From NCBI GenBank assembly GCA_025062195.1, contig JANXAS010000001.1, forward strand, positions 64,872 through 128,871: a stretch of DNA of 64,000 nucleotides, read 5' to 3'. The position numbers and the translations under genes were made by a program. Positions 1 through 64,000 of the stretch are shown here, in pieces; within the stretch, counting starts at the first letter, position 1; every line of letters starts with the position of its first letter. The stretch is from Armatimonadota bacterium. GTDB taxonomy: Bacteria; Armatimonadota; Fervidibacteria; Fervidibacterales; Thermosaccharophagaceae. Under the pieces are notes generated by a model. That model searched no databases and had not been told where the DNA came from. It was given only the letters and a program-made list of their open reading frames with translations.

Positions 1-1
1 C

Positions 2-1555
2 GAATCAGCACAAATACTTATCACGCCCTTGAAGGACGAATTGAGCAATGTGCGAATTAATGTCAGCCCGTTAATTGGTCCGGGCGGCAAAGCGCTCTTT
101 ACGGAAGCGCGTCTTGTTGGATATGTTGGCGTGAAAAAGCCAACACCGTATGGGTTCCGTCTACCCGGACGGTATCCGGATGCATTGCTGCCATTGCAAC
201 CATTTGATGTGAAGGTGGGCAATGTGCAATCAATCTGGATTACAGTCTGGGTGCCTCAGGATGCAACAGCTGGAGAGTATCTTGGCGAAGTAATCATAAT
301 GCCAGAGGGCGCCCCAAAGCAGGTTGTGCCGATCAAACTCCGTGTTTATGATGTCACCTTGCCGAAGCAGAGTTTCCTACGAAGTTGCGTGCTCATATGG
401 GATGGTAAGGCTAAACAAATTTATGGTAATGCATGGACGAGCGAGAGACGAATGCGCTTTTACGAAACTTGTATGAGATACAGATTCACCCCACCGCCAC
501 CACTGCCATGGGACAGAGTTTTTGTGAAGCGTCCCGATGGAACATGGGAAGCCAAGTGGGATGAATTTGATAGAGAAGTGACCTCATGGATGGATAGGGG
601 TGCAACCGCATTTTCCATATGGGGCATACTTTCCTGGGGCACAAAGCTGCCACCGAAAGAAGAACAAAAAGACACCGGGGCAAAATTGCGTTTGCTCGGG
701 GCGCACCTGAAAGAGCGCGGTTGGAATGACAGGTTTTATTTCTATGTGTTTGACGAGCCATCGGAGAAAGCCTTTGATGAGATTCGTGAGTTGTGCAAGT
801 TCGTTCATGAGCACGCCCCTAACCTACTCATCTTGCTGACGGCTGGCTACGGTGCCACTGGCTCATTTAGAACACACAAGCCAACACCTGATGGGGCTGC
901 ATATCGCGCCCTTGTAAACAGCATCGGAATTTGGGTTCCGCACATTGATTGCTTTGACGAACCATTCCTTAGCGGGCGCAAAGCAAAAAGTGAACAAGTG
1001 TGGATGTATGTTTGCATCAGCACGCTTGCCTCCACGTATCCAGACATATGGCGAATTGATTGGACGGGCGTCTCACACCGCGCCGTTGGTTGGTGGTTAT
1101 GGCGCTACAACTGCGATGGCTTCCTCTACTGGTGCGTGAACTATTGGACGGATGATAAAGGCAAGCCGTTTAACTTGTTTGAGGATGCCGTTGCATATCC
1201 AGGGGGCAATGGCGATGGCTTTCTCTTTTACCCGGATCCGAAGCTTGGCGACCCACTCCCATCAATTCGTGCGGAGCTATTCAGAGACGGAATCGAAGAT
1301 TACGACTTGCTCTGCATGCTCAAGGGAAAGCTTGGTCAAGTCGTATCCGACCCGAGGCTTTTAAGCAAGTTACAGCCACTTGCCGTTAAAGCGCGCCGCC
1401 TGATTGATGCAAGCGAAATAATTAAGGCGCCAAACCAATTTGTTGACGACCCGAAGGTGTATGAGGAACGCCACAGGGAAATGCTTGAAACACTTGAGCA
1501 GTTTGAAGCAACAATGAAGAAGGCTTGCAAAACACAGCGCAAAATGACACCGTAA
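2..1555 (+). CDS. DUF4091 (glycoside-hydrolase-like) protein, 5' truncated by the window edge
   Basis: The reading frame is open to the first base of the window, so the N-terminus lies outside it. The first visible residues (ESAQILITPL) match the beta-sandwich region that precedes the barrel in DUF4091 proteins. A TTG at 29 is an internal codon rather than a convincing start. The beta-rich N-terminal part (to about residue 110) is followed by a barrel-like region with the segment FYVFDEPSE, a likely catalytic-acid region. The C-terminus has the family hallmark FRDGIEDYDLLCML. DUF4091 proteins are predicted to be carbohydrate-active and are common in polysaccharide-degrading bacteria; the substrate cannot be read from the sequence. 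The last 45 residues are charged and helical. The gene faces the radical SAM gene convergently across a repeat-containing gap. Confidence 0.85.
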   Translation, partial: ESAQILITPLKDELSNVRINVSPLIGPGGKALFTEARLVGYVGVKKPTPYGFRLPGRYPDALLPLQPFDVKVGNVQSIWITVWVPQDATAGEYLGEVIIMPEGAPKQVVPIKLRVYDVTLPKQSFLRSCVLIWDGKAKQIYGNAWTSERRMRFYETCMRYRFTPPPPLPWDRVFVKRPDGTWEAKWDEFDREVTSWMDRGATAFSIWGILSWGTKLPPKEEQKDTGAKLRLLGAHLKERGWNDRFYFYVFDEPSEKAFDEIRELCKFVHEHAPNLLILLTAGYGATGSFRTHKPTPDGAAYRALVNSIGIWVPHIDCFDEPFLSGRKAKSEQVWMYVCISTLASTYPDIWRIDWTGVSHRAVGWWLWRYNCDGFLYWCVNYWTDDKGKPFNLFEDAVAYPGGNGDGFLFYPDPKLGDPLPSIRAELFRDGIEDYDLLCMLKGKLGQVVSDPRLLSKLQPLAVKARRLIDASEIIKAPNQFVDDPKVYEERHREMLETLEQFEATMKKACKTQRKMTP

Positions 1556-2002
1556 GATGACAATACCACTTCCGCAGTGATAGATAGCCTGCCCGAAGAA
1601 TAAATTTGTTTCGTAGGGGCAGATGAAGTCCACCCGAAAACGAATTTGTTCCGTAGTGGCGGACAAAGCTTGCTCGTATGAGCAAAGTTCGGACGGATTA
1701 GTAACCACCATTATATTCAACCGATGTCGCCATAAAAACAAAATGCAGCATCTGAGCTTAGCCCCGACGGAAGTTAAAATTTCCGTCATCGGCAATGGGC
1801 AACGCTACAATTGGCATCATAAATTGCAATCATGCGCAGCATCATGACTTATCTCTGAGGGAAATTGATGTCCATCGCAAACAAGTGGCGAGGCTACAGG
1901 ATAACAAGTTTCGCCATTTTGCTATGCGAAGGTAACTGGGGCATCTTGAAAAGGTTTAATGGACGGATGCCAGTGGCATGCCTATCTCTTGAAATGGCAT
2001 TG
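1556..2002. other. Convergent intergenic gap with short GC-rich repeats
   Basis: This 447-base gap separates two genes that end towards each other. Two imperfect tandem copies of a short element occupy about 1590-1680; each contains AATTTGTT(T/C)CGTAG followed by a G-rich then C-rich half-site. A perfect short palindrome, ATGCCAGTGGCAT, lies at 1967-1979. No convincing gene or RNA was seen. The palindrome could contribute to transcription termination between the converging genes, but it has no T-tract. Confidence 0.5.
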
Positions 2003-3097
2003 CTAATGATAGGCGCTACCCAAAAGGTGCACATTGCCGATGTGGACTCTTGTTAGCCCCGCAGCCCTTGCCGCCTCAAGGCAACGCAAAGCATGTGTTC
2101 GTGATGTGGTTGGTAAATCGCTCATGTAAAATTGCGGGGCAAAGGCAAGCAAGCTATATGGTATGTCGGGGTTAAGGTCGGCTATGAACTTAGCTATCGC
2201 AGCAACTTCCTCTTCGTCCACATATCCCGGCACGAGCAATGTGCTCGCTACAAGCAGTGGTGGTTCGGGGCGCTTCAGCAGGTATTCGTTTGCCACCATC
2301 GCAAAGTTTTCAAGCGTGCGCTTGTTGCTCACACCGCATAATGCTATGTGCAGCTTTTCGTTCCATGCTTTAAGGTCAAACTTAACACACCCACCTGAAT
2401 TAAGCGACAGCTCAACCATCTGCCGCATCAGCTTTGGATGCGCACTACCATTTGTCTCCCAGCATATGCGCAGAAGCCTATTTGACTTGTTCTTGAGAGC
2501 GATCTTTGAAGCCTCTAATGCATGAGGAAGGAATGGCGTTGGGTCGCCACCAAAATAGCATATGCATGCAATGCGCTTATGGACTTGGGAAGCCAATTCA
2601 TCTGGCGAGACAAGGCGTGATGTGTGGGTCATGCGCTTGTAATGCCAGTTCTGGCAAAAGAGGCAATCAAAGGTGCACGCATGATAGAACACAGCGAGGT
2701 TAAAGTAGCCATATTCAGGGCCTTGTCTGTAAGCGAACTCTGGATAGCCAACACCGGTGCCTGCTGGGCAAACCCATGTGGCAACACAGTTTGTGGGCAA
2801 TGGGTCATCATACCACGACACGCTTGCAAGCCTTCTCCCACCGTAACGCAACCCACAGTAGCCAACTTCATCATCTTTCAGAAGACACTCATTGTAGCAT
2901 ATGTTGCAAAGCTTACCGTCATTGGCTTTTGGCGGCATCTGCGGGAGAGAAAAAGGTTTCCTCGCCGCTGCGTGTGCTTGCCAAATCAACGGCTCAACGT
3001 CGTCGTAATGATTTTTAATGCAATCAGCACAAAGATGCAGTGAAGATGATATTGTGCGTGAACGCCTATTGCAGTGAATGCATTCGCTCATCTTCAT
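2003..3097 (-). CDS. Radical SAM protein, PflA/AmmeMemoRadiSam-like
   Basis: A radical SAM enzyme that would use a 4Fe-4S cluster to cleave S-adenosylmethionine. The cluster motif CTFDCLFC (CxxxCxxC) is at residues 141-148 counted from the chosen start. It is followed by FGGDPTPF, the SAM-contacting GGxP-type motif, and by WETNGSAHP. The layout is that of pyruvate formate-lyase-activase-like proteins such as those next to AMMECR1/Memo genes, but neither partner is visible here. The N-terminal 90 residues carry extra cysteine pairs (CIHC, CADC, CNICYNEC) that probably bind zinc or a second cluster. I chose the ATG at 3097; an ATG ten codons upstream (3127) lacks a ribosome-binding site. The substrate is unknown. 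Confidence 0.85.
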   Translation of the reverse strand: MKMSECIHCNRRSRTISSSLHLCADCIKNHYDDVEPLIWQAHAAARKPFSLPQMPPKANDGKLCNICYNECLLKDDEVGYCGLRYGGRRLASVSWYDDPLPTNCVATWVCPAGTGVGYPEFAYRQGPEYGYFNLAVFYHACTFDCLFCQNWHYKRMTHTSRLVSPDELASQVHKRIACICYFGGDPTPFLPHALEASKIALKNKSNRLLRICWETNGSAHPKLMRQMVELSLNSGGCVKFDLKAWNEKLHIALCGVSNKRTLENFAMVANEYLLKRPEPPLLVASTLLVPGYVDEEEVAAIAKFIADLNPDIPYSLLAFAPQFYMSDLPTTSRTHALRCLEAARAAGLTRVHIGNVHLLGSAYH

Positions 3098-3289
3098 CAC
3101 CGAGCATTTCCAAACTAATGAGTGCATCTAAAAGCCGAATGAGACCTTTCCCAATTGCTCATTTTAGCATCTGCATTGGATTTCATTTGGTGCGCCCATC
3201 GCACCAATGCAGATGGCAAATTCGTAGCAAGGCAAATTTACACGGGGCAACAAACTGACTTTGGCAAACCGGTGTGCGAGGTGAATGAG
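3098..3289. promoter_or_regulatory. Divergent intergenic region (radical SAM / ThuA)
   Basis: About 190 bases lie between the divergent starts at 3097 (minus) and 3290 (plus), so promoters for both genes should fall here. I could not pick out a convincing -35/-10 pair. A clear Shine-Dalgarno sequence (AGGTGA, five bases before the ATG) serves the plus-strand gene and fixes its start at 3290. Confidence 0.4.
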
Positions 3290-3925
3290 ATGCAACCACA
3301 GCCAATCAAAGTCCTCGTCCTATCTGGTGGCGTAATCCACGACTACAGAGGTTGTGGGAACGCAATTGTGAATGCTTTGTCTGAGGATGAGTCTTTCAAT
3401 GTGACCTGTGTTGAAGACGACCTTGACATGCTCAAGTTTGACAAGCTTGAGCCATTTGATGTGCTTGTCCTCTTCTACACTGGTGGGACGCTGACAGATG
3501 AGCAAAGGTTTGGGCTGCTTAAATGGGTTTCATCCGGAAGGGGATTTGTCGGGATACACAGCGCAGCTGACTCATTCCGTGATTGCCCAGAGTATAGAGC
3601 AATGCTTGGTGGGCACTTTGTCACCCATCCACCATATCGGCAATACCAAGTGAGCATCGTTGAACCATCGCATCCGATCACTGATGGCTTAGATGAGTTC
3701 ATGGTGACTGATGAGCAATACATCCTTGACTATGATAGGCGTGTAAGGGTGCTCGCCACGGCATTATACCGTGGGGAAGCTATGCCAGTCATGTGGGTAA
3801 AGCCGTGGGGTAAAGGGAATGTGTTTTATCTTGCACTCGGACACGATGCAAGAGCGTGCCAAGATGAAAACTTCAAACTGTTGCTTAGGCGCGGGACAAA
3901 ATGGGTTGCATCGCAAAATGTTTGA
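3290..3925 (+). CDS. ThuA-domain protein
   Basis: A single-domain protein of 211 residues with the ThuA (trehalose-utilisation-like) fold, which is related to class I glutamine amidotransferases. Visible family features are the N-terminal strand KVLVLSGG, the FDVLVLFYTGG segment, GFVGIHSAADSF, and the C-terminal pair PVMWVKPWGKGNVFYLALGHD. The Shine-Dalgarno AGGTGA just upstream supports the ATG at 3290; the frame extends 45 codons further upstream without a better start. No signal peptide is apparent. ThuA-like proteins often sit with sugar dehydrogenases or glycosidases; here the only carbohydrate-related neighbour is the DUF4091 gene 1.7 kb away. The exact reaction is not established for this family. 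Confidence 0.85.
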   Translation: MQPQPIKVLVLSGGVIHDYRGCGNAIVNALSEDESFNVTCVEDDLDMLKFDKLEPFDVLVLFYTGGTLTDEQRFGLLKWVSSGRGFVGIHSAADSFRDCPEYRAMLGGHFVTHPPYRQYQVSIVEPSHPITDGLDEFMVTDEQYILDYDRRVRVLATALYRGEAMPVMWVKPWGKGNVFYLALGHDARACQDENFKLLLRRGTKWVASQNV

Positions 3926-3988
3926 AATGATGGTTACATCCACATTCAAATCAGGTGTTGCGAATGCTTTCCTTAAGCCGCTTCGCTT

Positions 3989-4861
3989 TCAAAGGTAAAC
4001 AGGCTGCAGCCCATATATGCTTTGCACAATATGGGTTATAGTTTCTGGGAACAGCAAGCAAACAACAGCTGCAAGTGACAGAAACGGACCAAAAGGCATA
4101 TAGTGATGCGGGCGCTTCCTCATCATCAACAAGATAACGATACCAACAATCGCACCAATCATTATCGCTATAAGGAAATAGCCAACCAACGCCCACGATA
4201 GACCAATGTGCGAGCCAATTGCGGCGGTAAGCTTTACATCGCCGAGTCCCATTGCCTCTTTGCGAAAGATGGCTGTGCCAAACTTCCTAATGAGCGATAA
4301 GACGAGCGCTCCTACAAGCATGCCCATGATGGCACTTAGCAGCGTGGCTTGATTGCCTACGATATTGATTAACGATGGCGAAAGGAACTGCCGAGATAAC
4401 GACGCCACAAGCGCCCCAAATACTCCAAGCGCTCCAATTGCTAATGGAACTTCGTCGGGGATAAGATACCACTCGCAATCGGTGAAGAAGGCAACGATAA
4501 GCCCAACGAGTGTCATCGCTACAATTAAGCTATGCACAGTCACGCCATGCCGCCAAAATGAGGCTACAAATGACAGCGCACAAAGCAGCTCAACAAAGAA
4601 ATGCCTATAGCCAATTGGGTGCTTGCAATATCGGCATTTGCCAAGCAACATGAGAATGCTTAAGATGGGGATGAGGTCATGCCAGCGCAAAGTTGTCCCG
4701 CAGAATGTGCAATGTGATGGTGGATTAAGTATGCTCATTCTTCTCGGCAGCCTGTAAATGCACACATTGGCGAAGCTGCCAAAGCAAGCGCCGACTACGA
4801 AAGCGATTACAATACCAGCAATTTGAAGGGGTGAGATAAACCCTGTAGGGATTGCTCCCAA
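3989..4861 (-). CDS. Prepilin peptidase / N-methyltransferase (A24, PilD-like)
   Basis: A 290-residue integral membrane protease of the A24 family, which cleaves the leader of type IV pilins and type II pseudopilins and methylates the new N-terminus. The N-terminal methylase-type domain has GSFANVCIYRLP and two CxxC pairs (residues 51/54 and 76/79) that form the expected zinc site. The catalytic aspartates are D128 in FFTDCEWYLIPD and D208 in GLGDVK. About seven hydrophobic segments are present. The start is a TTG at 4861, supported by GGTGAG, which overlaps the stop of the upstream DUF362 gene only six bases away, so the two are probably translationally coupled. A likely substrate is the pseudopilin encoded at 14588-15283. 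Confidence 0.93.
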   Translation of the reverse strand: MGAIPTGFISPLQIAGIVIAFVVGACFGSFANVCIYRLPRRMSILNPPSHCTFCGTTLRWHDLIPILSILMLLGKCRYCKHPIGYRHFFVELLCALSFVASFWRHGVTVHSLIVAMTLVGLIVAFFTDCEWYLIPDEVPLAIGALGVFGALVASLSRQFLSPSLINIVGNQATLLSAIMGMLVGALVLSLIRKFGTAIFRKEAMGLGDVKLTAAIGSHIGLSWALVGYFLIAIMIGAIVGIVILLMMRKRPHHYMPFGPFLSLAAVVCLLFPETITHIVQSIYGLQPVYL

Positions 4862-4867
4862 ATGTGC

Positions 4868-6010
4868 TCACCGCCCATAGCTCAGGAATAGCCGTCCCCA
4901 ATCTGTCCTCAGCATCTCTTTGACCCGCTTTAATCCGACAAAGTGATACCAGTATATGTCGTAGTAGAGGCGTGAAGCAAGATAACTCCACGGGACAATC
5001 GGTGAGCGCAAGAGAAACCTTTCAAGTGGCTTCAGCGGACCCCAATAGATTGCCTTTTGACCCTTGCTTGCAAATGTGTCGCCAACCGAAAAGCCAAGAT
5101 TAATATCGCTTATGTCATCTCCAACTATCTCAACCTCACGGACATCGCCACACCCAAGCCCAAGCTCATGTGCCAGACGAATGTAACCAATTGAGAGCGG
5201 CTCAAAACCCATTAGCTTAGCTGCCACCGCATCAATTGCAACCATGTCATTGCTTGCCAGAATTAAATTCGCCACAACTGGCTGCATAGCTCTCGGACCG
5301 GCACCATTGCCTGCAAATGTTCCATCCATGACGGCAAACAACCCCGGATGAATTTCCCTCTGTATGGTAAGCAAGTCAACAAGTGATTCATGTATGTGAG
5401 CATGACACCAATGCCTGTTCTCACGCAACAATCCACCAAAGGCATTTTTCATTGCGCCTGTGGTCGTAGTGAAGACATGCGTCTTAAGCGTTGGCAGATG
5501 GATTGCATTCATCCCGATGAAGAATTTCGGTATCGTGATACCGTTTGGGAAGATCCTGTCAAGCACGAGCATCTTCCCCTTCGGCTCATATACGACCCAT
5601 TCAACGCTTGGCTTATAAAGCCAGATGGTTTGCACGCCGTATTTTTCAAGGACTGTGTTGTGCTTGTTAGCAATTGCGCCGACCTCTGGGTTCACCACGA
5701 CTGTGCGGTTTTGCGCCGCTACCAAACTCTCAGGTCTATAGCCGTCTTCAATCATAGTCTTTATGACACCTTCAAGCTGCCATGGTGTGGTTGAGCACGC
5801 CGGGAAGAAGTAATGCCAACTGATGTTGATTTTCAATATCGTGCCGCAATCCTTTGGGAGCACTGATGTGTAATTAAGCATGCGCATCAATCGCCCATAG
5901 TCCTCAACAACTCTTTCTGGGCTTGTGCGCAACACTGCCACCTTTGATCTTCTCTCGCTAACAAAAAGCTGCTCCAATTGCTTCAGTTGCGTGGCTAATG
6001 AAACTGCCAT
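4868..6010 (-). CDS. DUF362 domain protein
   Basis: A soluble protein of about 380 residues with the DUF362 fold. Recognisable parts are ILKINISWH near the N-terminus, FIGMNAIHLPTLKTHVFTTTTGAMKNAFGG in the middle, here given as its two halves FIGMNAIHLPTLKTH and TTGAMKNAFGG, and the conserved ILASNDMVAIDAVAAKLMGF. No ferredoxin-type cysteine cluster follows, unlike in DUF362-ferredoxin fusions. The preferred start is the ATG at 6010, eight bases after GAGGAG; GTG/ATG codons at 6019 and 6016 overlap the upstream stop. The biochemical role of DUF362 proteins is unsettled. The tight linkage with the genes on both sides indicates one operon. Confidence 0.85.
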   Translation of the reverse strand: MAVSLATQLKQLEQLFVSERRSKVAVLRTSPERVVEDYGRLMRMLNYTSVLPKDCGTILKINISWHYFFPACSTTPWQLEGVIKTMIEDGYRPESLVAAQNRTVVVNPEVGAIANKHNTVLEKYGVQTIWLYKPSVEWVVYEPKGKMLVLDRIFPNGITIPKFFIGMNAIHLPTLKTHVFTTTTGAMKNAFGGLLRENRHWCHAHIHESLVDLLTIQREIHPGLFAVMDGTFAGNGAGPRAMQPVVANLILASNDMVAIDAVAAKLMGFEPLSIGYIRLAHELGLGCGDVREVEIVGDDISDINLGFSVGDTFASKGQKAIYWGPLKPLERFLLRSPIVPWSYLASRLYYDIYWYHFVGLKRVKEMLRTDWGRLFLSYGR

Positions 6011-6015
6011 ACGCA

Positions 6016-7146
6016 TCACTCCTCAATCAATTCAACATTCGCTCTTGGTATTGTGACCACCTCACCACTATCAAGCCTTGCCTTCAGCACCCTCACCTTT
6101 GAGCCAGTCTCAATAACTTGCGGTTCAGGTGGTAGTTCAACAACTGTAGCCAACTCACCAAAGTATGGCTCGCGTATGATACGCACCCTGCTTCCGACTT
6201 CAAGTATACCCACGATAACCTTTGACGGCTTTGGCGGTGCAGTCCCTTTCAACGCTTCAATCGGCACGATTATCTCGGGTCGTATTACACCAGCTCTTAT
6301 TTGCGTTGCCCCGCTTATGGAAGCCTCCATGCCAGATAGCGAACAAAGCAATTCAAATGTGCGTTTTGCCATAGGCATAACTCCGAACCCCTCGGTGACA
6401 ATGATTGTAAGCCCGACTTCTTCCTGTCCCGTTATCGCCACTCCGATCTCGTATCCAAGCAAGCTCGCCAAATCAGAATCAAGTATCCCACCAGTGACGA
6501 TGCCGACTGCACCAACCTCTTGCGCAGCTTTCAGGAATTCATATCTTGCGATTGAGCCACAAACTAACACTTTGCCACGATGGACATCTTCAAGCCTTGA
6601 TGGCGAGACATCCTCATCCGGAGAATTCGCAACGATTGCTATTTCACCAACAGCCTCACCACCAATTCCGAAGATGCCTTGTATGAGTGCGCCCCTCGTC
6701 TCCACAACTGCACCTTCGCCCTCAATGACATCGGTCACGATGCCACGAATATACGCGAGAACTTGAATTGGAGTTGGCGGATGCCTTATCCCAACATTGC
6801 CAGTCACATCTGAAACGAATTCAATTGTCCCATCAACTGGGCTTTCAACTTGCGCCTTTAACAAGCCAAAGAAAGACCTGCTCTCTGCAAGCACTTCTCC
6901 CTTTTGGACGCTCTCGCCAACCCGCTTTCGCATCACTTGTAAGAGCACTCGTGGCTCTACTCCGAGCCTGTCAGCAACGCGCACGGTTGTCAACGGACCG
7001 AGCAATTCGGCTTGCGCAATGACATCCGTTGGCAGAACCTCATCACCAATATTTACGAGCACTTTACCCCTGACTGGCAGCCTGCGCTCCTTTCGTATGA
7101 TTGTGTCTCTTGTGACGATCAATCCCGGGGTGTATGCTGTGCTCAT
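6016..7146 (-). CDS. Barrel-sandwich (lipoyl-like) and KOW-domain protein, function unknown
   Basis: A 376-residue soluble protein without a family name I can assign firmly. Residues 20-130 look like a barrel-sandwich hybrid of the biotinyl/lipoyl or RnfC type, with GKVLVNIGDEV, the repeated GESVQKGEVLA, and SPVDGTIEFV. No lysine in an attachment-type MKM context is visible, so it may be a structural variant. A central region with KVLVCGSIARYEFLKAA and GAVGIVTGGI resembles an alpha/beta domain. The C-terminal 70 residues form a KOW/SH3-like barrel (GSRVRIIREPYFGELATV). The ATG at 7146 is preceded by GGTGA. It is first in an operon with the DUF362 and prepilin peptidase genes. Confidence 0.7.
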   Translation of the reverse strand: MSTAYTPGLIVTRDTIIRKERRLPVRGKVLVNIGDEVLPTDVIAQAELLGPLTTVRVADRLGVEPRVLLQVMRKRVGESVQKGEVLAESRSFFGLLKAQVESPVDGTIEFVSDVTGNVGIRHPPTPIQVLAYIRGIVTDVIEGEGAVVETRGALIQGIFGIGGEAVGEIAIVANSPDEDVSPSRLEDVHRGKVLVCGSIARYEFLKAAQEVGAVGIVTGGILDSDLASLLGYEIGVAITGQEEVGLTIIVTEGFGVMPMAKRTFELLCSLSGMEASISGATQIRAGVIRPEIIVPIEALKGTAPPKPSKVIVGILEVGSRVRIIREPYFGELATVVELPPEPQVIETGSKVRVLKARLDSGEVVTIPRANVELIEE

Positions 7147-7450
7147 AAAGTATCACCATCGTCCCATAACGGTGTGGATATAGTGAGCTGTCCTTCACTG
7201 CAAATGTTGCCAGTGAATACTTTCTCAGCTATGCTATGGGCTTTAACCCGTGGTCGCTAACGAAATCCCTGAGAGCCATCCTAATAAGGCGAAAATAATC
7301 TTTGCCGAATATATTCAGCGCTAATAAGATTCCCCATCAACCACTGGCTGAAGCCGCTGGCATGGATGGCTAACAACCAACGAAGTTAATGACCATCACA
7401 CAATTAGTGGCGCTACAACTCGGCATGCGCTGACAAGCCACTGATGCACC
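7147..7450. other. Intergenic region holding a dispersed repeat copy
   Basis: About 300 bases upstream of the barrel-sandwich operon and downstream of the secreted-protein gene. About half is occupied by a copy of the dispersed palindromic repeat (7231-7387). The rest is short flanks where a promoter for the minus-strand operon would lie near 7150-7220. No gene was seen. Confidence 0.6.
7231..7387. repeat. Dispersed intergenic palindromic repeat, copy 1
   Basis: This copy shares an ordered series of short blocks with those at 14238-14341 and 15398-15560: ATGCTATGGGCTTTA, then GGTCGCTAAC, GGCGAAAAT, GCCGAATA..TTC..GCGCT, CATCAACCACTGGCT, AGC..GGCATGG and a terminal CTAACAA..AAGTT. Several blocks are complementary to others (for example GCTATGGGCTTTA against a later TAAAGC-type block), so the element could fold as a long hairpin. 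It does not encode a protein. Confidence 0.65.
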
Positions 7451-8506
7451 TTACGGGACAAACTTCAAGTCGCAGGCTATGATGAAGCCAGAGCCATCTT
7501 TACCCGTCGCTGTCCCATGAACACCTACAACGACACATTCCACCTGTCCCAAGTCAAGGCGCTCATTTTCATCCTTTGACCATCCACCAAGTTTGAACGA
7601 AGAAAATGGTATCGTAACAGTGCGCCATTCTGAGCTTGGTGGCGGTGCTGGCTCAGCGTAATACTGTGAGCCATCCCTTTCCCAAAGGCAGATGAGCAAT
7701 CCACCTATCCCTTCGGGCAACTTAGCCATGTATGTGAATTGCAGAGCGCTATATTCAAAAAGTTCGGCATCACTAAATGGTATGACTGGCAGCGCATACA
7801 TGTGCCTTCCTGTAGGGAATACAAATTCAAACTTCATGCACGGCTTTGGCGGTGTGCCCTCATGGATTAATGAGAGCTGCCCTTTGACAGCTGGATCTTT
7901 GATAAGCCTCCAATCGCCAGTCAATGATACTGGCAACGGCTCTGTTGGTTTGTAAGGTTCGTCGCTTAACGAAAGCTTGTAAAGTTCAATTATGCCCGAT
8001 GACTCACCGTCGGCAACGAAACCAACCCAAAGGCGCTTTACGCTGCTGATGGAAAAATTCACATCAGCGCGTTGGCTGAATGCCGTTGGGACAAAACCAG
8101 CAAGTGAGATGCGTGTCTCCCTGAACTCGTTGGTGGGAGAAAGCGGTCGTGAACTATTGAACCATGAATTGCCCATTGCATCAAATGCCACAACGCAAGG
8201 TCTTGGTGGCTTGCCATTAGTGAGGGTGAAACGATAAGTTGCAACCAAGGCTTTGAGTTGTGCGTTTGCCACCTTAACCGTTGTCTCAATTCCGAAGAAA
8301 CGCCTTTCGGTGCCTTTGTTGGAGAAGCTTATGCGAATCACCTTTGCCCCAACTATCTCAAGGCGATGTATGTTTGCCCCGACAAGCAAGATACCCTTTT
8401 GCTGACGCCCAAGCTCAATCAACTGAACTTCCACAGCGTGAGTAATTGAGCAAGTCATAGCGAAGCTGATGATTGCAACATGCATGGCTTTGTAAATGTG
8501 CCTCAT
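7451..8506 (-). CDS. Secreted beta-rich protein, possible carbohydrate-binding, function unknown
   Basis: A protein of 351 residues with a clear N-terminal signal peptide ending near SITHA^VEVQ. The body appears to hold two jelly-roll-like beta domains of the CBM11/CBM30 kind. Each has a segment ending in a functional-looking edge strand: NFSISSVKRLWVGFVADG and LDLGQVECVVVGVHG. The phrase EWRTVTIPFSSFKLGGW is typical of such carbohydrate-binding-like sandwiches. The start chosen is the ATG at 8506, preceded by GGAGAGGTGG; codons from 8530 overlap the glycosyltransferase stop. It lies 20 bases downstream of that gene and is presumably co-transcribed. No catalytic domain was recognised. Confidence 0.7.
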   Translation of the reverse strand: MRHIYKAMHVAIISFAMTCSITHAVEVQLIELGRQQKGILLVGANIHRLEIVGAKVIRISFSNKGTERRFFGIETTVKVANAQLKALVATYRFTLTNGKPPRPCVVAFDAMGNSWFNSSRPLSPTNEFRETRISLAGFVPTAFSQRADVNFSISSVKRLWVGFVADGESSGIIELYKLSLSDEPYKPTEPLPVSLTGDWRLIKDPAVKGQLSLIHEGTPPKPCMKFEFVFPTGRHMYALPVIPFSDAELFEYSALQFTYMAKLPEGIGGLLICLWERDGSQYYAEPAPPPSSEWRTVTIPFSSFKLGGWSKDENERLDLGQVECVVVGVHGTATGKDGSGFIIACDLKFVP

Positions 8507-8526
8507 TGTCACCACCTCTCCAACCA

Positions 8527-10242
8527 TCACTTGTGTGAAGTCGCTTTTAACGGCTTTGCGATTAGCAAGGCATATGCGAGCCTCTCTTGTATGACATGGA
8601 CATCAGCGCGCAGCGATTTCAGCAGCTCATCCAGATCCTTGCGCTTTGCAATTATGAATGTGCGCCTGTGATTTCGTATCACCCTCTCCAACTCGCTGAC
8701 ATCATTAATTCGCATGACCACGAGACGAGAGTAGTATACAATGCTTGACTGATCCCTTCTGAAAACAACAACGGCATCATACGAACGAGCCGTTGCTCCA
8801 ATCGCTACAGCAAAATCTCTCAACGGCTCCTGCCTGTAGTGAGCAACCGATGGCGCAACTGTAGAAGCGAGCGATAGATTCACAATTACCATAAGGCATG
8901 CGAGCCACAATGGAAGAGCAACACGGCTTTGCACTCTTTCCCTCAATTGGAATAGTCCTGTAAGACCACAAATAGCTATTGCGAGCGCCGCAACCCATAT
9001 TCCCCAACCTAAGTCAACTGGCTCAGCACCGTATGTGAACCTCTCTTTGAAGAATTTGTTGATTACACTCGTCGCTGACAATGAAAGCAAGGTGAGCAGC
9101 ATACTAAACGAGACCAAAGCTATACGAACGCGGCGTAGCTGCTTCGCATCAAACCTGCCCCCGAAAAATCGTTCAAACCACCAACCGCAAAGCAATGCCA
9201 GCGCTGCAAATGAAGGCAGTATGTATTGCGGGTTCTTCCCTTTTGAGATTGAGAAGAAGATGATGATGCTGAGCGACCAAAATGTGCAATATGCAACAAT
9301 GTGCTCATGCTTGTTCAGCTTGCTCAGCCGTTCAATTGGTGATGCAAGCTTGCGTAACGATATCCTTATGCCATATAGCCATCCCTGTGGGACGAAGATG
9401 CTCCACGGGAAGAAAAAGACAAAGAGCACTGGAATGAAATACCAAAGTGGTTGCGCATGCTCCTTCGCTGCGAAGCGCTGCAAGTTTTCACGCAGTATGA
9501 AGACACGCAAGAACTCGCCGTTCGTCTCGGCATTGATGAGCACCCACCAAGGCAGGTTGATGAGCAAGATGATAAGCAGCCCAAGTGGGATGTGAGAGTT
9601 CTTTAAGCCATCCAAGAAGCGCCCAGTGAAAAGCCAGTATGAGCCGATACCAATAATTGGCAATAAAAAGCCTATAGGTCCTTTCGTGAGCACCGCAAAG
9701 CCGGAAAGAGCATAAGCTAAAGCATACCAAAACAACCCTTCAGTTTCTTTGCCTTCAGCGCTTAGGCGTAAATGTTCGGCATGAAAGAAGGACATAAACG
9801 ATCCAGCAATAAGCAAGTGCAGCACCGCATCAGTAGTAGCCACATGCCCACTCACAACTATGCCAAAAGATGTGGCGAGTGAAAGCGCAGCAATTGAAGC
9901 ACCAAGCGAGCCCAAGTATACTCGCCCGAACACGAATGTCACTATGATGAGCACAACGACAGCAAGTGCGGATGGAAACCTCGCTGCAAACTCGTTTACA
10001 CCAAATAGCTTGAATGAGCCACACATCAACCAGTAGATAAACACAGGCTTTTGATAGCGTGGCTGCCCATTGAAATACGGCACAATGTAATTACCCGTCT
10101 CAAGCATTGTCCTTGCTGCCGATGCATACCTTGGCTCGTCTTGATCAAACAACGGCAATGAACCGAGGTTGTAAAAGCAAAGGACAACACCAAAAAACAG
10201 AGCCAGCAAAAATATGCCCCTTGAATTAACAGCGTCGTTCAT
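8527..10242 (-). CDS. GT39/ArnT-like membrane glycosyltransferase
   Basis: A polytopic membrane protein of about 571 residues of the PMT/ArnT glycosyltransferase family, which transfers sugars from polyprenyl-phosphate carriers on the outer face of the cytoplasmic membrane. The diagnostic acidic motif FDQDEPRYASAART follows the first transmembrane helix, as in ArnT, and NGQPRYQKPVFIYWL follows it. At least ten hydrophobic helices are visible, followed by a soluble C-terminal domain of about 100 residues with SYDAVVVFRRD. The frame extends upstream to 10383, but that extension is polar and cysteine-rich. The ATG at 10242 gives the usual N-terminus directly before helix 1, though its ribosome-binding site is weak. 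Acceptor and sugar are unknown. Confidence 0.88.
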   Translation of the reverse strand: MNDAVNSRGIFLLALFFGVVLCFYNLGSLPLFDQDEPRYASAARTMLETGNYIVPYFNGQPRYQKPVFIYWLMCGSFKLFGVNEFAARFPSALAVVVLIIVTFVFGRVYLGSLGASIAALSLATSFGIVVSGHVATTDAVLHLLIAGSFMSFFHAEHLRLSAEGKETEGLFWYALAYALSGFAVLTKGPIGFLLPIIGIGSYWLFTGRFLDGLKNSHIPLGLLIILLINLPWWVLINAETNGEFLRVFILRENLQRFAAKEHAQPLWYFIPVLFVFFFPWSIFVPQGWLYGIRISLRKLASPIERLSKLNKHEHIVAYCTFWSLSIIIFFSISKGKNPQYILPSFAALALLCGWWFERFFGGRFDAKQLRRVRIALVSFSMLLTLLSLSATSVINKFFKERFTYGAEPVDLGWGIWVAALAIAICGLTGLFQLRERVQSRVALPLWLACLMVIVNLSLASTVAPSVAHYRQEPLRDFAVAIGATARSYDAVVVFRRDQSSIVYYSRLVVMRINDVSELERVIRNHRRTFIIAKRKDLDELLKSLRADVHVIQERLAYALLIAKPLKATSHK

Positions 10243-10744
10243 TACAGCATCACTCGCAGCAAAAGACACATCGTATAGCGCATCATTGACCGTTCGCTTG
10301 TAAAGTATGCAATAATGCGAGCATTGCAAGCAATGAAATATTAGCGGACAACGCCTATCCGAATTCTTTTGAGCGCATTTCATGCGCCCCCCGCATCATT
10401 CGTTGGCAAAAGCGGTGTCACGGATTGATATGCACAAGCAACTTTTGAGCAAAGAGCATTTTTAAAAATAGGAACTGCGCGGATGGTTTTGCTTTATAGG
10501 GGCGGACGATAGCCCACCCGATAAACACTGACAAAAACGGAAGGTGCAGGAAGCTTAATGTCTGCCCATGCTTCAACTGCGTAACATTGCGCAACTTCAA
10601 AATGGTATTTCCCATAGCAGATAACCAAAAGCATTGCCTACAATGTGACCTTAATGACCTTACCAACTATGCTTGGGGGTATACTTACAGCGCAACAAAA
10701 ACAGATAGCCGGCAAAAGGGCTTTGCAAGAATGACAAAAAGGCA
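10243..10744. other. Intergenic region between GT39 and HEAT-repeat genes
   Basis: About 500 bases, of which the first 140 stay in frame with the glycosyltransferase but look non-coding. At about 10498-10524 there is a GC-rich imperfect hairpin (GGGGCGGACGATAGCCCACC) of the same type as elements near 1600 and 14470. No RNA gene or convincing small ORF was seen. It should contain the promoter of the glycosyltransferase operon and the end of the HEAT-repeat transcript. Confidence 0.45.
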
Positions 10745-12013
10745 TCACCTGCTCAATTCATCAAGCACTCTTTTAGCATGCTCCCTAACCATCTGATCGG
10801 GATCGTTCAACATCTCCTCAATCACTGGCTTTGCTTCAGTTGCTCTTAACTGCCCGAGTGCAATGATGCAAGCAATCCTTAGCGACACATGCTCTTTGCT
10901 CCCTTTGACCTCTTTCAATGTGGCTGCAAGCGCCGACACTGCTTCCCTTGCGCCCAAAGAACTAAGTGCATATGCAGCGTGCATTGAGGCAGGAGTCTTC
11001 TTTCGGAGCAATTCAATCAATGGCTTCACAGCTCTCGTATCTCGCAATGCACCAAGCGCATTAGCTGCTCCAACTGCAGCTTTCTCATCCTTAAGCAACT
11101 CAATCAACTGAGGCACTGCTTCTTTTGCGCCAGCGATGCCAAGCGCCACTGCTGCGTTGCTCCGTATCAATGGGTCTTCACTCTTCAACTTGCTGACCAA
11201 AAAGCGTATCGCTTCAGGATGTCTTGTCTGACCGAGTGCTGATAGAGCTGTTGAAGCAGTCGTGGAATCCTCTGCAGCTTTGAAAAGCAACTCAAGTGTA
11301 TCCTTTGACGGATTCTTTATAGAGCCAAATTGTGAAAGCAATTGCACTCGCTTAATTTGATCGCTAACAGCCCTGTATGTATCAATCAACGCCCTTTCGG
11401 CTACATCGCCCATCAAACCGATAGTGAACGCTATGTTATTGCTGTATGCTGTGTCTTTAGTCTCAGTGAAAGCTTTCGTCAGCATCGGAAGGGCATCTTT
11501 GCCGATTCGGCTGATTATCTGTGCAGCGCTATACCAAATCCTGTGCTCCTTTGATTGAAGCATCCTCATCAACTCCAGCAGTGCATCTTTCCCAATGCCA
11601 ACAAGGGCATATGCTGCGGCACTCTCGGGTGCACCCATAGGGATCATATCAGCAGTTGAGATAATAGGCATTTGTTGCGCTGCCTCTATAAGCTTGATTA
11701 ACTCGGGCACTGCCGGCTTACCAATAGCAATGAGTGCTGTAGCTGCGCTTGCCCTAATGACAACATCATCGCTCTTTAAAAGCCCAACTAACTCGGTTGC
11801 GGATTTTGCATCGCGCAATGCTCCGATTCCGCAAAGCGCAGCGACTTTATCACTCGTTGAAGCCCTCTTTGAATGCACCACTGAAAATAAGCGTCCGGCT
11901 GAAGGTCTTGTGGTTATGGCGTAGATCGCCACAACAAACATGAGGATGGCTACCACCCACCCAACGATGCAACATAACAGCATGCTTACTTTGCGTTGGC
12001 TTCGTTCACTCAC
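10745..12013 (-). CDS. Membrane-anchored HEAT-repeat protein
   Basis: A 422-residue protein with one N-terminal membrane segment (about residues 11-33), no cleavage site, and the rest predicted extracytoplasmic. From about residue 50 on it consists of PBS-lyase-type HEAT repeats. Recurring forms are LVGLLKSDDVVIRASAATAL, DPLIRSNAAVALGIAG, VPQLIELLKDEKAAVGAANAL and DPDQMVREHAKRVLDEL; about eight to ten repeats can be picked out. Such alpha-solenoids serve as protein-binding scaffolds. The start is a GTG at 12013 with GGGAGGTG eight bases upstream. The gene stands alone, with gaps on both sides, so its partner cannot be inferred from context. Confidence 0.85.
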   Translation of the reverse strand: MSERSQRKVSMLLCCIVGWVVAILMFVVAIYAITTRPSAGRLFSVVHSKRASTSDKVAALCGIGALRDAKSATELVGLLKSDDVVIRASAATALIAIGKPAVPELIKLIEAAQQMPIISTADMIPMGAPESAAAYALVGIGKDALLELMRMLQSKEHRIWYSAAQIISRIGKDALPMLTKAFTETKDTAYSNNIAFTIGLMGDVAERALIDTYRAVSDQIKRVQLLSQFGSIKNPSKDTLELLFKAAEDSTTASTALSALGQTRHPEAIRFLVSKLKSEDPLIRSNAAVALGIAGAKEAVPQLIELLKDEKAAVGAANALGALRDTRAVKPLIELLRKKTPASMHAAYALSSLGAREAVSALAATLKEVKGSKEHVSLRIACIIALGQLRATEAKPVIEEMLNDPDQMVREHAKRVLDELSR

Positions 12014-12249
12014 GCCTAATGCACCTCCCGATGCAATTGGTATTGGTTTTGTATCTCATATCACTTTCAAAGTAGCGTATGGGCTTACCCACGCCGGTCG
12101 CTTGAATTTCTTCTGTGCGCTTCACTTTGAGCTTTGACTATCGTGGAAGCTACGCAGTTTGTTTTTGCCACTCCTTTTTGGGTAGCTTTCGTCCAGCCAT
12201 ACAAAAACAACGCTAACTTCGTGACCCCTATATCGTTACAACTTGTTGG

Positions 12250-12942
12250 CTATTCCAATGATGCCCTATGCAAGTCATCAATGAAACGTTCAACGACTCT
12301 TCGCCAACGCTTGAACGCACTCTCTATGTCATCGGGCAAATGACCTCTGTAAAAGTATGCAACATGCAATCGGTTGACAATCCTCCTAAATCGGCGCTCA
12401 AACCTTTGCGGTAGCCGTTTGCGTAATTCACCCCAACGGGTCTCCTCGGTGTTCAAAAACGCCATCACTGCCATCCTCGCTGCATCAAAAAGGGCATTGA
12501 ATGCTTCACGATAAATACCGGCATGCTCTGCGTTGGCAGTCCGAAAAATTAGCTCAGCCTCCTCAATTCGTTTCATTGATTCCTCAAAAGTTGGCACAGG
12601 TATTTTCGGCAAAACCTCTTCAACTGCCCCAACATCACCCCAAATAAGTTGCCCAAATGCCCTAACACCTGCAGCAATTAAACCACTCAATGGTTCACCC
12701 ACCCGATGAACAATCACATCAACCCAAACTGGCAAACCACAAACAGCATCCCAATAAACTTCATCCTTGCGTTTCCTTTCGGTTATAACGAGCAAGTCCA
12801 AGTCATTTGCCAATTTCGGCGCATAAACAGCGGAGCCAAATAGGACAATTGCGCGAATGTTTGGGTCAAATCGCCTCAGCAACTCTGCAGCTTGATTGGA
12901 CGAAGACAAAATCTTGCAGCGTGTCATAAGCATTTCCACCAT
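12250..12942 (-). CDS. MNT-HEPN fusion protein (nucleotidyltransferase plus HEPN)
   Basis: A 230-residue protein with two domains that are normally encoded by two adjacent genes of an MNT-HEPN toxin-antitoxin pair. Residues 15-110 are a minimal nucleotidyltransferase. It has G36-S37, the two metal-binding aspartates D47 and D49 in NDLDLLV, and a third aspartate D75 in VDVIVH. Residues 120-225 are all-helical and HEPN-like; R187 and H193 (R-x5-H) may correspond to the RX4-6H ribonuclease motif, but this is a loose match. In MNT-HEPN pairs the nucleotidyltransferase adds AMP to the HEPN toxin, so this protein could be self-regulating. Starts at 12942, 12933 and 12927 are all possible. No separate toxin gene lies beside it. 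Confidence 0.75.
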   Translation of the reverse strand: MVEMLMTRCKILSSSNQAAELLRRFDPNIRAIVLFGSAVYAPKLANDLDLLVITERKRKDEVYWDAVCGLPVWVDVIVHRVGEPLSGLIAAGVRAFGQLIWGDVGAVEEVLPKIPVPTFEESMKRIEEAELIFRTANAEHAGIYREAFNALFDAARMAVMAFLNTEETRWGELRKRLPQRFERRFRRIVNRLHVAYFYRGHLPDDIESAFKRWRRVVERFIDDLHRASLE

Positions 12943-13388
12943 CCTTCAAACATGACCAGAACGCTTTCCCTAATGACCACCTGACATTGACTTAAACGCT
13001 CTTTACTCAAAATTTTGTTGGTTCGTATTAAGGCGCCCACAAAAGCATAGTGTCATCAAAATGAGTGTAGAGTGCTAAGTTCAAATTGCAAGTAAAACTA
13101 TAGCATCACACTTTACACCAACTTAACGCCAATTCGTTTCTTGGCTAACTACAAACCTAAACAGGTTTTTGACGACACCACGCTTTCGCTCCATGGCTAA
13201 CTACAAACCTTGCGGAACAAAGCTAATGTAAAGAATAATACACCCTCAAATCACACTTGAATGCCATAAAATTTGCACAGCTGAATGTGTGTGACTGTTA
13301 AATCACCAGCACCTTTCGTTTTTGTCAGTATTCATCGGACAACCATCATCTACTCCACAAAAACACCAAATGCATAAATCCTATGACA
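12943..13388. other. AT-rich intergenic region with a 17-bp direct repeat
   Basis: This 446-base gap lies upstream of the MNT-HEPN gene and downstream of the Uma2 gene. The 17-base sequence TGGCTAACTACAAACCT occurs at 13142-13158 and again at 13194-13210, 52 bases apart. No gene or RNA was recognised. The direct repeat is well placed to be an operator for the MNT-HEPN gene, though it is about 250 bases from the start codon and could equally be a remnant of a duplication. Confidence 0.45.
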
Positions 13389-14039
13389 TCATTGCAACCG
13401 CCACCCAAGCAACTTAGACAACACTTCCGTCTCCTTAGGTCTCAAATCCATAAAAAGCCAATCCACTCTCAGCCAAAAACCTTCCACCGCTGCCGACTCC
13501 AATACGCCTTTCCTTAAAGCCAATTCCCTGTAGCCTCTCTTGCCCTTCAATATAACCCTCAAAACCTTCCTGCCAAGGTCAATAATCCATATCTCACTCA
13601 CACCAACCCTGATGTAATCCGCAATCAAACTGACTATGCGAGATTTCCTCTCGCCAACTGAATGAATCTCAATCACAAAATCTGGTGCCCCATAAATGCC
13701 ATCTTCCTTTACAATCTCCATCCTATCCTTCCTCACAAACAAAATGTCCGGCAAACGACCACTGAAAGCGTCTATCCTAACTGCAGTCCGAGAACCTAAC
13801 ACAATACCTAAGTCGCGCTCAGATACATAAATGCCAAGTATTCGCAGAAGCCATCCTTGCAGGCTTTCATGGGTCAAATGTGCCGAATTCCTGCCAAACA
13901 CTATCCCGTCAATCAACTCCACATTCTCATCCTCACCAAACCGCCTCACAAACTCCTCAAAAGTTAATGGTCTATCGCCAACAAGCAAATTCAATTGTTC
14001 GCTCTCACGATGCAGCACAACGCCTGCTCTTCTCCCCAT
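13389..14039 (-). CDS. Uma2-family (DUF820) putative endonuclease
   Basis: A 216-residue protein of the Uma2 family, which has a PD-(D/E)xK nuclease fold. The family pattern is complete: ELIDG at residue 41 onward, LPDILFV around 97, and the catalytic stretch APDFVIEIHS around 118-126. The usual C-terminal block YIRVGVSEIWIIDL is also present. The lysine/serine region after the ExK-like strand (VGERKSR) differs somewhat from the more common SPSTR sequence. Uma2 proteins are abundant in cyanobacteria, Chloroflexota, Armatimonadota and planctomycetes, often in many paralogues, and their biological role is unknown. The ATG at 14039 has GAGGGG seven bases upstream. Confidence 0.85.
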   Translation of the reverse strand: MGRRAGVVLHRESEQLNLLVGDRPLTFEEFVRRFGEDENVELIDGIVFGRNSAHLTHESLQGWLLRILGIYVSERDLGIVLGSRTAVRIDAFSGRLPDILFVRKDRMEIVKEDGIYGAPDFVIEIHSVGERKSRIVSLIADYIRVGVSEIWIIDLGRKVLRVILKGKRGYRELALRKGVLESAAVEGFWLRVDWLFMDLRPKETEVLSKLLGWRLQ

Positions 14040-14237
14040 TGACTAACCCCTCTCAAAATGCATTGTGATGCTTTAAATAACCCTCTAAATTCGTGGATAA
14101 GACCATATAGCCTGCACCATATCTTCCCATTCATTCTTTGCCCCAAAGTGTGTTGGTAATGTGCTGTCAGTAATCTATTTGCTTTTTAGCTCGGCAATTT
14201 TTCAAGCTCGGCAGTAGCCTCGCCCTACGATTGGTTC

Positions 14238-14341
14238 GTAGAAAATTTTCGCCGAATAAATCCGGCGCTTATTTGTTTCCTCATCAGCAACTGGATAAAG
14301 CCAGTGGCATGTATAACAAAGCACTGAAAAAGTTACGCAGT
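14238..14341. repeat. Dispersed intergenic palindromic repeat, copy 2 (partial)
   Basis: This copy matches the right-hand two thirds of the copy at 15398-15560: GAAAATT..CGCCGAATAAAT..GGCGCT, then TCATCA..CAACTGGATAAAGCCA, AGTGGCATG, ACAAAGC and a terminal AGTT(A)CGCAG. The left block with ATGCTATGGGCTTTA is missing or too diverged to recognise. Confidence 0.6.
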
Positions 14342-14456
14342 TGAGGTGGGGCAGGAGATGCCCAAAAGAATCGCTAATTTTTGGCAATTTTGGCTTTCCT
14401 CCGCCCCCTGCAAAACAATTTCAACTGTCTAAGTCCCGTTTGTATTGAATTCTTAT

Positions 14457-14476
14457 GGCAGGACAGTAGTCCTGCC
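14457..14476. terminator. Perfect GC-rich hairpin downstream of the pseudopilin gene
   Basis: GGCAGGAC-AGTA-GTCCTGCC is a perfect eight-base-pair stem with a four-base loop, about 110 bases past the pseudopilin stop on the minus strand. There is no strong T-tract on either side, so intrinsic termination is only one possibility. Similar hairpins recur in other gaps of this window. Confidence 0.4.
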
Positions 14477-14587
14477 CCCGATTTCTTTTTGTTTTTGCGA
14501 TAATTTTCTGGCGGACTGCTACCTGCACCTACAAAACAATGTCACCTGCCCAACTTCTAATGGCGTTATCTCAATCCGCCTCTGTGG

Positions 14588-15283
14588 TTACCAATGCGTT
14601 GCTGGTGTTGTGTAGCGCCTTTGATCCCAACGAACGAGCTTAACATGACCGTCATTAAAGAGAGCATTATAGCCATTTGGGTGATTATACTCGCCGCTAT
14701 ACATTGGCTTTGGTCCATCCCAGCCAAAAATGCCCTTTTCACCGAACATTATCCTATCAGGTTCGTTGCCAGCCACAAGGACACCAAGATTTGGACCAAC
14801 ATCTGGGAATGTCCCATCGCCATCGTTCCAAATCCACCGTGGAAACCAAATGTATGACACCCATCCATTGATTGGTCCGCCACGCCTCTCATACTCTTGC
14901 AAGTCTGAGTCTGATGGACAATACCAAATGTCAATGTTTTTCATATAAGGTTGCAAGACACTAACAATATACTTGTAAGTTCCGGTGCCAATATTAGCTC
15001 CATATTGAGTATCAAGCCAAATAACTTGCCCACTTTGAGAATCAATTGTCTTTATGTGCGATTCCCAGTTATAGTAAGGCTGCGATGTCGGGTAGTAGCC
15101 GTCGTAATCGTCAGCATACATTATCATTGCCATGCCAACTTGGCGCAAATTTGACGCACAATGCACCTGCCTGCCACGCTCACGAACCTTAACAAAAACT
15201 GGGAAAAGAATTGCCGCCAATATGCCAATAATCGCTATAACTACGAGCAACTCAATTATTGTAAATGCGCCATTTCTACCCAT
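14588..15283 (-). CDS. DUF1559 (H-X9-DG) type II pseudopilin-like protein
   Basis: A 231-residue protein with an N-terminal class III (prepilin-type) signal, NGAFTIIELLVVIAIIGIL, directly followed by the DUF1559 signature FPVFVKVRERGRQVHCASNL. Near the C-terminus is the family's H-X9-DG element: histidine, nine residues (PNGYNALFN), then DG. The body is the usual beta-rich domain with WYCPSD. With the glutamate at mature position +5, the residue before the cleavage site is alanine instead of the standard glycine, which is unusual. I chose the ATG at 15283 because of GGTGGGG just upstream; the frame continues to 15352. The prepilin peptidase at 3989-4861 is the probable processing enzyme. Confidence 0.9.
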   Translation of the reverse strand: MGRNGAFTIIELLVVIAIIGILAAILFPVFVKVRERGRQVHCASNLRQVGMAMIMYADDYDGYYPTSQPYYNWESHIKTIDSQSGQVIWLDTQYGANIGTGTYKYIVSVLQPYMKNIDIWYCPSDSDLQEYERRGGPINGWVSYIWFPRWIWNDGDGTFPDVGPNLGVLVAGNEPDRIMFGEKGIFGWDGPKPMYSGEYNHPNGYNALFNDGHVKLVRWDQRRYTTPATHW

Positions 15284-15397
15284 TTTCCCCACCAAATCAC
15301 AAAAGTGGTTAATACCATTTGTATAGTTTTTCATAGACAATACTGTTTTCAAAATTGCTCTTTACTTCAAATATTGCTGGTAAATGCTTTTTAATAA

Positions 15398-15560
15398 CCA
15401 TGCTATGAGCTTTAGCCCATAGTCGCTGACAAATTCCTTAAGCGCCGTCTTTAGACGGCGGTGAAAATTCTCGCCGAATAAATTTGGCGCTCAGCCTTTT
15501 CGTCATCAACCACTGGCTAAAACCAATAGCATGGGTGACAAAGCGCTAACAAACTTTGCA
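15398..15560. repeat. Dispersed intergenic palindromic repeat, copy 3 (full)
   Basis: The most complete copy. It begins CCATGCTATGAGCTTTAGCC, contains an internal perfect hairpin GCCGTC-TTTA-GACGGC at 15444-15459, then TCGCCGAATAAATTTGGCGC (another palindrome), CATCAACCACTGGCTAAA and AATAGCATGGGTGACAAAG. The outer blocks ATGCTAT and ATAGCAT are inverted complements, so the whole element can fold back on itself. It is non-coding. Confidence 0.7.
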
Positions 15561-15905
15561 GTAAAGAGCGTTCAAAAACTAAGGCAACATCCAACCCATT
15601 AGCCTCGTGGCTTGTCCACGACTATCTTTTAAATTTCGTCGTTCGCAAGGGGCAATGCAGCTAAGTATAGGTGGATAAAATGTCCTTAAATGGATTTTTC
15701 GTGGCTAAAGCTATTCCTAAAACGGATTTTTAGCAAGCTTCCTGCGTAATAACTCACCCGTGCGTGTTTGAACAACTTTTGTGCCCTGAAGTTTTACAGT
15801 GCGTTTTTGTTGTGTTCAAATCAAGCCCCCAAAATTGAACAGGATTTTTATCGCGAAGGAAGTTTAGTATCTAAATCCACTACTATGGATTTTGGCTTTG
15901 TGAAG

Positions 15906-15930
15906 TTTTAGCAGGCTTTGCCTGCTAAAA
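15906..15930. terminator. Strong hairpin just downstream of the TIG-repeat gene
   Basis: TTTTAGCAGGC-TTT-GCCTGCTAAAA is a perfect 11-base-pair stem with a three-base loop, ending 20 bases past the stop codon of the giant TIG-repeat gene on the minus strand. The U-rich side is inside the stem and no separate U-tract follows, so it is either a bidirectional terminator or a 3'-end stabilising hairpin. Confidence 0.55.
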
Positions 15931-15950
15931 GTTTTGCGAATCAATTTTCA

Positions 15951-18900
15951 CTACTGTGCAACAATTGTAAATGCCTCACGAAGCACACCGTGTGGGCTTT
16001 CAATACCATCAGCAACATTTATCACGACGACATCCCATTTGCCAGTTGCGGCACCAGTTAGGTTGAAAACTGCCCTAATTCTCGTTTGGCTCTCCACAGT
16101 GACACTGCTCGCCACAATATCTTGCTGTCCGGATCGGCGCAAGAGAACTCTTGCTCCACTCCAGAAATTACTCCCACTTATTGTGACAGTTACTGGATTC
16201 TTTGCCCCTAAGTTAGAACCCTGATTAGGGGTTATCGCTGTCACAACCGCTTGCGCTTTGATGACGAAACCATCCACCAGATCGCCATATCTGCTATCAG
16301 CATTTACGGCTCTTACCGTCCATTTCCCTGGCACTCTACCAACCAAACTAAATGTGCAAGTTGCTTCCGCAGGACTGAGCACATTCACACTTGTCCCACT
16401 AATTTCAGCTTGTCCGCTCTTTATCAGTCTTGTAACCATACCCGGGTAGAAATTACTTCCGACAAGCTTCACCGTTACCGATGTTGAATTTAACCCCTCT
16501 GACGGTGTTATGGAACTAATTCTCGGCGCCGGTGCATAAACCATAAAGGCATTTCCAAGGACAGCAGATGAGCTGTGTGGGTTTGTCATAACAAGTGAAC
16601 GCCAACCGGGTGAAACACCACGAAGGTCAAATTGGCATGTTAACTGTGTATTGGTAATATTTGCTTGCACATTCATTCCAACTATATCAGGTTGACCGCT
16701 GCGCCTCAAAATTACAGATGCACCACTCCAAAGGTTGCTCCCTGTGATGATAACGCTTATAACAGCATTGTTTTCGCTGGAGTTTGGCGTCATACCTGTC
16801 AAAGTTGCAGGTGCAGTTACAGTGAACGCTTCAGTCCTCCTACCCTCCTGCCCATCCGTGTTCACTACAACAACATCCCATTTGCCCGGTTGCCTGCCGT
16901 TAAGGTTGAACTGGCATGTTATTGTCGTCTTAGATGACACAACCAAGTTAGCCCCTTCAATGCTTGCTGTGCCAAGCCTCAAAAATGCCCTTGCACCGCT
17001 GAATAAGTTGTTTCCAGTGATTGTGACGGAAACTACACCGGTATTTTGTGCCGTATATGGCGTTATTCCGCTAACAGTTGGTGCTGGCGCTGTGATTCTG
17101 AATGCGTTGTCCATTTTGCCCTCCCTGCCATCGGGGTTACGGACAACGACATTCCAATCGCCGGGTGCTCTATCACGCAGGTCAAACTGGCATGTAAGTC
17201 TTGTTGAGCCAACAAAGGTGACATTTGCACCAATTATGTCGGCTTGACCAACCTTTGTCAGGCGAACTGTCGCGCCTCTTAGGAACATTGAACCGTTAAT
17301 TGTGACTGTTGCAGTGCCAGTGTTAGGTGCTGAAGACGGCGAAAGACTCGTAATTTGCGGTGCACCTTGCTGCTCAATCACGAAGCCACCAGGCAACTTT
17401 CCTGATTGCCCATCCAGATTTACAACTACAACATCCCAATTGCCCGGCTCTGCATCATGCACATTCAACGTCGCTGTGACTTGAGTTGCACTCGCCACAT
17501 TCACATTCGTTGCAGTGATGACTTTCTTGCTTGTCCCGCCATCCTTTTCAATCCTCACGACAGCACCACCAAAGAAATTGCTACCGATAATCGTAACATC
17601 CACCGTTCCATAGTTAGTCACACGGCTCGGAGAAATGGAGCTTACAGTCGGTGGATTTACGGATTTGACCAGAAAGGCATTTGACAGGGTTACTGACTTA
17701 CCATCACAGTTAATGACAACCACATTCCATCGTCCAATTGCAGCATTTGTGAGGTTAACATTGCACACAATCCTGTCGCCATGCATGTCATTATTCCTGT
17801 CAGACACAACAATATTGGTTGCAATTATATCCGGTTGACCTGTGCGGATAAATCTAACTGTCGGGCTATAGAAGTAATTGCCATCAATTGTGATTGTCTT
17901 GATGCCATCATTCGTTGCTTCACTTGGCGATATTGATGAGATTATCGGTGACATCGCTGTTACCGTGAATGCCCTTTGCCTCACAGCTTCATCACTGCTG
18001 TCATTCTGAACGACCACATCCCATGCGCCCGGAAGCTTACCACGAATGTCAAATGTGCAGACTATCCTGGTCTGGTCAGCAACTGTGACATTTTCACCAA
18101 CAATCTCATCGCCTGAGGAATGGCGCAGCTTTACAACTGCGCCTGCCCAGAAGTTAGCCCCAGCAATCGTCACATTCACTTTTGCCGTATTTTGAGCAGA
18201 TGATGGTGTAACCCCAGTTATCACTGCAAGTGCCTTCACGGTGAAATCATCATTTGCTGTGTCATCGTTTTGCCATCCATTGGCATTGATCACGACCAAA
18301 TTCCATTTGCCCGGTGCTTTACCTTTGAGGTCAAATACACATTGCAATTCCTCGTTCCCATTTGCGACATTCCCATCCTTATCAGTCATGCTGAGAATGG
18401 TTCCGACTATATCAGCCTGCCCGGACTTAACGAGTTTCACTGTCGCATTCGGGTAAAAGTTGTAACCAGTTACTGTCACCGTAACGGAGCGATTATTATC
18501 ACCATTATTTGGAGAAATAGTGCTTATAACTGGCTTGACATTCGGAATCTCAAATACCTTAAATCCACCCTGCAATGTTGCAATTTGCCCGTCAGCATTC
18601 CTCACGATAACATCCCAATCGCCAATGCTCACATTTCTAAGGTCAAATCTTGCCCAAACTTGCTTATCACTAAGCAGCGTTGTGCTCGTGCCAACTATTC
18701 TCTCATTTCCTTTGCGCATTTCAACAGAAATTCCCGCATAGAAGTTGGCGCCATCAACAGTCACACCTATAACTGAGCCTTTCAGGGCTTGGTTCGGCTT
18801 AACTTGGATTATTTGTGGCATTTTACCCTTCACAAGGAATGCATCGGCAAGCATCCCAGACTGCCCATCGGCATTCGTCACAACGATACTCCATCGTCCA

Positions 18901-21900
18901 AGCGCTGCGCCAGCCAGGTCAAATGTGCACCTAATCTCAGTATTGCTTATGACCTGCACATTGTTAGCTGCAATTGGCGTCTGACCAGTTTTCCGAAGAG
19001 CGGCTGAAGCACCTGCAAACAAGTTATCCCCAGTTACTGTAACCGTAACCGTTGAATCTCTTTCACCTTCGGACGGATTGATGCCCGTCAAAGTTGGCTG
19101 AGCAGCAGTAATTGTAAGCGCATCTGGCTTAATTACCTCAGGGCTCATTGGTGGCTCATCGTTAGGCACATTTTGGACAACAACTGACCACCTGCCGGGC
19201 GCCGCAGATTGCTTACCATTTGCCGGATTATTGTCAATATCCTCAAGATTAAATGTGCAAGTCAGTTGCGTTGTGCTGATCACATTGACACTTGTTGCAA
19301 CTATGTCCCTATAACCAGTTCGGCGTAGGCTAACTTTTATGCCACTCCAGAAGTTGCTACCAACAATTGTCATCGCAAAGGAGGCATTCGTGTTGATGGC
19401 TGTAGTCGGAGAAACAGAAGTTATGGTCGCCGGAGCAGTTACCGTGAATGCTTTAGAAACTATCACACTTCTGCCATCAGTATTTATCACCACGAGGTCA
19501 TACCTTCCCGGCTCCTTACCAATCAATGGTAAAGTGCATGTCAATTTCGTCCCATCTTGCGTCCATTTTACATTCTGTGCCACAATTTCACTTGCTCCCT
19601 TCACCAATTTCACAGACGCACCCTCATACAGGAAGCGACCTGTAATTGTTACATCCACGTTGCTAATATTTGCGCCAATATTTGGCTCTATGCTCACAAC
19701 CTCCGGATAATCTGGGCTATAGACCCCATTAATTGTGAAGGTATATGGGTCGCTCTCCGGACTTAATGGATTTATGACGATAAGATGCCAATTTCCTGGC
19801 GCTCTGCCCCTCAAATCAAACTGGCATACGATTTCACTACCCTTATTCTCACCGCCAACGAAGCGTTCCTCAACCTGCGGCGGAGCAACCGGCAGTATGT
19901 CGCTAAAACCTGCCCTCTTTAGCCTGCAAGTTGCTCCCTTCCATATGTTATCCCCAACGATTGTCACTTTCAGGCTTGCTTCTCTGTTTTCTGCTGTGCT
20001 TGGCTCAACTTGTCCGATAATTGCTTTTGCTTGTATTGAGAATGCTTCCCTAAGAGAGGCAACCTGTGTTGGTGTATTCTCAACCTCAACATCCATCTTC
20101 ATTGGTCGCCTGTTCCTTATATCAAAACTGCATTCAATCCTGTCCCTCGCAACTGAGTTGACCACACCGTCAATCACAGTCCCATTACCCTTAAGCCTCA
20201 CTTTGGCATATGGCAACGGCATAAAGTCATAACCTTCAATTGCCATGATTACAACGGTATTATTCAATGCACCAGTTGGAGTCACCTTGCTTACTGTGGG
20301 CTTAGCAGTCACTATGAACCTGACATCATCACTGCTCTCAACAGACCTGCCATCTCTCAAACCGAATACCACAACTTTCCACTCACCAGGACTACGCTTT
20401 ATTAGGTTAAATCGGCAATAAATCGTCCTTGAATCGCTAACAGTGACATTTGTTGCACGAATCTCTGTGTCGGTTCCAGATACTCTCACCGGCACAAGCT
20501 TAGCTGAGTCAGTTGGCATAAAGTTATTTCCAGTGATTTTGACATCAATTGTGGAGTCATTTGGCGAAGAATTTGGCTCAATCCTTGAAACGCTTGGATC
20601 GCCGGTCAAAGTTATGGTAAAGGTTGCTGGGTCGCTTGACGGGCTTGAAACATTCGTGACGATAAGTTGCCAATCCCCAACTGTCTTTTGCCTCAAATCA
20701 AATTCACATGTTATCAAAGTTCCACTGCTTGATACGCTCACATTCCTTCCCACAATGTCTGTTTCACCGGCTTTACGCAACCTTATATCGCAACCACTCC
20801 AGAAGTTACTCCCGGTTATAGTCACCCTAATAATGTCAGAATTTGGTGCACTCTGTGGATCTACCTTCGTGATTCGCGCTTTAGCTTGGACTGTGAAAGC
20901 ATTTGATATAACAACTTCGGGGCTTTCCGGATTCTTGACGACCAAGTTCCAGTATCCCGGAGCTGCCCCTGTGATATCCAATTGGCATGTTATTTGTGTT
21001 GTATTTATTGCTCGCTCACCAGTTGCCAATATGTCATTGTAGCCAGTCCGCCTCAACCTGACATCCAAACCGCCTGATTCATCGCCCCAGAAATTGGTGC
21101 CGTGAATCGTCAAAGTAAACGGATTACTTGTTTTTTCATTCAACATTGACGATGGACTTATAGCTGTCACAAATGCTCTTGCTGTCACTATAAACTTGCC
21201 CACACCTGAACTGCCGCTGTCTCCAATGCCGTTTGTTGGATTTCCATCGTCATCGGCTGCTGCAACAAAGACATCCCACCTACCAGCCGGCATATCTTTC
21301 ACAGCAAATGTTGCAGCAATTTGGTCTGAGCGGATAATTCTGACATTGCTAACTGGCATCTGGTAAAGCGTGTTACCAACTTGTTTCCTCACATAGACTG
21401 TGCACCCTGGGAAGAAATTACTACCTTGAATAACCACATTGACATTTTCTGACATGTTGGATGCCTCAGATGGAACGACACTTGCAATCACCGGATTTGG
21501 CGCAGTTATCTTGAAAATCCTTAAACCTACGCCTTCTACTCCATCTGGGTTAGTTACTACGACATCCCAATCACCTGGTGCTTTTCCAATGAGGTCAAAA
21601 TCCGCCGCCATCTGTGTTGCTGATGTCACCACTACATTTGTCCCAACAATTTCAGCAAAGCCAACACGCCTAAGGCGAACTGCCGCACCAGTGGCAAAAT
21701 TATTTCCATTTATTACGAGCCTTCTAACGGCATCATTCATGGTAGAACTTGGGCTAACGCTTATCACAACTGGTGCAGGTCCTGTAACCATGAACGCATC
21801 TTTCAAAGTAACTTCGGGCGACTCTGGGTTGGCAACGACAACACTCCACTTGCCCAATTGCGCATTTGTCGCATTAATAAGACAAGTTATCATGCCACCA

Positions 21901-24900
21901 TCAGGTGAAGCCTGCTCACTGGTCGCTTCAATATCGGCATATCCAGTTCGTCTCAGGAGCACTTTCAATCCGTTTGCCTCACTACCCCAGAAGTTTGAGC
22001 CATAAATCCTCAGTGTAAAAGGATTATCTGAGGGCAGATTTGAATTGCTCGTTGGGTCAATCCTGACTATGCTCGCCAGCGCAGAAATGTAGAACAAGCT
22101 CCCAGGATTTGGACCATCTTCATCACTCAAATTATCCCCATCCTCATTGCCAGCGCCCTCATAGTCAAAATCAATTGTCCTATCACCATCTTGGTCAATA
22201 TTTGATTTTCCGTCAGTATTTTCAACCACAACACGCCAGCTTCCGGGCTCAAGCCTGGTTAAGTCAAATGTCCCCACAAGGCTTGTCTGGCTCGTAACAT
22301 TGACGCCTGTGGCATACCGCTCAACCAAACCGCTTGTGAAAGTATTCCTGAGCAACTTCAGTTTCGCTCCAGCAAAGAAGTTTTGTCCTTTGACAAGAAA
22401 TGTGACAGATGTGCTTGAGTTTGCACCCTTGTTAGGGGAGACAGATATGACAATCGGCGGATCTGCAATTATCTCAAGGTCTTCTGGCCCGCCTCTACCC
22501 CCAACTTGAATATCGCTTGGTGGTCCGCCAACATTTGACAAAACTGCGTCCCAAATTCCAGGTGATTTGCCAAGTGTTGGGAGAGTGCAAGTTAGCGTTG
22601 TATAACCGCCAGGGACATCAGGTGGACTCGGATATTGAACCTTGCCACTTAACTTAATATTTGAGCCAACAATGTCAGGGAAACCTTGACGCACAAATTT
22701 GACACTAATCCCCGGCCAGAAGTTCTTACCCTCAATTGTTATAGTGGCATTACTCTTATTGGAAACTGACGATGGTGAAACCCCACTAATAATTGGCTTT
22801 GCAAGCACATTTATTGCCCTTTGCAGTATCCCATATTGACCATCATCGTTAACCACTTCAACATCCCAAGCACCCGGTGTCTTGCCCCAGAAATTGGCTT
22901 GAACCCTGACAAGTGCCCTATTTGTTAAAAGCTCGCTTTTGTTCAAAATCCTCCAACTCTCCCATGGTATGGTCACAACATCATCTTGGGATGCTGGGTC
23001 TTCGCCGGGATTGTATGTCCCATTGCGCTTGAATTTCACGGTCAACCCGGGCATGAAATTGTCGCCATAAATGTAGATAACGCCAGTCTCACCATCTTGG
23101 CTTGGTGGACCATTCCAAACAGATTGTGCTGGGTTGTTATCTTTCGTGTTTACATAGTAGACTACCCTTGTGACAACGGGTGGAGGCGAAATTACCCTGA
23201 CTGCATTCGGCAAAATTTCCCATTTGTTGTCAGTATTCCTGATGATTATGCTCCAATATCCGGGCTCAGCCCTCTTACCAGTCCCACAGGGGTTTGAAAG
23301 CGGTGGAAAAGTGCAGGTTATTATCCTGCCTTGCCAGACCGGTTTTTCAGTTGTGCGTATATTTGTTGGATCATCCGGTTGACCAACTTTTGTAAGTTGC
23401 ACTTCTACCCCCGGAGCGAACATGTGTGGGTCAAGTGAGAATGATGGCGAGCCAATTCTTCCGTAAATCTTCATTTGCCACTCCTGAACGCCAGTGTTCA
23501 CTACCGTTGATGGCTCAACACCAACTGGATTCGGATAGTCAAGAAAGATGGAAAATATAGGATTTGTTGACAGAAGGCGGACACCCGGATCATCCCTTGG
23601 GTCACCACCACTGCCATCAATGAACAAAACTTGCTTTGCCCAAGGATGTGAGGCATAAACATGATGATTGCCGGGAGAAGAATTCAAAGCCGGGTCATCT
23701 GGCGAACCGAACAATATAAAACGGCATTCATTTTCGTTTACTACACCGGGCAAGCCAGAAGCATCCCTAACTGTGGTCTCAAACAACGAAGTGTGTGAAT
23801 AGAAAATGTCAGGCACTCCATCATCCTGGGTCTCTGTATATCCTGGGGCAATTTGCCTCCAAATCCTCAAATATAATCCAACACTGGGTTGTGCTGTTCT
23901 AATGGTATTCCTGGTAACATAGGTGCTGTGAAAGTCATCGCCAACTACTACAACACCCAAGCCACGAGCATGATGCCTATCAACATCCTTATACCAAGCC
24001 CATCTTGATCTTTGCGCAGGTGGTGTAGTTGCGCCGGGGCGAGATGGCGGAGTATACATGTCAGTCACGCGAGGCGTATAGTAATAAAGCTCAAACAAAG
24101 CATCTGCCACTTCCGACCTTCCACCAGCGCCTGGCTTTTCAACCGTAAGGTAATAACTGCCAGCATAAGCATTATCATCGTCAAGCGAGAATGCTGCATC
24201 AATAATCCTATTATCCGGGCTAATTCTCACATCTTGTGCGGAAATTATGACTCTGGAGCCACCCCTTGGATTATCAGGCGAACCTCGCGCCGATTGCAAG
24301 CGGACACTTGTCACACCGCTAAAGTTGGCATTACCGAGTATCCGTATGACGATTTTATTCTGATCATCGGAGCTTCCAGGCTCGCCACCCGTGAATGCCT
24401 GCCTGTCCCGATCAGCATGAGGTGAGTTATTTGGTATTCCTCCGGGAAAATTGGTATCGTTCCAACAATCAACTATAGTCATCGGTGATGTGACCGTAAA
24501 TGCCGATCCGAGCCGTCCGACTATATTAGTCCCCCAAAAATCAGTTGCAACAATGACATCATATAATCCGGGACGGGCATTCGCCAAGAAAAGGTTAAAC
24601 TGAGCACGAATCCGAGATGTTGGGAGAACTGTGGCTGGAGTGAGTGAGCGAATTTGGTATCTTGTGTCTCTTGCATCTCGCAAAAATACCCAATATGTTG
24701 TGCCACTATCAAAATTTGCCCCATCTACTGTGAGATAGAATGGATTGTCAGTTTCAAGATTACTTCTTGACGATGGGCTAACCGATGTCAAATGGACTCC
24801 ACCAGCATCGCTAATCGTGAATGTTGTTGAGGCGAATCGTCCTGTCGGAATCGGGTAATCCGTGTTATATACCCGCAATGTCCAACTGCCAGGACGCAGC

Positions 24901-26453
24901 CCACGAAGGTCAAAGGTTATATCAACACTTTTTGTTATTCTGTCTCTATCATCCCTTGGATAACTTACACTGGACGGGTAAACAATTTGCCCAAAGCCTC
25001 TCAACTCGGCATAGACGCCTTCAAACATATTAGAGCCATCAACACGGATTGCGACAGGGGCATTATTACTCCCACTTGATGGGCTTATGCTGCTTATTGA
25101 TATTGGGTCTGAAGTGACCGTAAATGCGTTATAAAGCGTTACAGTTACACCTGCAACAGTAACTTCAACATCCCAATAACCAGGCGGTGCCGGATCATCT
25201 GGGTCACGACTCCAAGGGTCTACAAGATTAAAAGTAGCTCTCATCCGTTGCGTTGGGTTATCTGGGTCAAGTGATACACTCGTTGCACTTATAGTTTGAG
25301 CAAATGGGGGTAAAGATGGCGATATTGGTGGGGATTTTCGCAGACGGACACTTGGAGGAGGTTCCGATAAAAACCCAGTCCCACTAATCGTTATAGTTAC
25401 TGTGCTTCTATTTGAGCCACTAACTGGCTCAATTCCTGTCACTGACACTCCAGTTGTAGGCACTAACTCAACAACACGCAATCCACCAGTGTTTTGACCT
25501 GGCTGTGCCGGTGGCTCAGGCCAGACTACATATTGCCCATCATTGTTTCGCACAACGACATAATACCAACCCGCAGCAACACCAATCAATGGCAACTCAA
25601 CAAGCAAACTAATACCTGCCGGATCTTCATCAACTTCCCCATCACCATCATCGTCAACCCCGTTAATTGGGTCTTCATCAATACCCTCATCACCATCGTT
25701 GTCAACATCAACTTTCGTGGTAATGTTAGTCACAGGATTAGTCCAATCCTCATCCCAATCTTCATCAATTTGCCCATCGCCATCATCATCAATTCCTTCC
25801 CAATCTTCGTCAATTTCATTGTCATAATCATCATCCCGCCCGTTTACCCGATCTTCGTTAAAAAGACCGTCACCGTCCTCGTCTTCCGGCGGGTCTTCAT
25901 CAACTCCATCTCTATCGTCGTTATAGCTTCTGACACTAATTGCGCGCGCAACCATAGTGCCAGGTTGCCCATCCAAGTTGATATAAACTTCGGCGTTGGG
26001 GAAGAGATTTTCACCCCTTATAATGAACTTTACAACTCCTTCCGCATTGCTTCCCCAATTTATGCTCATATCCTGCGGCGGATTGTATGGTTTTCCATCT
26101 TCACGCTCAATTGATGTTATTTTCGGCGCACCCGACTTTATGATGAATGCATTGGTCAAATATGCCCTCCCCGATAGTGTTACGAGTTCCAAATCATAAA
26201 TGCCAGGCGCACCCCCAAGTAAATTAAATTCTGCCTCAACTTTGTCACCTGACTCTGAAAGGACTGTGCCATCAATGTTGGTTCCGCCAATCGCTTTGCT
26301 AACGAGAGTAATACTTTGCGTATTTTCAAGGTTCATACCATTTATGATGACTTTTAGCGCACTTTCTGTGTTGCTCCCCCAATTTATCCTCATGTCATGT
26401 GGTGGATTAATTGGTCGTTTATCCTCACGGACAATTGAAGTCAGCCTTGGCAA
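15951..26453 (-). repeat. Array of about 32 IPT/TIG domain repeats
   Basis: Counting openings of the type (I/V)xxIxPSSxxN followed by a GxNFxxG turn gives about 32 units. The C-terminal dozen are most alike and most regular in length (about 90-95 residues). The N-terminal units are longer and more diverged, as expected if the array grows near its C-terminal end. The repeats are alike at protein level, with synonymous drift in the DNA, so this is an old expansion. Confidence 0.85.
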
Positions 26454-26582
26454 ACCTTGAGCCATTGCCATGAACAGTTTGAAGCTAACGCCACCTGCAA
26501 TGAGAATGAGAGATGCAACGAAAGCTATAAAGACTCTCGCAACCTTTTTGTTACGCTTAAATGATTGCGCAAGCGCTATCAT
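15951..26582 (-). CDS. Giant secreted IPT/TIG-repeat protein (about 3,543 aa)
   Basis: One uninterrupted frame encodes an exported protein built almost entirely of IPT/TIG immunoglobulin-like domains. After a short basic N-terminus there is one hydrophobic segment (FIAFVASLILIAGG), a signal peptide or membrane anchor. About 32 tandem units of roughly 90-130 residues then follow. Each runs from a form like ITSISPSS..N through VTITGSNFWSG..VRLRR.G..DIVG and ITCQFDLRG.APG.WDVVV.N to AFTVTA. Unit 2 carries an Asp-rich insert of about 100 residues and unit 11 a smaller one, both resembling calcium-binding DxDGDG loops. Units 6-8 are the most divergent. There is no LPxTG, SLH or autotransporter end; the protein simply stops after the last unit. 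The ATG at 26582 is preceded by a GGGGGGGTG stretch; an in-frame start at 26630 is less likely. A fibre or surface-coat role is inference. Confidence 0.93.
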   Translation of the reverse strand: MIALAQSFKRNKKVARVFIAFVASLILIAGGVSFKLFMAMAQGLPRLTSIVREDKRPINPPHDMRINWGSNTESALKVIINGMNLENTQSITLVSKAIGGTNIDGTVLSESGDKVEAEFNLLGGAPGIYDLELVTLSGRAYLTNAFIIKSGAPKITSIEREDGKPYNPPQDMSINWGSNAEGVVKFIIRGENLFPNAEVYINLDGQPGTMVARAISVRSYNDDRDGVDEDPPEDEDGDGLFNEDRVNGRDDDYDNEIDEDWEGIDDDGDGQIDEDWDEDWTNPVTNITTKVDVDNDGDEGIDEDPINGVDDDGDGEVDEDPAGISLLVELPLIGVAAGWYYVVVRNNDGQYVVWPEPPAQPGQNTGGLRVVELVPTTGVSVTGIEPVSGSNRSTVTITISGTGFLSEPPPSVRLRKSPPISPSLPPFAQTISATSVSLDPDNPTQRMRATFNLVDPWSRDPDDPAPPGYWDVEVTVAGVTVTLYNAFTVTSDPISISSISPSSGSNNAPVAIRVDGSNMFEGVYAELRGFGQIVYPSSVSYPRDDRDRITKSVDITFDLRGLRPGSWTLRVYNTDYPIPTGRFASTTFTISDAGGVHLTSVSPSSRSNLETDNPFYLTVDGANFDSGTTYWVFLRDARDTRYQIRSLTPATVLPTSRIRAQFNLFLANARPGLYDVIVATDFWGTNIVGRLGSAFTVTSPMTIVDCWNDTNFPGGIPNNSPHADRDRQAFTGGEPGSSDDQNKIVIRILGNANFSGVTSVRLQSARGSPDNPRGGSRVIISAQDVRISPDNRIIDAAFSLDDDNAYAGSYYLTVEKPGAGGRSEVADALFELYYYTPRVTDMYTPPSRPGATTPPAQRSRWAWYKDVDRHHARGLGVVVVGDDFHSTYVTRNTIRTAQPSVGLYLRIWRQIAPGYTETQDDGVPDIFYSHTSLFETTVRDASGLPGVVNENECRFILFGSPDDPALNSSPGNHHVYASHPWAKQVLFIDGSGGDPRDDPGVRLLSTNPIFSIFLDYPNPVGVEPSTVVNTGVQEWQMKIYGRIGSPSFSLDPHMFAPGVEVQLTKVGQPDDPTNIRTTEKPVWQGRIITCTFPPLSNPCGTGKRAEPGYWSIIIRNTDNKWEILPNAVRVISPPPVVTRVVYYVNTKDNNPAQSVWNGPPSQDGETGVIYIYGDNFMPGLTVKFKRNGTYNPGEDPASQDDVVTIPWESWRILNKSELLTNRALVRVQANFWGKTPGAWDVEVVNDDGQYGILQRAINVLAKPIISGVSPSSVSNKSNATITIEGKNFWPGISVKFVRQGFPDIVGSNIKLSGKVQYPSPPDVPGGYTTLTCTLPTLGKSPGIWDAVLSNVGGPPSDIQVGGRGGPEDLEIIADPPIVISVSPNKGANSSTSVTFLVKGQNFFAGAKLKLLRNTFTSGLVERYATGVNVTSQTSLVGTFDLTRLEPGSWRVVVENTDGKSNIDQDGDRTIDFDYEGAGNEDGDNLSDEDGPNPGSLFYISALASIVRIDPTSNSNLPSDNPFTLRIYGSNFWGSEANGLKVLLRRTGYADIEATSEQASPDGGMITCLINATNAQLGKWSVVVANPESPEVTLKDAFMVTGPAPVVISVSPSSTMNDAVRRLVINGNNFATGAAVRLRRVGFAEIVGTNVVVTSATQMAADFDLIGKAPGDWDVVVTNPDGVEGVGLRIFKITAPNPVIASVVPSEASNMSENVNVVIQGSNFFPGCTVYVRKQVGNTLYQMPVSNVRIIRSDQIAATFAVKDMPAGRWDVFVAAADDDGNPTNGIGDSGSSGVGKFIVTARAFVTAISPSSMLNEKTSNPFTLTIHGTNFWGDESGGLDVRLRRTGYNDILATGERAINTTQITCQLDITGAAPGYWNLVVKNPESPEVVISNAFTVQAKARITKVDPQSAPNSDIIRVTITGSNFWSGCDIRLRKAGETDIVGRNVSVSSSGTLITCEFDLRQKTVGDWQLIVTNVSSPSSDPATFTITLTGDPSVSRIEPNSSPNDSTIDVKITGNNFMPTDSAKLVPVRVSGTDTEIRATNVTVSDSRTIYCRFNLIKRSPGEWKVVVFGLRDGRSVESSDDVRFIVTAKPTVSKVTPTGALNNTVVIMAIEGYDFMPLPYAKVRLKGNGTVIDGVVNSVARDRIECSFDIRNRRPMKMDVEVENTPTQVASLREAFSIQAKAIIGQVEPSTAENREASLKVTIVGDNIWKGATCRLKRAGFSDILPVAPPQVEERFVGGENKGSEIVCQFDLRGRAPGNWHLIVINPLSPESDPYTFTINGVYSPDYPEVVSIEPNIGANISNVDVTITGRFLYEGASVKLVKGASEIVAQNVKWTQDGTKLTCTLPLIGKEPGRYDLVVINTDGRSVIVSKAFTVTAPATITSVSPTTAINTNASFAMTIVGSNFWSGIKVSLRRTGYRDIVATSVNVISTTQLTCTFNLEDIDNNPANGKQSAAPGRWSVVVQNVPNDEPPMSPEVIKPDALTITAAQPTLTGINPSEGERDSTVTVTVTGDNLFAGASAALRKTGQTPIAANNVQVISNTEIRCTFDLAGAALGRWSIVVTNADGQSGMLADAFLVKGKMPQIIQVKPNQALKGSVIGVTVDGANFYAGISVEMRKGNERIVGTSTTLLSDKQVWARFDLRNVSIGDWDVIVRNADGQIATLQGGFKVFEIPNVKPVISTISPNNGDNNRSVTVTVTGYNFYPNATVKLVKSGQADIVGTILSMTDKDGNVANGNEELQCVFDLKGKAPGKWNLVVINANGWQNDDTANDDFTVKALAVITGVTPSSAQNTAKVNVTIAGANFWAGAVVKLRHSSGDEIVGENVTVADQTRIVCTFDIRGKLPGAWDVVVQNDSSDEAVRQRAFTVTAMSPIISSISPSEATNDGIKTITIDGNYFYSPTVRFIRTGQPDIIATNIVVSDRNNDMHGDRIVCNVNLTNAAIGRWNVVVINCDGKSVTLSNAFLVKSVNPPTVSSISPSRVTNYGTVDVTIIGSNFFGGAVVRIEKDGGTSKKVITATNVNVASATQVTATLNVHDAEPGNWDVVVVNLDGQSGKLPGGFVIEQQGAPQITSLSPSSAPNTGTATVTINGSMFLRGATVRLTKVGQADIIGANVTFVGSTRLTCQFDLRDRAPGDWNVVVRNPDGREGKMDNAFRITAPAPTVSGITPYTAQNTGVVSVTITGNNLFSGARAFLRLGTASIEGANLVVSSKTTITCQFNLNGRQPGKWDVVVVNTDGQEGRRTEAFTVTAPATLTGMTPNSSENNAVISVIITGSNLWSGASVILRRSGQPDIVGMNVQANITNTQLTCQFDLRGVSPGWRSLVMTNPHSSSAVLGNAFMVYAPAPRISSITPSEGLNSTSVTVKLVGSNFYPGMVTRLIKSGQAEISGTSVNVLSPAEATCTFSLVGRVPGKWTVRAVNADSRYGDLVDGFVIKAQAVVTAITPNQGSNLGAKNPVTVTISGSNFWSGARVLLRRSGQQDIVASSVTVESQTRIRAVFNLTGAATGKWDVVVINVADGIESPHGVLREAFTIVAQ

Positions 26583-26832
26583 TAAAAACACCCCCCCAAC
26601 TTTTTGTGGTGCATCTCTCTGATGCCCCAATGTCTATTTTAACAACGCACCAAACTTTTCGCCCCTTGAAAAGTGCATCTCTTAATGCGCCATAACCTTT
26701 TCCACTACAGAATTCTCACCATTCGTGGTGAGCCACCAAACAAAGAAGTGGAGTAGCAATTACCCATCTTTTCGGGCGGATTTCATCCGCTCCCACTTCA
26801 ACAACTGCGTAACTCCTAATCTAATTCCTAAT
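26583..26832. other. Intercistronic region between the two giant genes, with two hairpins
   Basis: The 250 bases between the stop of the Big_1 giant and the start of the TIG giant contain two stem-loops. CTCACCA-TTCG-TGGTGAG at 26715-26732 is a perfect seven-base-pair stem with a tetraloop. GGGCGGAT..ATCCGCTCCC at 26774-26794 is a nearly perfect hairpin with one bulge. Neither has a U-tract. They could be processing or stability elements that set the ratio of the two giant proteins, or a partial terminator. Confidence 0.5.
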
Positions 26833-29800
26833 TTAATTATGCCCGAATATTCCAGGTGCACGGAAGGTTATCGAACCATATGGCGTGCTAACAGTCGCAT
26901 CTATTGTGCACCGCCATACTCTTCCATCAGTCCCACCACTTAGCGTTGCAGCAGTGCCCCAACCTTCACCGTAATGCAACCACGGGTGCGTCCATCCATT
27001 GCTCGTTGTTTGGGAAGGATTTGACAGGCTGCCACCATCACTGCCAGATGTGGTGGAAATACTGAATGTAACTGATGTCCCATCTGGAACATTCGTGCCA
27101 TTTTGATCCCTTACGCGGATACGAATGTGTATCCTACCGCCGGTTGGTATGTGATATATTGCCACAGGCTCATTATAAAGCCCTGTTGTGGTGTTTAACC
27201 ACTCCCAATCAACTTGCGTTGGCACACCAGTGAAGCCAACATATGTGGATGCCATAACAATGCCTGTCTCACCGGTGGGCACAATCGCAGTCACGGTTGC
27301 ACTCAACCCCGCAAGAGAACGCTGTGAAACCAATGTGGCAATTGACGCCCCTTCCAATGTTTGTGCTCCGCCTCGGAAGCCAGACACCGTCCTTGGTCCC
27401 GTCTTATCGGTTGCCGGTGTGATTGAACCAGCAGTTGTAGTCCAGATTATCTCCACACCGTTAACTGGATTGCCAAACCTGTCAATGCATTGCGCCACAA
27501 TTCGTTGTCTGTCAACACCGTCAGCCCAAATGCTCGGTTCGTAAATCAGAGCTGGATCGTAGCCCATGAGTATCTTAACCACACCACCTGGCAGGTAGAC
27601 TTGTAAGCCGGTGTTGATGTGCGGGTAGTCGTGCACACGGATGTTGATCGTAGCGATTCCGGGTGTTGTGCCGGCTGTGTAAATAGCCGAAGCAACTCCA
27701 TTCCTGGTCACACTCGGTGTTGTCACCGTGCCAAGGTCAACTGAGAAGTCAATGACGGTGCCATCCGGAACAGCTAAGCCAAACTGGTCTGCGACTTTTA
27801 CCGTTATATTCGCAGTTGACCTACCATCAGGTGTGAGCCTTGCTCTGTCTATTGATGCCGATATCGTCGTCGGTATGCTCTTGACCATCGTTACAATGCA
27901 ATGTTGCCCACCAAGTTGCGTGCCATCCATATCAGTTCCGATGAAGAACGGCGAGCCAGCAGGCGCATTTGCCTTGACATAGGCATCCGTATCAACAGCC
28001 ACAACTTCGCTTACAAGTATTGCCATGCAAACTCCGCCAACTGTGCCTTGCTCATAGCCTGTTACTGGTCTTATCGTTCCACGATTTGCTATGAATGTCA
28101 CCCTCGTTCCGTCAACGACTGGGTTACCGTTGGCATCCCTCAATGTTACAGTTATGGTTGAATTTGCTATGCCATTCCCTGATATTGTCGGCGGGTTGGC
28201 CGACATCGTTGAGTGCGGATATGGTGCTGGCAAGCCCGGCATGAACTCAACCTGTATTGATTGCGACAGTATTGGGTTATTGTTCGGGTCTCGTATGACA
28301 GCCGTCACAGTTGCCCTGCCAGCAAGTGGACCGCTTACAAGCTGAATCTTTGCCACGCCTCCAATTGTTGCTGACCGATCAGATGGCAATCCGCTATCTG
28401 GGTCTTGAAGGACACCTCTATCGGTCATCCAGTGAACTATCGTTCCATCCGGCACTGGATTGCCAGCGGCGTCAAGGACTTGCGCTGTTATAAGCGATGT
28501 CGTTGGGAGCAACCCAACACCGCTAACATAAATCTTTGAAGGCTGTGCGCTTAGGGTCAATGTCGCTGCAGCCACTGGCTCAAATGTCACTTCAAGCGGA
28601 TCAAGCGTCGCATTGCCCGGTATACTATCACTGTAGACATAGGCTGCACCCACTCTTGCCCTCGCCGAAACATACGCCACAAGTGGCACTGTGCTTGAGC
28701 GGCTAACCAATGTGGCATTAGCCATACCGTTTATAGTATCGGCTCTCGCTGTTATCGTGCCCATAGGATTTCCAGGTGGATCGCCTGTTGCTGGTGGATA
28801 GCCAACTTTCGTATCCCGGCTGAAGAACTCAATTGTCGTTCCATCCCTGACCGGGTTGTTATTTGCGTCCTTGACCGTGGCTGTGATTGATGCTGTGCTT
28901 CTTCCATCAGCCGGTATGACAGTGGGCACTCCACCAAGCATTATTGATGCTGGGTCTCCCGGCAATATCGGTATGTCAAGCGTTCCAACGACGCTACCCA
29001 CTGCCGCCCTCACTCTCGCAATTCCGGATGTTGTGCCGGCGAGCAGTTTGACCTGTGCCGCACCACCAGCAGTTGTTGTTGCGGAAGCCTCAATCGCACC
29101 GAGTGTCGTGCTAAATGTAACTACTATTCCGGCACCAACTGGGTTACCGTTCACATCCCTAACAGTTGCTGTGGCTGTGCCCTCTATCGGCAATGCTGGT
29201 ATTGTCCCAACTGGTTGACCGTTAACCGTTACGCCAGTCACATACAGGTTCGGGACGCTAAAGCTCAATGTGATTGATGCAACCGGAGCTGCTTCAACGG
29301 TCACATTTACGCTCTTGACTATTCCACCAAAGTTTGCTGTCACTGTGGCTTGCCCTTGCGTTGTGCTTGTAAACCGTGTTGTGGCGATGCCCTGTGCATT
29401 CGTCTTGGATTGTGCTGGGACGACAGCTCCGCCAATTGCAGTGAAGTCAACAACGACACCTGGTATCGGATTCTGGAACTTATCAAGGACTGTCACTGTT
29501 ATAACCGACGGAGTTGTGCCGTCAGCTGGTATTGTTGATGGGCTCGGGCTTATCGTGCATTGCGATTCATCCGGCGGACCCGGCAGGAATGTCACCTGCA
29601 GGTTGGCAAACGCTGTGCCCGATGTAGCCGTGATGATAACAGGTCCAGCCACCCTTCCACTCCTTAGCCTGATTATCGCTACACCTTGAATCGTCTTACG
29701 CTGCCAACCAGGCGCAGTTACATCTTCATCTGGGGTTTGAGCTGAATCAATTGAACCAGAAGATGCTGAGAATGTGACCAAAGTCCCATCAGGGACTGGC

Positions 29801-32800
29801 TGCCCTCTCGCAGTAACAGTAGCTGTAACAGTCATTGCGCTTTGACCATCGTCTGCCACAATTGTCGTCGGAGTGGCTGCAAGCACAACTGTATCGGCAA
29901 GGACGCTGCTGAATGTCACCTGAGCCATAGCGGACTTATCGCCAGCCCTTGCTATAACTGTTGCCGTAACGGTCTTATCACTCGCTATGCTGCGCAATGT
30001 TGTCGTTGCAATACCCCTGCCATCCGTAACCGATTTAGGCACAGGTATAGTCCCGATGTCGGATGTGAATGCCACTGGCACTGATGGTATTGCGTTGCCA
30101 TGCATATCGCGCACTATTGCTGATATGGTCGCTAAGCTTGCCCCATCAGCAGGTATTGCAGTTGGGTTAGCAAAGCACACAATTGTGTGAACAGGACCAG
30201 GCATGTATGTGATGCTACCTATTCCAGTTGCCGTCACACCGCCCCTTGTTGCTGCGACTGATATTGTCACCGTCCCAACAGTTGTGCCTGCCGTTAGGCG
30301 CGCCTTTGCGATGCCAGCCATGTTGCCAACGCCAATTGTCACTGTCTCGGTCATCGGCGAGCCATCATTGTCGCTGCCATACTCATCAGTCAACACTCCT
30401 TGGTTGGCTGCAATTGAGAATCTGGCAGTGCCACCTTCAACTGGTATTCCATTTGTGTCAAGCACAAGTGCGGTTATGATGGCACTTGATGGCTCAACTC
30501 CAACGCCGCTAACATAAATTGAGCTTGGCTCTGCACTCACTTGCACACTCGCAGGCACACTCGGCTCATACACAACTTGCATACTCTCGCTTGCCTGTGC
30601 CGGCGGCAAATTGTTCGGGTCGGTTGTGTCATCAGCTATTCGGAATGCATGCACAACAATCGTGACAGTGCCAGCAGTCTTGCTTGAGCGCAATACCGCA
30701 GCTGCAATGCCACCCTGAGTGAATGCCCTAACCTGTGTCCTATTCAGAGCAACATCGTAAGTGCCACCAATAAACATGCCCGGTTGCTCATTGTCCTGTG
30801 TCGCAAAGAACCAAACAGGTGTCGCATCCGCCACATTGTTCCCGTTAACATCAACAATGCGCGCTGTTACCACAACTTGGCTGTAACCATTTGCGATCAC
30901 TCGGTTGGGAACTGCAGTGAGCCTCACTCGCCTTGCAGCGCCCGGGCGGAACTTAACCGTAGTTTGAGCACTCACTCCATTAGTCTGCGCAGTAACAATG
31001 ACATTGTTATCCGAAACGGTGCTGCTTGTAAGAGTCGCTCTTGCAATCCCACCATAAGTAGGCTTTGCTGCCTCAATTGTCCCTCTCGTGGTGCTGAAGA
31101 AGACAATTGTGCCATCAGGTGCCGGATTGCCAGCTGCATCCGTTACAACCGCCGTTATCGTTGTCGCCTCAACACCATCGGCGCCGAGAACATCAATCTC
31201 CGGCGGCTCAGCGGTGATTGTGATTCTGGCAATTGCATTCGGTATGAACCTTATCGTGATGGACGCTTGCACTTTCGTCTCCGTTGCCGTTACAGTCACC
31301 GTAGCACTCCCAGGACGATTTGGCGCCTTGAGTGTGGCGACTGCAACACCATTCCTCGTGCTGCCCTCACCCGAGATGGTCACATTCAAATCAGCTGGGG
31401 TTGGATCAACTCGCCACTCAACAACTGTGCCATCGTAAACCGGATTGCCAACAACATCAAATACGGCAGCTGTTATCCTCGCAGTTGAAGCGCCATCGGC
31501 TGTCACTGTCGTCGGGGCTGCCGTTAGGGCAATATATGCCGGAAGACCAACGAACAGGATTTCAACTGCGCTGCTAACATACCCAGTGCTCGTTTGAGCC
31601 TTCGCTGTGACAAGCTCACGCCGTGGAGCGCTATTTGCGGTGTCACCACGCAATGTCGCCACAGCTACGCCATTCCTCGTCGTCACCGGCATCGGTGTTA
31701 TGAACTGGCTTGTGCCACTTATCTCAAACATGACTTGTGTGCCGTCAGCCACTGGATTGCCAACGGCATCGCGCAGCGTTGCCGTTATGAGCGATGTCAT
31801 TCCTGTGCCAGCCTTAAGGCTCACTGGCGATGCAGTCACGATGATGGATGCCGGTTCACCGGGAACAAAGGAGATAGTTACAGGCGCACTCGTTATACCA
31901 GCGACTGTTGCTGTAACATTCGCAATCCCTGGCAGCCTCGGGCTGGTAAGCATCACGCTTGCCTGACCGGTGCCGCCGCTTGTCACGGTTGTGAATGTCT
32001 GAAGACCATTCGGGAATGTCCCAAGGTTCGTTGTGAATGTCACTGGAACACCGTCAATGACCGGACGGCTCAGTGCATCCATCACTGTTGCAACAATAGC
32101 TGATGTGCTCACTCCATCCGCAAACACCTTTGTCGGACTGGCAGCGAGTGTCACCCTCGCCGGAACACCAGTTGTGAATACAACTTCAACAGTCGCCATT
32201 GGCTCAAAGCCATAAGATGGTATCCTGTCGCCATCGGCATCATACCATGCCGTCACAACTGCCGGCGCATTTTGCGGTGTTGGTTGCATTGAGCTTGTCA
32301 GTGCCGCAACCACTTGCCCGCCAACAGTCCTTCCGACTGAGGTGACGCTTCCAGCAGTGGTTGTGAAGTTGATTATCGTCCCATCAGCGACTGGCATACC
32401 AGTGATGTCCCTTGCCACCACAGTTATTGCCGAAGTTGACCTGCCATCAGCAATGATGACTGTCGGGGTAGCTGTCGCAATCAACTCGGCTGGTTCCCCA
32501 GCAAAGCGCACCTGAGCGAGCGCCGAAACCAATATGCCGCCATCGGAGAGCACATTGGCACGCACCGTGTAAACTCCGATGTCATTCTTTGAGGCACGCA
32601 CAAGCTTGATTTGAGCCAATCCGCTGACGGTATTAACGATATTGCTATATGTGCCATCAAGCCTGCGCAGGTTGTATGTGTAGTCAGTGCCATCGTAAGC
32701 TGTGACAATAAATTCAACCCTCGTTCTATCCTCAACTGGATTGTTGAGCCTATCAAGGGCTGTCGCCGTTATTAGCACTTCACGCCCATCCTCAGGGAAG

Positions 32801-35800
32801 ACGACTGCCGGAACAACCGACAGCGATACCGATGCAGCCGGACCAGGCTTGAAGCTGACCACAACTTGCCTTGCGAGCAAGCCAACCTGCACAGTAACAG
32901 TGGCAAGCCCAGTCTGACTGCTGACGAGCGACGCGCTCGCCTCACCATTGACAGTGCTCGTTGGGTATGTCGTTCCTGGGGCAGGCGCACCAACAAATGT
33001 TCCAAGGTTGGTCTGGAAGATGACCGGTGTGCCATCAGCCACTGGGTTGCCAAGCTCATCCTTGACTGTCGCCTTAAGCTGGACTATGCTCACTCCATCA
33101 GCAATCTGCGTCTGAGGCTGTGCGGTGAGCATAAGTGACGCAACCGGTCCGGCACTGAAGATGACATCAACTGTCCCGGATGTCTCACCTGCATCCACAT
33201 CATTGTTGTTATTCGCATCATAGAATGCCGTTACCCTAACAGGCTGCGCTTGTGGGACTGGGCTGCTTGTAAGTGTTGCCCTCGCCTCACCGTTAACTGT
33301 CGTAGTTTGGGCATCAATTCTTCCAGCTGTTGTCTTCCACTTGATTGGTGTGCCATCGGCGACTGCGTGGCTGTTGGCATCGGTGACAAGCGCACGAATT
33401 TGCGATGTGCTCACTCCATCAGCCCTTATTGAACTCGGCGTGGCGGTTAGCGTTATTCGTGCCGGTTCCTTCGCCAATACAACTTCAACTGTTGAGCGCA
33501 CAATGCCAGTTGCCGTATTTGCTTCTGCAGTCACTGGGCAAGTGCCTGGCACCGGAACAGCTGCATTGCCAATCAGCGTCACCGATGCTTGTCCGTTAGC
33601 TGTCTTAACGCTCTCGGCTATCGGATTGTTGTCGGCATCGGGCTGCAACCTGCCATGATTGACACTTGGTATGCTGAACCTGACGACCGTGCCATCCGGG
33701 ACTGGCTTTCCAAAGCCATCCATAACAGTGGCGGTGATGCGAGACTGTCCACCATCGGCTTTGATTATCGTTGGCGTCGCCACAAGCTGTATTGTTGCCG
33801 TTGGTGTGATGAATTCAACCTGCACTTGCACGCTGCTTGCGCTCCCGGAGACTGCGGTTATAGTCGCTATGCCAACCCTGTTGCTACGTATCTGCGTTAT
33901 AGCCACGCCTCGCGCATCGGTTGGAACCTGCGCATTGGTGAATGCTCCGAGAGTTGTGCTAAATGTCACAGCCACTGCAGGCACTGGATTGCCAGCAGTA
34001 TCTCTCACCTCAGCCCTCACAGTTGCCACCGTTTGATTGTCAGCCGGCACTTTGTCCGGCACCACCGACAGCTCAACAAAAGCTGGCATGCCAGAAGTTA
34101 TGGTCACTGTGACAGTCCCGATTGCATCGCCGGATGTTGCAGTGACATGAGCGACGCCAGCAAGCCCAGCCTGAGAGCGCAATGTCACATTTGCCCTTCC
34201 ATTGAGCGTCTCAACATACTGCACTGTTGAGCCGTTTGTGAACAAACCAAAGTTGGTGACGAATGTCACAACTGTCCCATCCGGCACTGGATTGCCATTT
34301 GCATCATTTACAATCGCTGTTATCGTTGACGCCGTCCTATCATCCGCTGGTATGGCTGGTGGAACAGCCGTAAGAGTTATGCTCGCTGCCCTGACGGCTG
34401 TAAATGTCACCATTGTCGTTGCAGTCATGGCACCACTTTGAGCTGTAGCTGCAACTACAACATCAACACTGCTTGAGATGCTCCTCAAGGTTGCCGATGC
34501 AGCTCCGAGGACATTCGTATTCGCTGTTGCTTGTGTGACAGTGCCCCTTGTTGCTGAGAACGCCACAGGTTGATTTGGCACCGGGTTGCCATACTGGTCT
34601 TGCACTTTGGCTATGAGCGTGCATGTGCTAATGCCATCAGCCGGAATTGAACTTGGCATCGCCGCAAGTGTTATCGCAGCTGGCGGTCCTGGTTGAACTG
34701 GTATGCTCAGCGACGCTACAGCTTGACCGCTTTCAGCCGTGATAAGCGCAACACCGCTTTCAGTCTCAGCGCTCACATCAAGCATAGCTGCAACTTGCCC
34801 ATTTACGGTTGTCGCCTCGTATGTTGGCTGCTTGCTCTCAACGAAGATGCCCTTGCTGGTGCGCAATGTGACTGGTGTGCCGTTGGCTATGCGTCTTCCT
34901 TGAGCGTCGAGCACAATCGCTATCACTTTGCTTTGCGTCACTCTGCCAGGTATGCCGCCAACGCTGAGCATACTTGGCTGAGCGCTCAGCTGTATCGCAG
35001 TTGGCTCAACCTTTGCAAAGCGCACTATCGTGCTATCGCTCTTGCCATTGGAAGTTGCCGTCACTGTGACATTCGTTTCGGTCGTTGTGGAACGCAATGT
35101 GGCTTGTGCCTGCCCGTTGACTGTAGCTGCAGGGCTGCCGACAACCGTCCCAGCAGTTGCACTGAATGTCACCTGAGTGCCGTCCTCAACCGGATTGCCG
35201 TTCTTGTCCAACACAGTCGCCGTCAATCGCGAAGTGCTAACTCCATCGGCAAGTATCACATTCGGGCTGGCAATCAAAGTCACTTGCTCCGGCGCACCAG
35301 GCTTAACCCTTACCGTCAAGCTGGCTATAGCACTGCCAGCTTGTGCGGTTATGACAGCATTGCCGGATTGCAAACCGCTTGTGAATGTCGCTGTTGCAAT
35401 TCCTTGTCCGTTCGTCGTGACACTTGATGTTACACTGCCAAGCGTTGTCGTCAGGAAGACTGGCACACCGCCAACCGGCGCATTGTTCGCATCCCGCACC
35501 GTAATTGTGATGGTTGCGCTCTCCGGTGTCTTCCCGACGCCATGAACATAAACCTCATCAACATCGCTCCTTAAGCTCAATGCTGCCGGCACACCCTTTA
35601 TGACTGTAACTGTTATGCGCTTTGAAACCGGACCAGATGCAGCTGTGACATAAGCTACGCCAACCGATGTGCTCGTGAGCGTTGCCACCGCTATCCCCTG
35701 CGCATTAGTAAACGCTGTCTGCGGCACAATCGTCCCGACAGTCGTGGAGAAGTAAACAGGGGCATTAGAAACTGGGTTGTTGTTTGCATCCTTAACTGTG

Positions 35801-38800
35801 GCGATAATGCGAGAAACTGTGACGCCATCTGCGACGATCCTGTCAGGCTCAGCTGCAAGTTCAATGCTTGCTGGGGCACCCGATGTTATGAGCACGAGCA
35901 CTGATGCCATAACATCATTCTCAGCCTTCGCTGAAACAGTCGCAGTGCCGATATCATTGCCACTGGTAAGCAGGACGAAAGTCCTTCCGCCAACTGTGCT
36001 CCTTTGAGCGCCGTTAGCTGGATTGCCATCCTCATCCGGTGAGAGCGTTCCAAGTGTGCTTTGGAATGTTATGAGCGTTCCATCCCAGACTGAATTTCCA
36101 GCTGCATCCACAACTCGTGCTGTTATCGTTGAGGTATCTACTCCGCCAGCACGTATTTGCGCCGGTGCCGCCGTTAAAACGATGTTTGCCGGCGCACCAA
36201 TGAGCGTTACGCTCACGCTGCCAGAAGATGTGCCAACCGATGCAGTAACTGTTGCAACGCCGGGCTCACGACCGCTTAACAATGCCACCGTAACTTGCCC
36301 ATCATAACCCCTTACGCTTACCTGTATGCCTGCAAGTTCTGGCGATTCATCATTAGCCGTAATAGTTCCAAGCGTCGTTGCGAATGTCACCAATGTGCCT
36401 TGTGCCACCGGCTCGTTTGTCACCGCATCTCTCAGGAATGCCGTTATCGTTGATGTGGATATGCCATCGGCTCGTATTGTGTCTGGATTGGCAATAACCC
36501 TGATGGCAAGTGGGCGGAATACAACATCCTCTTGCGCCCTCGTTACAACGCCATCACGCACGAATGTTGCAGTGACTGTAGCAGCGCCAGGGTTGAACGG
36601 CGCCACCAAGCGCACCTTCACAACCCCATTGGCATCGGTATCAACTCCATTAATCGGCAAGTCTGTTCCAGCGAGTGTCTTCAAAGTGCCATTTGTTGTG
36701 GTGAACCTGATGTTATCGTCATCCCTTGCTGGGTCAGTCTTAATCGGGTTGCCTTGAGCATCTCTTAGCGTGAGGGTTAATACGGCATAGCTTACGCCAT
36801 CAGCTGGCAGGCTCGCCCTGTCAGATACCAGTGTCATCACCGCTGGCACTCCAACCATTTGAACGGCTGTGCTGCCAACTTGCGCAAGCCTAACCGTCGT
36901 CCCGTTGACTATCGCCTCATCGATCCAAACCTTTGCGATGCCTGCCCTTGTGCTGCTCCTCAAGGTTGCAGTTGCAACTCCATTAGCGTCGGTGGCATCC
37001 CTTGCCTCTCTACCATCGGCTGAGATGGCATTCACAAATGTGGCGTTGTCCGTCCTAAACACACCTATAGTGCCAAGTGGCACAGGGTTGCCATTGGCAT
37101 CACGAAGTGTTGCCGTTATCGTTGATGTAGCTAAGCCATTTGCCGGTATCGTGGAAGGTGCAGCAGTTAGCGTTGCCGAGTGTGGCTTTGCCGATTGCAG
37201 TATCATGTTATAAACAAGGCTCGCTTTACCACTTACCACATTGATTTGCACATTCCTTGCATCATCGGATATGTTCAAACCGCTTCGGTAGACTATCGTG
37301 ACAACTCCATTGCTTGTAAGCGCAGTCTGACGGGTTCCGCCACTTGGCAGGAAGATACCATCATCAACATTGCCGCTTGCTATTTCAAACTGAACTGGCG
37401 TCTCGTCCCGGACTGGGTTGCCTTTTGCATCCCTAACCTCAACTCGCAATGTGCTTGTGGCTATCATGTTGCCGGGTATTTGCCGCGGTTGCGCCGTCAC
37501 CCTCAGCTGCGCAGCATCGCTTGAAACGAATGTCACATTCGCTGTGCCGATTGCAGTTCCAGCCTTAACCGTTATTGTTGCAGTAGTGGTAGCAGTGCTT
37601 CCGGCAAGCAGCTTTACAGTTGCGATGCCACCATTGTCAACGATTGTATCCCCCTTAACTGTAACGGTTGTGCCAGTTTCGTGATTGGCGCCAGTTTCAA
37701 GGTCGTCAAGCAAACCAGCATTTGTTGAGAAGATGAAGTCAACGCTCCTTTTGCCCTTAATGACATTTGGCACTCCAGCACCGGGTGTGCCACCAAGCTC
37801 AATGTTGATTGGATTCTTTTGCGCATCAAAAGCCCTTGCCGTTATAGTTGCCTCACCAACGCCAGCTTCAATGACAGGCGGTATGGCACTTGCGACAACC
37901 GTTACAGGTGGACCTGGCACGAAGACAAGTTGTGTTGCGGCGAATACTGGGTCAACGATTGCCGCAACCTGCCCGACGCAGAATATGCTTGAGAGAAGCT
38001 CATTCCTCGCCCTGCCATTTTGAGTCATTGAGACGCCGCCCTGCGCTGTCTGGCGGAAGTTAGGGTCAATCTTCCATGTGACAGCTGTGCCATCCCTGAC
38101 CGGGTTGCCGAATCGGTCAGTCACATAGGCTATGAGTTCATAATAGTCAATGTTGTTTGCTTCAACTGGTTCCTCGTTTGGATTTACAACTTTGCCACGG
38201 CTGTTTCTAACCTCAATGGTTATGTTTGCAGCGCTTCCGGGGATAAACCTGACCTTAACTTGCCCTATAGCGCTCCTGCCTTCGTAAGTTGCAGTAGCCG
38301 TTACCGTTGCTTCTCCAACAGTTGTGTCGCTGTAAAGTGTAGCGGTTGCTACACCCTGAGCATCCGTTATCCCCTGCCCAACGACAATGAAGCCTTTATC
38401 TGTGGAGAATGTAACAACTGCCCCTTCAACTGGGCGATTGCTTGAATCAAGGGCTAATACCGAGATCGCCGACCCAAATGCACCAACCGGAACCTCAACT
38501 GGGTTCGCCGATATGAGCACCTTTGCAATGTCAACTGGAACATATGTCACTTGCGCCGTAGCAACATACCTCAACACTCTTACCCTTACATTAGCGATGC
38601 CCGATACCTTGCTTGATGTAAGCTTCGCTATAGCTTCACCACCTTGAACAGTCACTACCTTCGGCGTCACATCACCATTGTCAACACTAAACTCAGCATC
38701 AACACCGCTAACAACATTGTTGGCTACATCCATCACCCTTGCCCTTACGAATGTGTTATCCACCCCATCCGCCTTTAACCTGTCTTTGTCAATCACCAAG

Positions 38801-41800
38801 CTAACCGCAAGTGGGTTCATAACAACATTCACACTCTGCCTCGCCTCAGCACCATCAAGCTTCGCCACCGCCACAACCGTAGCACTCCCAGGAACTATGT
38901 CCGACTGCAACTGTATCCTGACAACTCCATTCTTAGCCTCACTATCATCCCTGTTTACCAACTTCCCTGCATTGGTGCTAAACACAACACCACTTGCATC
39001 AATCACCCTACCCAAACTATCCCTCAATGTCGCCTGTATAGTTGCCAAACTTACACCGTCTGCAGGTATGCTCAACCTGTCCACACTCAATGTCAAACCA
39101 GGCGCTATAGCAGCAATCTCAACTATTGCCTGATCACTCGGCTCACCTGCATCCAACACCTTGTCCCCATCCTTGTCTATAAACCCAACAACACTTGCCA
39201 ACCCTGCCTTAGGCAAACTCCTCAACCCAACAATAGCTTGCCCATTTATAGTCGTAGCCTGAACAACTTGAATGTTTGATAGCCTGGGTCCAAATGTCCC
39301 CAAATTAGTCCTAAATGTAACTACCGTCCCATCCTGAACAAAATTGCCATCAGAATCCAATACAGTTGCAGTTATCTGGCTGACGCTGTTTCCATCTGCA
39401 GGTATGCTGTATGGATTTGCGTCAACTACTACAACAGATGCCTCCTTTGCCCTCAACATTATGCCCACGCTGCCGCTTATGCCAAGCGACATAACTTCTC
39501 CAGTTACTGTTGCAACTCCTGCTCTAACCCCTGCAGTGTATGTGCAAATTGCAACGCCGTTCTTGGTTTCTGACCTTGCCGGGTTAACTTGCCCATTATC
39601 TGTCCTGAAGTCAACCAGTATACCATCAGCTACTGGAACTCCAGCGGCTGAGTCAAGCAATCGTGCTATTACAGTTGCCGTTGTTCTCCCATCGGCGCTC
39701 ATTTGCGCCTTGTCAGTTGTGACGACAATGGAAACAGCGTTAAATGTGACAACTGCAGAACCGGATGCTATAGCGCCATTTATGACAGAGCTTGCCGTCA
39801 CAGTCGCCACGCCGGGCACCGTTGGAGCTATAAGCTCAATTGGTGGTGTTATGCCGTTTTGATCAGTTATTGCGCTATCTGCCGTCAAGCGCCCGAATGT
39901 CGTGGTGAAAGCGACATTAATGCCGCCAAGTGGGTTGCCTTGAGTATCACGCACAGCAGCCGTAATTTGGGTCTTACTTGCGCCATCCGCTGGCAACTGC
40001 GTCTTAGACAAAGTTAACGAAATTGAGGCTGGCACTGGTATTGCCTGAATGACCACCTTTGCGCCTTGAGTGCCAAAGTCCGGTGCACCGTCTCTATCTA
40101 TGTCAATGAAAGCATTAACTGTGATAATGCCGGGTTGGACACTTCGCAATATGACGCTGCACGAACCTGCCATAGTCGGCAGATGCACTTGCCTTATACC
40201 TGTGCCGGCAGCACCAAATGTGCCTCCATCGCTGACAAACCCAATAAGCGTCCCATCTGCAGCTGGATTGCCGGCTTCATCGTATACACTCGCAGTGATT
40301 GTAACAGTGCTTATGCCATCTGCCAGCAATGTCGGGCTTGACGCTGTTGCCACAACTGTCTTTGACGCACCTGGAAGAAGGTTTATAGTCAACGACTGGG
40401 CAATATTGAGGGCAACTGCACGAGCGGTTATAGTCGCTACACCAGCTTGCCTGCTTGCAATGTATGTCGCCCTCGCTACCCCACTTAAAGTTTGAACCTC
40501 TTCGGGCAAAACTTGCCCATTATCTGCCGAAAACCTTATTGTCACTCCATCAGCAACCGGCAAACCAGATGTGTCGCTAACATTCGCCGTTATCAACGCC
40601 GTTGACTTACCATCCGCCCTAAGCTCATTCACACTGCTGCTAAGCCTTATGACAACTGGATTCATAGTTATGCTCCCGCTGCCACTCCTCTCAACACCCT
40701 GATAAACACAACTTGCAACAACTGTAGCCATACCACCAACAGTTGATGCAACCAAATCAGCCTCCGCAACACCATTTGCATCACTCTTAACCTCCGAAGG
40801 CTCAACCCTGCCCAAATTGCTCGTCAACCTAACCAACATACCACCTATCGCCTTACCCTGTGCATCCCTCAAACTCACCCTCACCCTTGCCCTGCTAACC
40901 CCATCCGCTGGCATCATTTCCCTGTTCAATGTCACTGTTATGCCAGCACCAACTCCTACTGCCTCAACCTTTACTTGCCCAACAACAGTCCCAGTATCAG
41001 CAACATAATCCCTGTCATTGTCAACAAAACCTTCTATGCTTATCACCTTAGCCTCCTCACTCCTGATATCAACCCTCGCCAACCCGCCAGCAGTCGACAA
41101 ATGAACCTGCCTTACCTGTGTCCCAGCCGCACCAAATGTCCCTCCATCAGACCTTATGCAAACTACAGTCCCATCCATAGCCGCATTGCCAGATTCATCA
41201 TACACCCTCGCCTCTATGCTTACCACATCATTGCCATCTGCCATAAACCTCGGCGAACTTGATACCATAACCACCCTCTTTGCCTGCATAGGCAGCAATG
41301 TTATGCTCAAACTGCCACTTATTCCAAGAGATATTACCTGACCCACTATCGTCGCTACAACTGCCCTGTTTCCAGATGTGTATGTGGCTATGGCTACACC
41401 ATTGACAGTTGGAACAATGGCAGGATTTATGCTCCCCTCATTAGCAGCAAAATTCACAACAACTCCATCAGCAACCGGCAAACCAGATGTGTCAAGCAAG
41501 CGAGCACGCACAGAAGTAGTTGCAATACCATTAGCTCTCAGGACATTGCTATCGGCGCTTAAGACAATGGTGACTGGGTTGAAAGTGACATTCGTTCTCG
41601 CAACCGAAGTCCCACCAATTGTGGCGGTTGGCGGTATTGTAGCAGTTACGGTTGCCACTGCTGGGGTTGTTGGTGCTATCAACTTAACAGTTGCCGTTCC
41701 ATCTGCACCAGTTTGAACTGCCTCTTCGCTCAAGCTGCCCGCAGTAGTTGTGAATCTAACCGTAAGACCCCTAACTGGGCGATTTTGGACATCAAGTGCC

Positions 41801-44800
41801 ACAACTCGTATTGTAGCCTCTGATTTGCCATCAGCGGGGAGGGACGGAGGATTTGCAGCAATTGATAGACCTGCACCAACACCTTGCAAAGTGATGATAC
41901 CCGTCAATCGCTGCTCAGTGCCGTCAAGGAAGCGTGCAATGGCAATTATTGTGGCAACAGTTGAAGGCTCATTAAGCTTTGGCGCCGTGTAAGTTGCCGT
42001 TGCAATCCCACGTGCATCCGTTGGTGCCTGAGCTGTAATTGTGCCATGAGAAGCTTGGAAGCGCACGAGTATGTTCGGCAATGGGTTGCCCTGTGCATTT
42101 TTCGCTGTAACTGTAACAGTTGCTGTGCTTATTCCATCAGCTGTGATAATTGCCGGAGTAATGTCCATAGTCAATGTCACAGACGGCAAATAGGCAACCG
42201 ATATTTGGGCGGTTGCGGCGCCAGAAGTGGCAACTATTATAGCATTGCCAGCAACGGTGCTCGTGAAGAAGACACTTGCTTGCCCTCTGTCATTAGTCTG
42301 TGCAATTTGCACAGCTTGGGTGCCAGCTGCATCAGTTTGTGTAAATGTCACAGGTGTTCCCGGGACGACCCAGTTACCGTTTGCGTCCGTAACTTCGGCA
42401 ATGACTTTGAGTTGCGTAAAGCCATCAGCGTAAAGCGGAGGGTTAGGAACATAAGTTGTGAGCCTGATAAATTGCGCTGCCCCTGGCAGAATCGGCACAT
42501 CAATTGAAGCCTCAGCGGTTGCAGCCCTAACCGTAACGATGGCAATTCCAGCCCTTGAGCCAGCTGTCAATGTAGCTGTTGCTGTTCCATTAGCGTCTGT
42601 CACATCCGTTATTGCCTTGATGCTGCCCAATGATGTCGTAAACCTAACTGCAACACCTTGGACTGGCTTACCATCAAGGTCAACAAGGCGTGCCGTTATC
42701 ACTGAGCTTGAAACACCATCGGCAATGAGTGTTGGTGGTGTTGCAGTTATGATCAGGACTTCCCTTGCAGGCGTAAATGTGACATTGACTGTGCCAACTG
42801 CCCTTGAGCCATCAGGGTTGATTAGCACTGCAGTGACTTGAACGACCCTGGGCTGTGTCACGATAGCGCTTCTAAGGATTGCCATTGCTGTCCCATTCTG
42901 CGTCGGTGTTACGCTTGTAATGCGCCCATAGGTTGTATCAAAGTAAACCTGTGTCCCATCCGCCACCGGGTTACCTCTATCGTCAGTGAATGTGGCGTAA
43001 ATCTTTGCTTCACTTATGCCATCGCCCACAATCGTTGAAGGTTCGGCGCGCATTGAGACAAGCGTTGCTATCGTCACACCAAAAACAACTGTTGTCCTCG
43101 CAGGCTGCAGAATGCCTTCAACTCGCGCTTCAACAACAGCTTGAATTGGCGTCTTGCTCAACTGGCTCGTCAAAGTGGTTGAAGCCTTCCCACCGACAGT
43201 CCATGCGACTGATGGCTTAACTATGCCAGCACTCGTGCTGAATTGAACTGCAGTGCCATCCGAAACGGCATTATCGTTTGCGTCCCAGACTTGGACAGTT
43301 ATTTGCGAAGTGCTGATGCCGTCAGCTGGTATCGTCTGCGGGAATGCGCTTATTTCAATCCTCGCCGAAACTCCGGGCAGTTGCGTTAGGTGGGCAGATT
43401 GCACAACCCTCTCCGAGACAGCAGTCAGGACAATAGGTCCTGCTGTCCTTGAGGCGACTAATATCACCCTTGCCTGCCCAGTTTTTCCATCAATGTTTTT
43501 CGTCAAGGCGCCCATTGCATAGCGCTGCTGATTGTCCGCATCAATAAGCAGCACATTGCTATCACTGACTGTGAACAGGACTTGCACATCCGGGCGATTC
43601 AGAAGTGGCTTACCATCAACACCCCTAACTGTAGCCGTTGCTGTCACCCTATTTGCGATGTCGGTGCGCAAAGGACGGCGTTCCTTTGGCTCCGGCGAGT
43701 TAGTGTCGCTCACAGACATCGTTGACTGTGAAAGTTGCAGTTCAATTGAGGTTACAGTGACCTGCAATAGGTCAACCGATACAACTTGCCTTGCCTTTTC
43801 CTGTCCCTGATGGAGAGCCTGAACGAGGATTTGTATCCTTCCGACTTTCGTGCCTGAACGGAGCGCAACATTTGCAACTCCATTCTGAGTCACTGCCACC
43901 GTTTGTATTCTGCCGTCACCAAATTGTGCACCAAGAGCATCGCCCTCAATTGTGAAGCGCACCTCATTGCCGTCTTCAACCCTATTGTTGTTTGCGTCCG
44001 AGACTATAGCTGATATTGTCGTAACAGATGCACCATCAGCCGGCAATGAAGCTTGTGCCACACTGACTGTGAGGAAGTGAGGCGGACCTGGACGAAGCGG
44101 TATTGTCAAACTTTGCGACACCCCAGCTGCTGTTACCGTCACCTGAGCTTGCCCTGAAGCTGTCCCAGAGGTGAATGTAGCCTCTGCACGACCATTTTCA
44201 TCAGTGCGCACACTATGAGTGACAGTCCCTCCAACTGCCTGCAATGTCACGACGGTATCTTTAACCGGATTGCCAGTAGCATCTGTGACAGTGATGTCAA
44301 TGATGGCTTGATTTGGTGTCATGCCAACATTTGAGACGAATATGCCGCTTGAGGGCATCGGGACTTTGTTCCCCTGAGCATCAATTATATAGGCAGCTAC
44401 CTGTATGCTGGCTGCAACGCCCGGCTTGAGTGTTATTTCAGCCTTACCCTCAGCGCCATTTATCTTTGCCCTTGCCGTGACAACAGCTATGCCAACTTTC
44501 GTCCCAGCTGTGTAAACTGCCGTCGCATTGCCATTATCATCAGTTGTGGCACTCTCAGGGGAGACCCTACCAATGCTTGCCGTGAATGTTAGTTCAATGC
44601 CCTTAACTGGATTGCCCTTCGCATCATAGACCGTGGTTGTTATTTGACTCGTTGAGCGCCCATCGGCGGTAAGCTCAGCTGGGGCAGCTTTAACAATAAC
44701 TTGTGCCGGCAACCCAGCGATAAGCTCAATCGTTATGTTAGCTTGCGCCTGTCCGCACCTCGCCGTTATTACAACCCTACCTACCTTTGTGCCAGCCTGA

Positions 44801-45490
44801 TAGACTGCGGTCGCTTCACCGTTTCCATCTGTCTTAACTTGCACCTGTGGAACCTTCTTATCACCCTGCAAGAACCAGCCGTTGGCATCGCTCCCGCCAC
44901 TGCCGACAGGTCCTGCCGTTATTGAGAGCGTAACATACTGTTCCCTCATAAGCTCGGCAAAGGCATCCCTTACAACAACACTTATATCCGACTGCGTTAT
45001 CCCATCGGCTGTCAGTATTTGCGGGACTGCGCTCATCGTTATACTCGTTGGCTTAGGCGCAACAAGCGTCATAATGAGGCTCTTTGTGAGCTTTGGCTCC
45101 TCAACAACGGTTGCAACAATGCGCGCCACTTTATCCTGATCAAGCTCTGGCGCAACATAAATTACTCTGGCAATCCCTTGGGTGTCGGTCTTGGCTACAA
45201 GTTCGCTCTTAAGTTGCAGTGCACCTACTTGCCTGCTGCGTCCCGTGCCCTGTCCCGGTGTGAGTGGCTGCCTGAGCGGCAAGCTGCCAAGGGGTATAAG
45301 TGGCGTTATCTGCGCTGCAAGTTCAGGAGTGTATTCAACAAAGCCACCCATGTTTGTCGGATCAACTGTGAACTTGACATCAACACCGCCAACCGGCTGC
45401 CCATCCCTGTCAAGGACCTTTGCCATTATTAGTGCCATTGATCTGCCATTTGCAGACATTGCCGGGTCTACAACAGGCTCTGGAAGCTCA
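26833..45490 (-). repeat. Array of about 58 Big_1 (invasin-like) domain repeats
   Basis: I counted about 58 units by their opening ...A.P..I.ADG.S...I.A.V.DA.GNPV motif, mean spacing close to 107 residues. Variants that replace ADG with YVSGVG or VHGVG (at least four units) form a sub-family scattered through the array. A higher-order tandem of three-unit blocks is embedded at about 38820-41580. The final unit (residues about 6,850-6,942) is diverged and may be a capping domain. Confidence 0.85.
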
Positions 45491-47661
45491 ATGACGCTCG
45501 GCGGCTTGTGAGGTATTGCGCTGACTTCGGGTGAGATATCGCTGCCCAAACCGAGCCTGTCAACAAGCTGGACTGCATAAAAATATTGCGTGTTCACCTG
45601 AAGCGATCTCGCTGGCAGGTCACGACCGTCGTCAACAAAATACCGTCCATCTTGGAGCATATTGAATGGGATTGGGTCTGGCAACCCCCAAAGCTTGTTT
45701 AGCGAAGCCAACATAGTTTGCGTCTGACCGGGCGCAAACCCCCTGAAAATACGCACGCCTGTTATGTCGTTATCAGGGTCACGAAGAGCAGCGGTCACAA
45801 CATTCTGCAAATCAAGCGTCACGCTCTTATCAGTTACCTTTGCAACGATTGGCGAAGGTGGCGTTATAGGCTTCGCGTTTGCAACTGCGGTTGCAAAGTT
45901 GGATAGGTCGCTGGCTTTACCACCTTGATCAACGGAACGCACAGCATACCAATATCGGATGCGTGCATTGATGACATTGCGGTCAACATACCGCGTATTG
46001 AGCCTTCCGACAACCTCAGCTATTGGACGCATTTGAGGCGCTCGAACCCTTGAGAGGATTTGACGGATCTCTGGAAACCTTATATTTGGCGGCATGGGTG
46101 TTGGGCGGATAACACGAATGTGCGGTGAGCGCTGCTCCTCAAGGTTCTCCTCACCACGAAGCACCTGATACTTAACTACATCTGGGTCTGGTGATGGTTC
46201 CCAACGCAATTCAATTGCCTTGTCAAGCCCAACTGCCACAAGGTTCCTTGGTGGCTGCGGCTCATAATCGCCGGGCACGGCAGGTTGCACTGGCGTTGGT
46301 ATGCTTTCGTAGCGCCCTTGCCCAACAGCAACAAGCCTGTAAAAGTAAATCTTGCCATTCACCAAGCCCTTGCCGGCGTTGTCGTCAATGAACTCGGTTA
46401 CATTCGGGCGAAGTGTTCCCTCATCAGCAATTGGTCTATCGTGCGGCGTTAATTCCCTTGGCTCCTCAAACCTGAAAAGGCGATAGCCAACCAAGAAGCC
46501 CTCGGGATTTGGCACCCATGTCAACCTTACCAATTTGTCACCGGCTGTTGCCCTAAAGCCCCTTGGAGCCGTCGGGATGCCGATCGCAACAGCAGGTGGC
46601 ATTCCAGAGCCATCCGGTGGTGGTTGCACTATTTGACTCTCACGACCATCCTCAAGGACTGCGCTCACACCATACCTGTAAAGTGTTGGCGGTGTTGCAG
46701 TTGTATCCACATACTGCGTCTGTGTGGCTGGCACACGCGCAAGCAGCTGCCATCCACCTGCAGCCCTTGAACGTGTTGAGGCTATGCCCACTACTTGCCT
46801 ATAGACGCGATATTCAACTACGGTTCCAGCTGCCGGCGGCATCCAAACAATGCGCACCCCATTTGCTTCCGGATAAACTCCCACATCACTTGGTGCATTC
46901 ATCGCCGGCGCTGTTGGTGCCGCCCCTCCTCTACCGCCGCCTGCAAGTGCTGCAATTGCAGCCGCAAGCAGCACGAACGGCAAAATTGCTCCAGCAGGCG
47001 CTGCACGCTTTACCGGCTTCACTTCCTCAGGAGGCTTGCCAAGGAACCTGTCAACCACCACACGCGCCAAATCAAGCACAGCCTGTTTTATCAACGCTTC
47101 CTTAGCTATCTCAACAGGCGGCTTCTTTGCAGTGCGTGTTATCGTCTCTTTGACATCACCATTGGGGACTGGCTGACCAGTCTCAACGCTTATCAGTTGC
47201 ACCGAGACAGTGATTGTGACTGTGCCACCATCGGCTTCTTCAAGCCTGAATTCGTCAAGCGAGCCGAGAAGCACAGCATCCGCTTGCATCAATTTGCCAA
47301 GCGCCACTGCGCGCTCAACGGTTGGCTCTCTTATCGCAAGCTCAACTTCCTCCGGGGTAATCTGCTGTTCCTTAATTGCACGCTGTATTGTTGGGTCGCC
47401 CTCATAGGCTGTGCGGACTGAGTATTTGCCCGTGTCTATCATCCGGGCAGCTATTGCATCCCTTATCGTGTTAGCCAACCCTGGTGGAGCTTCTGGGGTC
47501 AACTGCGTGAATGAGAATGCAACGACACTCATTCGCCTTGCCTCAGCAGCCGTTGAGGGTGACTGCGGTGTAATGAGCAGCTGCGTTAAGGTTAAAGCGA
47601 TGATGAGGAAGTAACAAACATCCTCACGGATGCTGCTTCTCCTTATGGCTCGCAAACTCAT
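26833..47661 (-). CDS. Giant 6,942-aa secreted protein: CsgG-like head, FnIII domains, about 58 Big_1 Ig repeats
   Basis: A single frame of 20.8 kb. Residues 1-40 are a signal peptide (hydrophobic core YFLIIALTLTQLLI). Residues 44-205 form a CsgG/TolB-N-like alpha/beta domain (MSVVAFSF..., MQADAVLLGSLDEF, ISVETGQPV) like that of the 640-aa neighbour. A hydrophobic stretch at 224-242 (LPFVLLAAAIAALAGGG) may be membrane-inserted. Four fibronectin-III-like domains occupy about 255-730 (for example AIELRWEPSPDPDVVKYQVL). The rest is about 58 invasin/intimin-type Big_1 domains with the recurrent theme PADG.ST..ITA.V.DA.GNPV.DGT.V.F. Several contain DxDxDxxxD loops. No LPxTG, SLH or beta-barrel translocator is seen; it ends in a partly different last domain (APGIFGHN). 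The ATG at 47661 has AAGGGTA upstream. It is probably a cell-surface filament or adhesin (inference). Confidence 0.94.
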   Translation of the reverse strand: MSLRAIRRSSIREDVCYFLIIALTLTQLLITPQSPSTAAEARRMSVVAFSFTQLTPEAPPGLANTIRDAIAARMIDTGKYSVRTAYEGDPTIQRAIKEQQITPEEVELAIREPTVERAVALGKLMQADAVLLGSLDEFRLEEADGGTVTITVSVQLISVETGQPVPNGDVKETITRTAKKPPVEIAKEALIKQAVLDLARVVVDRFLGKPPEEVKPVKRAAPAGAILPFVLLAAAIAALAGGGRGGAAPTAPAMNAPSDVGVYPEANGVRIVWMPPAAGTVVEYRVYRQVVGIASTRSRAAGGWQLLARVPATQTQYVDTTATPPTLYRYGVSAVLEDGRESQIVQPPPDGSGMPPAVAIGIPTAPRGFRATAGDKLVRLTWVPNPEGFLVGYRLFRFEEPRELTPHDRPIADEGTLRPNVTEFIDDNAGKGLVNGKIYFYRLVAVGQGRYESIPTPVQPAVPGDYEPQPPRNLVAVGLDKAIELRWEPSPDPDVVKYQVLRGEENLEEQRSPHIRVIRPTPMPPNIRFPEIRQILSRVRAPQMRPIAEVVGRLNTRYVDRNVINARIRYWYAVRSVDQGGKASDLSNFATAVANAKPITPPSPIVAKVTDKSVTLDLQNVVTAALRDPDNDITGVRIFRGFAPGQTQTMLASLNKLWGLPDPIPFNMLQDGRYFVDDGRDLPARSLQVNTQYFYAVQLVDRLGLGSDISPEVSAIPHKPPSVIELPEPVVDPAMSANGRSMALIMAKVLDRDGQPVGGVDVKFTVDPTNMGGFVEYTPELAAQITPLIPLGSLPLRQPLTPGQGTGRSRQVGALQLKSELVAKTDTQGIARVIYVAPELDQDKVARIVATVVEEPKLTKSLIMTLVAPKPTSITMSAVPQILTADGITQSDISVVVRDAFAELMREQYVTLSITAGPVGSGGSDANGWFLQGDKKVPQVQVKTDGNGEATAVYQAGTKVGRVVITARCGQAQANITIELIAGLPAQVIVKAAPAELTADGRSTSQITTTVYDAKGNPVKGIELTFTASIGRVSPESATTDDNGNATAVYTAGTKVGIAVVTARAKINGAEGKAEITLKPGVAASIQVAAYIIDAQGNKVPMPSSGIFVSNVGMTPNQAIIDITVTDATGNPVKDTVVTLQAVGGTVTHSVRTDENGRAEATFTSGTASGQAQVTVTAAGVSQSLTIPLRPGPPHFLTVSVAQASLPADGASVTTISAIVSDANNNRVEDGNEVRFTIEGDALGAQFGDGRIQTVAVTQNGVANVALRSGTKVGRIQILVQALHQGQEKARQVVSVDLLQVTVTSIELQLSQSTMSVSDTNSPEPKERRPLRTDIANRVTATATVRGVDGKPLLNRPDVQVLFTVSDSNVLLIDADNQQRYAMGALTKNIDGKTGQARVILVASRTAGPIVLTAVSERVVQSAHLTQLPGVSARIEISAFPQTIPADGISTSQITVQVWDANDNAVSDGTAVQFSTSAGIVKPSVAWTVGGKASTTLTSQLSKTPIQAVVEARVEGILQPARTTVVFGVTIATLVSMRAEPSTIVGDGISEAKIYATFTDDRGNPVADGTQVYFDTTYGRITSVTPTQNGTAMAILRSAIVTQPRVVQVTAVLINPDGSRAVGTVNVTFTPAREVLIITATPPTLIADGVSSSVITARLVDLDGKPVQGVAVRFTTSLGSIKAITDVTDANGTATATLTAGSRAGIAIVTVRAATAEASIDVPILPGAAQFIRLTTYVPNPPLYADGFTQLKVIAEVTDANGNWVVPGTPVTFTQTDAAGTQAVQIAQTNDRGQASVFFTSTVAGNAIIVATSGAATAQISVAYLPSVTLTMDITPAIITADGISTATVTVTAKNAQGNPLPNILVRFQASHGTITAQAPTDARGIATATYTAPKLNEPSTVATIIAIARFLDGTEQRLTGIITLQGVGAGLSIAANPPSLPADGKSEATIRVVALDVQNRPVRGLTVRFTTTAGSLSEEAVQTGADGTATVKLIAPTTPAVATVTATIPPTATIGGTSVARTNVTFNPVTIVLSADSNVLRANGIATTSVRARLLDTSGLPVADGVVVNFAANEGSINPAIVPTVNGVAIATYTSGNRAVVATIVGQVISLGISGSLSITLLPMQAKRVVMVSSSPRFMADGNDVVSIEARVYDESGNAAMDGTVVCIRSDGGTFGAAGTQVRQVHLSTAGGLARVDIRSEEAKVISIEGFVDNDRDYVADTGTVVGQVKVEAVGVGAGITVTLNREMMPADGVSRARVRVSLRDAQGKAIGGMLVRLTSNLGRVEPSEVKSDANGVAEADLVASTVGGMATVVASCVYQGVERSGSGSITMNPVVIRLSSSVNELRADGKSTALITANVSDTSGLPVADGVTIRFSADNGQVLPEEVQTLSGVARATYIASRQAGVATITARAVALNIAQSLTINLLPGASKTVVATASSPTLLADGISTVTITASVYDEAGNPAADGTLIGFVSDGGTFGAAGTGIRQVHLPTMAGSCSVILRSVQPGIITVNAFIDIDRDGAPDFGTQGAKVVIQAIPVPASISLTLSKTQLPADGASKTQITAAVRDTQGNPLGGINVAFTTTFGRLTADSAITDQNGITPPIELIAPTVPGVATVTASSVINGAIASGSAVVTFNAVSIVVTTDKAQMSADGRTTATVIARLLDSAAGVPVADGILVDFRTDNGQVNPARSETKNGVAICTYTAGVRAGVATVTGEVMSLGISGSVGIMLRAKEASVVVVDANPYSIPADGNSVSQITATVLDSDGNFVQDGTVVTFRTNLGTFGPRLSNIQVVQATTINGQAIVGLRSLPKAGLASVVGFIDKDGDKVLDAGEPSDQAIVEIAAIAPGLTLSVDRLSIPADGVSLATIQATLRDSLGRVIDASGVVFSTNAGKLVNRDDSEAKNGVVRIQLQSDIVPGSATVVAVAKLDGAEARQSVNVVMNPLAVSLVIDKDRLKADGVDNTFVRARVMDVANNVVSGVDAEFSVDNGDVTPKVVTVQGGEAIAKLTSSKVSGIANVRVRVLRYVATAQVTYVPVDIAKVLISANPVEVPVGAFGSAISVLALDSSNRPVEGAVVTFSTDKGFIVVGQGITDAQGVATATLYSDTTVGEATVTATATYEGRSAIGQVKVRFIPGSAANITIEVRNSRGKVVNPNEEPVEANNIDYYELIAYVTDRFGNPVRDGTAVTWKIDPNFRQTAQGGVSMTQNGRARNELLSSIFCVGQVAAIVDPVFAATQLVFVPGPPVTVVASAIPPVIEAGVGEATITARAFDAQKNPINIELGGTPGAGVPNVIKGKRSVDFIFSTNAGLLDDLETGANHETGTTVTVKGDTIVDNGGIATVKLLAGSTATTTATITVKAGTAIGTANVTFVSSDAAQLRVTAQPRQIPGNMIATSTLRVEVRDAKGNPVRDETPVQFEIASGNVDDGIFLPSGGTRQTALTSNGVVTIVYRSGLNISDDARNVQINVVSGKASLVYNMILQSAKPHSATLTAAPSTIPANGLATSTITATLRDANGNPVPLGTIGVFRTDNATFVNAISADGREARDATDANGVATATLRSSTRAGIAKVWIDEAIVNGTTVRLAQVGSTAVQMVGVPAVMTLVSDRASLPADGVSYAVLTLTLRDAQGNPIKTDPARDDDNIRFTTTNGTLKTLAGTDLPINGVDTDANGVVKVRLVAPFNPGAATVTATFVRDGVVTRAQEDVVFRPLAIRVIANPDTIRADGISTSTITAFLRDAVTNEPVAQGTLVTFATTLGTITANDESPELAGIQVSVRGYDGQVTVALLSGREPGVATVTASVGTSSGSVSVTLIGAPANIVLTAAPAQIRAGGVDTSTITARVVDAAGNSVWDGTLITFQSTLGTLSPDEDGNPANGAQRSTVGGRTFVLLTSGNDIGTATVSAKAENDVMASVLVLITSGAPASIELAAEPDRIVADGVTVSRIIATVKDANNNPVSNAPVYFSTTVGTIVPQTAFTNAQGIAVATLTSTSVGVAYVTAASGPVSKRITVTVIKGVPAALSLRSDVDEVYVHGVGKTPESATITITVRDANNAPVGGVPVFLTTTLGSVTSSVTTNGQGIATATFTSGLQSGNAVITAQAGSAIASLTVRVKPGAPEQVTLIASPNVILADGVSTSRLTATVLDKNGNPVEDGTQVTFSATAGTVVGSPAATVNGQAQATLRSTTTETNVTVTATSNGKSDSTIVRFAKVEPTAIQLSAQPSMLSVGGIPGRVTQSKVIAIVLDAQGRRIANGTPVTLRTSKGIFVESKQPTYEATTVNGQVAAMLDVSAETESGVALITAESGQAVASLSIPVQPGPPAAITLAAMPSSIPADGISTCTLIAKVQDQYGNPVPNQPVAFSATRGTVTQATANTNVLGAASATLRSISSSVDVVVAATAQSGAMTATTMVTFTAVRAASITLTAVPPAIPADDRTASTITAIVNDANGNPVPDGTVVTFVTNFGLFTNGSTVQYVETLNGRANVTLRSQAGLAGVAHVTATSGDAIGTVTVTITSGMPAFVELSVVPDKVPADNQTVATVRAEVRDTAGNPVPAVAVTFSTTLGAFTNAQVPTDARGVAITQIRSNRVGIATITAVSGSASSVQVQVEFITPTATIQLVATPTIIKADGGQSRITATVMDGFGKPVPDGTVVRFSIPSVNHGRLQPDADNNPIAESVKTANGQASVTLIGNAAVPVPGTCPVTAEANTATGIVRSTVEVVLAKEPARITLTATPSSIRADGVSTSQIRALVTDANSHAVADGTPIKWKTTAGRIDAQTTTVNGEARATLTSSPVPQAQPVRVTAFYDANNNNDVDAGETSGTVDVIFSAGPVASLMLTAQPQTQIADGVSIVQLKATVKDELGNPVADGTPVIFQTNLGTFVGAPAPGTTYPTSTVNGEASASLVSSQTGLATVTVQVGLLARQVVVSFKPGPAASVSLSVVPAVVFPEDGREVLITATALDRLNNPVEDRTRVEFIVTAYDGTDYTYNLRRLDGTYSNIVNTVSGLAQIKLVRASKNDIGVYTVRANVLSDGGILVSALAQVRFAGEPAELIATATPTVIIADGRSTSAITVVARDITGMPVADGTIINFTTTAGSVTSVGRTVGGQVVAALTSSMQPTPQNAPAVVTAWYDADGDRIPSYGFEPMATVEVVFTTGVPARVTLAASPTKVFADGVSTSAIVATVMDALSRPVIDGVPVTFTTNLGTFPNGLQTFTTVTSGGTGQASVMLTSPRLPGIANVTATVAGITSAPVTISFVPGEPASIIVTASPVSLKAGTGMTSLITATLRDAVGNPVADGTQVMFEISGTSQFITPMPVTTRNGVAVATLRGDTANSAPRRELVTAKAQTSTGYVSSAVEILFVGLPAYIALTAAPTTVTADGASTARITAAVFDVVGNPVYDGTVVEWRVDPTPADLNVTISGEGSTRNGVAVATLKAPNRPGSATVTVTATETKVQASITIRFIPNAIARITITAEPPEIDVLGADGVEATTITAVVTDAAGNPAPDGTIVFFSTTRGTIEAAKPTYGGIARATLTSSTVSDNNVIVTAQTNGVSAQTTVKFRPGAARRVRLTAVPNRVIANGYSQVVVTARIVDVNGNNVADATPVWFFATQDNEQPGMFIGGTYDVALNRTQVRAFTQGGIAAAVLRSSKTAGTVTIVVHAFRIADDTTDPNNLPPAQASESMQVVYEPSVPASVQVSAEPSSIYVSGVGVEPSSAIITALVLDTNGIPVEGGTARFSIAANQGVLTDEYGSDNDGSPMTETVTIGVGNMAGIAKARLTAGTTVGTVTISVAATRGGVTATGIGSITYMPGPVHTIVCFANPTAIPADGASLATISAIVRDMHGNAIPSVPVAFTSDIGTIPVPKSVTDGRGIATTTLRSIASDKTVTATVIARAGDKSAMAQVTFSSVLADTVVLAATPTTIVADDGQSAMTVTATVTARGQPVPDGTLVTFSASSGSIDSAQTPDEDVTAPGWQRKTIQGVAIIRLRSGRVAGPVIITATSGTAFANLQVTFLPGPPDESQCTISPSPSTIPADGTTPSVITVTVLDKFQNPIPGVVVDFTAIGGAVVPAQSKTNAQGIATTRFTSTTQGQATVTANFGGIVKSVNVTVEAAPVASITLSFSVPNLYVTGVTVNGQPVGTIPALPIEGTATATVRDVNGNPVGAGIVVTFSTTLGAIEASATTTAGGAAQVKLLAGTTSGIARVRAAVGSVVGTLDIPILPGDPASIMLGGVPTVIPADGRSTASITATVKDANNNPVRDGTTIEFFSRDTKVGYPPATGDPPGNPMGTITARADTINGMANATLVSRSSTVPLVAYVSARARVGAAYVYSDSIPGNATLDPLEVTFEPVAAATLTLSAQPSKIYVSGVGLLPTTSLITAQVLDAAGNPVPDGTIVHWMTDRGVLQDPDSGLPSDRSATIGGVAKIQLVSGPLAGRATVTAVIRDPNNNPILSQSIQVEFMPGLPAPYPHSTMSANPPTISGNGIANSTITVTLRDANGNPVVDGTRVTFIANRGTIRPVTGYEQGTVGGVCMAILVSEVVAVDTDAYVKANAPAGSPFFIGTDMDGTQLGGQHCIVTMVKSIPTTISASIDRARLTPDGRSTANITVKVADQFGLAVPDGTVIDFSVDLGTVTTPSVTRNGVASAIYTAGTTPGIATINIRVHDYPHINTGLQVYLPGGVVKILMGYDPALIYEPSIWADGVDRQRIVAQCIDRFGNPVNGVEIIWTTTAGSITPATDKTGPRTVSGFRGGAQTLEGASIATLVSQRSLAGLSATVTAIVPTGETGIVMASTYVGFTGVPTQVDWEWLNTTTGLYNEPVAIYHIPTGGRIHIRIRVRDQNGTNVPDGTSVTFSISTTSGSDGGSLSNPSQTTSNGWTHPWLHYGEGWGTAATLSGGTDGRVWRCTIDATVSTPYGSITFRAPGIFGHN
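38820..41580 (-). repeat. Three tandem three-domain super-repeats, about 920 bp each
   Basis: Within the Big_1 array, three successive blocks share the same order of three domain types. Type A opens NPV.I.LS.....RADG. Type B contains DGGTFGA and a late FIDxDxD loop. Type C has LPADG.S plus a (V)PG.ATV.AS ending. Type A begins at about 41580, 40665 and 39745, and a fourth A-like unit begins at 38820, so the periods are about 915, 920 and 925 bases. This shows growth by duplication of a three-domain unit. Confidence 0.75.
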
Positions 47662-47798
47662 TACCCTTACCCCCTATTGATCGCGAAGATGCTTACCAAC
47701 ATGGACGATGATTGCGCTTATGTTGTTTGCAAAACTCGCTTTATGCATTACCCACACCACAACGGCATGTAAACACTGCATCCATCACATTGCACGAA

Positions 47799-50441
47799 TC
47801 ATCGCATTCTAAACACAGCCGATGCAAATGCTGTCTGGGAATCCTCCGTCACCGGTTGGACGGTTACAATGTATGCACCGTTTGGCACCCGTTTGCCATT
47901 GTCGTCCTTGCCATCCCAAAGCATTGTAACTTGACCGCGCTTAACAACACCGCTGCTGCCCAGCTCCCTTACGACTCTGCCAGTAAGCGTCCTTATGGCA
48001 CAATAAATGCGCGCATCCTTTGAGAGCACGAACGATATCGCCATCTTGCCGCCACGAACCGGCACAACGCTAAGTTGCATAACTTTCAGCGGAGCATAAT
48101 TGCTCTCTTCAATCACCACTTTGAACCGCCGCAATCCACCAATTGCACCACTTTGATATCTGTAGTTTGATGCGGTGCGCATGTTGATGACCCTCTGTGC
48201 ATCAACATCAACGAGCATCACCTTGGCATTCTTCGGGATGTCAACCCCTTCCCACTGCAGCACCACATCTTTGTTAGGCAACTCGCAATTCACAACGAAG
48301 TCCCAAACCTTCCTTCCACCACCTGCTGCCTTTATATCGTAGCAAAGCTCTGTTGGTGTTTCTCCTCTTCTTCCCCCAGCAAACGCAAGCTTAACCGACG
48401 GCGATGGGCGAGGTGGCTCAAAGACATCAAAATCATCAAGCCCATCGGATGCGCCATTAGCAACGCCAAGCAAATTATGCGAATCGCACTCATCGCCAAC
48501 CGTTACACTTATGCGCATTTTCCAGCGCAGGTTGTCATAGTTGGCTTGCATCTTGCTGCGCTTGCGCACTTGAAACGAGCCTATGAATTGCGGTTCATTG
48601 AACAGAAGGACCACATCACGCTTTGCATACACCCAAAATGCTTGCCATGGTGGAAGAAGCACATCGTTGCCAGACTTAGGCTGGGCATAGTCCTTAGCCA
48701 GATTGTCCCAGAAGAAAATGAAGCTGTGAATGTAGCCCTCAACGGAGGCGTCCTCATAGCTGAGTGCCAGCGGGCTTCCCGGAACAGCAAATTGCAACCC
48801 ACCAAGGTAGGCAGGTTGCGGGAATGGGTTGCCAACCTGATTCCAGCCGGCGTATAGCGGGACTGCTACCGGCATCTCCGTGTCTTTAAGGAAACGAGCA
48901 CCGTTGAGCACTATCTTCGTTGGCGTCTCCAAGTAAATCCAATAGCCTTCACCTGGGCGAAGCTCCCTTATGTCGTATGGGAAGAAGCGATACTTATTAG
49001 AGCGCGGATCCCAACGGGCAAGCTTGAGTGTTCCAGAGAGCCCCAAGGCAGTTGGTGGGTAACGATCCCCAACTGGATATGGTAGACATAGCATGTGAAA
49101 GCCGCCCATGAAAAAGCGCTGTGCCTGCGCAGGGATAACAAACTTGATTGGCAGATTATGCACCTTTCCCGGAAAGGCAATGCCAACGATGTTGATGGTT
49201 GTATAGCCTTCAACCCAATTCTCAACACTAACATCCCATGAGACCCTCGCCTCACTGCCAGCTGGGACATTGCCAATTGATTGTGTTGGCGCAGTGCCCT
49301 GCAACAAACTCATCCCTGGCGGGAGCTGAAGTATGAGCGTTGTTTCAGTTAATGGTGCATCGCTGTAATTGAGCACTGTCACATCAATTGTGAATGGGCT
49401 TGGCATCGGAAAAGACGTCTCAACCTCCGCCGTTAGCGGATTGTCCCCAAAGACGGTATTCAACCTTGGCGGCATGTTAACGAAGATACCGTAAGAGCCT
49501 CCGATGGAAACCGCTGTTGATATATTCAATCCGACATAGGTGACAAATTCAACCTTTGCTCCGGGCGTGAGCGTGAATGGAAGCCAATAGTAAGCTACAG
49601 CGCTATCTTGAAACTCAAGGTTGTAGAACTCACTGACTGTGAAGTCCCAGTTGTCTGCAGTTAGGTGGCCAGCTTCGCCAAACACGAGCCTATCAGGCGG
49701 TGTTGCATCGCCACCTTTAACGATACCCTTGAGGCTAAATGCAGTCTGTGTCCTTGAGAGTGTCGTCAGCCAGACTTCGGGCATACCTATACCAGCGTTG
49801 AACTCTCTCTCCCTAACTATCGGCGGCACACCTGAAACATAAAACGGTCCCGAACTCAACTTAGGATCAAGCCGCGGATTTAGGAATAGGCGAACACCGA
49901 TTGTGTGCCCGACATTGTCAATGTTGATTATGCGGTGCCGTATCTCAACGAACTCACGGATCAAAGTGACAATGCGCTCAATTATCAAGTCATCCGGATT
50001 GGTGTCATAATCGGGGTCTGTCCCAGCAGGCTCCGGCATCTCAACAACCCAGAAGCATCTGACGGAATTTTGGGAGACCATCATCGGTGTCCCGCGCAGC
50101 TCCCACCTTACAGGGTCTGCGCGGCGCTGCCCAAGAGATGCAGCCGTCCCGTTGGCGCGTATCAATGCGCTATAAATTCTATCAGCGTCATCCTCAACGC
50201 GCAGAGTCATTGAGCCTGTGAATATATCAAGCTTTGGCGGGATATATGGATCAACAACGATTGTGGTCACCGTAACATCGCCATTTGCAGCCATCGTCAC
50301 GCTCAGGTAATTGTTTGCTACGGTCACTTGAGCCTCAGCCATGCCGAAGCCGATGAGCAACAAAATGGAGGGCAAAAAATTCCGCCAACATTTGCCTTCC
50401 AAGAACACTCTCGGTATCCACTTAACCATGCATTGTCTCAT
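47799..50441 (-). CDS. Secreted beta-rich protein with shared C-terminal sorting-like region
   Basis: A protein of 880 residues. The signal peptide has core FLPSILLLIGFGM with likely cleavage after AEA. Residues 40-330 are a beta-rich domain I do not recognise. Residues about 335-435 look like a CARDB/DUF11-type Ig domain (ILQLPPGMSLLQG...). From about residue 442 it carries the region shared with the proteins at 50456-53797 and 55824-58157: GFHMLCLPYP, then a GWNQVGNPFPQ block, WVYAKRDVVLL, NLLGVANGASDGLDDFDV, and a final FlgD-like Ig domain with TLTGRVVREL, WDGKDDNGKRVPNGAYIVTV and the end FRMR. The ATG at 50441 follows GGAGGG by seven bases and sits 15 bases past the upstream stop. It has no catalytic motif. 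Confidence 0.85.
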   Translation of the reverse strand: MRQCMVKWIPRVFLEGKCWRNFLPSILLLIGFGMAEAQVTVANNYLSVTMAANGDVTVTTIVVDPYIPPKLDIFTGSMTLRVEDDADRIYSALIRANGTAASLGQRRADPVRWELRGTPMMVSQNSVRCFWVVEMPEPAGTDPDYDTNPDDLIIERIVTLIREFVEIRHRIINIDNVGHTIGVRLFLNPRLDPKLSSGPFYVSGVPPIVREREFNAGIGMPEVWLTTLSRTQTAFSLKGIVKGGDATPPDRLVFGEAGHLTADNWDFTVSEFYNLEFQDSAVAYYWLPFTLTPGAKVEFVTYVGLNISTAVSIGGSYGIFVNMPPRLNTVFGDNPLTAEVETSFPMPSPFTIDVTVLNYSDAPLTETTLILQLPPGMSLLQGTAPTQSIGNVPAGSEARVSWDVSVENWVEGYTTINIVGIAFPGKVHNLPIKFVIPAQAQRFFMGGFHMLCLPYPVGDRYPPTALGLSGTLKLARWDPRSNKYRFFPYDIRELRPGEGYWIYLETPTKIVLNGARFLKDTEMPVAVPLYAGWNQVGNPFPQPAYLGGLQFAVPGSPLALSYEDASVEGYIHSFIFFWDNLAKDYAQPKSGNDVLLPPWQAFWVYAKRDVVLLFNEPQFIGSFQVRKRSKMQANYDNLRWKMRISVTVGDECDSHNLLGVANGASDGLDDFDVFEPPRPSPSVKLAFAGGRRGETPTELCYDIKAAGGGRKVWDFVVNCELPNKDVVLQWEGVDIPKNAKVMLVDVDAQRVINMRTASNYRYQSGAIGGLRRFKVVIEESNYAPLKVMQLSVVPVRGGKMAISFVLSKDARIYCAIRTLTGRVVRELGSSGVVKRGQVTMLWDGKDDNGKRVPNGAYIVTVQPVTEDSQTAFASAVFRMR

Positions 50442-50455
50442 GGTGCTTCCCTCCA

Positions 50456-53400
50456 TCATCGCAAGCGTATCAAGCCGACACCTTGAAAGGAGGTCTTTGT
50501 TTCATCATCGCTTGCGACAACCTTGCAGATGAAAACTGACGATGCGACCTTCTGACCATTGCTATCCCTTGCATCCCAACGGACATAGTTCAAGCCGGCC
50601 CTCGCACCGCTCAAGTTCAGCTTGCGAATAACTCTACCTGCAAGCGTAAGTATAGACACCTCACACCTTGCCTCTTTCGTCAATTCAAACCTTATAAGCA
50701 CATCTCCGCCCCTTGTTGGCACAGCGCTAATGCTGCTCACACGCAGCCCAGATGATGAAGCTCTCTCAGCAACAATTCGCACCTTCGTGCTACCAGACGA
50801 ACTAAGAGCTATATCGCATGCGCTGACTGCGCGCATGTTCAACGGCGAATTGCGCGACGGCTCGTATAGCCACAGCCTCCAGCCGCTTGGGATGCTACCA
50901 ATGCCATCCCACCTCAGCCTCACAGTTCTACAACTGCTAAGGGGCTGCAAATCCACATCCCAAACAATCCTACCCGAAGCTGCCGGGCGGCAATCAACCA
51001 AGAGCGGCAGCTTCTTAGCCTCGTTAACTTCATCCGTAGGGATGAGACTGATTCGCATCTTTGCTCCGGGAGGCGCCGGCGGAGCCGGCATATCTCGCCC
51101 AAACTCAACACCGACATTGGCATCAGCATCCACTGCAAGCACAACATTTTGTGGCACCGCATCACCAGCCGGCGTTTCGGAGATCAATCTCAAGCGCCAT
51201 CCGCCATCGTGCCTTGAGGGACGCTTCCCGCCACCCTGGCGATTCGCGTCACCTGCACGAGAGCGCATCGCTATTGAGGGCAAGATGACAAGCCTGCACG
51301 GCTTAAACTTCCTGACCCAGTAACCCTCAAACGGTTCAAGCACAATCTCGGGCGGTGTCATCGCAACATATTGCTGCCCATCCCATCGGTAAAGGATTGG
51401 TAAGATGTAGCCGCGCTCTGCAGCATCATTGAAGTTGAGCAGCTGCGATGTGTCGTCCGCCAACACCTGTATCGCATTCAAGTCAATGGCGAATGGGAAT
51501 GGGTTGCCAATCTGCTGCCAACCAATGTCAGCCTCCCTTATGGCATCCCAAGACTTTTCATTTCGCATGATGAATGGCTGCTGCCTATCAATTGTGTGCC
51601 CCTCAATTTGTAAAGGTGTTGGAAGAGCTACCCTCACCCAATAGCTTCTGCCCGCAACAAGCGTGCTCACAAACTCGTCATAGTAGCCCTCCTCATAGTA
51701 ATGGTAGTCGTAGTCGCCAACATCACCTGCAATGTATGGCGGTCTGGCTGTCGGCTTCAAACCGTAACGAGCCAACCGCCTGTTTATCGTGGCGCCGAAG
51801 ACATAAGATGGCGAATCACGCCCACTAATCAACTCATATGGGATTGAAACCATTTGCAAGCCGGTGCTTAGCACCTTTGGGACGACAGTGAATGTGACAC
51901 TTTTTGGCTCAGCCTGAACTCCACCGTAATTTGCGGCTCGTATTTCAAGCGTGTGTGAACCTTGCTGCAAAGGTTGCGTGAGCTTAAGTTCAAGCGATTG
52001 TGTTGTTGGGTCAAATTCAGTTGTTGCGCCCCTGAGAACCTCTTGCCCATCAATGGTTACAACTATGGATGATGGGTCAATGTTGGTCTTGCCCTGATAC
52101 GGTGATGGGTATGGTCCGGCAAATCTCGCCCTTATTATCGGTGTGAATGTGAAAAGTATTTCGCCTTCCTTTGGCTCAACTATGTAAATTTCGGGCTTGG
52201 TCAGAACGCTCACTCTGGCATATATTGAAGTTCCAATCATGCGTATCTCGGTTATGGAGACGCCAGAATCAAGCCCAAAGTATGTGGCGCTTGACGGCTT
52301 GCTCAAGAATGTGAACTCAGTATTGTTGGTCAAGCCAGGATAAGGGTCGCCGGCATCACCGTGGTTGCCCTGTAGCCATCCAAGGAAGCCATAGGTGGAA
52401 CAGTTGAATGCGAGCGGGTCAAAGTCAACCTGTGAAAGGTCAATATCATCACGCCCGTCAGCTTGAACCATGTGAACGCCCTTCCTCATGTAATCAATCA
52501 GACCAGTTAGCGGGTTGATGTTGACTTGAATTTCGTTTTGGAGATATTTGGTGTAGTCACCAGTTATAGTTTTGTCAATGTGCCAAATGGTTAACCCAGC
52601 ACCGGGAAGGTATTGGTCAAAGCCCATCAGCTGGCGGTTGCAAAGCAGGAAATATTCATTTTGCGCTGTGCTCCCAAACGCCCACACGCGATAAACAACT
52701 GGCTTTATTTCATACGGTGGTATTTCAACGACGCCGGCATCACCGACAACATCAATTGGCGTTATCCAACGAAATAGCATCTTGCTCCACGGGTCATGTT
52801 CACCGGGAAGACCAATTGGGCGCAATGGGTTATACTCTGCTGGAACAAATCTATCACCAGCACACATTAGCGCCCAAAGCCCGGGGCTGACCGCCTTCGG
52901 CGTTATAGCATCATATAAGTCAACCAACCCAAACGCATGCCCCATCTCATGCGCATAAGTCCCAACATCAGCAGTGGCTTCATGGATGAGTATGAACGAC
53001 TCAACAGTCACATTATCCCTTGTCTGAAACGGTTGCGATGGGGTGCCCATCAATCTTTCCCATACAATGCTTCTGTGGAATGCGCCAAACGATGGGTCAT
53101 CATTGAAGTTGCCGTCAGGGCAGCGAGCATCTTCGTCGCATGCAAAAGTTACGAACAGCAGATCAACTCGCCCATCCTTATCACTGTCATAGCGCGAGAA
53201 GTCAACGAACGGGTCAACGACCCTTATTGTCTCTTGGATGATAACATCGCCGCCGATAGCAGCATCGGGCATGAATGTTACATTCCCAACAGTATCAGTT
53301 GGCACATCAATGACAATCCAACCGTATGTGTCACCTGTGATGGTGAGCTTGCCATAGGAGGATTCGTAATAGAAACGGGCAAGAGATGATGGATTAGCCA

Positions 53401-53797
53401 TGTCAAAGAGCAGCCTGTTAAAGTGAGCCACCGTATGCTCCTCTGCGGGGACAACATCATAAGAGCGCGGTCTGACAAGCAAGTGCAAAGCCCTAATAGT
53501 TCCTATAAGTCCACCTCGTGGCAATAAGCCTGTGCCGAGCGTCCCGAAAAAAGCATAATGGACATCAAGTGCCTGACGAACTCTTTCACCACGCTGCTTT
53601 GGCTTAGCGCTCAACGGCGAAAGTTCAATCCCATAGCGCTTCGCGACAGCCTCCAATATTTGCCTCTTCAAACAGCGTATGCCCGACATTCGTCTCACTT
53701 TTATTTGCTGCCCTGATGCCACATTCAAACCAATAAGCGATAATAGCAGCCCTATAGCAAAAACCCTACACACCCATTTGACTCCCAAGTGTTTCAT
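50456..53797 (-). CDS. Secreted M6-family metalloprotease with shared C-terminal region
   Basis: A protein of 1,113 residues with a signal peptide (VFAIGLLLSLIGLNVASG). The catalytic domain is of the immune inhibitor A (M6) kind. Its zinc motif HEMGHAFGLVD at residues 283-293 provides HExxH plus the third ligand of HExxHxxGxxD. Upstream, YDSDKDGRVDLLFVTF is the conserved M6 strand with a calcium-type DxDxDG loop. After the protease come a beta region and an Ig-like domain (EIYIVEPKEGEI). The C-terminal region from about residue 645 (LQMVSIPYE, WQQIGNPFPFAIDL, TLAGRVIRKL, end IRLR) is shared with two neighbours. The ATG at 53797 is preceded by GGTGAT. It probably matures or sheds surface proteins of this locus (inference). 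Confidence 0.9.
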   Translation of the reverse strand: MKHLGVKWVCRVFAIGLLLSLIGLNVASGQQIKVRRMSGIRCLKRQILEAVAKRYGIELSPLSAKPKQRGERVRQALDVHYAFFGTLGTGLLPRGGLIGTIRALHLLVRPRSYDVVPAEEHTVAHFNRLLFDMANPSSLARFYYESSYGKLTITGDTYGWIVIDVPTDTVGNVTFMPDAAIGGDVIIQETIRVVDPFVDFSRYDSDKDGRVDLLFVTFACDEDARCPDGNFNDDPSFGAFHRSIVWERLMGTPSQPFQTRDNVTVESFILIHEATADVGTYAHEMGHAFGLVDLYDAITPKAVSPGLWALMCAGDRFVPAEYNPLRPIGLPGEHDPWSKMLFRWITPIDVVGDAGVVEIPPYEIKPVVYRVWAFGSTAQNEYFLLCNRQLMGFDQYLPGAGLTIWHIDKTITGDYTKYLQNEIQVNINPLTGLIDYMRKGVHMVQADGRDDIDLSQVDFDPLAFNCSTYGFLGWLQGNHGDAGDPYPGLTNNTEFTFLSKPSSATYFGLDSGVSITEIRMIGTSIYARVSVLTKPEIYIVEPKEGEILFTFTPIIRARFAGPYPSPYQGKTNIDPSSIVVTIDGQEVLRGATTEFDPTTQSLELKLTQPLQQGSHTLEIRAANYGGVQAEPKSVTFTVVPKVLSTGLQMVSIPYELISGRDSPSYVFGATINRRLARYGLKPTARPPYIAGDVGDYDYHYYEEGYYDEFVSTLVAGRSYWVRVALPTPLQIEGHTIDRQQPFIMRNEKSWDAIREADIGWQQIGNPFPFAIDLNAIQVLADDTSQLLNFNDAAERGYILPILYRWDGQQYVAMTPPEIVLEPFEGYWVRKFKPCRLVILPSIAMRSRAGDANRQGGGKRPSRHDGGWRLRLISETPAGDAVPQNVVLAVDADANVGVEFGRDMPAPPAPPGAKMRISLIPTDEVNEAKKLPLLVDCRPAASGRIVWDVDLQPLSSCRTVRLRWDGIGSIPSGWRLWLYEPSRNSPLNMRAVSACDIALSSSGSTKVRIVAERASSSGLRVSSISAVPTRGGDVLIRFELTKEARCEVSILTLAGRVIRKLNLSGARAGLNYVRWDARDSNGQKVASSVFICKVVASDDETKTSFQGVGLIRLR

Positions 53798-53900
53798 CTG
53801 ATCACCACTCTCCGTTATGCTCAATCAACTCTTTTCTTTTCTTTGAACACTCGCACCAACTTCGGACATGACAGCCTCAACCTTACAACCTTGGCAGTTC

Positions 53901-55823
53901 TCACCTTCCACCCTTAGGAGGTGTTGGTGGCGCCTCAGCAGTCCTGAATGCATGCACAACACTCCAAACCCACCCATCTGGGTATGGCGGTGCCATGTCA
54001 CGGCTGTTTCTGTATCCAACTCGCCAATAAAATGTCGTTGCACCTGTGACCCTGAAGAACTGATTCAGTTCGTTCACCAAGCGTATTTCAATTGGCACTC
54101 CATCCTTATCCTGCGTGAACCTTGTCTGCTTCATGAAAGCCTTCCCCGGAAGCAAGTTCGCTGGGTCTGTCCCAACAAAGATAGCATACTCATCAGCGCC
54201 CCTGACGCTCAAAAAGCGAAATGTCACATCAGCCAAGTTGATGTTATCGCTTCCCGGTTGTCCTAAGTTCGGTGGCGAAACAAGGTCTGTATCGGACATC
54301 TTCCTTAAAGCTGTCGCAGGACCAATGATTGATGAGAATTGGCTCAGAACAATCTCCCACGCCACACCTCCTCCGCCAGCACCGCCGCCAACGCCGGTTA
54401 TAACCGACATTGCTGGACGGCGGGCAGTTATCCTGCGGATGATATACCAATACTGGCGACCGAGCTCAAGCGGCGTATGATAAAACTCCTCATCGTAATC
54501 GCTGACCACAACCTGCCTTGAGCGGTTAACCTTTAGCCTCTTGGCTCTCCCCGGAACTTCAACCTGCCTGTCAAGCCATGGCGTCCTATCTGGGTCGTCC
54601 ACATCTTCGGCAGTCGCCTCACCCTCAAAATACTGTGTTGTGTCAATATATTGGGTGACATTTCCGGGGATTATGTCAATCATCGTGGCATTGGATGGAG
54701 AAAAGCCAGCTGTATCACCGCGATAAATTTCAACCCCAAGGACTGTCCCACCACCGCTCCCAAAGCGAACTATGATACCATCACCCCATGAGAGAGAGTG
54801 AGCCGAAAGAACAGCTGGAGGTCTCTCAGGCTTCCTGCTCTGCCCGATGACTGCAACGAGTGCACCCAACGCAAGCAGCGGGAATATGATACCCTGCACC
54901 CAAGATGTGATTGTTGGACGCTCACGCCTTATCGGCGGCATTGCCACTTTCCCAACCGGCGGCATCATGAACTGTGCCCTAACTTTGTCCATCTGTTGAA
55001 TTCCCTGTGTCTCCCAATCAATATCGGCATGCGACTGACGCTGTTCAACGCGTTTGACAACGATCTCGCCGATCTTCCTTGTCTCGCCCGTCTTCAAATC
55101 TGTATGTATGACGCTCATCCTCATTCCGGCAGTGACAGCGTCCTTCGCACCGATGTTGAGCAGCACCCTATTTTCCGGGAGCCTAATCAAAACCTGCCCG
55201 GTCGGAAGCCTCGTTGCACGCATGTTCTCTTCAGCGCGCCTTGCAGCCCTATTTAGCGCATCGGCAAGCAACCTCGTATCCTCAATACCTTCCGGGCTTC
55301 GTTCCATGACATTTGCACCGTTGACTGGCTCGCCAGCTTCAACATCATAAACAAACACTTGTATGTGAACGATGCCGACCTTAGGACGGCTTGTGACAGT
55401 TGCCGATACAACTTTGCCGGTAGCCACATACTGCGCGTTCAAATACGCACCTACGCGCTGTATGTCAGCGATGCTCGGTGATGGCGGGATCTTGAGTTCG
55501 CTCAACGCATCTTGCACCTGTTGGCGCGGCACAACCTCCCATTGAGGTTCCTCCGGGAGCATAATTGCATATGCAAGCGCATCCGCAGCAGCCCTGCCAA
55601 GCCAAGCTGGCACATTGCGCTCAATATCAAAGTCAAGAATAGCTATACGAGGCTTTGCCCGTCCGACTTCCACTGCGCCAACTTGCCCCGCAGCCGGTTG
55701 CTGTGGAGCCTCGGAACTCGTCGGCTCGCTGACGACCCCGATGAGCGTTAGTGACAGAGCCACAATCAGCAGCCATGCGACGCGCCTAATTGAGCGACAA
55801 CGCTTAAGTGCCATCATAGCCAT
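53901..55823 (-). CDS. CsgG/FlgT-like exported protein with second membrane segment and FnIII-like domains
   Basis: A 640-residue protein. Residues 13-31 are a signal peptide or anchor. Residues 57-200 are a CsgG/TolB-N-like domain (PRIAILDFDIERN, VEAGEPVNGANV). Residues 208-285 resemble the FlgT C-terminal beta-barrel (VLLNIGAKDAVTAGMRMSVI, KIGEIVVKRV). Residues 305-327 are a clear hydrophobic segment, and two fibronectin-like domains follow (about 335-470 and 520-628). A Gly-rich linker sits between them (GVGGGAGGGG). CsgG is the outer-membrane secretion channel for curli and FlgT belongs to the flagellar outer ring. Here neither membership is proven, but the layout suggests an envelope-associated platform. 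The same head design occurs at the N-terminus of the 6,942-aa giant. The ATG at 55823 directly abuts the upstream TGA. Confidence 0.82.
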   Translation of the reverse strand: MAMMALKRCRSIRRVAWLLIVALSLTLIGVVSEPTSSEAPQQPAAGQVGAVEVGRAKPRIAILDFDIERNVPAWLGRAAADALAYAIMLPEEPQWEVVPRQQVQDALSELKIPPSPSIADIQRVGAYLNAQYVATGKVVSATVTSRPKVGIVHIQVFVYDVEAGEPVNGANVMERSPEGIEDTRLLADALNRAARRAEENMRATRLPTGQVLIRLPENRVLLNIGAKDAVTAGMRMSVIHTDLKTGETRKIGEIVVKRVEQRQSHADIDWETQGIQQMDKVRAQFMMPPVGKVAMPPIRRERPTITSWVQGIIFPLLALGALVAVIGQSRKPERPPAVLSAHSLSWGDGIIVRFGSGGGTVLGVEIYRGDTAGFSPSNATMIDIIPGNVTQYIDTTQYFEGEATAEDVDDPDRTPWLDRQVEVPGRAKRLKVNRSRQVVVSDYDEEFYHTPLELGRQYWYIIRRITARRPAMSVITGVGGGAGGGGVAWEIVLSQFSSIIGPATALRKMSDTDLVSPPNLGQPGSDNINLADVTFRFLSVRGADEYAIFVGTDPANLLPGKAFMKQTRFTQDKDGVPIEIRLVNELNQFFRVTGATTFYWRVGYRNSRDMAPPYPDGWVWSVVHAFRTAEAPPTPPKGGR

Positions 55824-58157
55824 TCACCTCGCTCCTCCTGCTACATTGATCCTAACTGCCGCATTTACAGATGCCCTACTCTCAACGCCGGAGGCTTCAA
55901 CATTCGCTACATAAAAACCATCGGGAAGATTATCCGGCAGCCTCACCGAAAGGATATTCCCACCGCGCCCGTAAACCTTTGACGGTTCAATTCGCATGAT
56001 GAGTCTTCCAGTGAGCGTCAGCAAGCTCAACCTTAGTTTAGCTGGCTGCGTCAATGTAAAGCTGAGCACTAATGCCCCACCACGGCTCGGCAGCTGGCGC
56101 AAGTTCAAGATGCGCAGCGGTGAGTGTGCGCCGTGCAAGAGTTTTAAATTGAGGTAGCGTCTTTCACCCGCCCCTATAGAAAAACTATACGGGCGTTGTG
56201 TAAATGGATCAATGGTAACGCCCCTTTCATTATCAATCAAGGTCGCCCTCACATCCTTAAGGGGCTTATTCAACGGCTCAAGAGATAATGTCACAACGCC
56301 GCCTTCATTGCCCTCAATTAGAATGAGAAAGTTTTGTGCCCGTGAACTGTTAGAGCGCAGGTCAACTGCGCATTTCATTTCTCCGTTTTCAGTCCGCTGG
56401 ATAAGTGACAGGTTGAAGCACCGCAAACCGAAGGGCTTTGGCGGTTCGGGAATGTCAAGCACATCAAACCCGTCGCTGGCATTATTTGCGACACCTACGA
56501 AATTGTCGCTGTCAACCGACGCGCCACACATCGCCCTCAACCTTAAAAGAAACGAATCAACAGCGTGCACCTTAAGCAATTTAAGGGCTTCATCTTGAGA
56601 TGTATGGCGAGACATACGCACCGGCTGATTATCCACAAGCAACTCAACTGGCTGAAGCGCATAAACCCAATAAGCTTTGTATGGCTCAAGCGTTGTCGCA
56701 ATTTGGTAATAACCTGCAACGGTTTCAGCACCACCCCACTCCTCACGGAGCGTGAAAATAGCCGTGCTGATAAACGCCCTCGCCTTTAAATCCGTTATTG
56801 GGATTGCCTCAAGTCCAGCTGGCTTAATGTATGAGCGCAACCAATCAACTGCGAATGTAAATGGAGCGCCTATCAAGTTCCAACCGACCTCAAGCTTGAT
56901 CGGGAAGCGATAAACAGACGGCGTTGGCGAGCCTTCACGGGTGAAGTCCAAATATGTGTTGGTTAAAAGGAAATAGCCTCGCCCAATTTGAAATGCGTAT
57001 GCTGGCGAGGCAACATTTGTTGGGTCAAAATATGCATACTCACCGCCAAGCGGTTTTTTCGGATCTGTGATCCATGTTGCGAGCTTGAGCTTGCTCAATT
57101 CAAATACCTGTGCGGCACTCAACCCGTCCTTCGTGTAGTCATAAGGGAGCGACATCATATGCAAACCGGGCTTGAAACTTTTGAAAGCGCTCACAGCGAA
57201 GTTTATCCCTTTAGTTTCACGCCCAGAAATGACACTCACATTTCGTTTCTCAACGGATGAGTAGCCGGTGGTGGCAACTCGCACATTATAAATCCCAGCA
57301 GCAACAGTGATGCGGTAATTGAAGCGATAGCCATTCTCCTCCTCATATTCTGGTGCCGTAATAGCGAACGCCACAACCCTGCCAGCCGAATCCACAACCT
57401 CAATCCTCACGCCGCCGACAACCGAGCCATCAATCAACCTCGTCACTAAGCCGGAGATTGAACCCAACGGCAGCGCGATCAATCTGAAGTTGACGCCGGT
57501 GATGATTCCACCTGCAGGGACTGTTACAACCCTTGACTGACTCGCATATCCTGCAGCACTAACCCTCACTTCAACCTCACCGGCAGGCACATTCGTCAGC
57601 GTGTAAACGCCGCTTGATGCCGTCCTCGCCGACGATACCACCACTCCAGCATAAAGCGCCTCAACGAGAGCATTGTCAATGGGCAAACTGTCCGCATCGC
57701 GCACGACTACACCCTCAATTATGCCCGGCTGAGGCATCAAGATGATGTCAACTGTCACCGTGGCGGCTGGATCTACACGCACATTTGGCTTTGTGACCGG
57801 TTGATAGCCTGTGGCACTTGCGGTCAGGTTATATAGCCCGGGTGGTAAGTCGGATATTCGGTATGCGCCGGTTGCATCAGTTGTTGTGGACTTAGTCACG
57901 GGCTGTTCGCCAGGGTATGGAGCAACCGGTATGGCAGTGACTGTGGCATTTGGGACGCCGGTTCTCCCATCGGATTGATATACGCGCCCAACAATTGACC
58001 CAGGAGTTTGCTGAGCCTGCTGCGCAATGGAGAGATTGATCGCAAGGAACGCTATGCATAGTGCAGCACCTGTAACTCCATCCCCAAAAGAAGCAAAAAG
58101 GCGCTTTGGATGCATCCGCAGCACCCCCAAAATGGCACAGCAATTCTCCATCCCCAT
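55824..58157 (-). CDS. Secreted protein with three carboxypeptidase-regulatory-like domains and shared C-terminal region
   Basis: A 777-residue protein with a signal peptide (ALCIAFLAINLSIAQQ). Three CarboxypepD-reg/SpaA-like beta domains follow at about 52-142 (GRVYQSDGRTGVPNATVTA), 145-228 (GVVVRDADSLPIDNALVEA) and 232-322 (GLVTRLIDGSVVGGVRIEV). Residues 326-777 form the region common to three proteins of this locus: GLHMMSLPYDY, GWNLIGAPFTFAVDW, YWVYALQPVEL, NFVGVANNASDGFDVLDIPEPP and TLTGRLIMRI in the last domain, ending GGAR. The start at 58157 has GGGGTGG upstream and lies 10 bases after the coaE stop. An ATG at 58115 with GGGGGTG upstream gives a more typical signal peptide. It is the first gene of the surface cluster. 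Confidence 0.88.
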   Translation of the reverse strand: MGMENCCAILGVLRMHPKRLFASFGDGVTGAALCIAFLAINLSIAQQAQQTPGSIVGRVYQSDGRTGVPNATVTAIPVAPYPGEQPVTKSTTTDATGAYRISDLPPGLYNLTASATGYQPVTKPNVRVDPAATVTVDIILMPQPGIIEGVVVRDADSLPIDNALVEALYAGVVVSSARTASSGVYTLTNVPAGEVEVRVSAAGYASQSRVVTVPAGGIITGVNFRLIALPLGSISGLVTRLIDGSVVGGVRIEVVDSAGRVVAFAITAPEYEEENGYRFNYRITVAAGIYNVRVATTGYSSVEKRNVSVISGRETKGINFAVSAFKSFKPGLHMMSLPYDYTKDGLSAAQVFELSKLKLATWITDPKKPLGGEYAYFDPTNVASPAYAFQIGRGYFLLTNTYLDFTREGSPTPSVYRFPIKLEVGWNLIGAPFTFAVDWLRSYIKPAGLEAIPITDLKARAFISTAIFTLREEWGGAETVAGYYQIATTLEPYKAYWVYALQPVELLVDNQPVRMSRHTSQDEALKLLKVHAVDSFLLRLRAMCGASVDSDNFVGVANNASDGFDVLDIPEPPKPFGLRCFNLSLIQRTENGEMKCAVDLRSNSSRAQNFLILIEGNEGGVVTLSLEPLNKPLKDVRATLIDNERGVTIDPFTQRPYSFSIGAGERRYLNLKLLHGAHSPLRILNLRQLPSRGGALVLSFTLTQPAKLRLSLLTLTGRLIMRIEPSKVYGRGGNILSVRLPDNLPDGFYVANVEASGVESRASVNAAVRINVAGGAR

Positions 58158-58167
58158 TCAGCCACCC

Positions 58168-58803
58168 CTACACACCACGCAAATGGCACCAGCAACGCAG
58201 CGTGCCCTTCACAGCAGAACGCAAAATGCGCGCTGTTTCTGACGGGCTTCTATTGCAGGTGATTACCCTATTTGCCCTGCGCATAAACTCATCGGGCGAA
58301 ACTTGTGAGCGCATCCTTGCAAACGCTTCCTGCATTGACATACCTCGTCCAATCAATCTTTGAAGTATTGTCCTCTCGTCAGCGTGTGTCACCCAAACCT
58401 CATCAACATTTTTCCGCATGCCCATTTCAAACAGCACAGCAGCTTCCACAACGATTAAGTTTGCACCCCTGCTGCGAGCATCGTTTATAGCGCTTTCAAT
58501 CCTCTTGACCATGAGCGGGTGGAGCAACCTATTGAGGCGCTTTAAAGCGCGCCCATCTGAGAAAACGCACCTTGCAAGTTTTCCCCTGTCAACATTGCGA
58601 GCCGAGTTGAGCACGCCTGTCCCAAAGTTTCCGACGATGCGTCCCCAACCAACTTCACCCCTGTTGAGTAACCTGTGCCCAACCAGGTCAGCGTTGATCA
58701 CCAATACGCCATGACGAGCAATGATCCGAGAGACGGTGCTTTTGCCCGAGGCAATCGCACCAGTCAAACCGATGACGGTTGAACGAACCCTTCTATACAC
58801 CAT
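58168..58803 (-). CDS. coaE: Dephospho-CoA kinase
   Basis: A 211-residue enzyme for the last step of coenzyme A biosynthesis, ATP-dependent phosphorylation of the 3'-hydroxyl of dephospho-CoA. The P-loop GAIASGKST lies near the N-terminus, followed by VLVINADLVGHRLL (family motif with the catalytic aspartate). The CoA-domain helix region with RLNRLLHPLMVKRI and VVEAAVLFEMGMRKNVDEVWVTHA follow, the latter given as VVEAAVLFEMGM and VDEVWVTHA. The C-terminus has RMRSQVSPDEFMRRA and ANRVI. It has normal length for the family. I chose the ATG at 58803, seven bases after GGTG; the frame runs nine codons further upstream. It lies downstream of rpsA and only 10 bases before the first surface-protein gene. 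Confidence 0.93.
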   Translation of the reverse strand: MVYRRVRSTVIGLTGAIASGKSTVSRIIARHGVLVINADLVGHRLLNRGEVGWGRIVGNFGTGVLNSARNVDRGKLARCVFSDGRALKRLNRLLHPLMVKRIESAINDARSRGANLIVVEAAVLFEMGMRKNVDEVWVTHADERTILQRLIGRGMSMQEAFARMRSQVSPDEFMRRANRVITCNRSPSETARILRSAVKGTLRCWCHLRGV

Positions 58804-58958
58804 TGATGCACCGCTCCAACACAGCATCAAATAACTTGGAGCAATATCTCAAGTTGGGTGTCGCGCAAATCCCGTCACAGCTGATGGAGTGATTGCATGA
58901 ATATCGCTGTGAGGAGGTGAAGGCAAGCCTCTTGGTGAGTTGAGAACTTCAATATCCA

Positions 58959-60308
58959 TTACATTTTTTCACTTTCGCTGGGGCTGCCCCCACACGATGT
59001 GCCCTGCGAGGGTTTCGCCGGCGAGACCCTGTCAAAGACTTCCTTGAGTGCTTCGCCGAGCGTCACCCTCGGCACCTCCTGCTGTTGCATAAGCTCACGA
59101 AGTTGCTGCCTTTCCTCCTCCTGAATAACTTGCCTCAAGCTGAGCACCAAGCGCCTTTGTGCGCTGTTTACTTGTATGACCTTTACCTCCACCTCTTGCC
59201 CGACTGAGAGCACATCGCCTGCCCTTGTGATGCGCCTCTCGGAAATCTCGCTTATTGGTATGATGCCCTCAATTCCGTTCGGCATGCGCACGAATGCCCC
59301 AGCAGGAACAATGCGAGTGACTTTACCCTTCACCCTTGATCCAACTGGAAAATCTCTTTCCGCCGTATTCCAAGGATCCGGAAGGAGTTGGCGCATACCC
59401 AATGAGAGACGCTCCGTCTCCGGGTCAAACTCAAGCACCACAACCTCAACGACATCGCCCTCTTTGAGCACTTCGGATGGATGGTCAATGCGAGTCCATG
59501 ACATCTCGCTTATGTGTAACAAACCTTCAATCCCACCAACATCTATGAACGCACCGTAATCTCTGAGCCGCCTTACAACACCCTGAAGAACTTCGCCAAC
59601 TTTGATCCTCTTGAGCGTCTCCTCCTTCATTCGCTGCCTTTCCTCTTCAAGCGCTATCGTGTTTGAGCAGATGACCCTCCTTCTATCCCTGTCAAGCTCA
59701 ATTATCTTGACCCTTATGGCTCTACCGACAAAATTCTCAAGGCGCCTCCTCCTTCCAAGGTAAACTTGTGATGCTGGCACAAAGCCATCAATGCCGAGGT
59801 CAACCACCAAGCCACCCCTCACCCTCTCTTTGACCATCGCTGTCAGTATCTCGCCCTTCTCATAAGCCTCAACAATCCTTCTCCATGTGCGTTCATAGTC
59901 GGCACGCCTTTTGGAGAGGATTATCAACCCCTCGCGCTCGTCACGCTCCTCCTCAACTCGTAGAACATATACTTCAACCTTCTCGCCAACCTTCGCCTCA
60001 GAGAGCATCTCCTCGCCCCACTCATTAGTTGGTATGAAACCCTCTGATTTTGCACCCACATCAACCATCACGCCGTCTTGACGAACTTGAACTATTGTCC
60101 CGACAAGTATGTCGCCGGGCTTTATCTCGGGCAGCGATGTGACCACCTCTTCAAACGCCAACTCATCGTCCCCAAATCGCACAGCCCCTGAAAGCTGAAC
60201 CTCATCCTCAGGTTCACCATCAAGCTGTGCACGCCGCTTCAACCTCTCCTCATCCTTCAAAACTCTCTCTACAAGCTCACTGTTGTCCCTGTCATTGATT
60301 TCGCCCAT
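58959..60308 (-). CDS. rpsA: 30S ribosomal protein S1 (four S1 domains)
   Basis: A 449-residue RNA-binding protein with four S1 (OB-fold) domains: GDILVGTIVQVRQDGVMVDV, GEILTAMVKERVRGGLVVDL, GEVLQGVVRRLRDYGAFIDV and GSRVKGKVTRIVPAGAFVRM. Each is followed by its EGFIP/DGFVP/EGLLHIS/EGIIPIS strand. A four-domain S1 is normal outside Proteobacteria, where six is usual. The N-terminal 60 residues are acidic and helical; the C-terminal 55 are a low-complexity tail. S1 promotes translation initiation on structured mRNAs. The ATG at 60308 has GGTGGTG six bases upstream. It sits between polA and coaE, an arrangement that suggests one housekeeping operon. Confidence 0.93.
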   Translation of the reverse strand: MGEINDRDNSELVERVLKDEERLKRRAQLDGEPEDEVQLSGAVRFGDDELAFEEVVTSLPEIKPGDILVGTIVQVRQDGVMVDVGAKSEGFIPTNEWGEEMLSEAKVGEKVEVYVLRVEEERDEREGLIILSKRRADYERTWRRIVEAYEKGEILTAMVKERVRGGLVVDLGIDGFVPASQVYLGRRRRLENFVGRAIRVKIIELDRDRRRVICSNTIALEEERQRMKEETLKRIKVGEVLQGVVRRLRDYGAFIDVGGIEGLLHISEMSWTRIDHPSEVLKEGDVVEVVVLEFDPETERLSLGMRQLLPDPWNTAERDFPVGSRVKGKVTRIVPAGAFVRMPNGIEGIIPISEISERRITRAGDVLSVGQEVEVKVIQVNSAQRRLVLSLRQVIQEEERQQLRELMQQQEVPRVTLGEALKEVFDRVSPAKPSQGTSCGGSPSESEKM

Positions 60309-60449
60309 CTTTAACACCACCTTTGCAAATGACGAAATGACTACCCGCCTGTCATCACAGGCATAAGCGACAATGCTAAGTTCATTGTGACGATGGAAGC
60401 TGCATCCGTCACACGCAAGCTCGTAAGAGCGGCATACATCCTGCGCCTT

Positions 60450-63188
60450 TCATTGCACTTCCCTCATCTCAAGCCAATTGTCGCCGGCTTTAATGTCCAC
60501 CTTGAGCGGCACACGCAGCTTGACTATGCTCTCCATAATATCGCGCATCAGCGTGATAAGCTCATCAACTTCATCGCTGTGTGCCTCGCAAATGAGTTCA
60601 TCGTGCACCTGCATTATAAGCTTTGAGCGCATCCTCCTCCTATTCATTTCGCTCCAAAGGCGCACCATTGCCAACTTCATTATGTCAGCGGCGCTTCCCT
60701 GTATTGGCGCGTTTATCGCAACTCTCTTTGCAGCTTCCCTTTCCCGTTCATCTGAACTTGTTATCCCCCTCACATATCGCCGCCTGCCAAACATCGTTGC
60801 CACATAGCCGTATTCGCTGGCGTGTGCTATTGTTTCTTCAATATATTGGCGCACCTTCGGGTAGCGATTTAGGTAGCTTCGTATGTAGCTTGCAGCCTCA
60901 TCCTCACTTATCCCGAGTTGCTGCGATAGCCCAAGCGAACTCATCCCATAGATGATCCCGAAGTTTATCACCTTAGCCCTGCGGCGCATGTCCTCATTGA
61001 CCTGTTCCAATGGCACACCGAATATGCGTGCGGCAGTGGCTGCATGAATATCTTCGCCCCGCTCAAACGCTTCACACAGCGTTTCATCGCCAGAGATGTG
61101 CGCGAGCATACGCAACTCTATTTGCGAATAGTCGGCACTGACGAGCTTGTAGCCGCTTGGCGCTATGAATGCGCGCCTGATGCGTTTACCCCACTCACTC
61201 CTTATCGGTATGTTTTGCAAGTTTGGAGAGCTTGAACTCAATCTGCCAGTTGATGCGCCTGCCTGCTCATAGTTTGTGTGCACTCTGCCCGTCCGCGCGT
61301 CAGCGAGCTCGAGCAACCCCTCAATGTATGTGCTGCGCAATTTCTCAAGCTCCCTGTATTCAAGCACCCGTGCGGCAATCTCATGCTGCGGTGCAAGCGC
61401 CTCAAGCACATCCGATGCCGTTGAATAGCCGGTTTTTGTCCTTCTGCCCCTTGGCAACTTTAGCCTTTCAAACAGGACATGCCCAAGCTGTCTTGATGAG
61501 CGTATGTTGAATCTGATGCCGGCGAGCGAATAAATTGCCTCCTCAAGCCTGTGCAACTCAGCCTGGGTCTCCTCAGACATCCGCTGAAGATAGGGGACAT
61601 CAATGAGCACGCCGTGCCGCTCCATGTCCGCGAGCACAAAAGAGAGCGGCTGCTCAATCTCGGTGAGCAGCTGCCACATGCCGCAAGAGCGCAGATGCGG
61701 CTCAAAATGTTCGCAGGCAATGTGAGTTATGCAAACAGCCTTTGCAAGCTGCAATGCTAAGTCATCATCGCCATGCGCCACGCTGGGGCGCTGCACACTT
61801 ACACTAACGCCTAGCCTCCTTGAAAGGTCTTCAAGTTCATAATCGCCTTCATCCGGATCGTAGAGGTATGCCATTAGGCGAGCATCTCTCCATGAGCTGC
61901 TGAGCGCAGCCCCAATTGAAACGCCGCGCAAAAGCCCGCCACAGCGCCGCAGCATACCTTTCAAGTCGTGAACTCGCTTTTCCAAGTTTACATCGTTCAT
62001 CAGCTGTGAAAGCCATAATGGCACATCAAAACTTTCACCCTCACTGTTTGCTCCCTCCTGCAAGAGGTCAAACAGCGATGGTTGGATTGGCGAGCTGCCA
62101 ACCGGCTTTTGGCTTGCGCGGCTGGTCTCAAGTGTGCCACCGATCGGAATGTAGTAAACATGCCTCCCATCAACGCTCATCGCAACACCTTTAATTTCAC
62201 CATCAATGCAGGCGGCAAGCGTCACTGAGCCATGCCGACGGATGCTTGAGAGCAAATTCGCAACAGCGCTCGCATCCATAACCTCATATGAGACTTTGAC
62301 CTCTCGCACGAGAAACTTGCGCAACTCAAGCTCGTCAATCAAGCGCTCAAATTCAAGCTGTTGGAAGAACTTAGCCAGTTCCTCACTCTGCAGCTTAAGG
62401 CGCTCAACGGAGCATCTCTCCCAATTGATGCAGATTGGGGCATCATCACGAAGCAAAGTGAGCTTACGCCAACGGCGCGCCTCATCGGCATGTTGCAATA
62501 TAGCTTCCCTAAGCCGAGCATCAGCTATTCTCGGCGCAGACTCAATCACCCTCTCAAGGTTGCCGAATTCCAAAATTAGCCTTTGCGCTGTCCGCTCGCC
62601 TATTCCCGGTATCCCCGGAATGTTATCCGAGGCATCGCCGCTTAACGCCTTCAAGTCCGGTATTTGACTCGGCAATATGCCCATCTCCATCTTAACTGTG
62701 GCTGAGTCGTAAACAACCGTATCGCTTATGCCGCGCTTGCAAGAGAGCACCTTTACCTTATCGCTCACGAGTTGAAGAGCATCCATATCACCGGTCACAA
62801 GATAAACTTCCATGCCGGCTTCCTCGGCACGCCTTGCCGCAGTCGCCATCAAGTCATCCGCCTCATACTCCGGCACCTGCCACACTTCCACTCCCACGAG
62901 TTTGAGGAACTCCGTGACCAACTTGACTTGCTCACGGAAGCTTTCCGGGGCACGCTCACGCTGCGCCTTATAACCTTCATAAGCTTCATGGCGGAATGTT
63001 GCCCCGGGTGGATCAAGCACAACGGCTATGTGCGTCGGTTTATACTCGCGCAGTATCTTTAAAAACATTCTCACAAACCCATAGACAGCGTTTGTGTGTA
63101 TACCTTCCCTTGTCATGAGCGGTGTAATCGCATAGAAGGCTCTGAAGAGCAGGTTATGCCCGTCAATGACAAACAGCTTTCCAACCAT
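60450..63188 (-). CDS. polA: DNA polymerase I
   Basis: A 912-residue family A polymerase. The 5'-3' exonuclease domain (1 to about 290) is complete, with FVIDGHNLLF, EYEADDLMA, VTGDMDALQL and the helix-hairpin-helix SGDASDNIPGIPGIG. The middle domain at about 310-500 corresponds to the 3'-5' exonuclease. It lacks the DTET motif (ACIDGEIKG is found instead) and seems inactive, as in Thermus-type enzymes. The polymerase motifs are intact: A, DYSQIELRML at 686; B, KVINFGIIYG around 739-748 with the phenylalanine that discriminates against dideoxynucleotides; and C, QVHDELICE around 860. The ATG at 63188 follows AGGGAG. It functions in repair and Okazaki-fragment processing. Confidence 0.96.
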   Translation of the reverse strand: MVGKLFVIDGHNLLFRAFYAITPLMTREGIHTNAVYGFVRMFLKILREYKPTHIAVVLDPPGATFRHEAYEGYKAQRERAPESFREQVKLVTEFLKLVGVEVWQVPEYEADDLMATAARRAEEAGMEVYLVTGDMDALQLVSDKVKVLSCKRGISDTVVYDSATVKMEMGILPSQIPDLKALSGDASDNIPGIPGIGERTAQRLILEFGNLERVIESAPRIADARLREAILQHADEARRWRKLTLLRDDAPICINWERCSVERLKLQSEELAKFFQQLEFERLIDELELRKFLVREVKVSYEVMDASAVANLLSSIRRHGSVTLAACIDGEIKGVAMSVDGRHVYYIPIGGTLETSRASQKPVGSSPIQPSLFDLLQEGANSEGESFDVPLWLSQLMNDVNLEKRVHDLKGMLRRCGGLLRGVSIGAALSSSWRDARLMAYLYDPDEGDYELEDLSRRLGVSVSVQRPSVAHGDDDLALQLAKAVCITHIACEHFEPHLRSCGMWQLLTEIEQPLSFVLADMERHGVLIDVPYLQRMSEETQAELHRLEEAIYSLAGIRFNIRSSRQLGHVLFERLKLPRGRRTKTGYSTASDVLEALAPQHEIAARVLEYRELEKLRSTYIEGLLELADARTGRVHTNYEQAGASTGRLSSSSPNLQNIPIRSEWGKRIRRAFIAPSGYKLVSADYSQIELRMLAHISGDETLCEAFERGEDIHAATAARIFGVPLEQVNEDMRRRAKVINFGIIYGMSSLGLSQQLGISEDEAASYIRSYLNRYPKVRQYIEETIAHASEYGYVATMFGRRRYVRGITSSDEREREAAKRVAINAPIQGSAADIMKLAMVRLWSEMNRRRMRSKLIMQVHDELICEAHSDEVDELITLMRDIMESIVKLRVPLKVDIKAGDNWLEMREVQ

Positions 63189-63251
63189 CTTGCTCCCTTC
63201 AGCAGCGCCATCACGAGCGGATTGAACCAACAAAAATCACCTCACATCAGT

Positions 63252-64000
63252 TCATTCAACCCTTGCGGCATCAGAAGATGCGCCCATTGCGCGGGTGATG
63301 AGAAAATGCAGCCCATATCCAGAAGCAGCACAAAGCAATGGTTCTATAGGCATGCGCAGGCGGGAAAGAGCGAAGTGACCTGCAATACCGCCGGTTAGAG
63401 TGAAGTAAATGATAACCGCTATGATTAGTGATATCGTGAACGCGTTCCTTCTTATCGCAAGCAAACCAACAATTGCAAACGCATAAACGCACAGCTCAAC
63501 GAAAAGCGTTAAAAGCCATAACAGCGTCACCAGCGGATAGCGCCCAAAGCGTTCCCTCATTGCTAACTCAAATGCCTCGCCAAACTTGAGCTTGAGCAAA
63601 CGGCGAAGAACTTCCGCACTCAACCCACCAATGCCATCGGTCGGAACTTTACCGTATAGCGTCCCAACCCATGTTGAATATGAGACGAATGGCAGCCACA
63701 TCAGCAAGCAGCCGCGCAAATAGTAATGCAGCGAATATACCCACTCTGCCAATACAATATGTTGCGCAACTTGAGACAGCTGTATAGCCTTCACCGGATG
63801 ATGCTCACAGAATATGTGCAGGTTCGCCGCATCGGATGAAGTATAGCTCCATCCAAAGCGCTTTGAGGCGAGCTTGAGCAACATCTCATCAGACTCTCTG
63901 CCGCTTATGCCGTGGCTCTCGCTCAAAACCCTGCTCGCAAAGAAAACAAGGGTAACCTGTCCATTAATGTCAATGAGCCACCTGCCGAGATAAACACGGT
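63252..64000 (-). CDS. GT39-like polytopic membrane protein, C-terminal part (5' end beyond the window)
   Basis: The frame is open through base 64000 on the minus strand, so only the last 249 residues are visible; a TTG at 63926 is internal. The first residues (YLGRWLIDINGQVTLVFFAS) and the ESDEMLLKL segment fit the loop and early helices of PMT/GT39 family proteins. Three or four hydrophobic helices (LVTLLWLLTLFVELCVYAF, FTISLIIAVIIYFTLTGGIA) follow. The stretch LRMPIEPLLCAASGYGL near the end resembles the closing R(L/M)PIEPLL motif of many bacterial GT39 proteins. It likely transfers a sugar across the membrane from a polyprenyl carrier, substrate unknown. It ends 63 bases before polA begins. 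Confidence 0.7.
   Translation of the reverse strand, partial: RVYLGRWLIDINGQVTLVFFASRVLSESHGISGRESDEMLLKLASKRFGWSYTSSDAANLHIFCEHHPVKAIQLSQVAQHIVLAEWVYSLHYYLRGCLLMWLPFVSYSTWVGTLYGKVPTDGIGGLSAEVLRRLLKLKFGEAFELAMRERFGRYPLVTLLWLLTLFVELCVYAFAIVGLLAIRRNAFTISLIIAVIIYFTLTGGIAGHFALSRLRMPIEPLLCAASGYGLHFLITRAMGASSDAARVE

Follow-up and report, generated by a model that had tools for sequence, protein, structure and literature searches.

FlgT, which belongs to the H/T ring of the Vibrio flagellum, has wider relatives that include TsaP, LpoB, PelC and CsgG. Inverse autotransporters of the intimin/invasin type begin with an N-terminal LysM domain and a 12-strand barrel, which precede their Big repeats. Giant Big adhesins have also been described, among them SiiE with 53 BIg domains (PMC5466336). 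Other systems with which the proteins studied here can be compared are curli (type VIII), T9SS with its SprA/Sov translocon and PorU sortase, and LptD with LptA. Here, we describe a group of genes in a 64,000-nucleotide stretch of DNA from an Armatimonadota bacterium (GCA_025062195.1 JANXAS010000001.1:64872-128871; hereafter, the window). They represent the form that an undescribed Armatimonadota gene set takes in one lineage; the set is nearly phylum-wide and occupies one fixed chromosomal place.

Results

Layout of the locus

Positions 15951 to 58157 of the window contain six consecutive minus-strand ORFs, as a first-pass annotation of this DNA had reported, and they encode proteins of 777, 640, 1122, 886, 6942 and 3559 aa, named A to F here. 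All window features given below lie on the minus strand unless only a span is stated. The two giants of that annotation (6,942 and about 3,543 aa) were both recovered; F has 3559 aa when read from a TTG start and 3543 aa from an internal Met at residue 17. The six proteins are predicted to be exported, judging from their N-terminal hydrophobic segments and domain types. The annotation had also treated the locus as six genes and nothing else, and this did not hold. The block is attached to polA (60450..63233), a gene for an rpsA-like S1 protein (58959..60320) and coaE (58168..58830), three conserved upstream anchors that were recognized by Pfam and have the same order in relatives. Nor are the six genes the whole locus, since a seventh, universally conserved partner (protein L) is absent from the window.

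The intergenic distances were 10 bp between the end of coaE and gene A, 0 bp between A and B, 76 bp between B and C, -4 bp (a 4-bp overlap) between C and D, 137 bp between D and E, and 202 bp between E and F. The distances from coaE to D indicate that A to D form one unit with coaE. Scans for promoters and terminators gave results at the level of shuffled sequences. A pilin-like gene (IV_pilin_GFxxxE, window 14588-15352) directly follows F, and pilin-like genes occur near the block in relatives too; a prepilin-peptidase-like gene, judged by eye, lies at window 3989-4861.

Conservation and chromosomal address

We compared the genome of the window (G000) with those of 60 relatives, giving 61 genomes of the phylum Armatimonadota in 29 numbered families (f), and searched for homologues with single proteins first and then with profiles. 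For synteny, ORFs were predicted and profile-labelled in regions of 29 relatives, to which regions of further families were added. By profile, B was found in 61 of 61 genomes, with weak matches in G003 and G047, and L was likewise found in all 61. Ordered adjacency was observed for A-B in 23 of 24 genomes, for B-C in 23 of 23, for C-D in 22 of 23, for D-E in 14 of 14 and for E-L in 15 of 16. Across about 29 families, the order in relatives was polA-rpsA-coaE-A-B-C-D-E-L, sometimes followed by uvrB-uvrC. B and L shared a contig in 31 genomes (18 families), where L was always downstream on the same strand at a distance of 0.65-21 kb, while E was accompanied by L in 28 genomes (16 families), with less than 400 bp between them in 19 of these.

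Altered or shortened forms stood at the same address, such as coaE-B-L (f21), coaE-B-C-D-giant-E-L (f18) and B-D-L (f13). Some families (f6, f21 and f29) had only B-L or B-E-L, with no proteins in the block that carry the C-terminal domain (CTD) described below; thus, CTD proteins are not the sole purpose of the block. In Chthonomonas calidirosea T49 (G025), the locus reads coaE-A-B-C-D-L within a stretch with a GC content of 53.9%; the published value for this organism is 54.41% (PMC4959169).

The idea of a single system, which the first-pass annotation had proposed and which scattered homologues would have refuted, survived this comparison: the set is kept in order at one chromosomal address across many families. 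We conclude that the genes very probably form one conserved unit. From the gene order, the ancestral address is read as polA-rpsA-coaE-[block], with uvrB-uvrC after it in several families. Genes for proteins of 650-670 aa after L (f7, f10, f20, f26 and f28) had been candidates for extra parts and were rejected, since they are uvrB and uvrC; uvrB, and often also uvrC, lies downstream of the block in several families.

Several insertions and unusual forms were seen. In f18, a protein of 2,869-2,884 aa is encoded between D and E (L132:4950-13604; G036:C12), and the copy that was scanned had no Pfam match. An additional gene for 380-440 aa lies between B and C in f10, f20, f26 and f28 (L081:6268-7587; L087, G049), with a clostripain family match in the f10 copy as the sole Pfam match among the four families. 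Two very long A-type genes (4,087 and 2,394 aa) stand in tandem in G029:C20 (L110, L111).

FlgT-like heads in B and E

Gene B (53901..55823) encodes a signal sequence, domains like the middle and C-terminal domains of FlgT, a hydrophobic helix (54843..54899, residues 309-327) and, after this helix, a C-terminal part with two fn3 domains. The AlphaFold model of B had a mean pLDDT of 83. Its best Foldseek match in the PDB was FlgT (3w1e; E 4e-13) over the middle and C-terminal domains, the two by which we recognized the FlgT fold, and PelC, LpoB and CsgG were also matched; sequence profiles matched TsaP and LpoB. The FlgT_C Pfam domain was detected in 3 of 26 B orthologues. The CsgG Pfam domain, at its curated cut-off, was matched by 2 of the 26 and not by B of the window. 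B had earlier been described as a CsgG/FlgT-like head plus a second membrane segment. A head of the FlgT/LpoB/CsgG kind and a second hydrophobic helix are indeed present, and FlgT-like is the better label, judging by the Foldseek result.

Profile cross-matches identified the head of E (26833..47661) as a divergent paralogue of the B head, a similarity that the first-pass annotation had overlooked. Here too the head is followed by a hydrophobic helix (46939..46995, residues 223-241), and then by fn3 domains and a long repeat array (26986..45468, residues 732-6892). Pfam gave more than 50 Big_1/Invasin_D3 matches, and an iterative profile resolved 58 repeats with a median spacing of 104 aa, a mean identity of 31% and a maximum identity of 54%. 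These identities indicate that the array is old and diversified, and a recent expansion was rejected because no two repeats were more than 54% identical. In many relatives, E has only 225-480 aa (head, helix and short tail), and in others it has 600-1330 aa. Judged from these lengths, the extension of E by a giant repeat region is specific to the lineage.

Gene F

Gene F (15951..26630) encodes TIG/IPT repeats (TIG by Pfam) with D-rich, calcium-binding-like segments of the DDDGDG type between them. Short D-rich segments of this kind also occur elsewhere in the window genome (G000:C93) and in G002 and G055. F was rejected as a part of the system, since no orthologue was found at the locus and the matches elsewhere were short and mostly within the D-rich segment; by this comparison, F is lineage-specific and outside the conserved set. 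Because the repeat extension of E is lineage-specific and F has no orthologue at the locus, giant fibres are not a defining feature of the system.

Proteins A, C and D

As had been noted before, three proteins (A, C and D) share a C-terminal region, which covers their final ~470 aa. At its end lies a CTD of about 105 aa, which in all listed locus proteins stopped 0-5 residues from the C terminus and whose profile matched FlgD and the C termini of the T9SS proteins PorU (6za2) and PorZ (5m11). It was located by profile at 55842..56129 in A (residues 677-772), at 50474..50767 in C and at 47805..48110 in D. Genome-wide, 27 of 31 genomes had from 1 to 19 CTD matches each, and 4 had 0.

Gene A (55824..58157) encodes three CarboxypepD_reg domains (Pfam) ahead of the shared region. 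Its orthologues usually have 1600-2400 aa, and 17 of 23 carry an N-terminal PD40 propeller, which is missing from A of the window. Gene C (50456..53824) encodes the M6 metalloprotease that the first-pass annotation had recognized: Pfam placed the M6 domain at residues 134-324, with an intact HEMGH motif at residue 292, together with FlgD_ig. The protease in this slot varies among relatives, and the 23 orthologues scanned included 14 subtilisin (S8), 3 M6, 1 papain (C1) and 1 clostripain (C11) enzymes. Enzymes of different fold classes thus fill a slot that is itself retained, and this pattern speaks for proteolysis being a required step. Gene D (47799..50459) had Pfam matches to NEW3 and FlgD_ig, and its model suggests a mutarotase/YidC-like beta supersandwich, the NEW3 domain, two repeated GWN.IGNPF beta modules and the CTD, with weak fold matches whose target-length TM-scores were below 0.5. 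The N terminus of D had a weak match to a mutarotase/OpgD-like fold.

Protein L

In most relatives, a gene for ~650 aa stands directly after E. Its product, L, begins with a Big_1 domain, continues with a region like LptA/LptD and closes with a beta-rich C terminus whose final residue is in most cases F or W; such terminal residues are typical of barrel proteins. The profile of L matched the Ig domains of invasin/intimin, LptD (7omm_A, E 6e-7, positions 153-410) and LptA. We consider that L is probably located in the outer membrane. The L gene of the window genome (G000:C93:44336-46255; locus L124) is on a contig other than that of the block. In G002, a genome with the same order, the genes run E-HEAT-L-pilin, whereas the window has E-F-pilin, with a HEAT protein further on; this difference suggests that F occupies the place of L.

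Discussion

An order that is kept at one address nearly phylum-wide, with a core that is universal in the sampled genomes, implies that the gene set should do something basic in the envelope. Our best explanation, which we put forward tentatively, is that the window carries a conserved Armatimonadota operon, in a form altered in this lineage, whose products make up a surface-assembly apparatus of the outer membrane. What the genes build is probably located on the cell's outer surface, most likely as an outer-membrane platform with surface subunits, and would resemble a barrel-plus-ring assembly device. L would be the outer-membrane barrel, and the FlgT-like domains of B and the head of E would form rings in the periplasm that abut it, as in the case of PelC and PelB; that the two heads form rings on L is, again, a possibility to which we give somewhat less than even weight. 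The helix of B and E may anchor in or cross the outer membrane, leaving the fn3 and Big_1 parts outside. The C-terminal FlgD/PorU-type domain would carry A, C and D to the surface, where the slot-C protease may mature or turn over surface proteins. In the window lineage, E would have gained its 58-repeat stalk, A would have lost its N-terminal half, L would have moved elsewhere and F would have taken the place next to E.

The points that favor this assembly apparatus, drawn from sequences and models, are the fixed order and address, the match between L and LptD, the FlgT fold of B, the strictly terminal CTD and the slot-C proteases. Against it stand the separate contig of L in the window genome, the families whose block has no CTD proteins, and the conserved single helix of B and E, which lies between the FlgT-like head and surface-type domains. 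A helix that follows a cleaved signal normally stops in the inner membrane, and the domains behind it, here fn3 or Big_1, are left in the cytoplasm. The topology is thus puzzling, and an outer-membrane location of the helix is our assumption. The first-pass annotation had seen in the six genes a self-contained surface assembly system with a platform, a protease and fibres. Its platform (B, in every genome) and its protease slot (in most slot-C proteins examined) are retained here, and the giant fibres are not, as F is without an orthologue and E reaches only about 225-1330 aa elsewhere. Protein export to the surface may be the main job of the apparatus, which we hold with limited confidence. 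The complete version of this proposal, an undescribed phylum-wide system for protein export and surface display in which an LptD-like Big_1 barrel and two FlgT-like rings carry CTD proteins and the B/E helix crosses the outer membrane, is doubtful.

The same parts could serve a different cargo. L and the FlgT/PelC-like rings might move an envelope polysaccharide or lipid in the manner of Lpt or Pel, with A, C and D binding or processing the product; the resemblance of L to LptD/LptA, the PelC and LpoB folds matched by the B head, the mutarotase/OpgD-like fold of D and the minimal loci that keep only B-L or B-E-L would all fit. However, the conserved block showed no gene for a glycosyltransferase, a flippase or an Lpt ATPase, and the Big_1 domain on L and the fn3 and Big_1 domains on E suggest protein contacts, which leaves glycan or glycolipid export rather unlikely. 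Transport could also be missing altogether: L and the B and E heads would then tether the outer membrane or else a surface layer, while the large proteins would be adhesins or the layer itself. Repeat-rich subunits, the head fold shared with LpoB and the occurrence of B and L in every sampled genome agree with such a structural complex, but a passive layer would need neither a conserved protease nor a strictly C-terminal sorting-type domain, and we regard it as unlikely. It is highly improbable that these genes are neighbors with no common function, held together only by the polA-rpsA-coaE transcription unit. The tight spacing to coaE and the lineage-specific nature of F and of the length of the E array could be read that way; on the other hand, the order is kept over many families despite a changing other flank, proteases replace one another non-homologously within slot C, and the link between L and E is kept where the distance to coaE changes. 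Returning to the surface-assembly apparatus, its presence in a sequenced isolate, Chthonomonas calidirosea T49, makes the proposal testable.

Comparison with known systems

Among open-licence literature, we found no published description of the locus in titles and abstracts. The domains of B superpose on FlgT; unlike FlgT, B carries a helix and two fn3 domains and lacks a flagellar context. Flagellar membership was rejected because the window genome has no FliF, for which the control genomes, E. coli among them, gave matches. Membership in the curli system was rejected similarly, as a genome-wide search of the window genome for CsgG-family proteins was negative while the E. coli control matched. 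With T9SS, the locus shares an Ig-fold domain that is exactly C-terminal and whose profile matches the C termini of PorU and PorZ, a likeness of fold class only. A C25 protease of the PorU sortase type is absent from the window genome, and the 5 of 21 genomes that have one do not track the locus, so T9SS membership was not accepted; SprA_N was matched in 0 of 61 genomes and in no control genome either. The long Big_1/Invasin_D3 array of E resembles those of intimin/invasin and also of SiiE and other giant Big adhesins. However, E has a Sec-type N terminus and no inverse-autotransporter barrel, and its membership in the intimin/invasin group was rejected because it starts with a B-type head, a helix and fn3 domains. 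L matches the jellyroll and the start of the barrel of LptD, as well as LptA, but it differs in its N-terminal Big_1 domain and its fixed link to B and E, and its family is separate from weaker LptD-like matches in the same genomes. No known system shares the defining set of this apparatus, whose function we propose from its genes. If it exports proteins, T9SS and curli would be joined by another route across the outer membrane; if it exports glycolipid, it would be a case of an LptD paralogue that is dedicated to this task and has rings as partners.

Follow-up and report, generated by a model that had tools for sequence, protein, structure and literature searches.

The window analyzed here, 64,000 nucleotides from the 3.4-Mb draft genome of an Armatimonadota bacterium, encodes three neighboring proteins, A, B, and C (Table 1), whose N-terminal parts are unlike and whose C-terminal parts are alike. 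The question is what the common ending is for. The original prediction had taken the whole region of 440 to 480 residues as a candidate export or anchoring signal, and had likened its last module to FlgD-like Ig domains and to the C-terminal domains of type IX secretion. In reviews, type IX secretion is a system of the Bacteroidota (PMC5445135, PMC10202324, PMC7463736), and a literature search found no paper on it in Armatimonadota. The answer we arrive at is that the terminal Ig domain is a candidate outer-membrane sorting signal, one that is probably read by a reduced SprA-like translocon.

Table 1. Features of the window, by window position, and of loci elsewhere, by genome, contig, or locus label
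Feature	Position	Strand	Remarks
coaE	58168..58830	-	Conserved neighbor heading the cluster in several relatives
Protein A, 777 aa	55824..58157	-	Signal-peptide-like N-terminus, carboxypeptidase-regulatory repeats, shared C-terminal region; end ...GGAR
Shared three-domain C-terminal region, protein A	55827..57197	-	BLASTP/MAFFT; profile A1
Terminal FlgD-like Ig domain, protein A	55827..56126	-	Approximate, final 100 codons; alignment A6
Gene D, 640 aa	53901..55823	-	Second in the conserved A-D-B-C cluster; in most relatives an ortholog is flanked by A and B
Protein B, 1122 aa	50456..53824	-	M6-type peptidase domain with HExxHxxGxxD, then shared C-terminal region; end ...RLR
Intact M6 zinc site HEMGHAFGLVD, protein B	52919..52951	-	
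Shared three-domain C-terminal region, protein B	50459..51904	-	BLASTP/MAFFT; profile A1
Terminal FlgD-like Ig domain, protein B	50459..50758	-	Approximate; Pfam FlgD_ig; alignment A6
Protein C, 886 aa	47799..50459	-	N-terminal beta part without family assignment, then shared C-terminal region; end ...RMR
Module 1, protein C, ~182 residues	48594..49139	-	GWNxxGNPF ... FWV; predicted structure; alone at C-termini in barrel-less lineages
Module 2, protein C, ~148 residues	48105..48548	-	GVANGASDGLD ... INMRTASNYRY; predicted structure
Module 3, protein C	47802..48092	-	7-stranded FlgD-like Ig domain, Arg end; proposed sorting signal; predicted structure, FlgD_ig, hhalign
6942-aa Ig-repeat protein	26833..47661	-	Parts related to the gene 3' of the cluster in relatives
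3559-aa giant ORF	15951..26630		
Source-genome barrel, 1181 aa	G000:C148:36654-40148 (L085:8652-12197)		
Genes beside the source-genome barrel	G000:C148 (L085:3303-8890)		
Further full region at C104	G000:C104:99616-100917 (L065:9614-11656)		Split by one in-frame TGA
DUF5693/csaB-barrel loci	L100:6383-9510; L088:16326-18332; L095:7775-9043		
Other SprA-repeat ORFs, examples	G007:C60:74374-74979; G009:C53:4461-5054		
GyrA with intein-like insertion	G001:C2:88733-92485 (L317)		Single 1276-codon frame

The common region is real. BLASTP among the C-terminal parts gives E values from 3 × 10−8 to 1 × 10−36, the motif series runs as had been described, and the endings GAR, RLR, and RMR are present in A, B, and C, respectively. 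Protein A matches C at 26.8% over 500 columns (E = 2 × 10−28 to 6 × 10−33), and B matches C at 23% over about 640 columns (E = 6 × 10−32 to 1 × 10−36), with the similarity starting further upstream, at residue 516 of B and 295 of C; A and B match more weakly (E = 3 × 10−8). The N-terminal parts are indeed unlike, with CarboxypepD_reg repeats in A, Peptidase_M6 in B, and no assigned domain in C, which has a weak match to NEW3. For B, the original prediction had put the start 27 bases lower. The M6 zinc site of B is intact in the source order, but the full-region proteins tested from other families (L045-L064) do not have it, a parallel to the "inactivated M6" proteins found in bacteria with type IX secretion.

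With gene D, the three genes form a cluster, A-D-B-C, that is kept across many families, with coaE ahead of it in some genomes and, often, a relative of the 6942-aa Ig protein gene behind it. Gene D has no Pfam or NCBIfam family match; by eye, its N-terminal part is CsgG/FlgO-like and it has a transmembrane helix. The window holds two giant open reading frames, of which the longer combines fibronectin-like repeats with dozens of repeats of the invasin Ig type and, again by eye, has a CsgG-like N-terminal part. There is no Rfam match within the window, and a check for a plasmid origin gave no match.

The region is not a single unit. In the predicted structure from protein C (70 sequences in the alignment, mean pLDDT 92.5), there are 3 separable beta domains at residues ~1-182, 198-345, and 350-446, that is, two beta modules of ~180 and ~150 residues followed by a FlgD_ig-like Ig domain with an Arg end, whose seven predicted strands span 353-445 of the model. 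A profile of the three regions matches 57 of 61 Armatimonadota genomes, including the source genome, where a C11 (clostripain-family) protein at C44 carries a further full region, another lies at C104, and module 1 is found alone at C148. The C104 copy is interrupted by a stop codon, which may reflect gene decay or a sequencing error. In genomes without the outer-membrane barrel described below, related proteins stop directly after module 1 or module 2. Because modules 1 and 2 are found in those genomes without the Ig domain, we regard them as ordinary beta modules of surface proteins and not as a signal, and since they also occur at other C-termini, the idea of the whole region as one signal was rejected.

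That leaves the last domain. The final residue of the full-region proteins is Arg in 57 of 67, drawn from 17 families, and Lys in 1, with 3 more ending in Arg-Trp; the corresponding figure for Arg among 370 other proteins from these loci is 14.6%. The binomial p for the Arg end is ~1 × 10−37, although the copies are related and so are not independent. By a heuristic that asks for a basic start and a hydrophobic 12-mer, a signal-peptide-like start is found in 51 of 55 full-region proteins versus 187 of 377 other ORFs. In 19 of 20 freshly taken Ig matches, the stop comes 0 to 6 residues past the match, and the remaining one reaches a contig end.

A domain at the end of secreted beta-domain proteins might be only a structural cap, a generic FlgD_ig whose Arg end is a lineage habit and does no sorting. 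FlgD_ig is widespread, the source genome has isolated FlgD_ig-like domains internal to three other proteins (on C33, C115, and C160), and the domains in the window fit FlgD_ig, which Pfam matches at the terminus of two of the three proteins, better than TIGR04183, which stays below its family cutoff and has no match at the Ig position in the window proteins. A cap, however, would not predict an Arg end in so many copies from so many families, or a stop straight after the domain, and we consider it unlikely.

The homologs in other phyla bear on what else the domain might be. A scan of named genomes with the three-row alignment gives 75 loci, mostly Armatimonadota, with others in Bacteroidota, KSB1, Zixibacteria, Cloacimonetes, Marinimicrobia, and Poribacteria. 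Outside Armatimonadota, the region ends mostly in KKM(I/V)xxK-like tails with Lys last, and the last domain is TIGR04183 (type IX type A) over the cutoff in 5 of 8 tested proteins. As a positive control, SprA is over its cutoff in 13 of 14 genomes with such homologs. Hhalign joins the Armatimonadota Ig domain to the sorting domains of these homologs with E = 3 × 10−15 and a score of 80, where nulls score 20 or less. Type A sorting domains are 7-stranded Ig-like beta sandwiches (PMC10994853, PMC4804311) in which a Lys near the C-terminus is almost invariant and matters for function (PMC10994853), and in the RgpB fragment S664-K736, Lys is the last residue of the sorting domain (PMC4804311). Because the Armatimonadota domain scores below the family cutoff and has Arg for that Lys, and because the known machinery is incomplete, it is not to be filed as type IX type A.

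How incomplete the machinery is can be stated by component. The absence of type IX machinery that had been noted is correct within the window; elsewhere, the source genome has a candidate channel and is without full-length SprA, C25, or GldM, and a classical type IX system was rejected on that basis. Full-length SprA (TIGR04189) is over the cutoff in 0 of 61 Armatimonadota genomes. The C25 (PorU-type) sortase, PF01364, has no match in the source genome and is present in 16 of 61 relatives, and FadL/PorV-like proteins are found below the cutoff in 26 of the 61 genomes. GldM/PorM (TIGR03517) is found in 0 of 29 Armatimonadota; it is found in 3 of 3 Bacteroidota and in 0 of 3 SprA-bearing genomes of KSB1, Marinimicrobia, and Hatepunaea, so that its absence is not decisive. 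A search of the source genome for porU- and sov-type genes, which had been suggested as a check, yields neither a C25 sortase nor full-length SprA, and yields an SprA-like barrel.

That barrel was reached by weak matches to SprA positions ~590-690, which lead to a family of ~850- to 1200-aa proteins that are mostly Phe-ended. Outer-membrane barrels end in Phe. Most of the Armatimonadota genomes have one such protein of roughly 1000 residues in place of full-length SprA. In a profile-profile comparison of the family with SprA, hhalign aligns 399 columns of the N-terminal half (E = 5 × 10−16, score 155), and reversed and block-shuffled controls score no higher than 39. One member (938 aa) was modeled from 32 sequences, giving ~38 strands as counted from the strand list, at moderate confidence (pLDDT 74, pTM 0.57); the SprA barrel has 36 (PMC10994853). 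In Foldseek, the top query-normalised TM-scores are to SprA entries 8gl8 at 0.42, 8gl6 at 0.41, and 6h3j at 0.37, followed by SprA 6h3i at 0.32, with the others among the matches listed at 0.31 or less; the lowest E value among the matches listed is to the Mtr complex barrel (6r2q). By profile alignment the protein is a remote SprA homolog in its N-terminal half, and by modeling it is a predicted outer-membrane barrel. The source-genome member lies beside PEGA/carboxypeptidase-regulatory proteins, along with one of 760 aa that has a C-terminal module 1. The SprA-like repeat GxDYxIDYxTG is seen as well in other ORF families of ~700 to 1180 aa, even in barrel-less genomes. The repeat alone was rejected as proof of a channel, as phage tail families and these other ORFs match it too, and the full-length barrel family was used instead.

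Counting a terminal-Ig match at E below 1 × 10−15 and a full barrel, 121 Armatimonadota genomes divide into 82 with both, 0 with the barrel only, 3 with the Ig domain only, and 36 with neither. The 3 Ig-only genomes are G004, which is 63% complete and has a barrel fragment at a contig edge, and the drafts G092 and G119. By family label, 24 have both, 11 have neither, and none is discordant, the true count with both being 23 since G109 was labeled separately. A GyrA tree of 29 genomes has at least 4 independent trait changes on well-supported branches, with barrel and Ig domain concordant each time; a strict sign test on 4 pairs gives p = 0.125, and four pairs cannot reach significance. (One GyrA match, listed in Table 1, is interrupted at about query residues 130/131 by an intein-like insertion.) The cap reading would not predict this exact co-variation. 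Nor would it predict that the sole full region in a barrel-less family (L228, genome G008) is without the basic end, terminating in FDLP.

Co-variation does not by itself make the barrel the reader of the signal. The Ig domain might be a signal or anchor for other machinery, with the barrel an unrelated outer-membrane protein, tied to wall polysaccharide for example, whose losses fell in the same lineages. Several families have the barrel away from cargo and preceded by DUF5693 and a CsaB-type polysaccharide pyruvyl transferase, and there are related SprA-repeat proteins that do not co-vary with the signal. Against this, the barrel adjoins full-region proteins in nine loci, a count that is not unbiased because barrel loci near cargo were partly chosen first; there are no discordant families, and no other candidate channel was noticed. 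We hold this alternative to be improbable. The barrel might also be a docking platform at the surface, with the cargo leaving by another route and then held on the barrel through its Ig domain. Such retention has precedent, as in type IX the type B cargo is kept on the surface by PorP-like barrels (PMC9143113), but the relative of this barrel is SprA, a channel, and not a PorP-like anchor, and there are one to a few barrels per genome versus up to 27 Ig domains, so that we think this very unlikely.

The preferred reading remains a sorting signal read by an SprA-like translocon. Sec signal peptides, judged by the sequence heuristic, would take A, B, and C to the periplasm; the terminal Ig domain would dock in the large outer-membrane barrel, the reduced SprA relative encoded elsewhere in the genome; and the cargo would pass to the cell surface, to be released or retained there. 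The Ig domain would thus act in the manner of a type IX type A signal. The export signal as first proposed is well supported for the final ~97 residues, by their C-terminal place, their basic end, the signal-peptide-like starts of the proteins, the type IX domain of the homologs, and the co-occurrence with the barrel, and it is not supported for the whole 440 to 480 residues. Because the last domain occurs essentially only with the SprA relative, export of a type IX-like kind may exist in Armatimonadota. Whether this amounts to the phylum's own branch of type IX-like secretion, with a compact SprA-related translocon lacking any recognizable Gld motor or dedicated C25 sortase, Arg-ended Ig signals, and a core operon of surface proteins conserved across much of the phylum, we judge to be evenly balanced. 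If true, finding a reduced SprA-like channel with signals of its own so far from the Bacteroidota would reveal which parts transport needs and would bear on the origin of the type IX system, and the rule of a terminal Ig domain with an Arg end would allow surface proteins to be predicted across a phylum that has been little studied.

Four known systems are close enough for comparison. Like the type IX type A domain (TIGR04183/PF18962, Por secretion tail), the Armatimonadota domain is C-terminal, is predicted to be a 7-stranded Ig-like sandwich with a basic terminus, and is found on signal-peptide proteins of varied function, and it sits where the sorting domain does in the homologs of other phyla, following the same pair of modules; it differs in scoring below TIGR04183, in being FlgD_ig-like, in having Arg for the conserved Lys, and in having no YPNPF-type start. 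Like SprA/Sov (TIGR04189; PDB IDs: 6h3i, 8gl8), the barrel is predicted to be very large, with an N-terminal half that is homologous in the same order, but at ~870 to 1200 residues versus ~2000 to 2600, it is below the family cutoff and its C-terminal half is without recognizable homology. Pfam places the domain in the same family as the Ig-like domain of FlgD (PF13860) for two of the three proteins, and 7eha matches it in fold, whereas the remaining parts of the proteins are unrelated to that flagellar hook-cap protein and the domain here is terminal with a conserved basic end. Finally, protein B has a partial match to the T9SS-dependent M6-like inactivated metalloprotease (NF052323) and the same type of architecture, but with an intact zinc site, in the source order only, and a different sorting domain.
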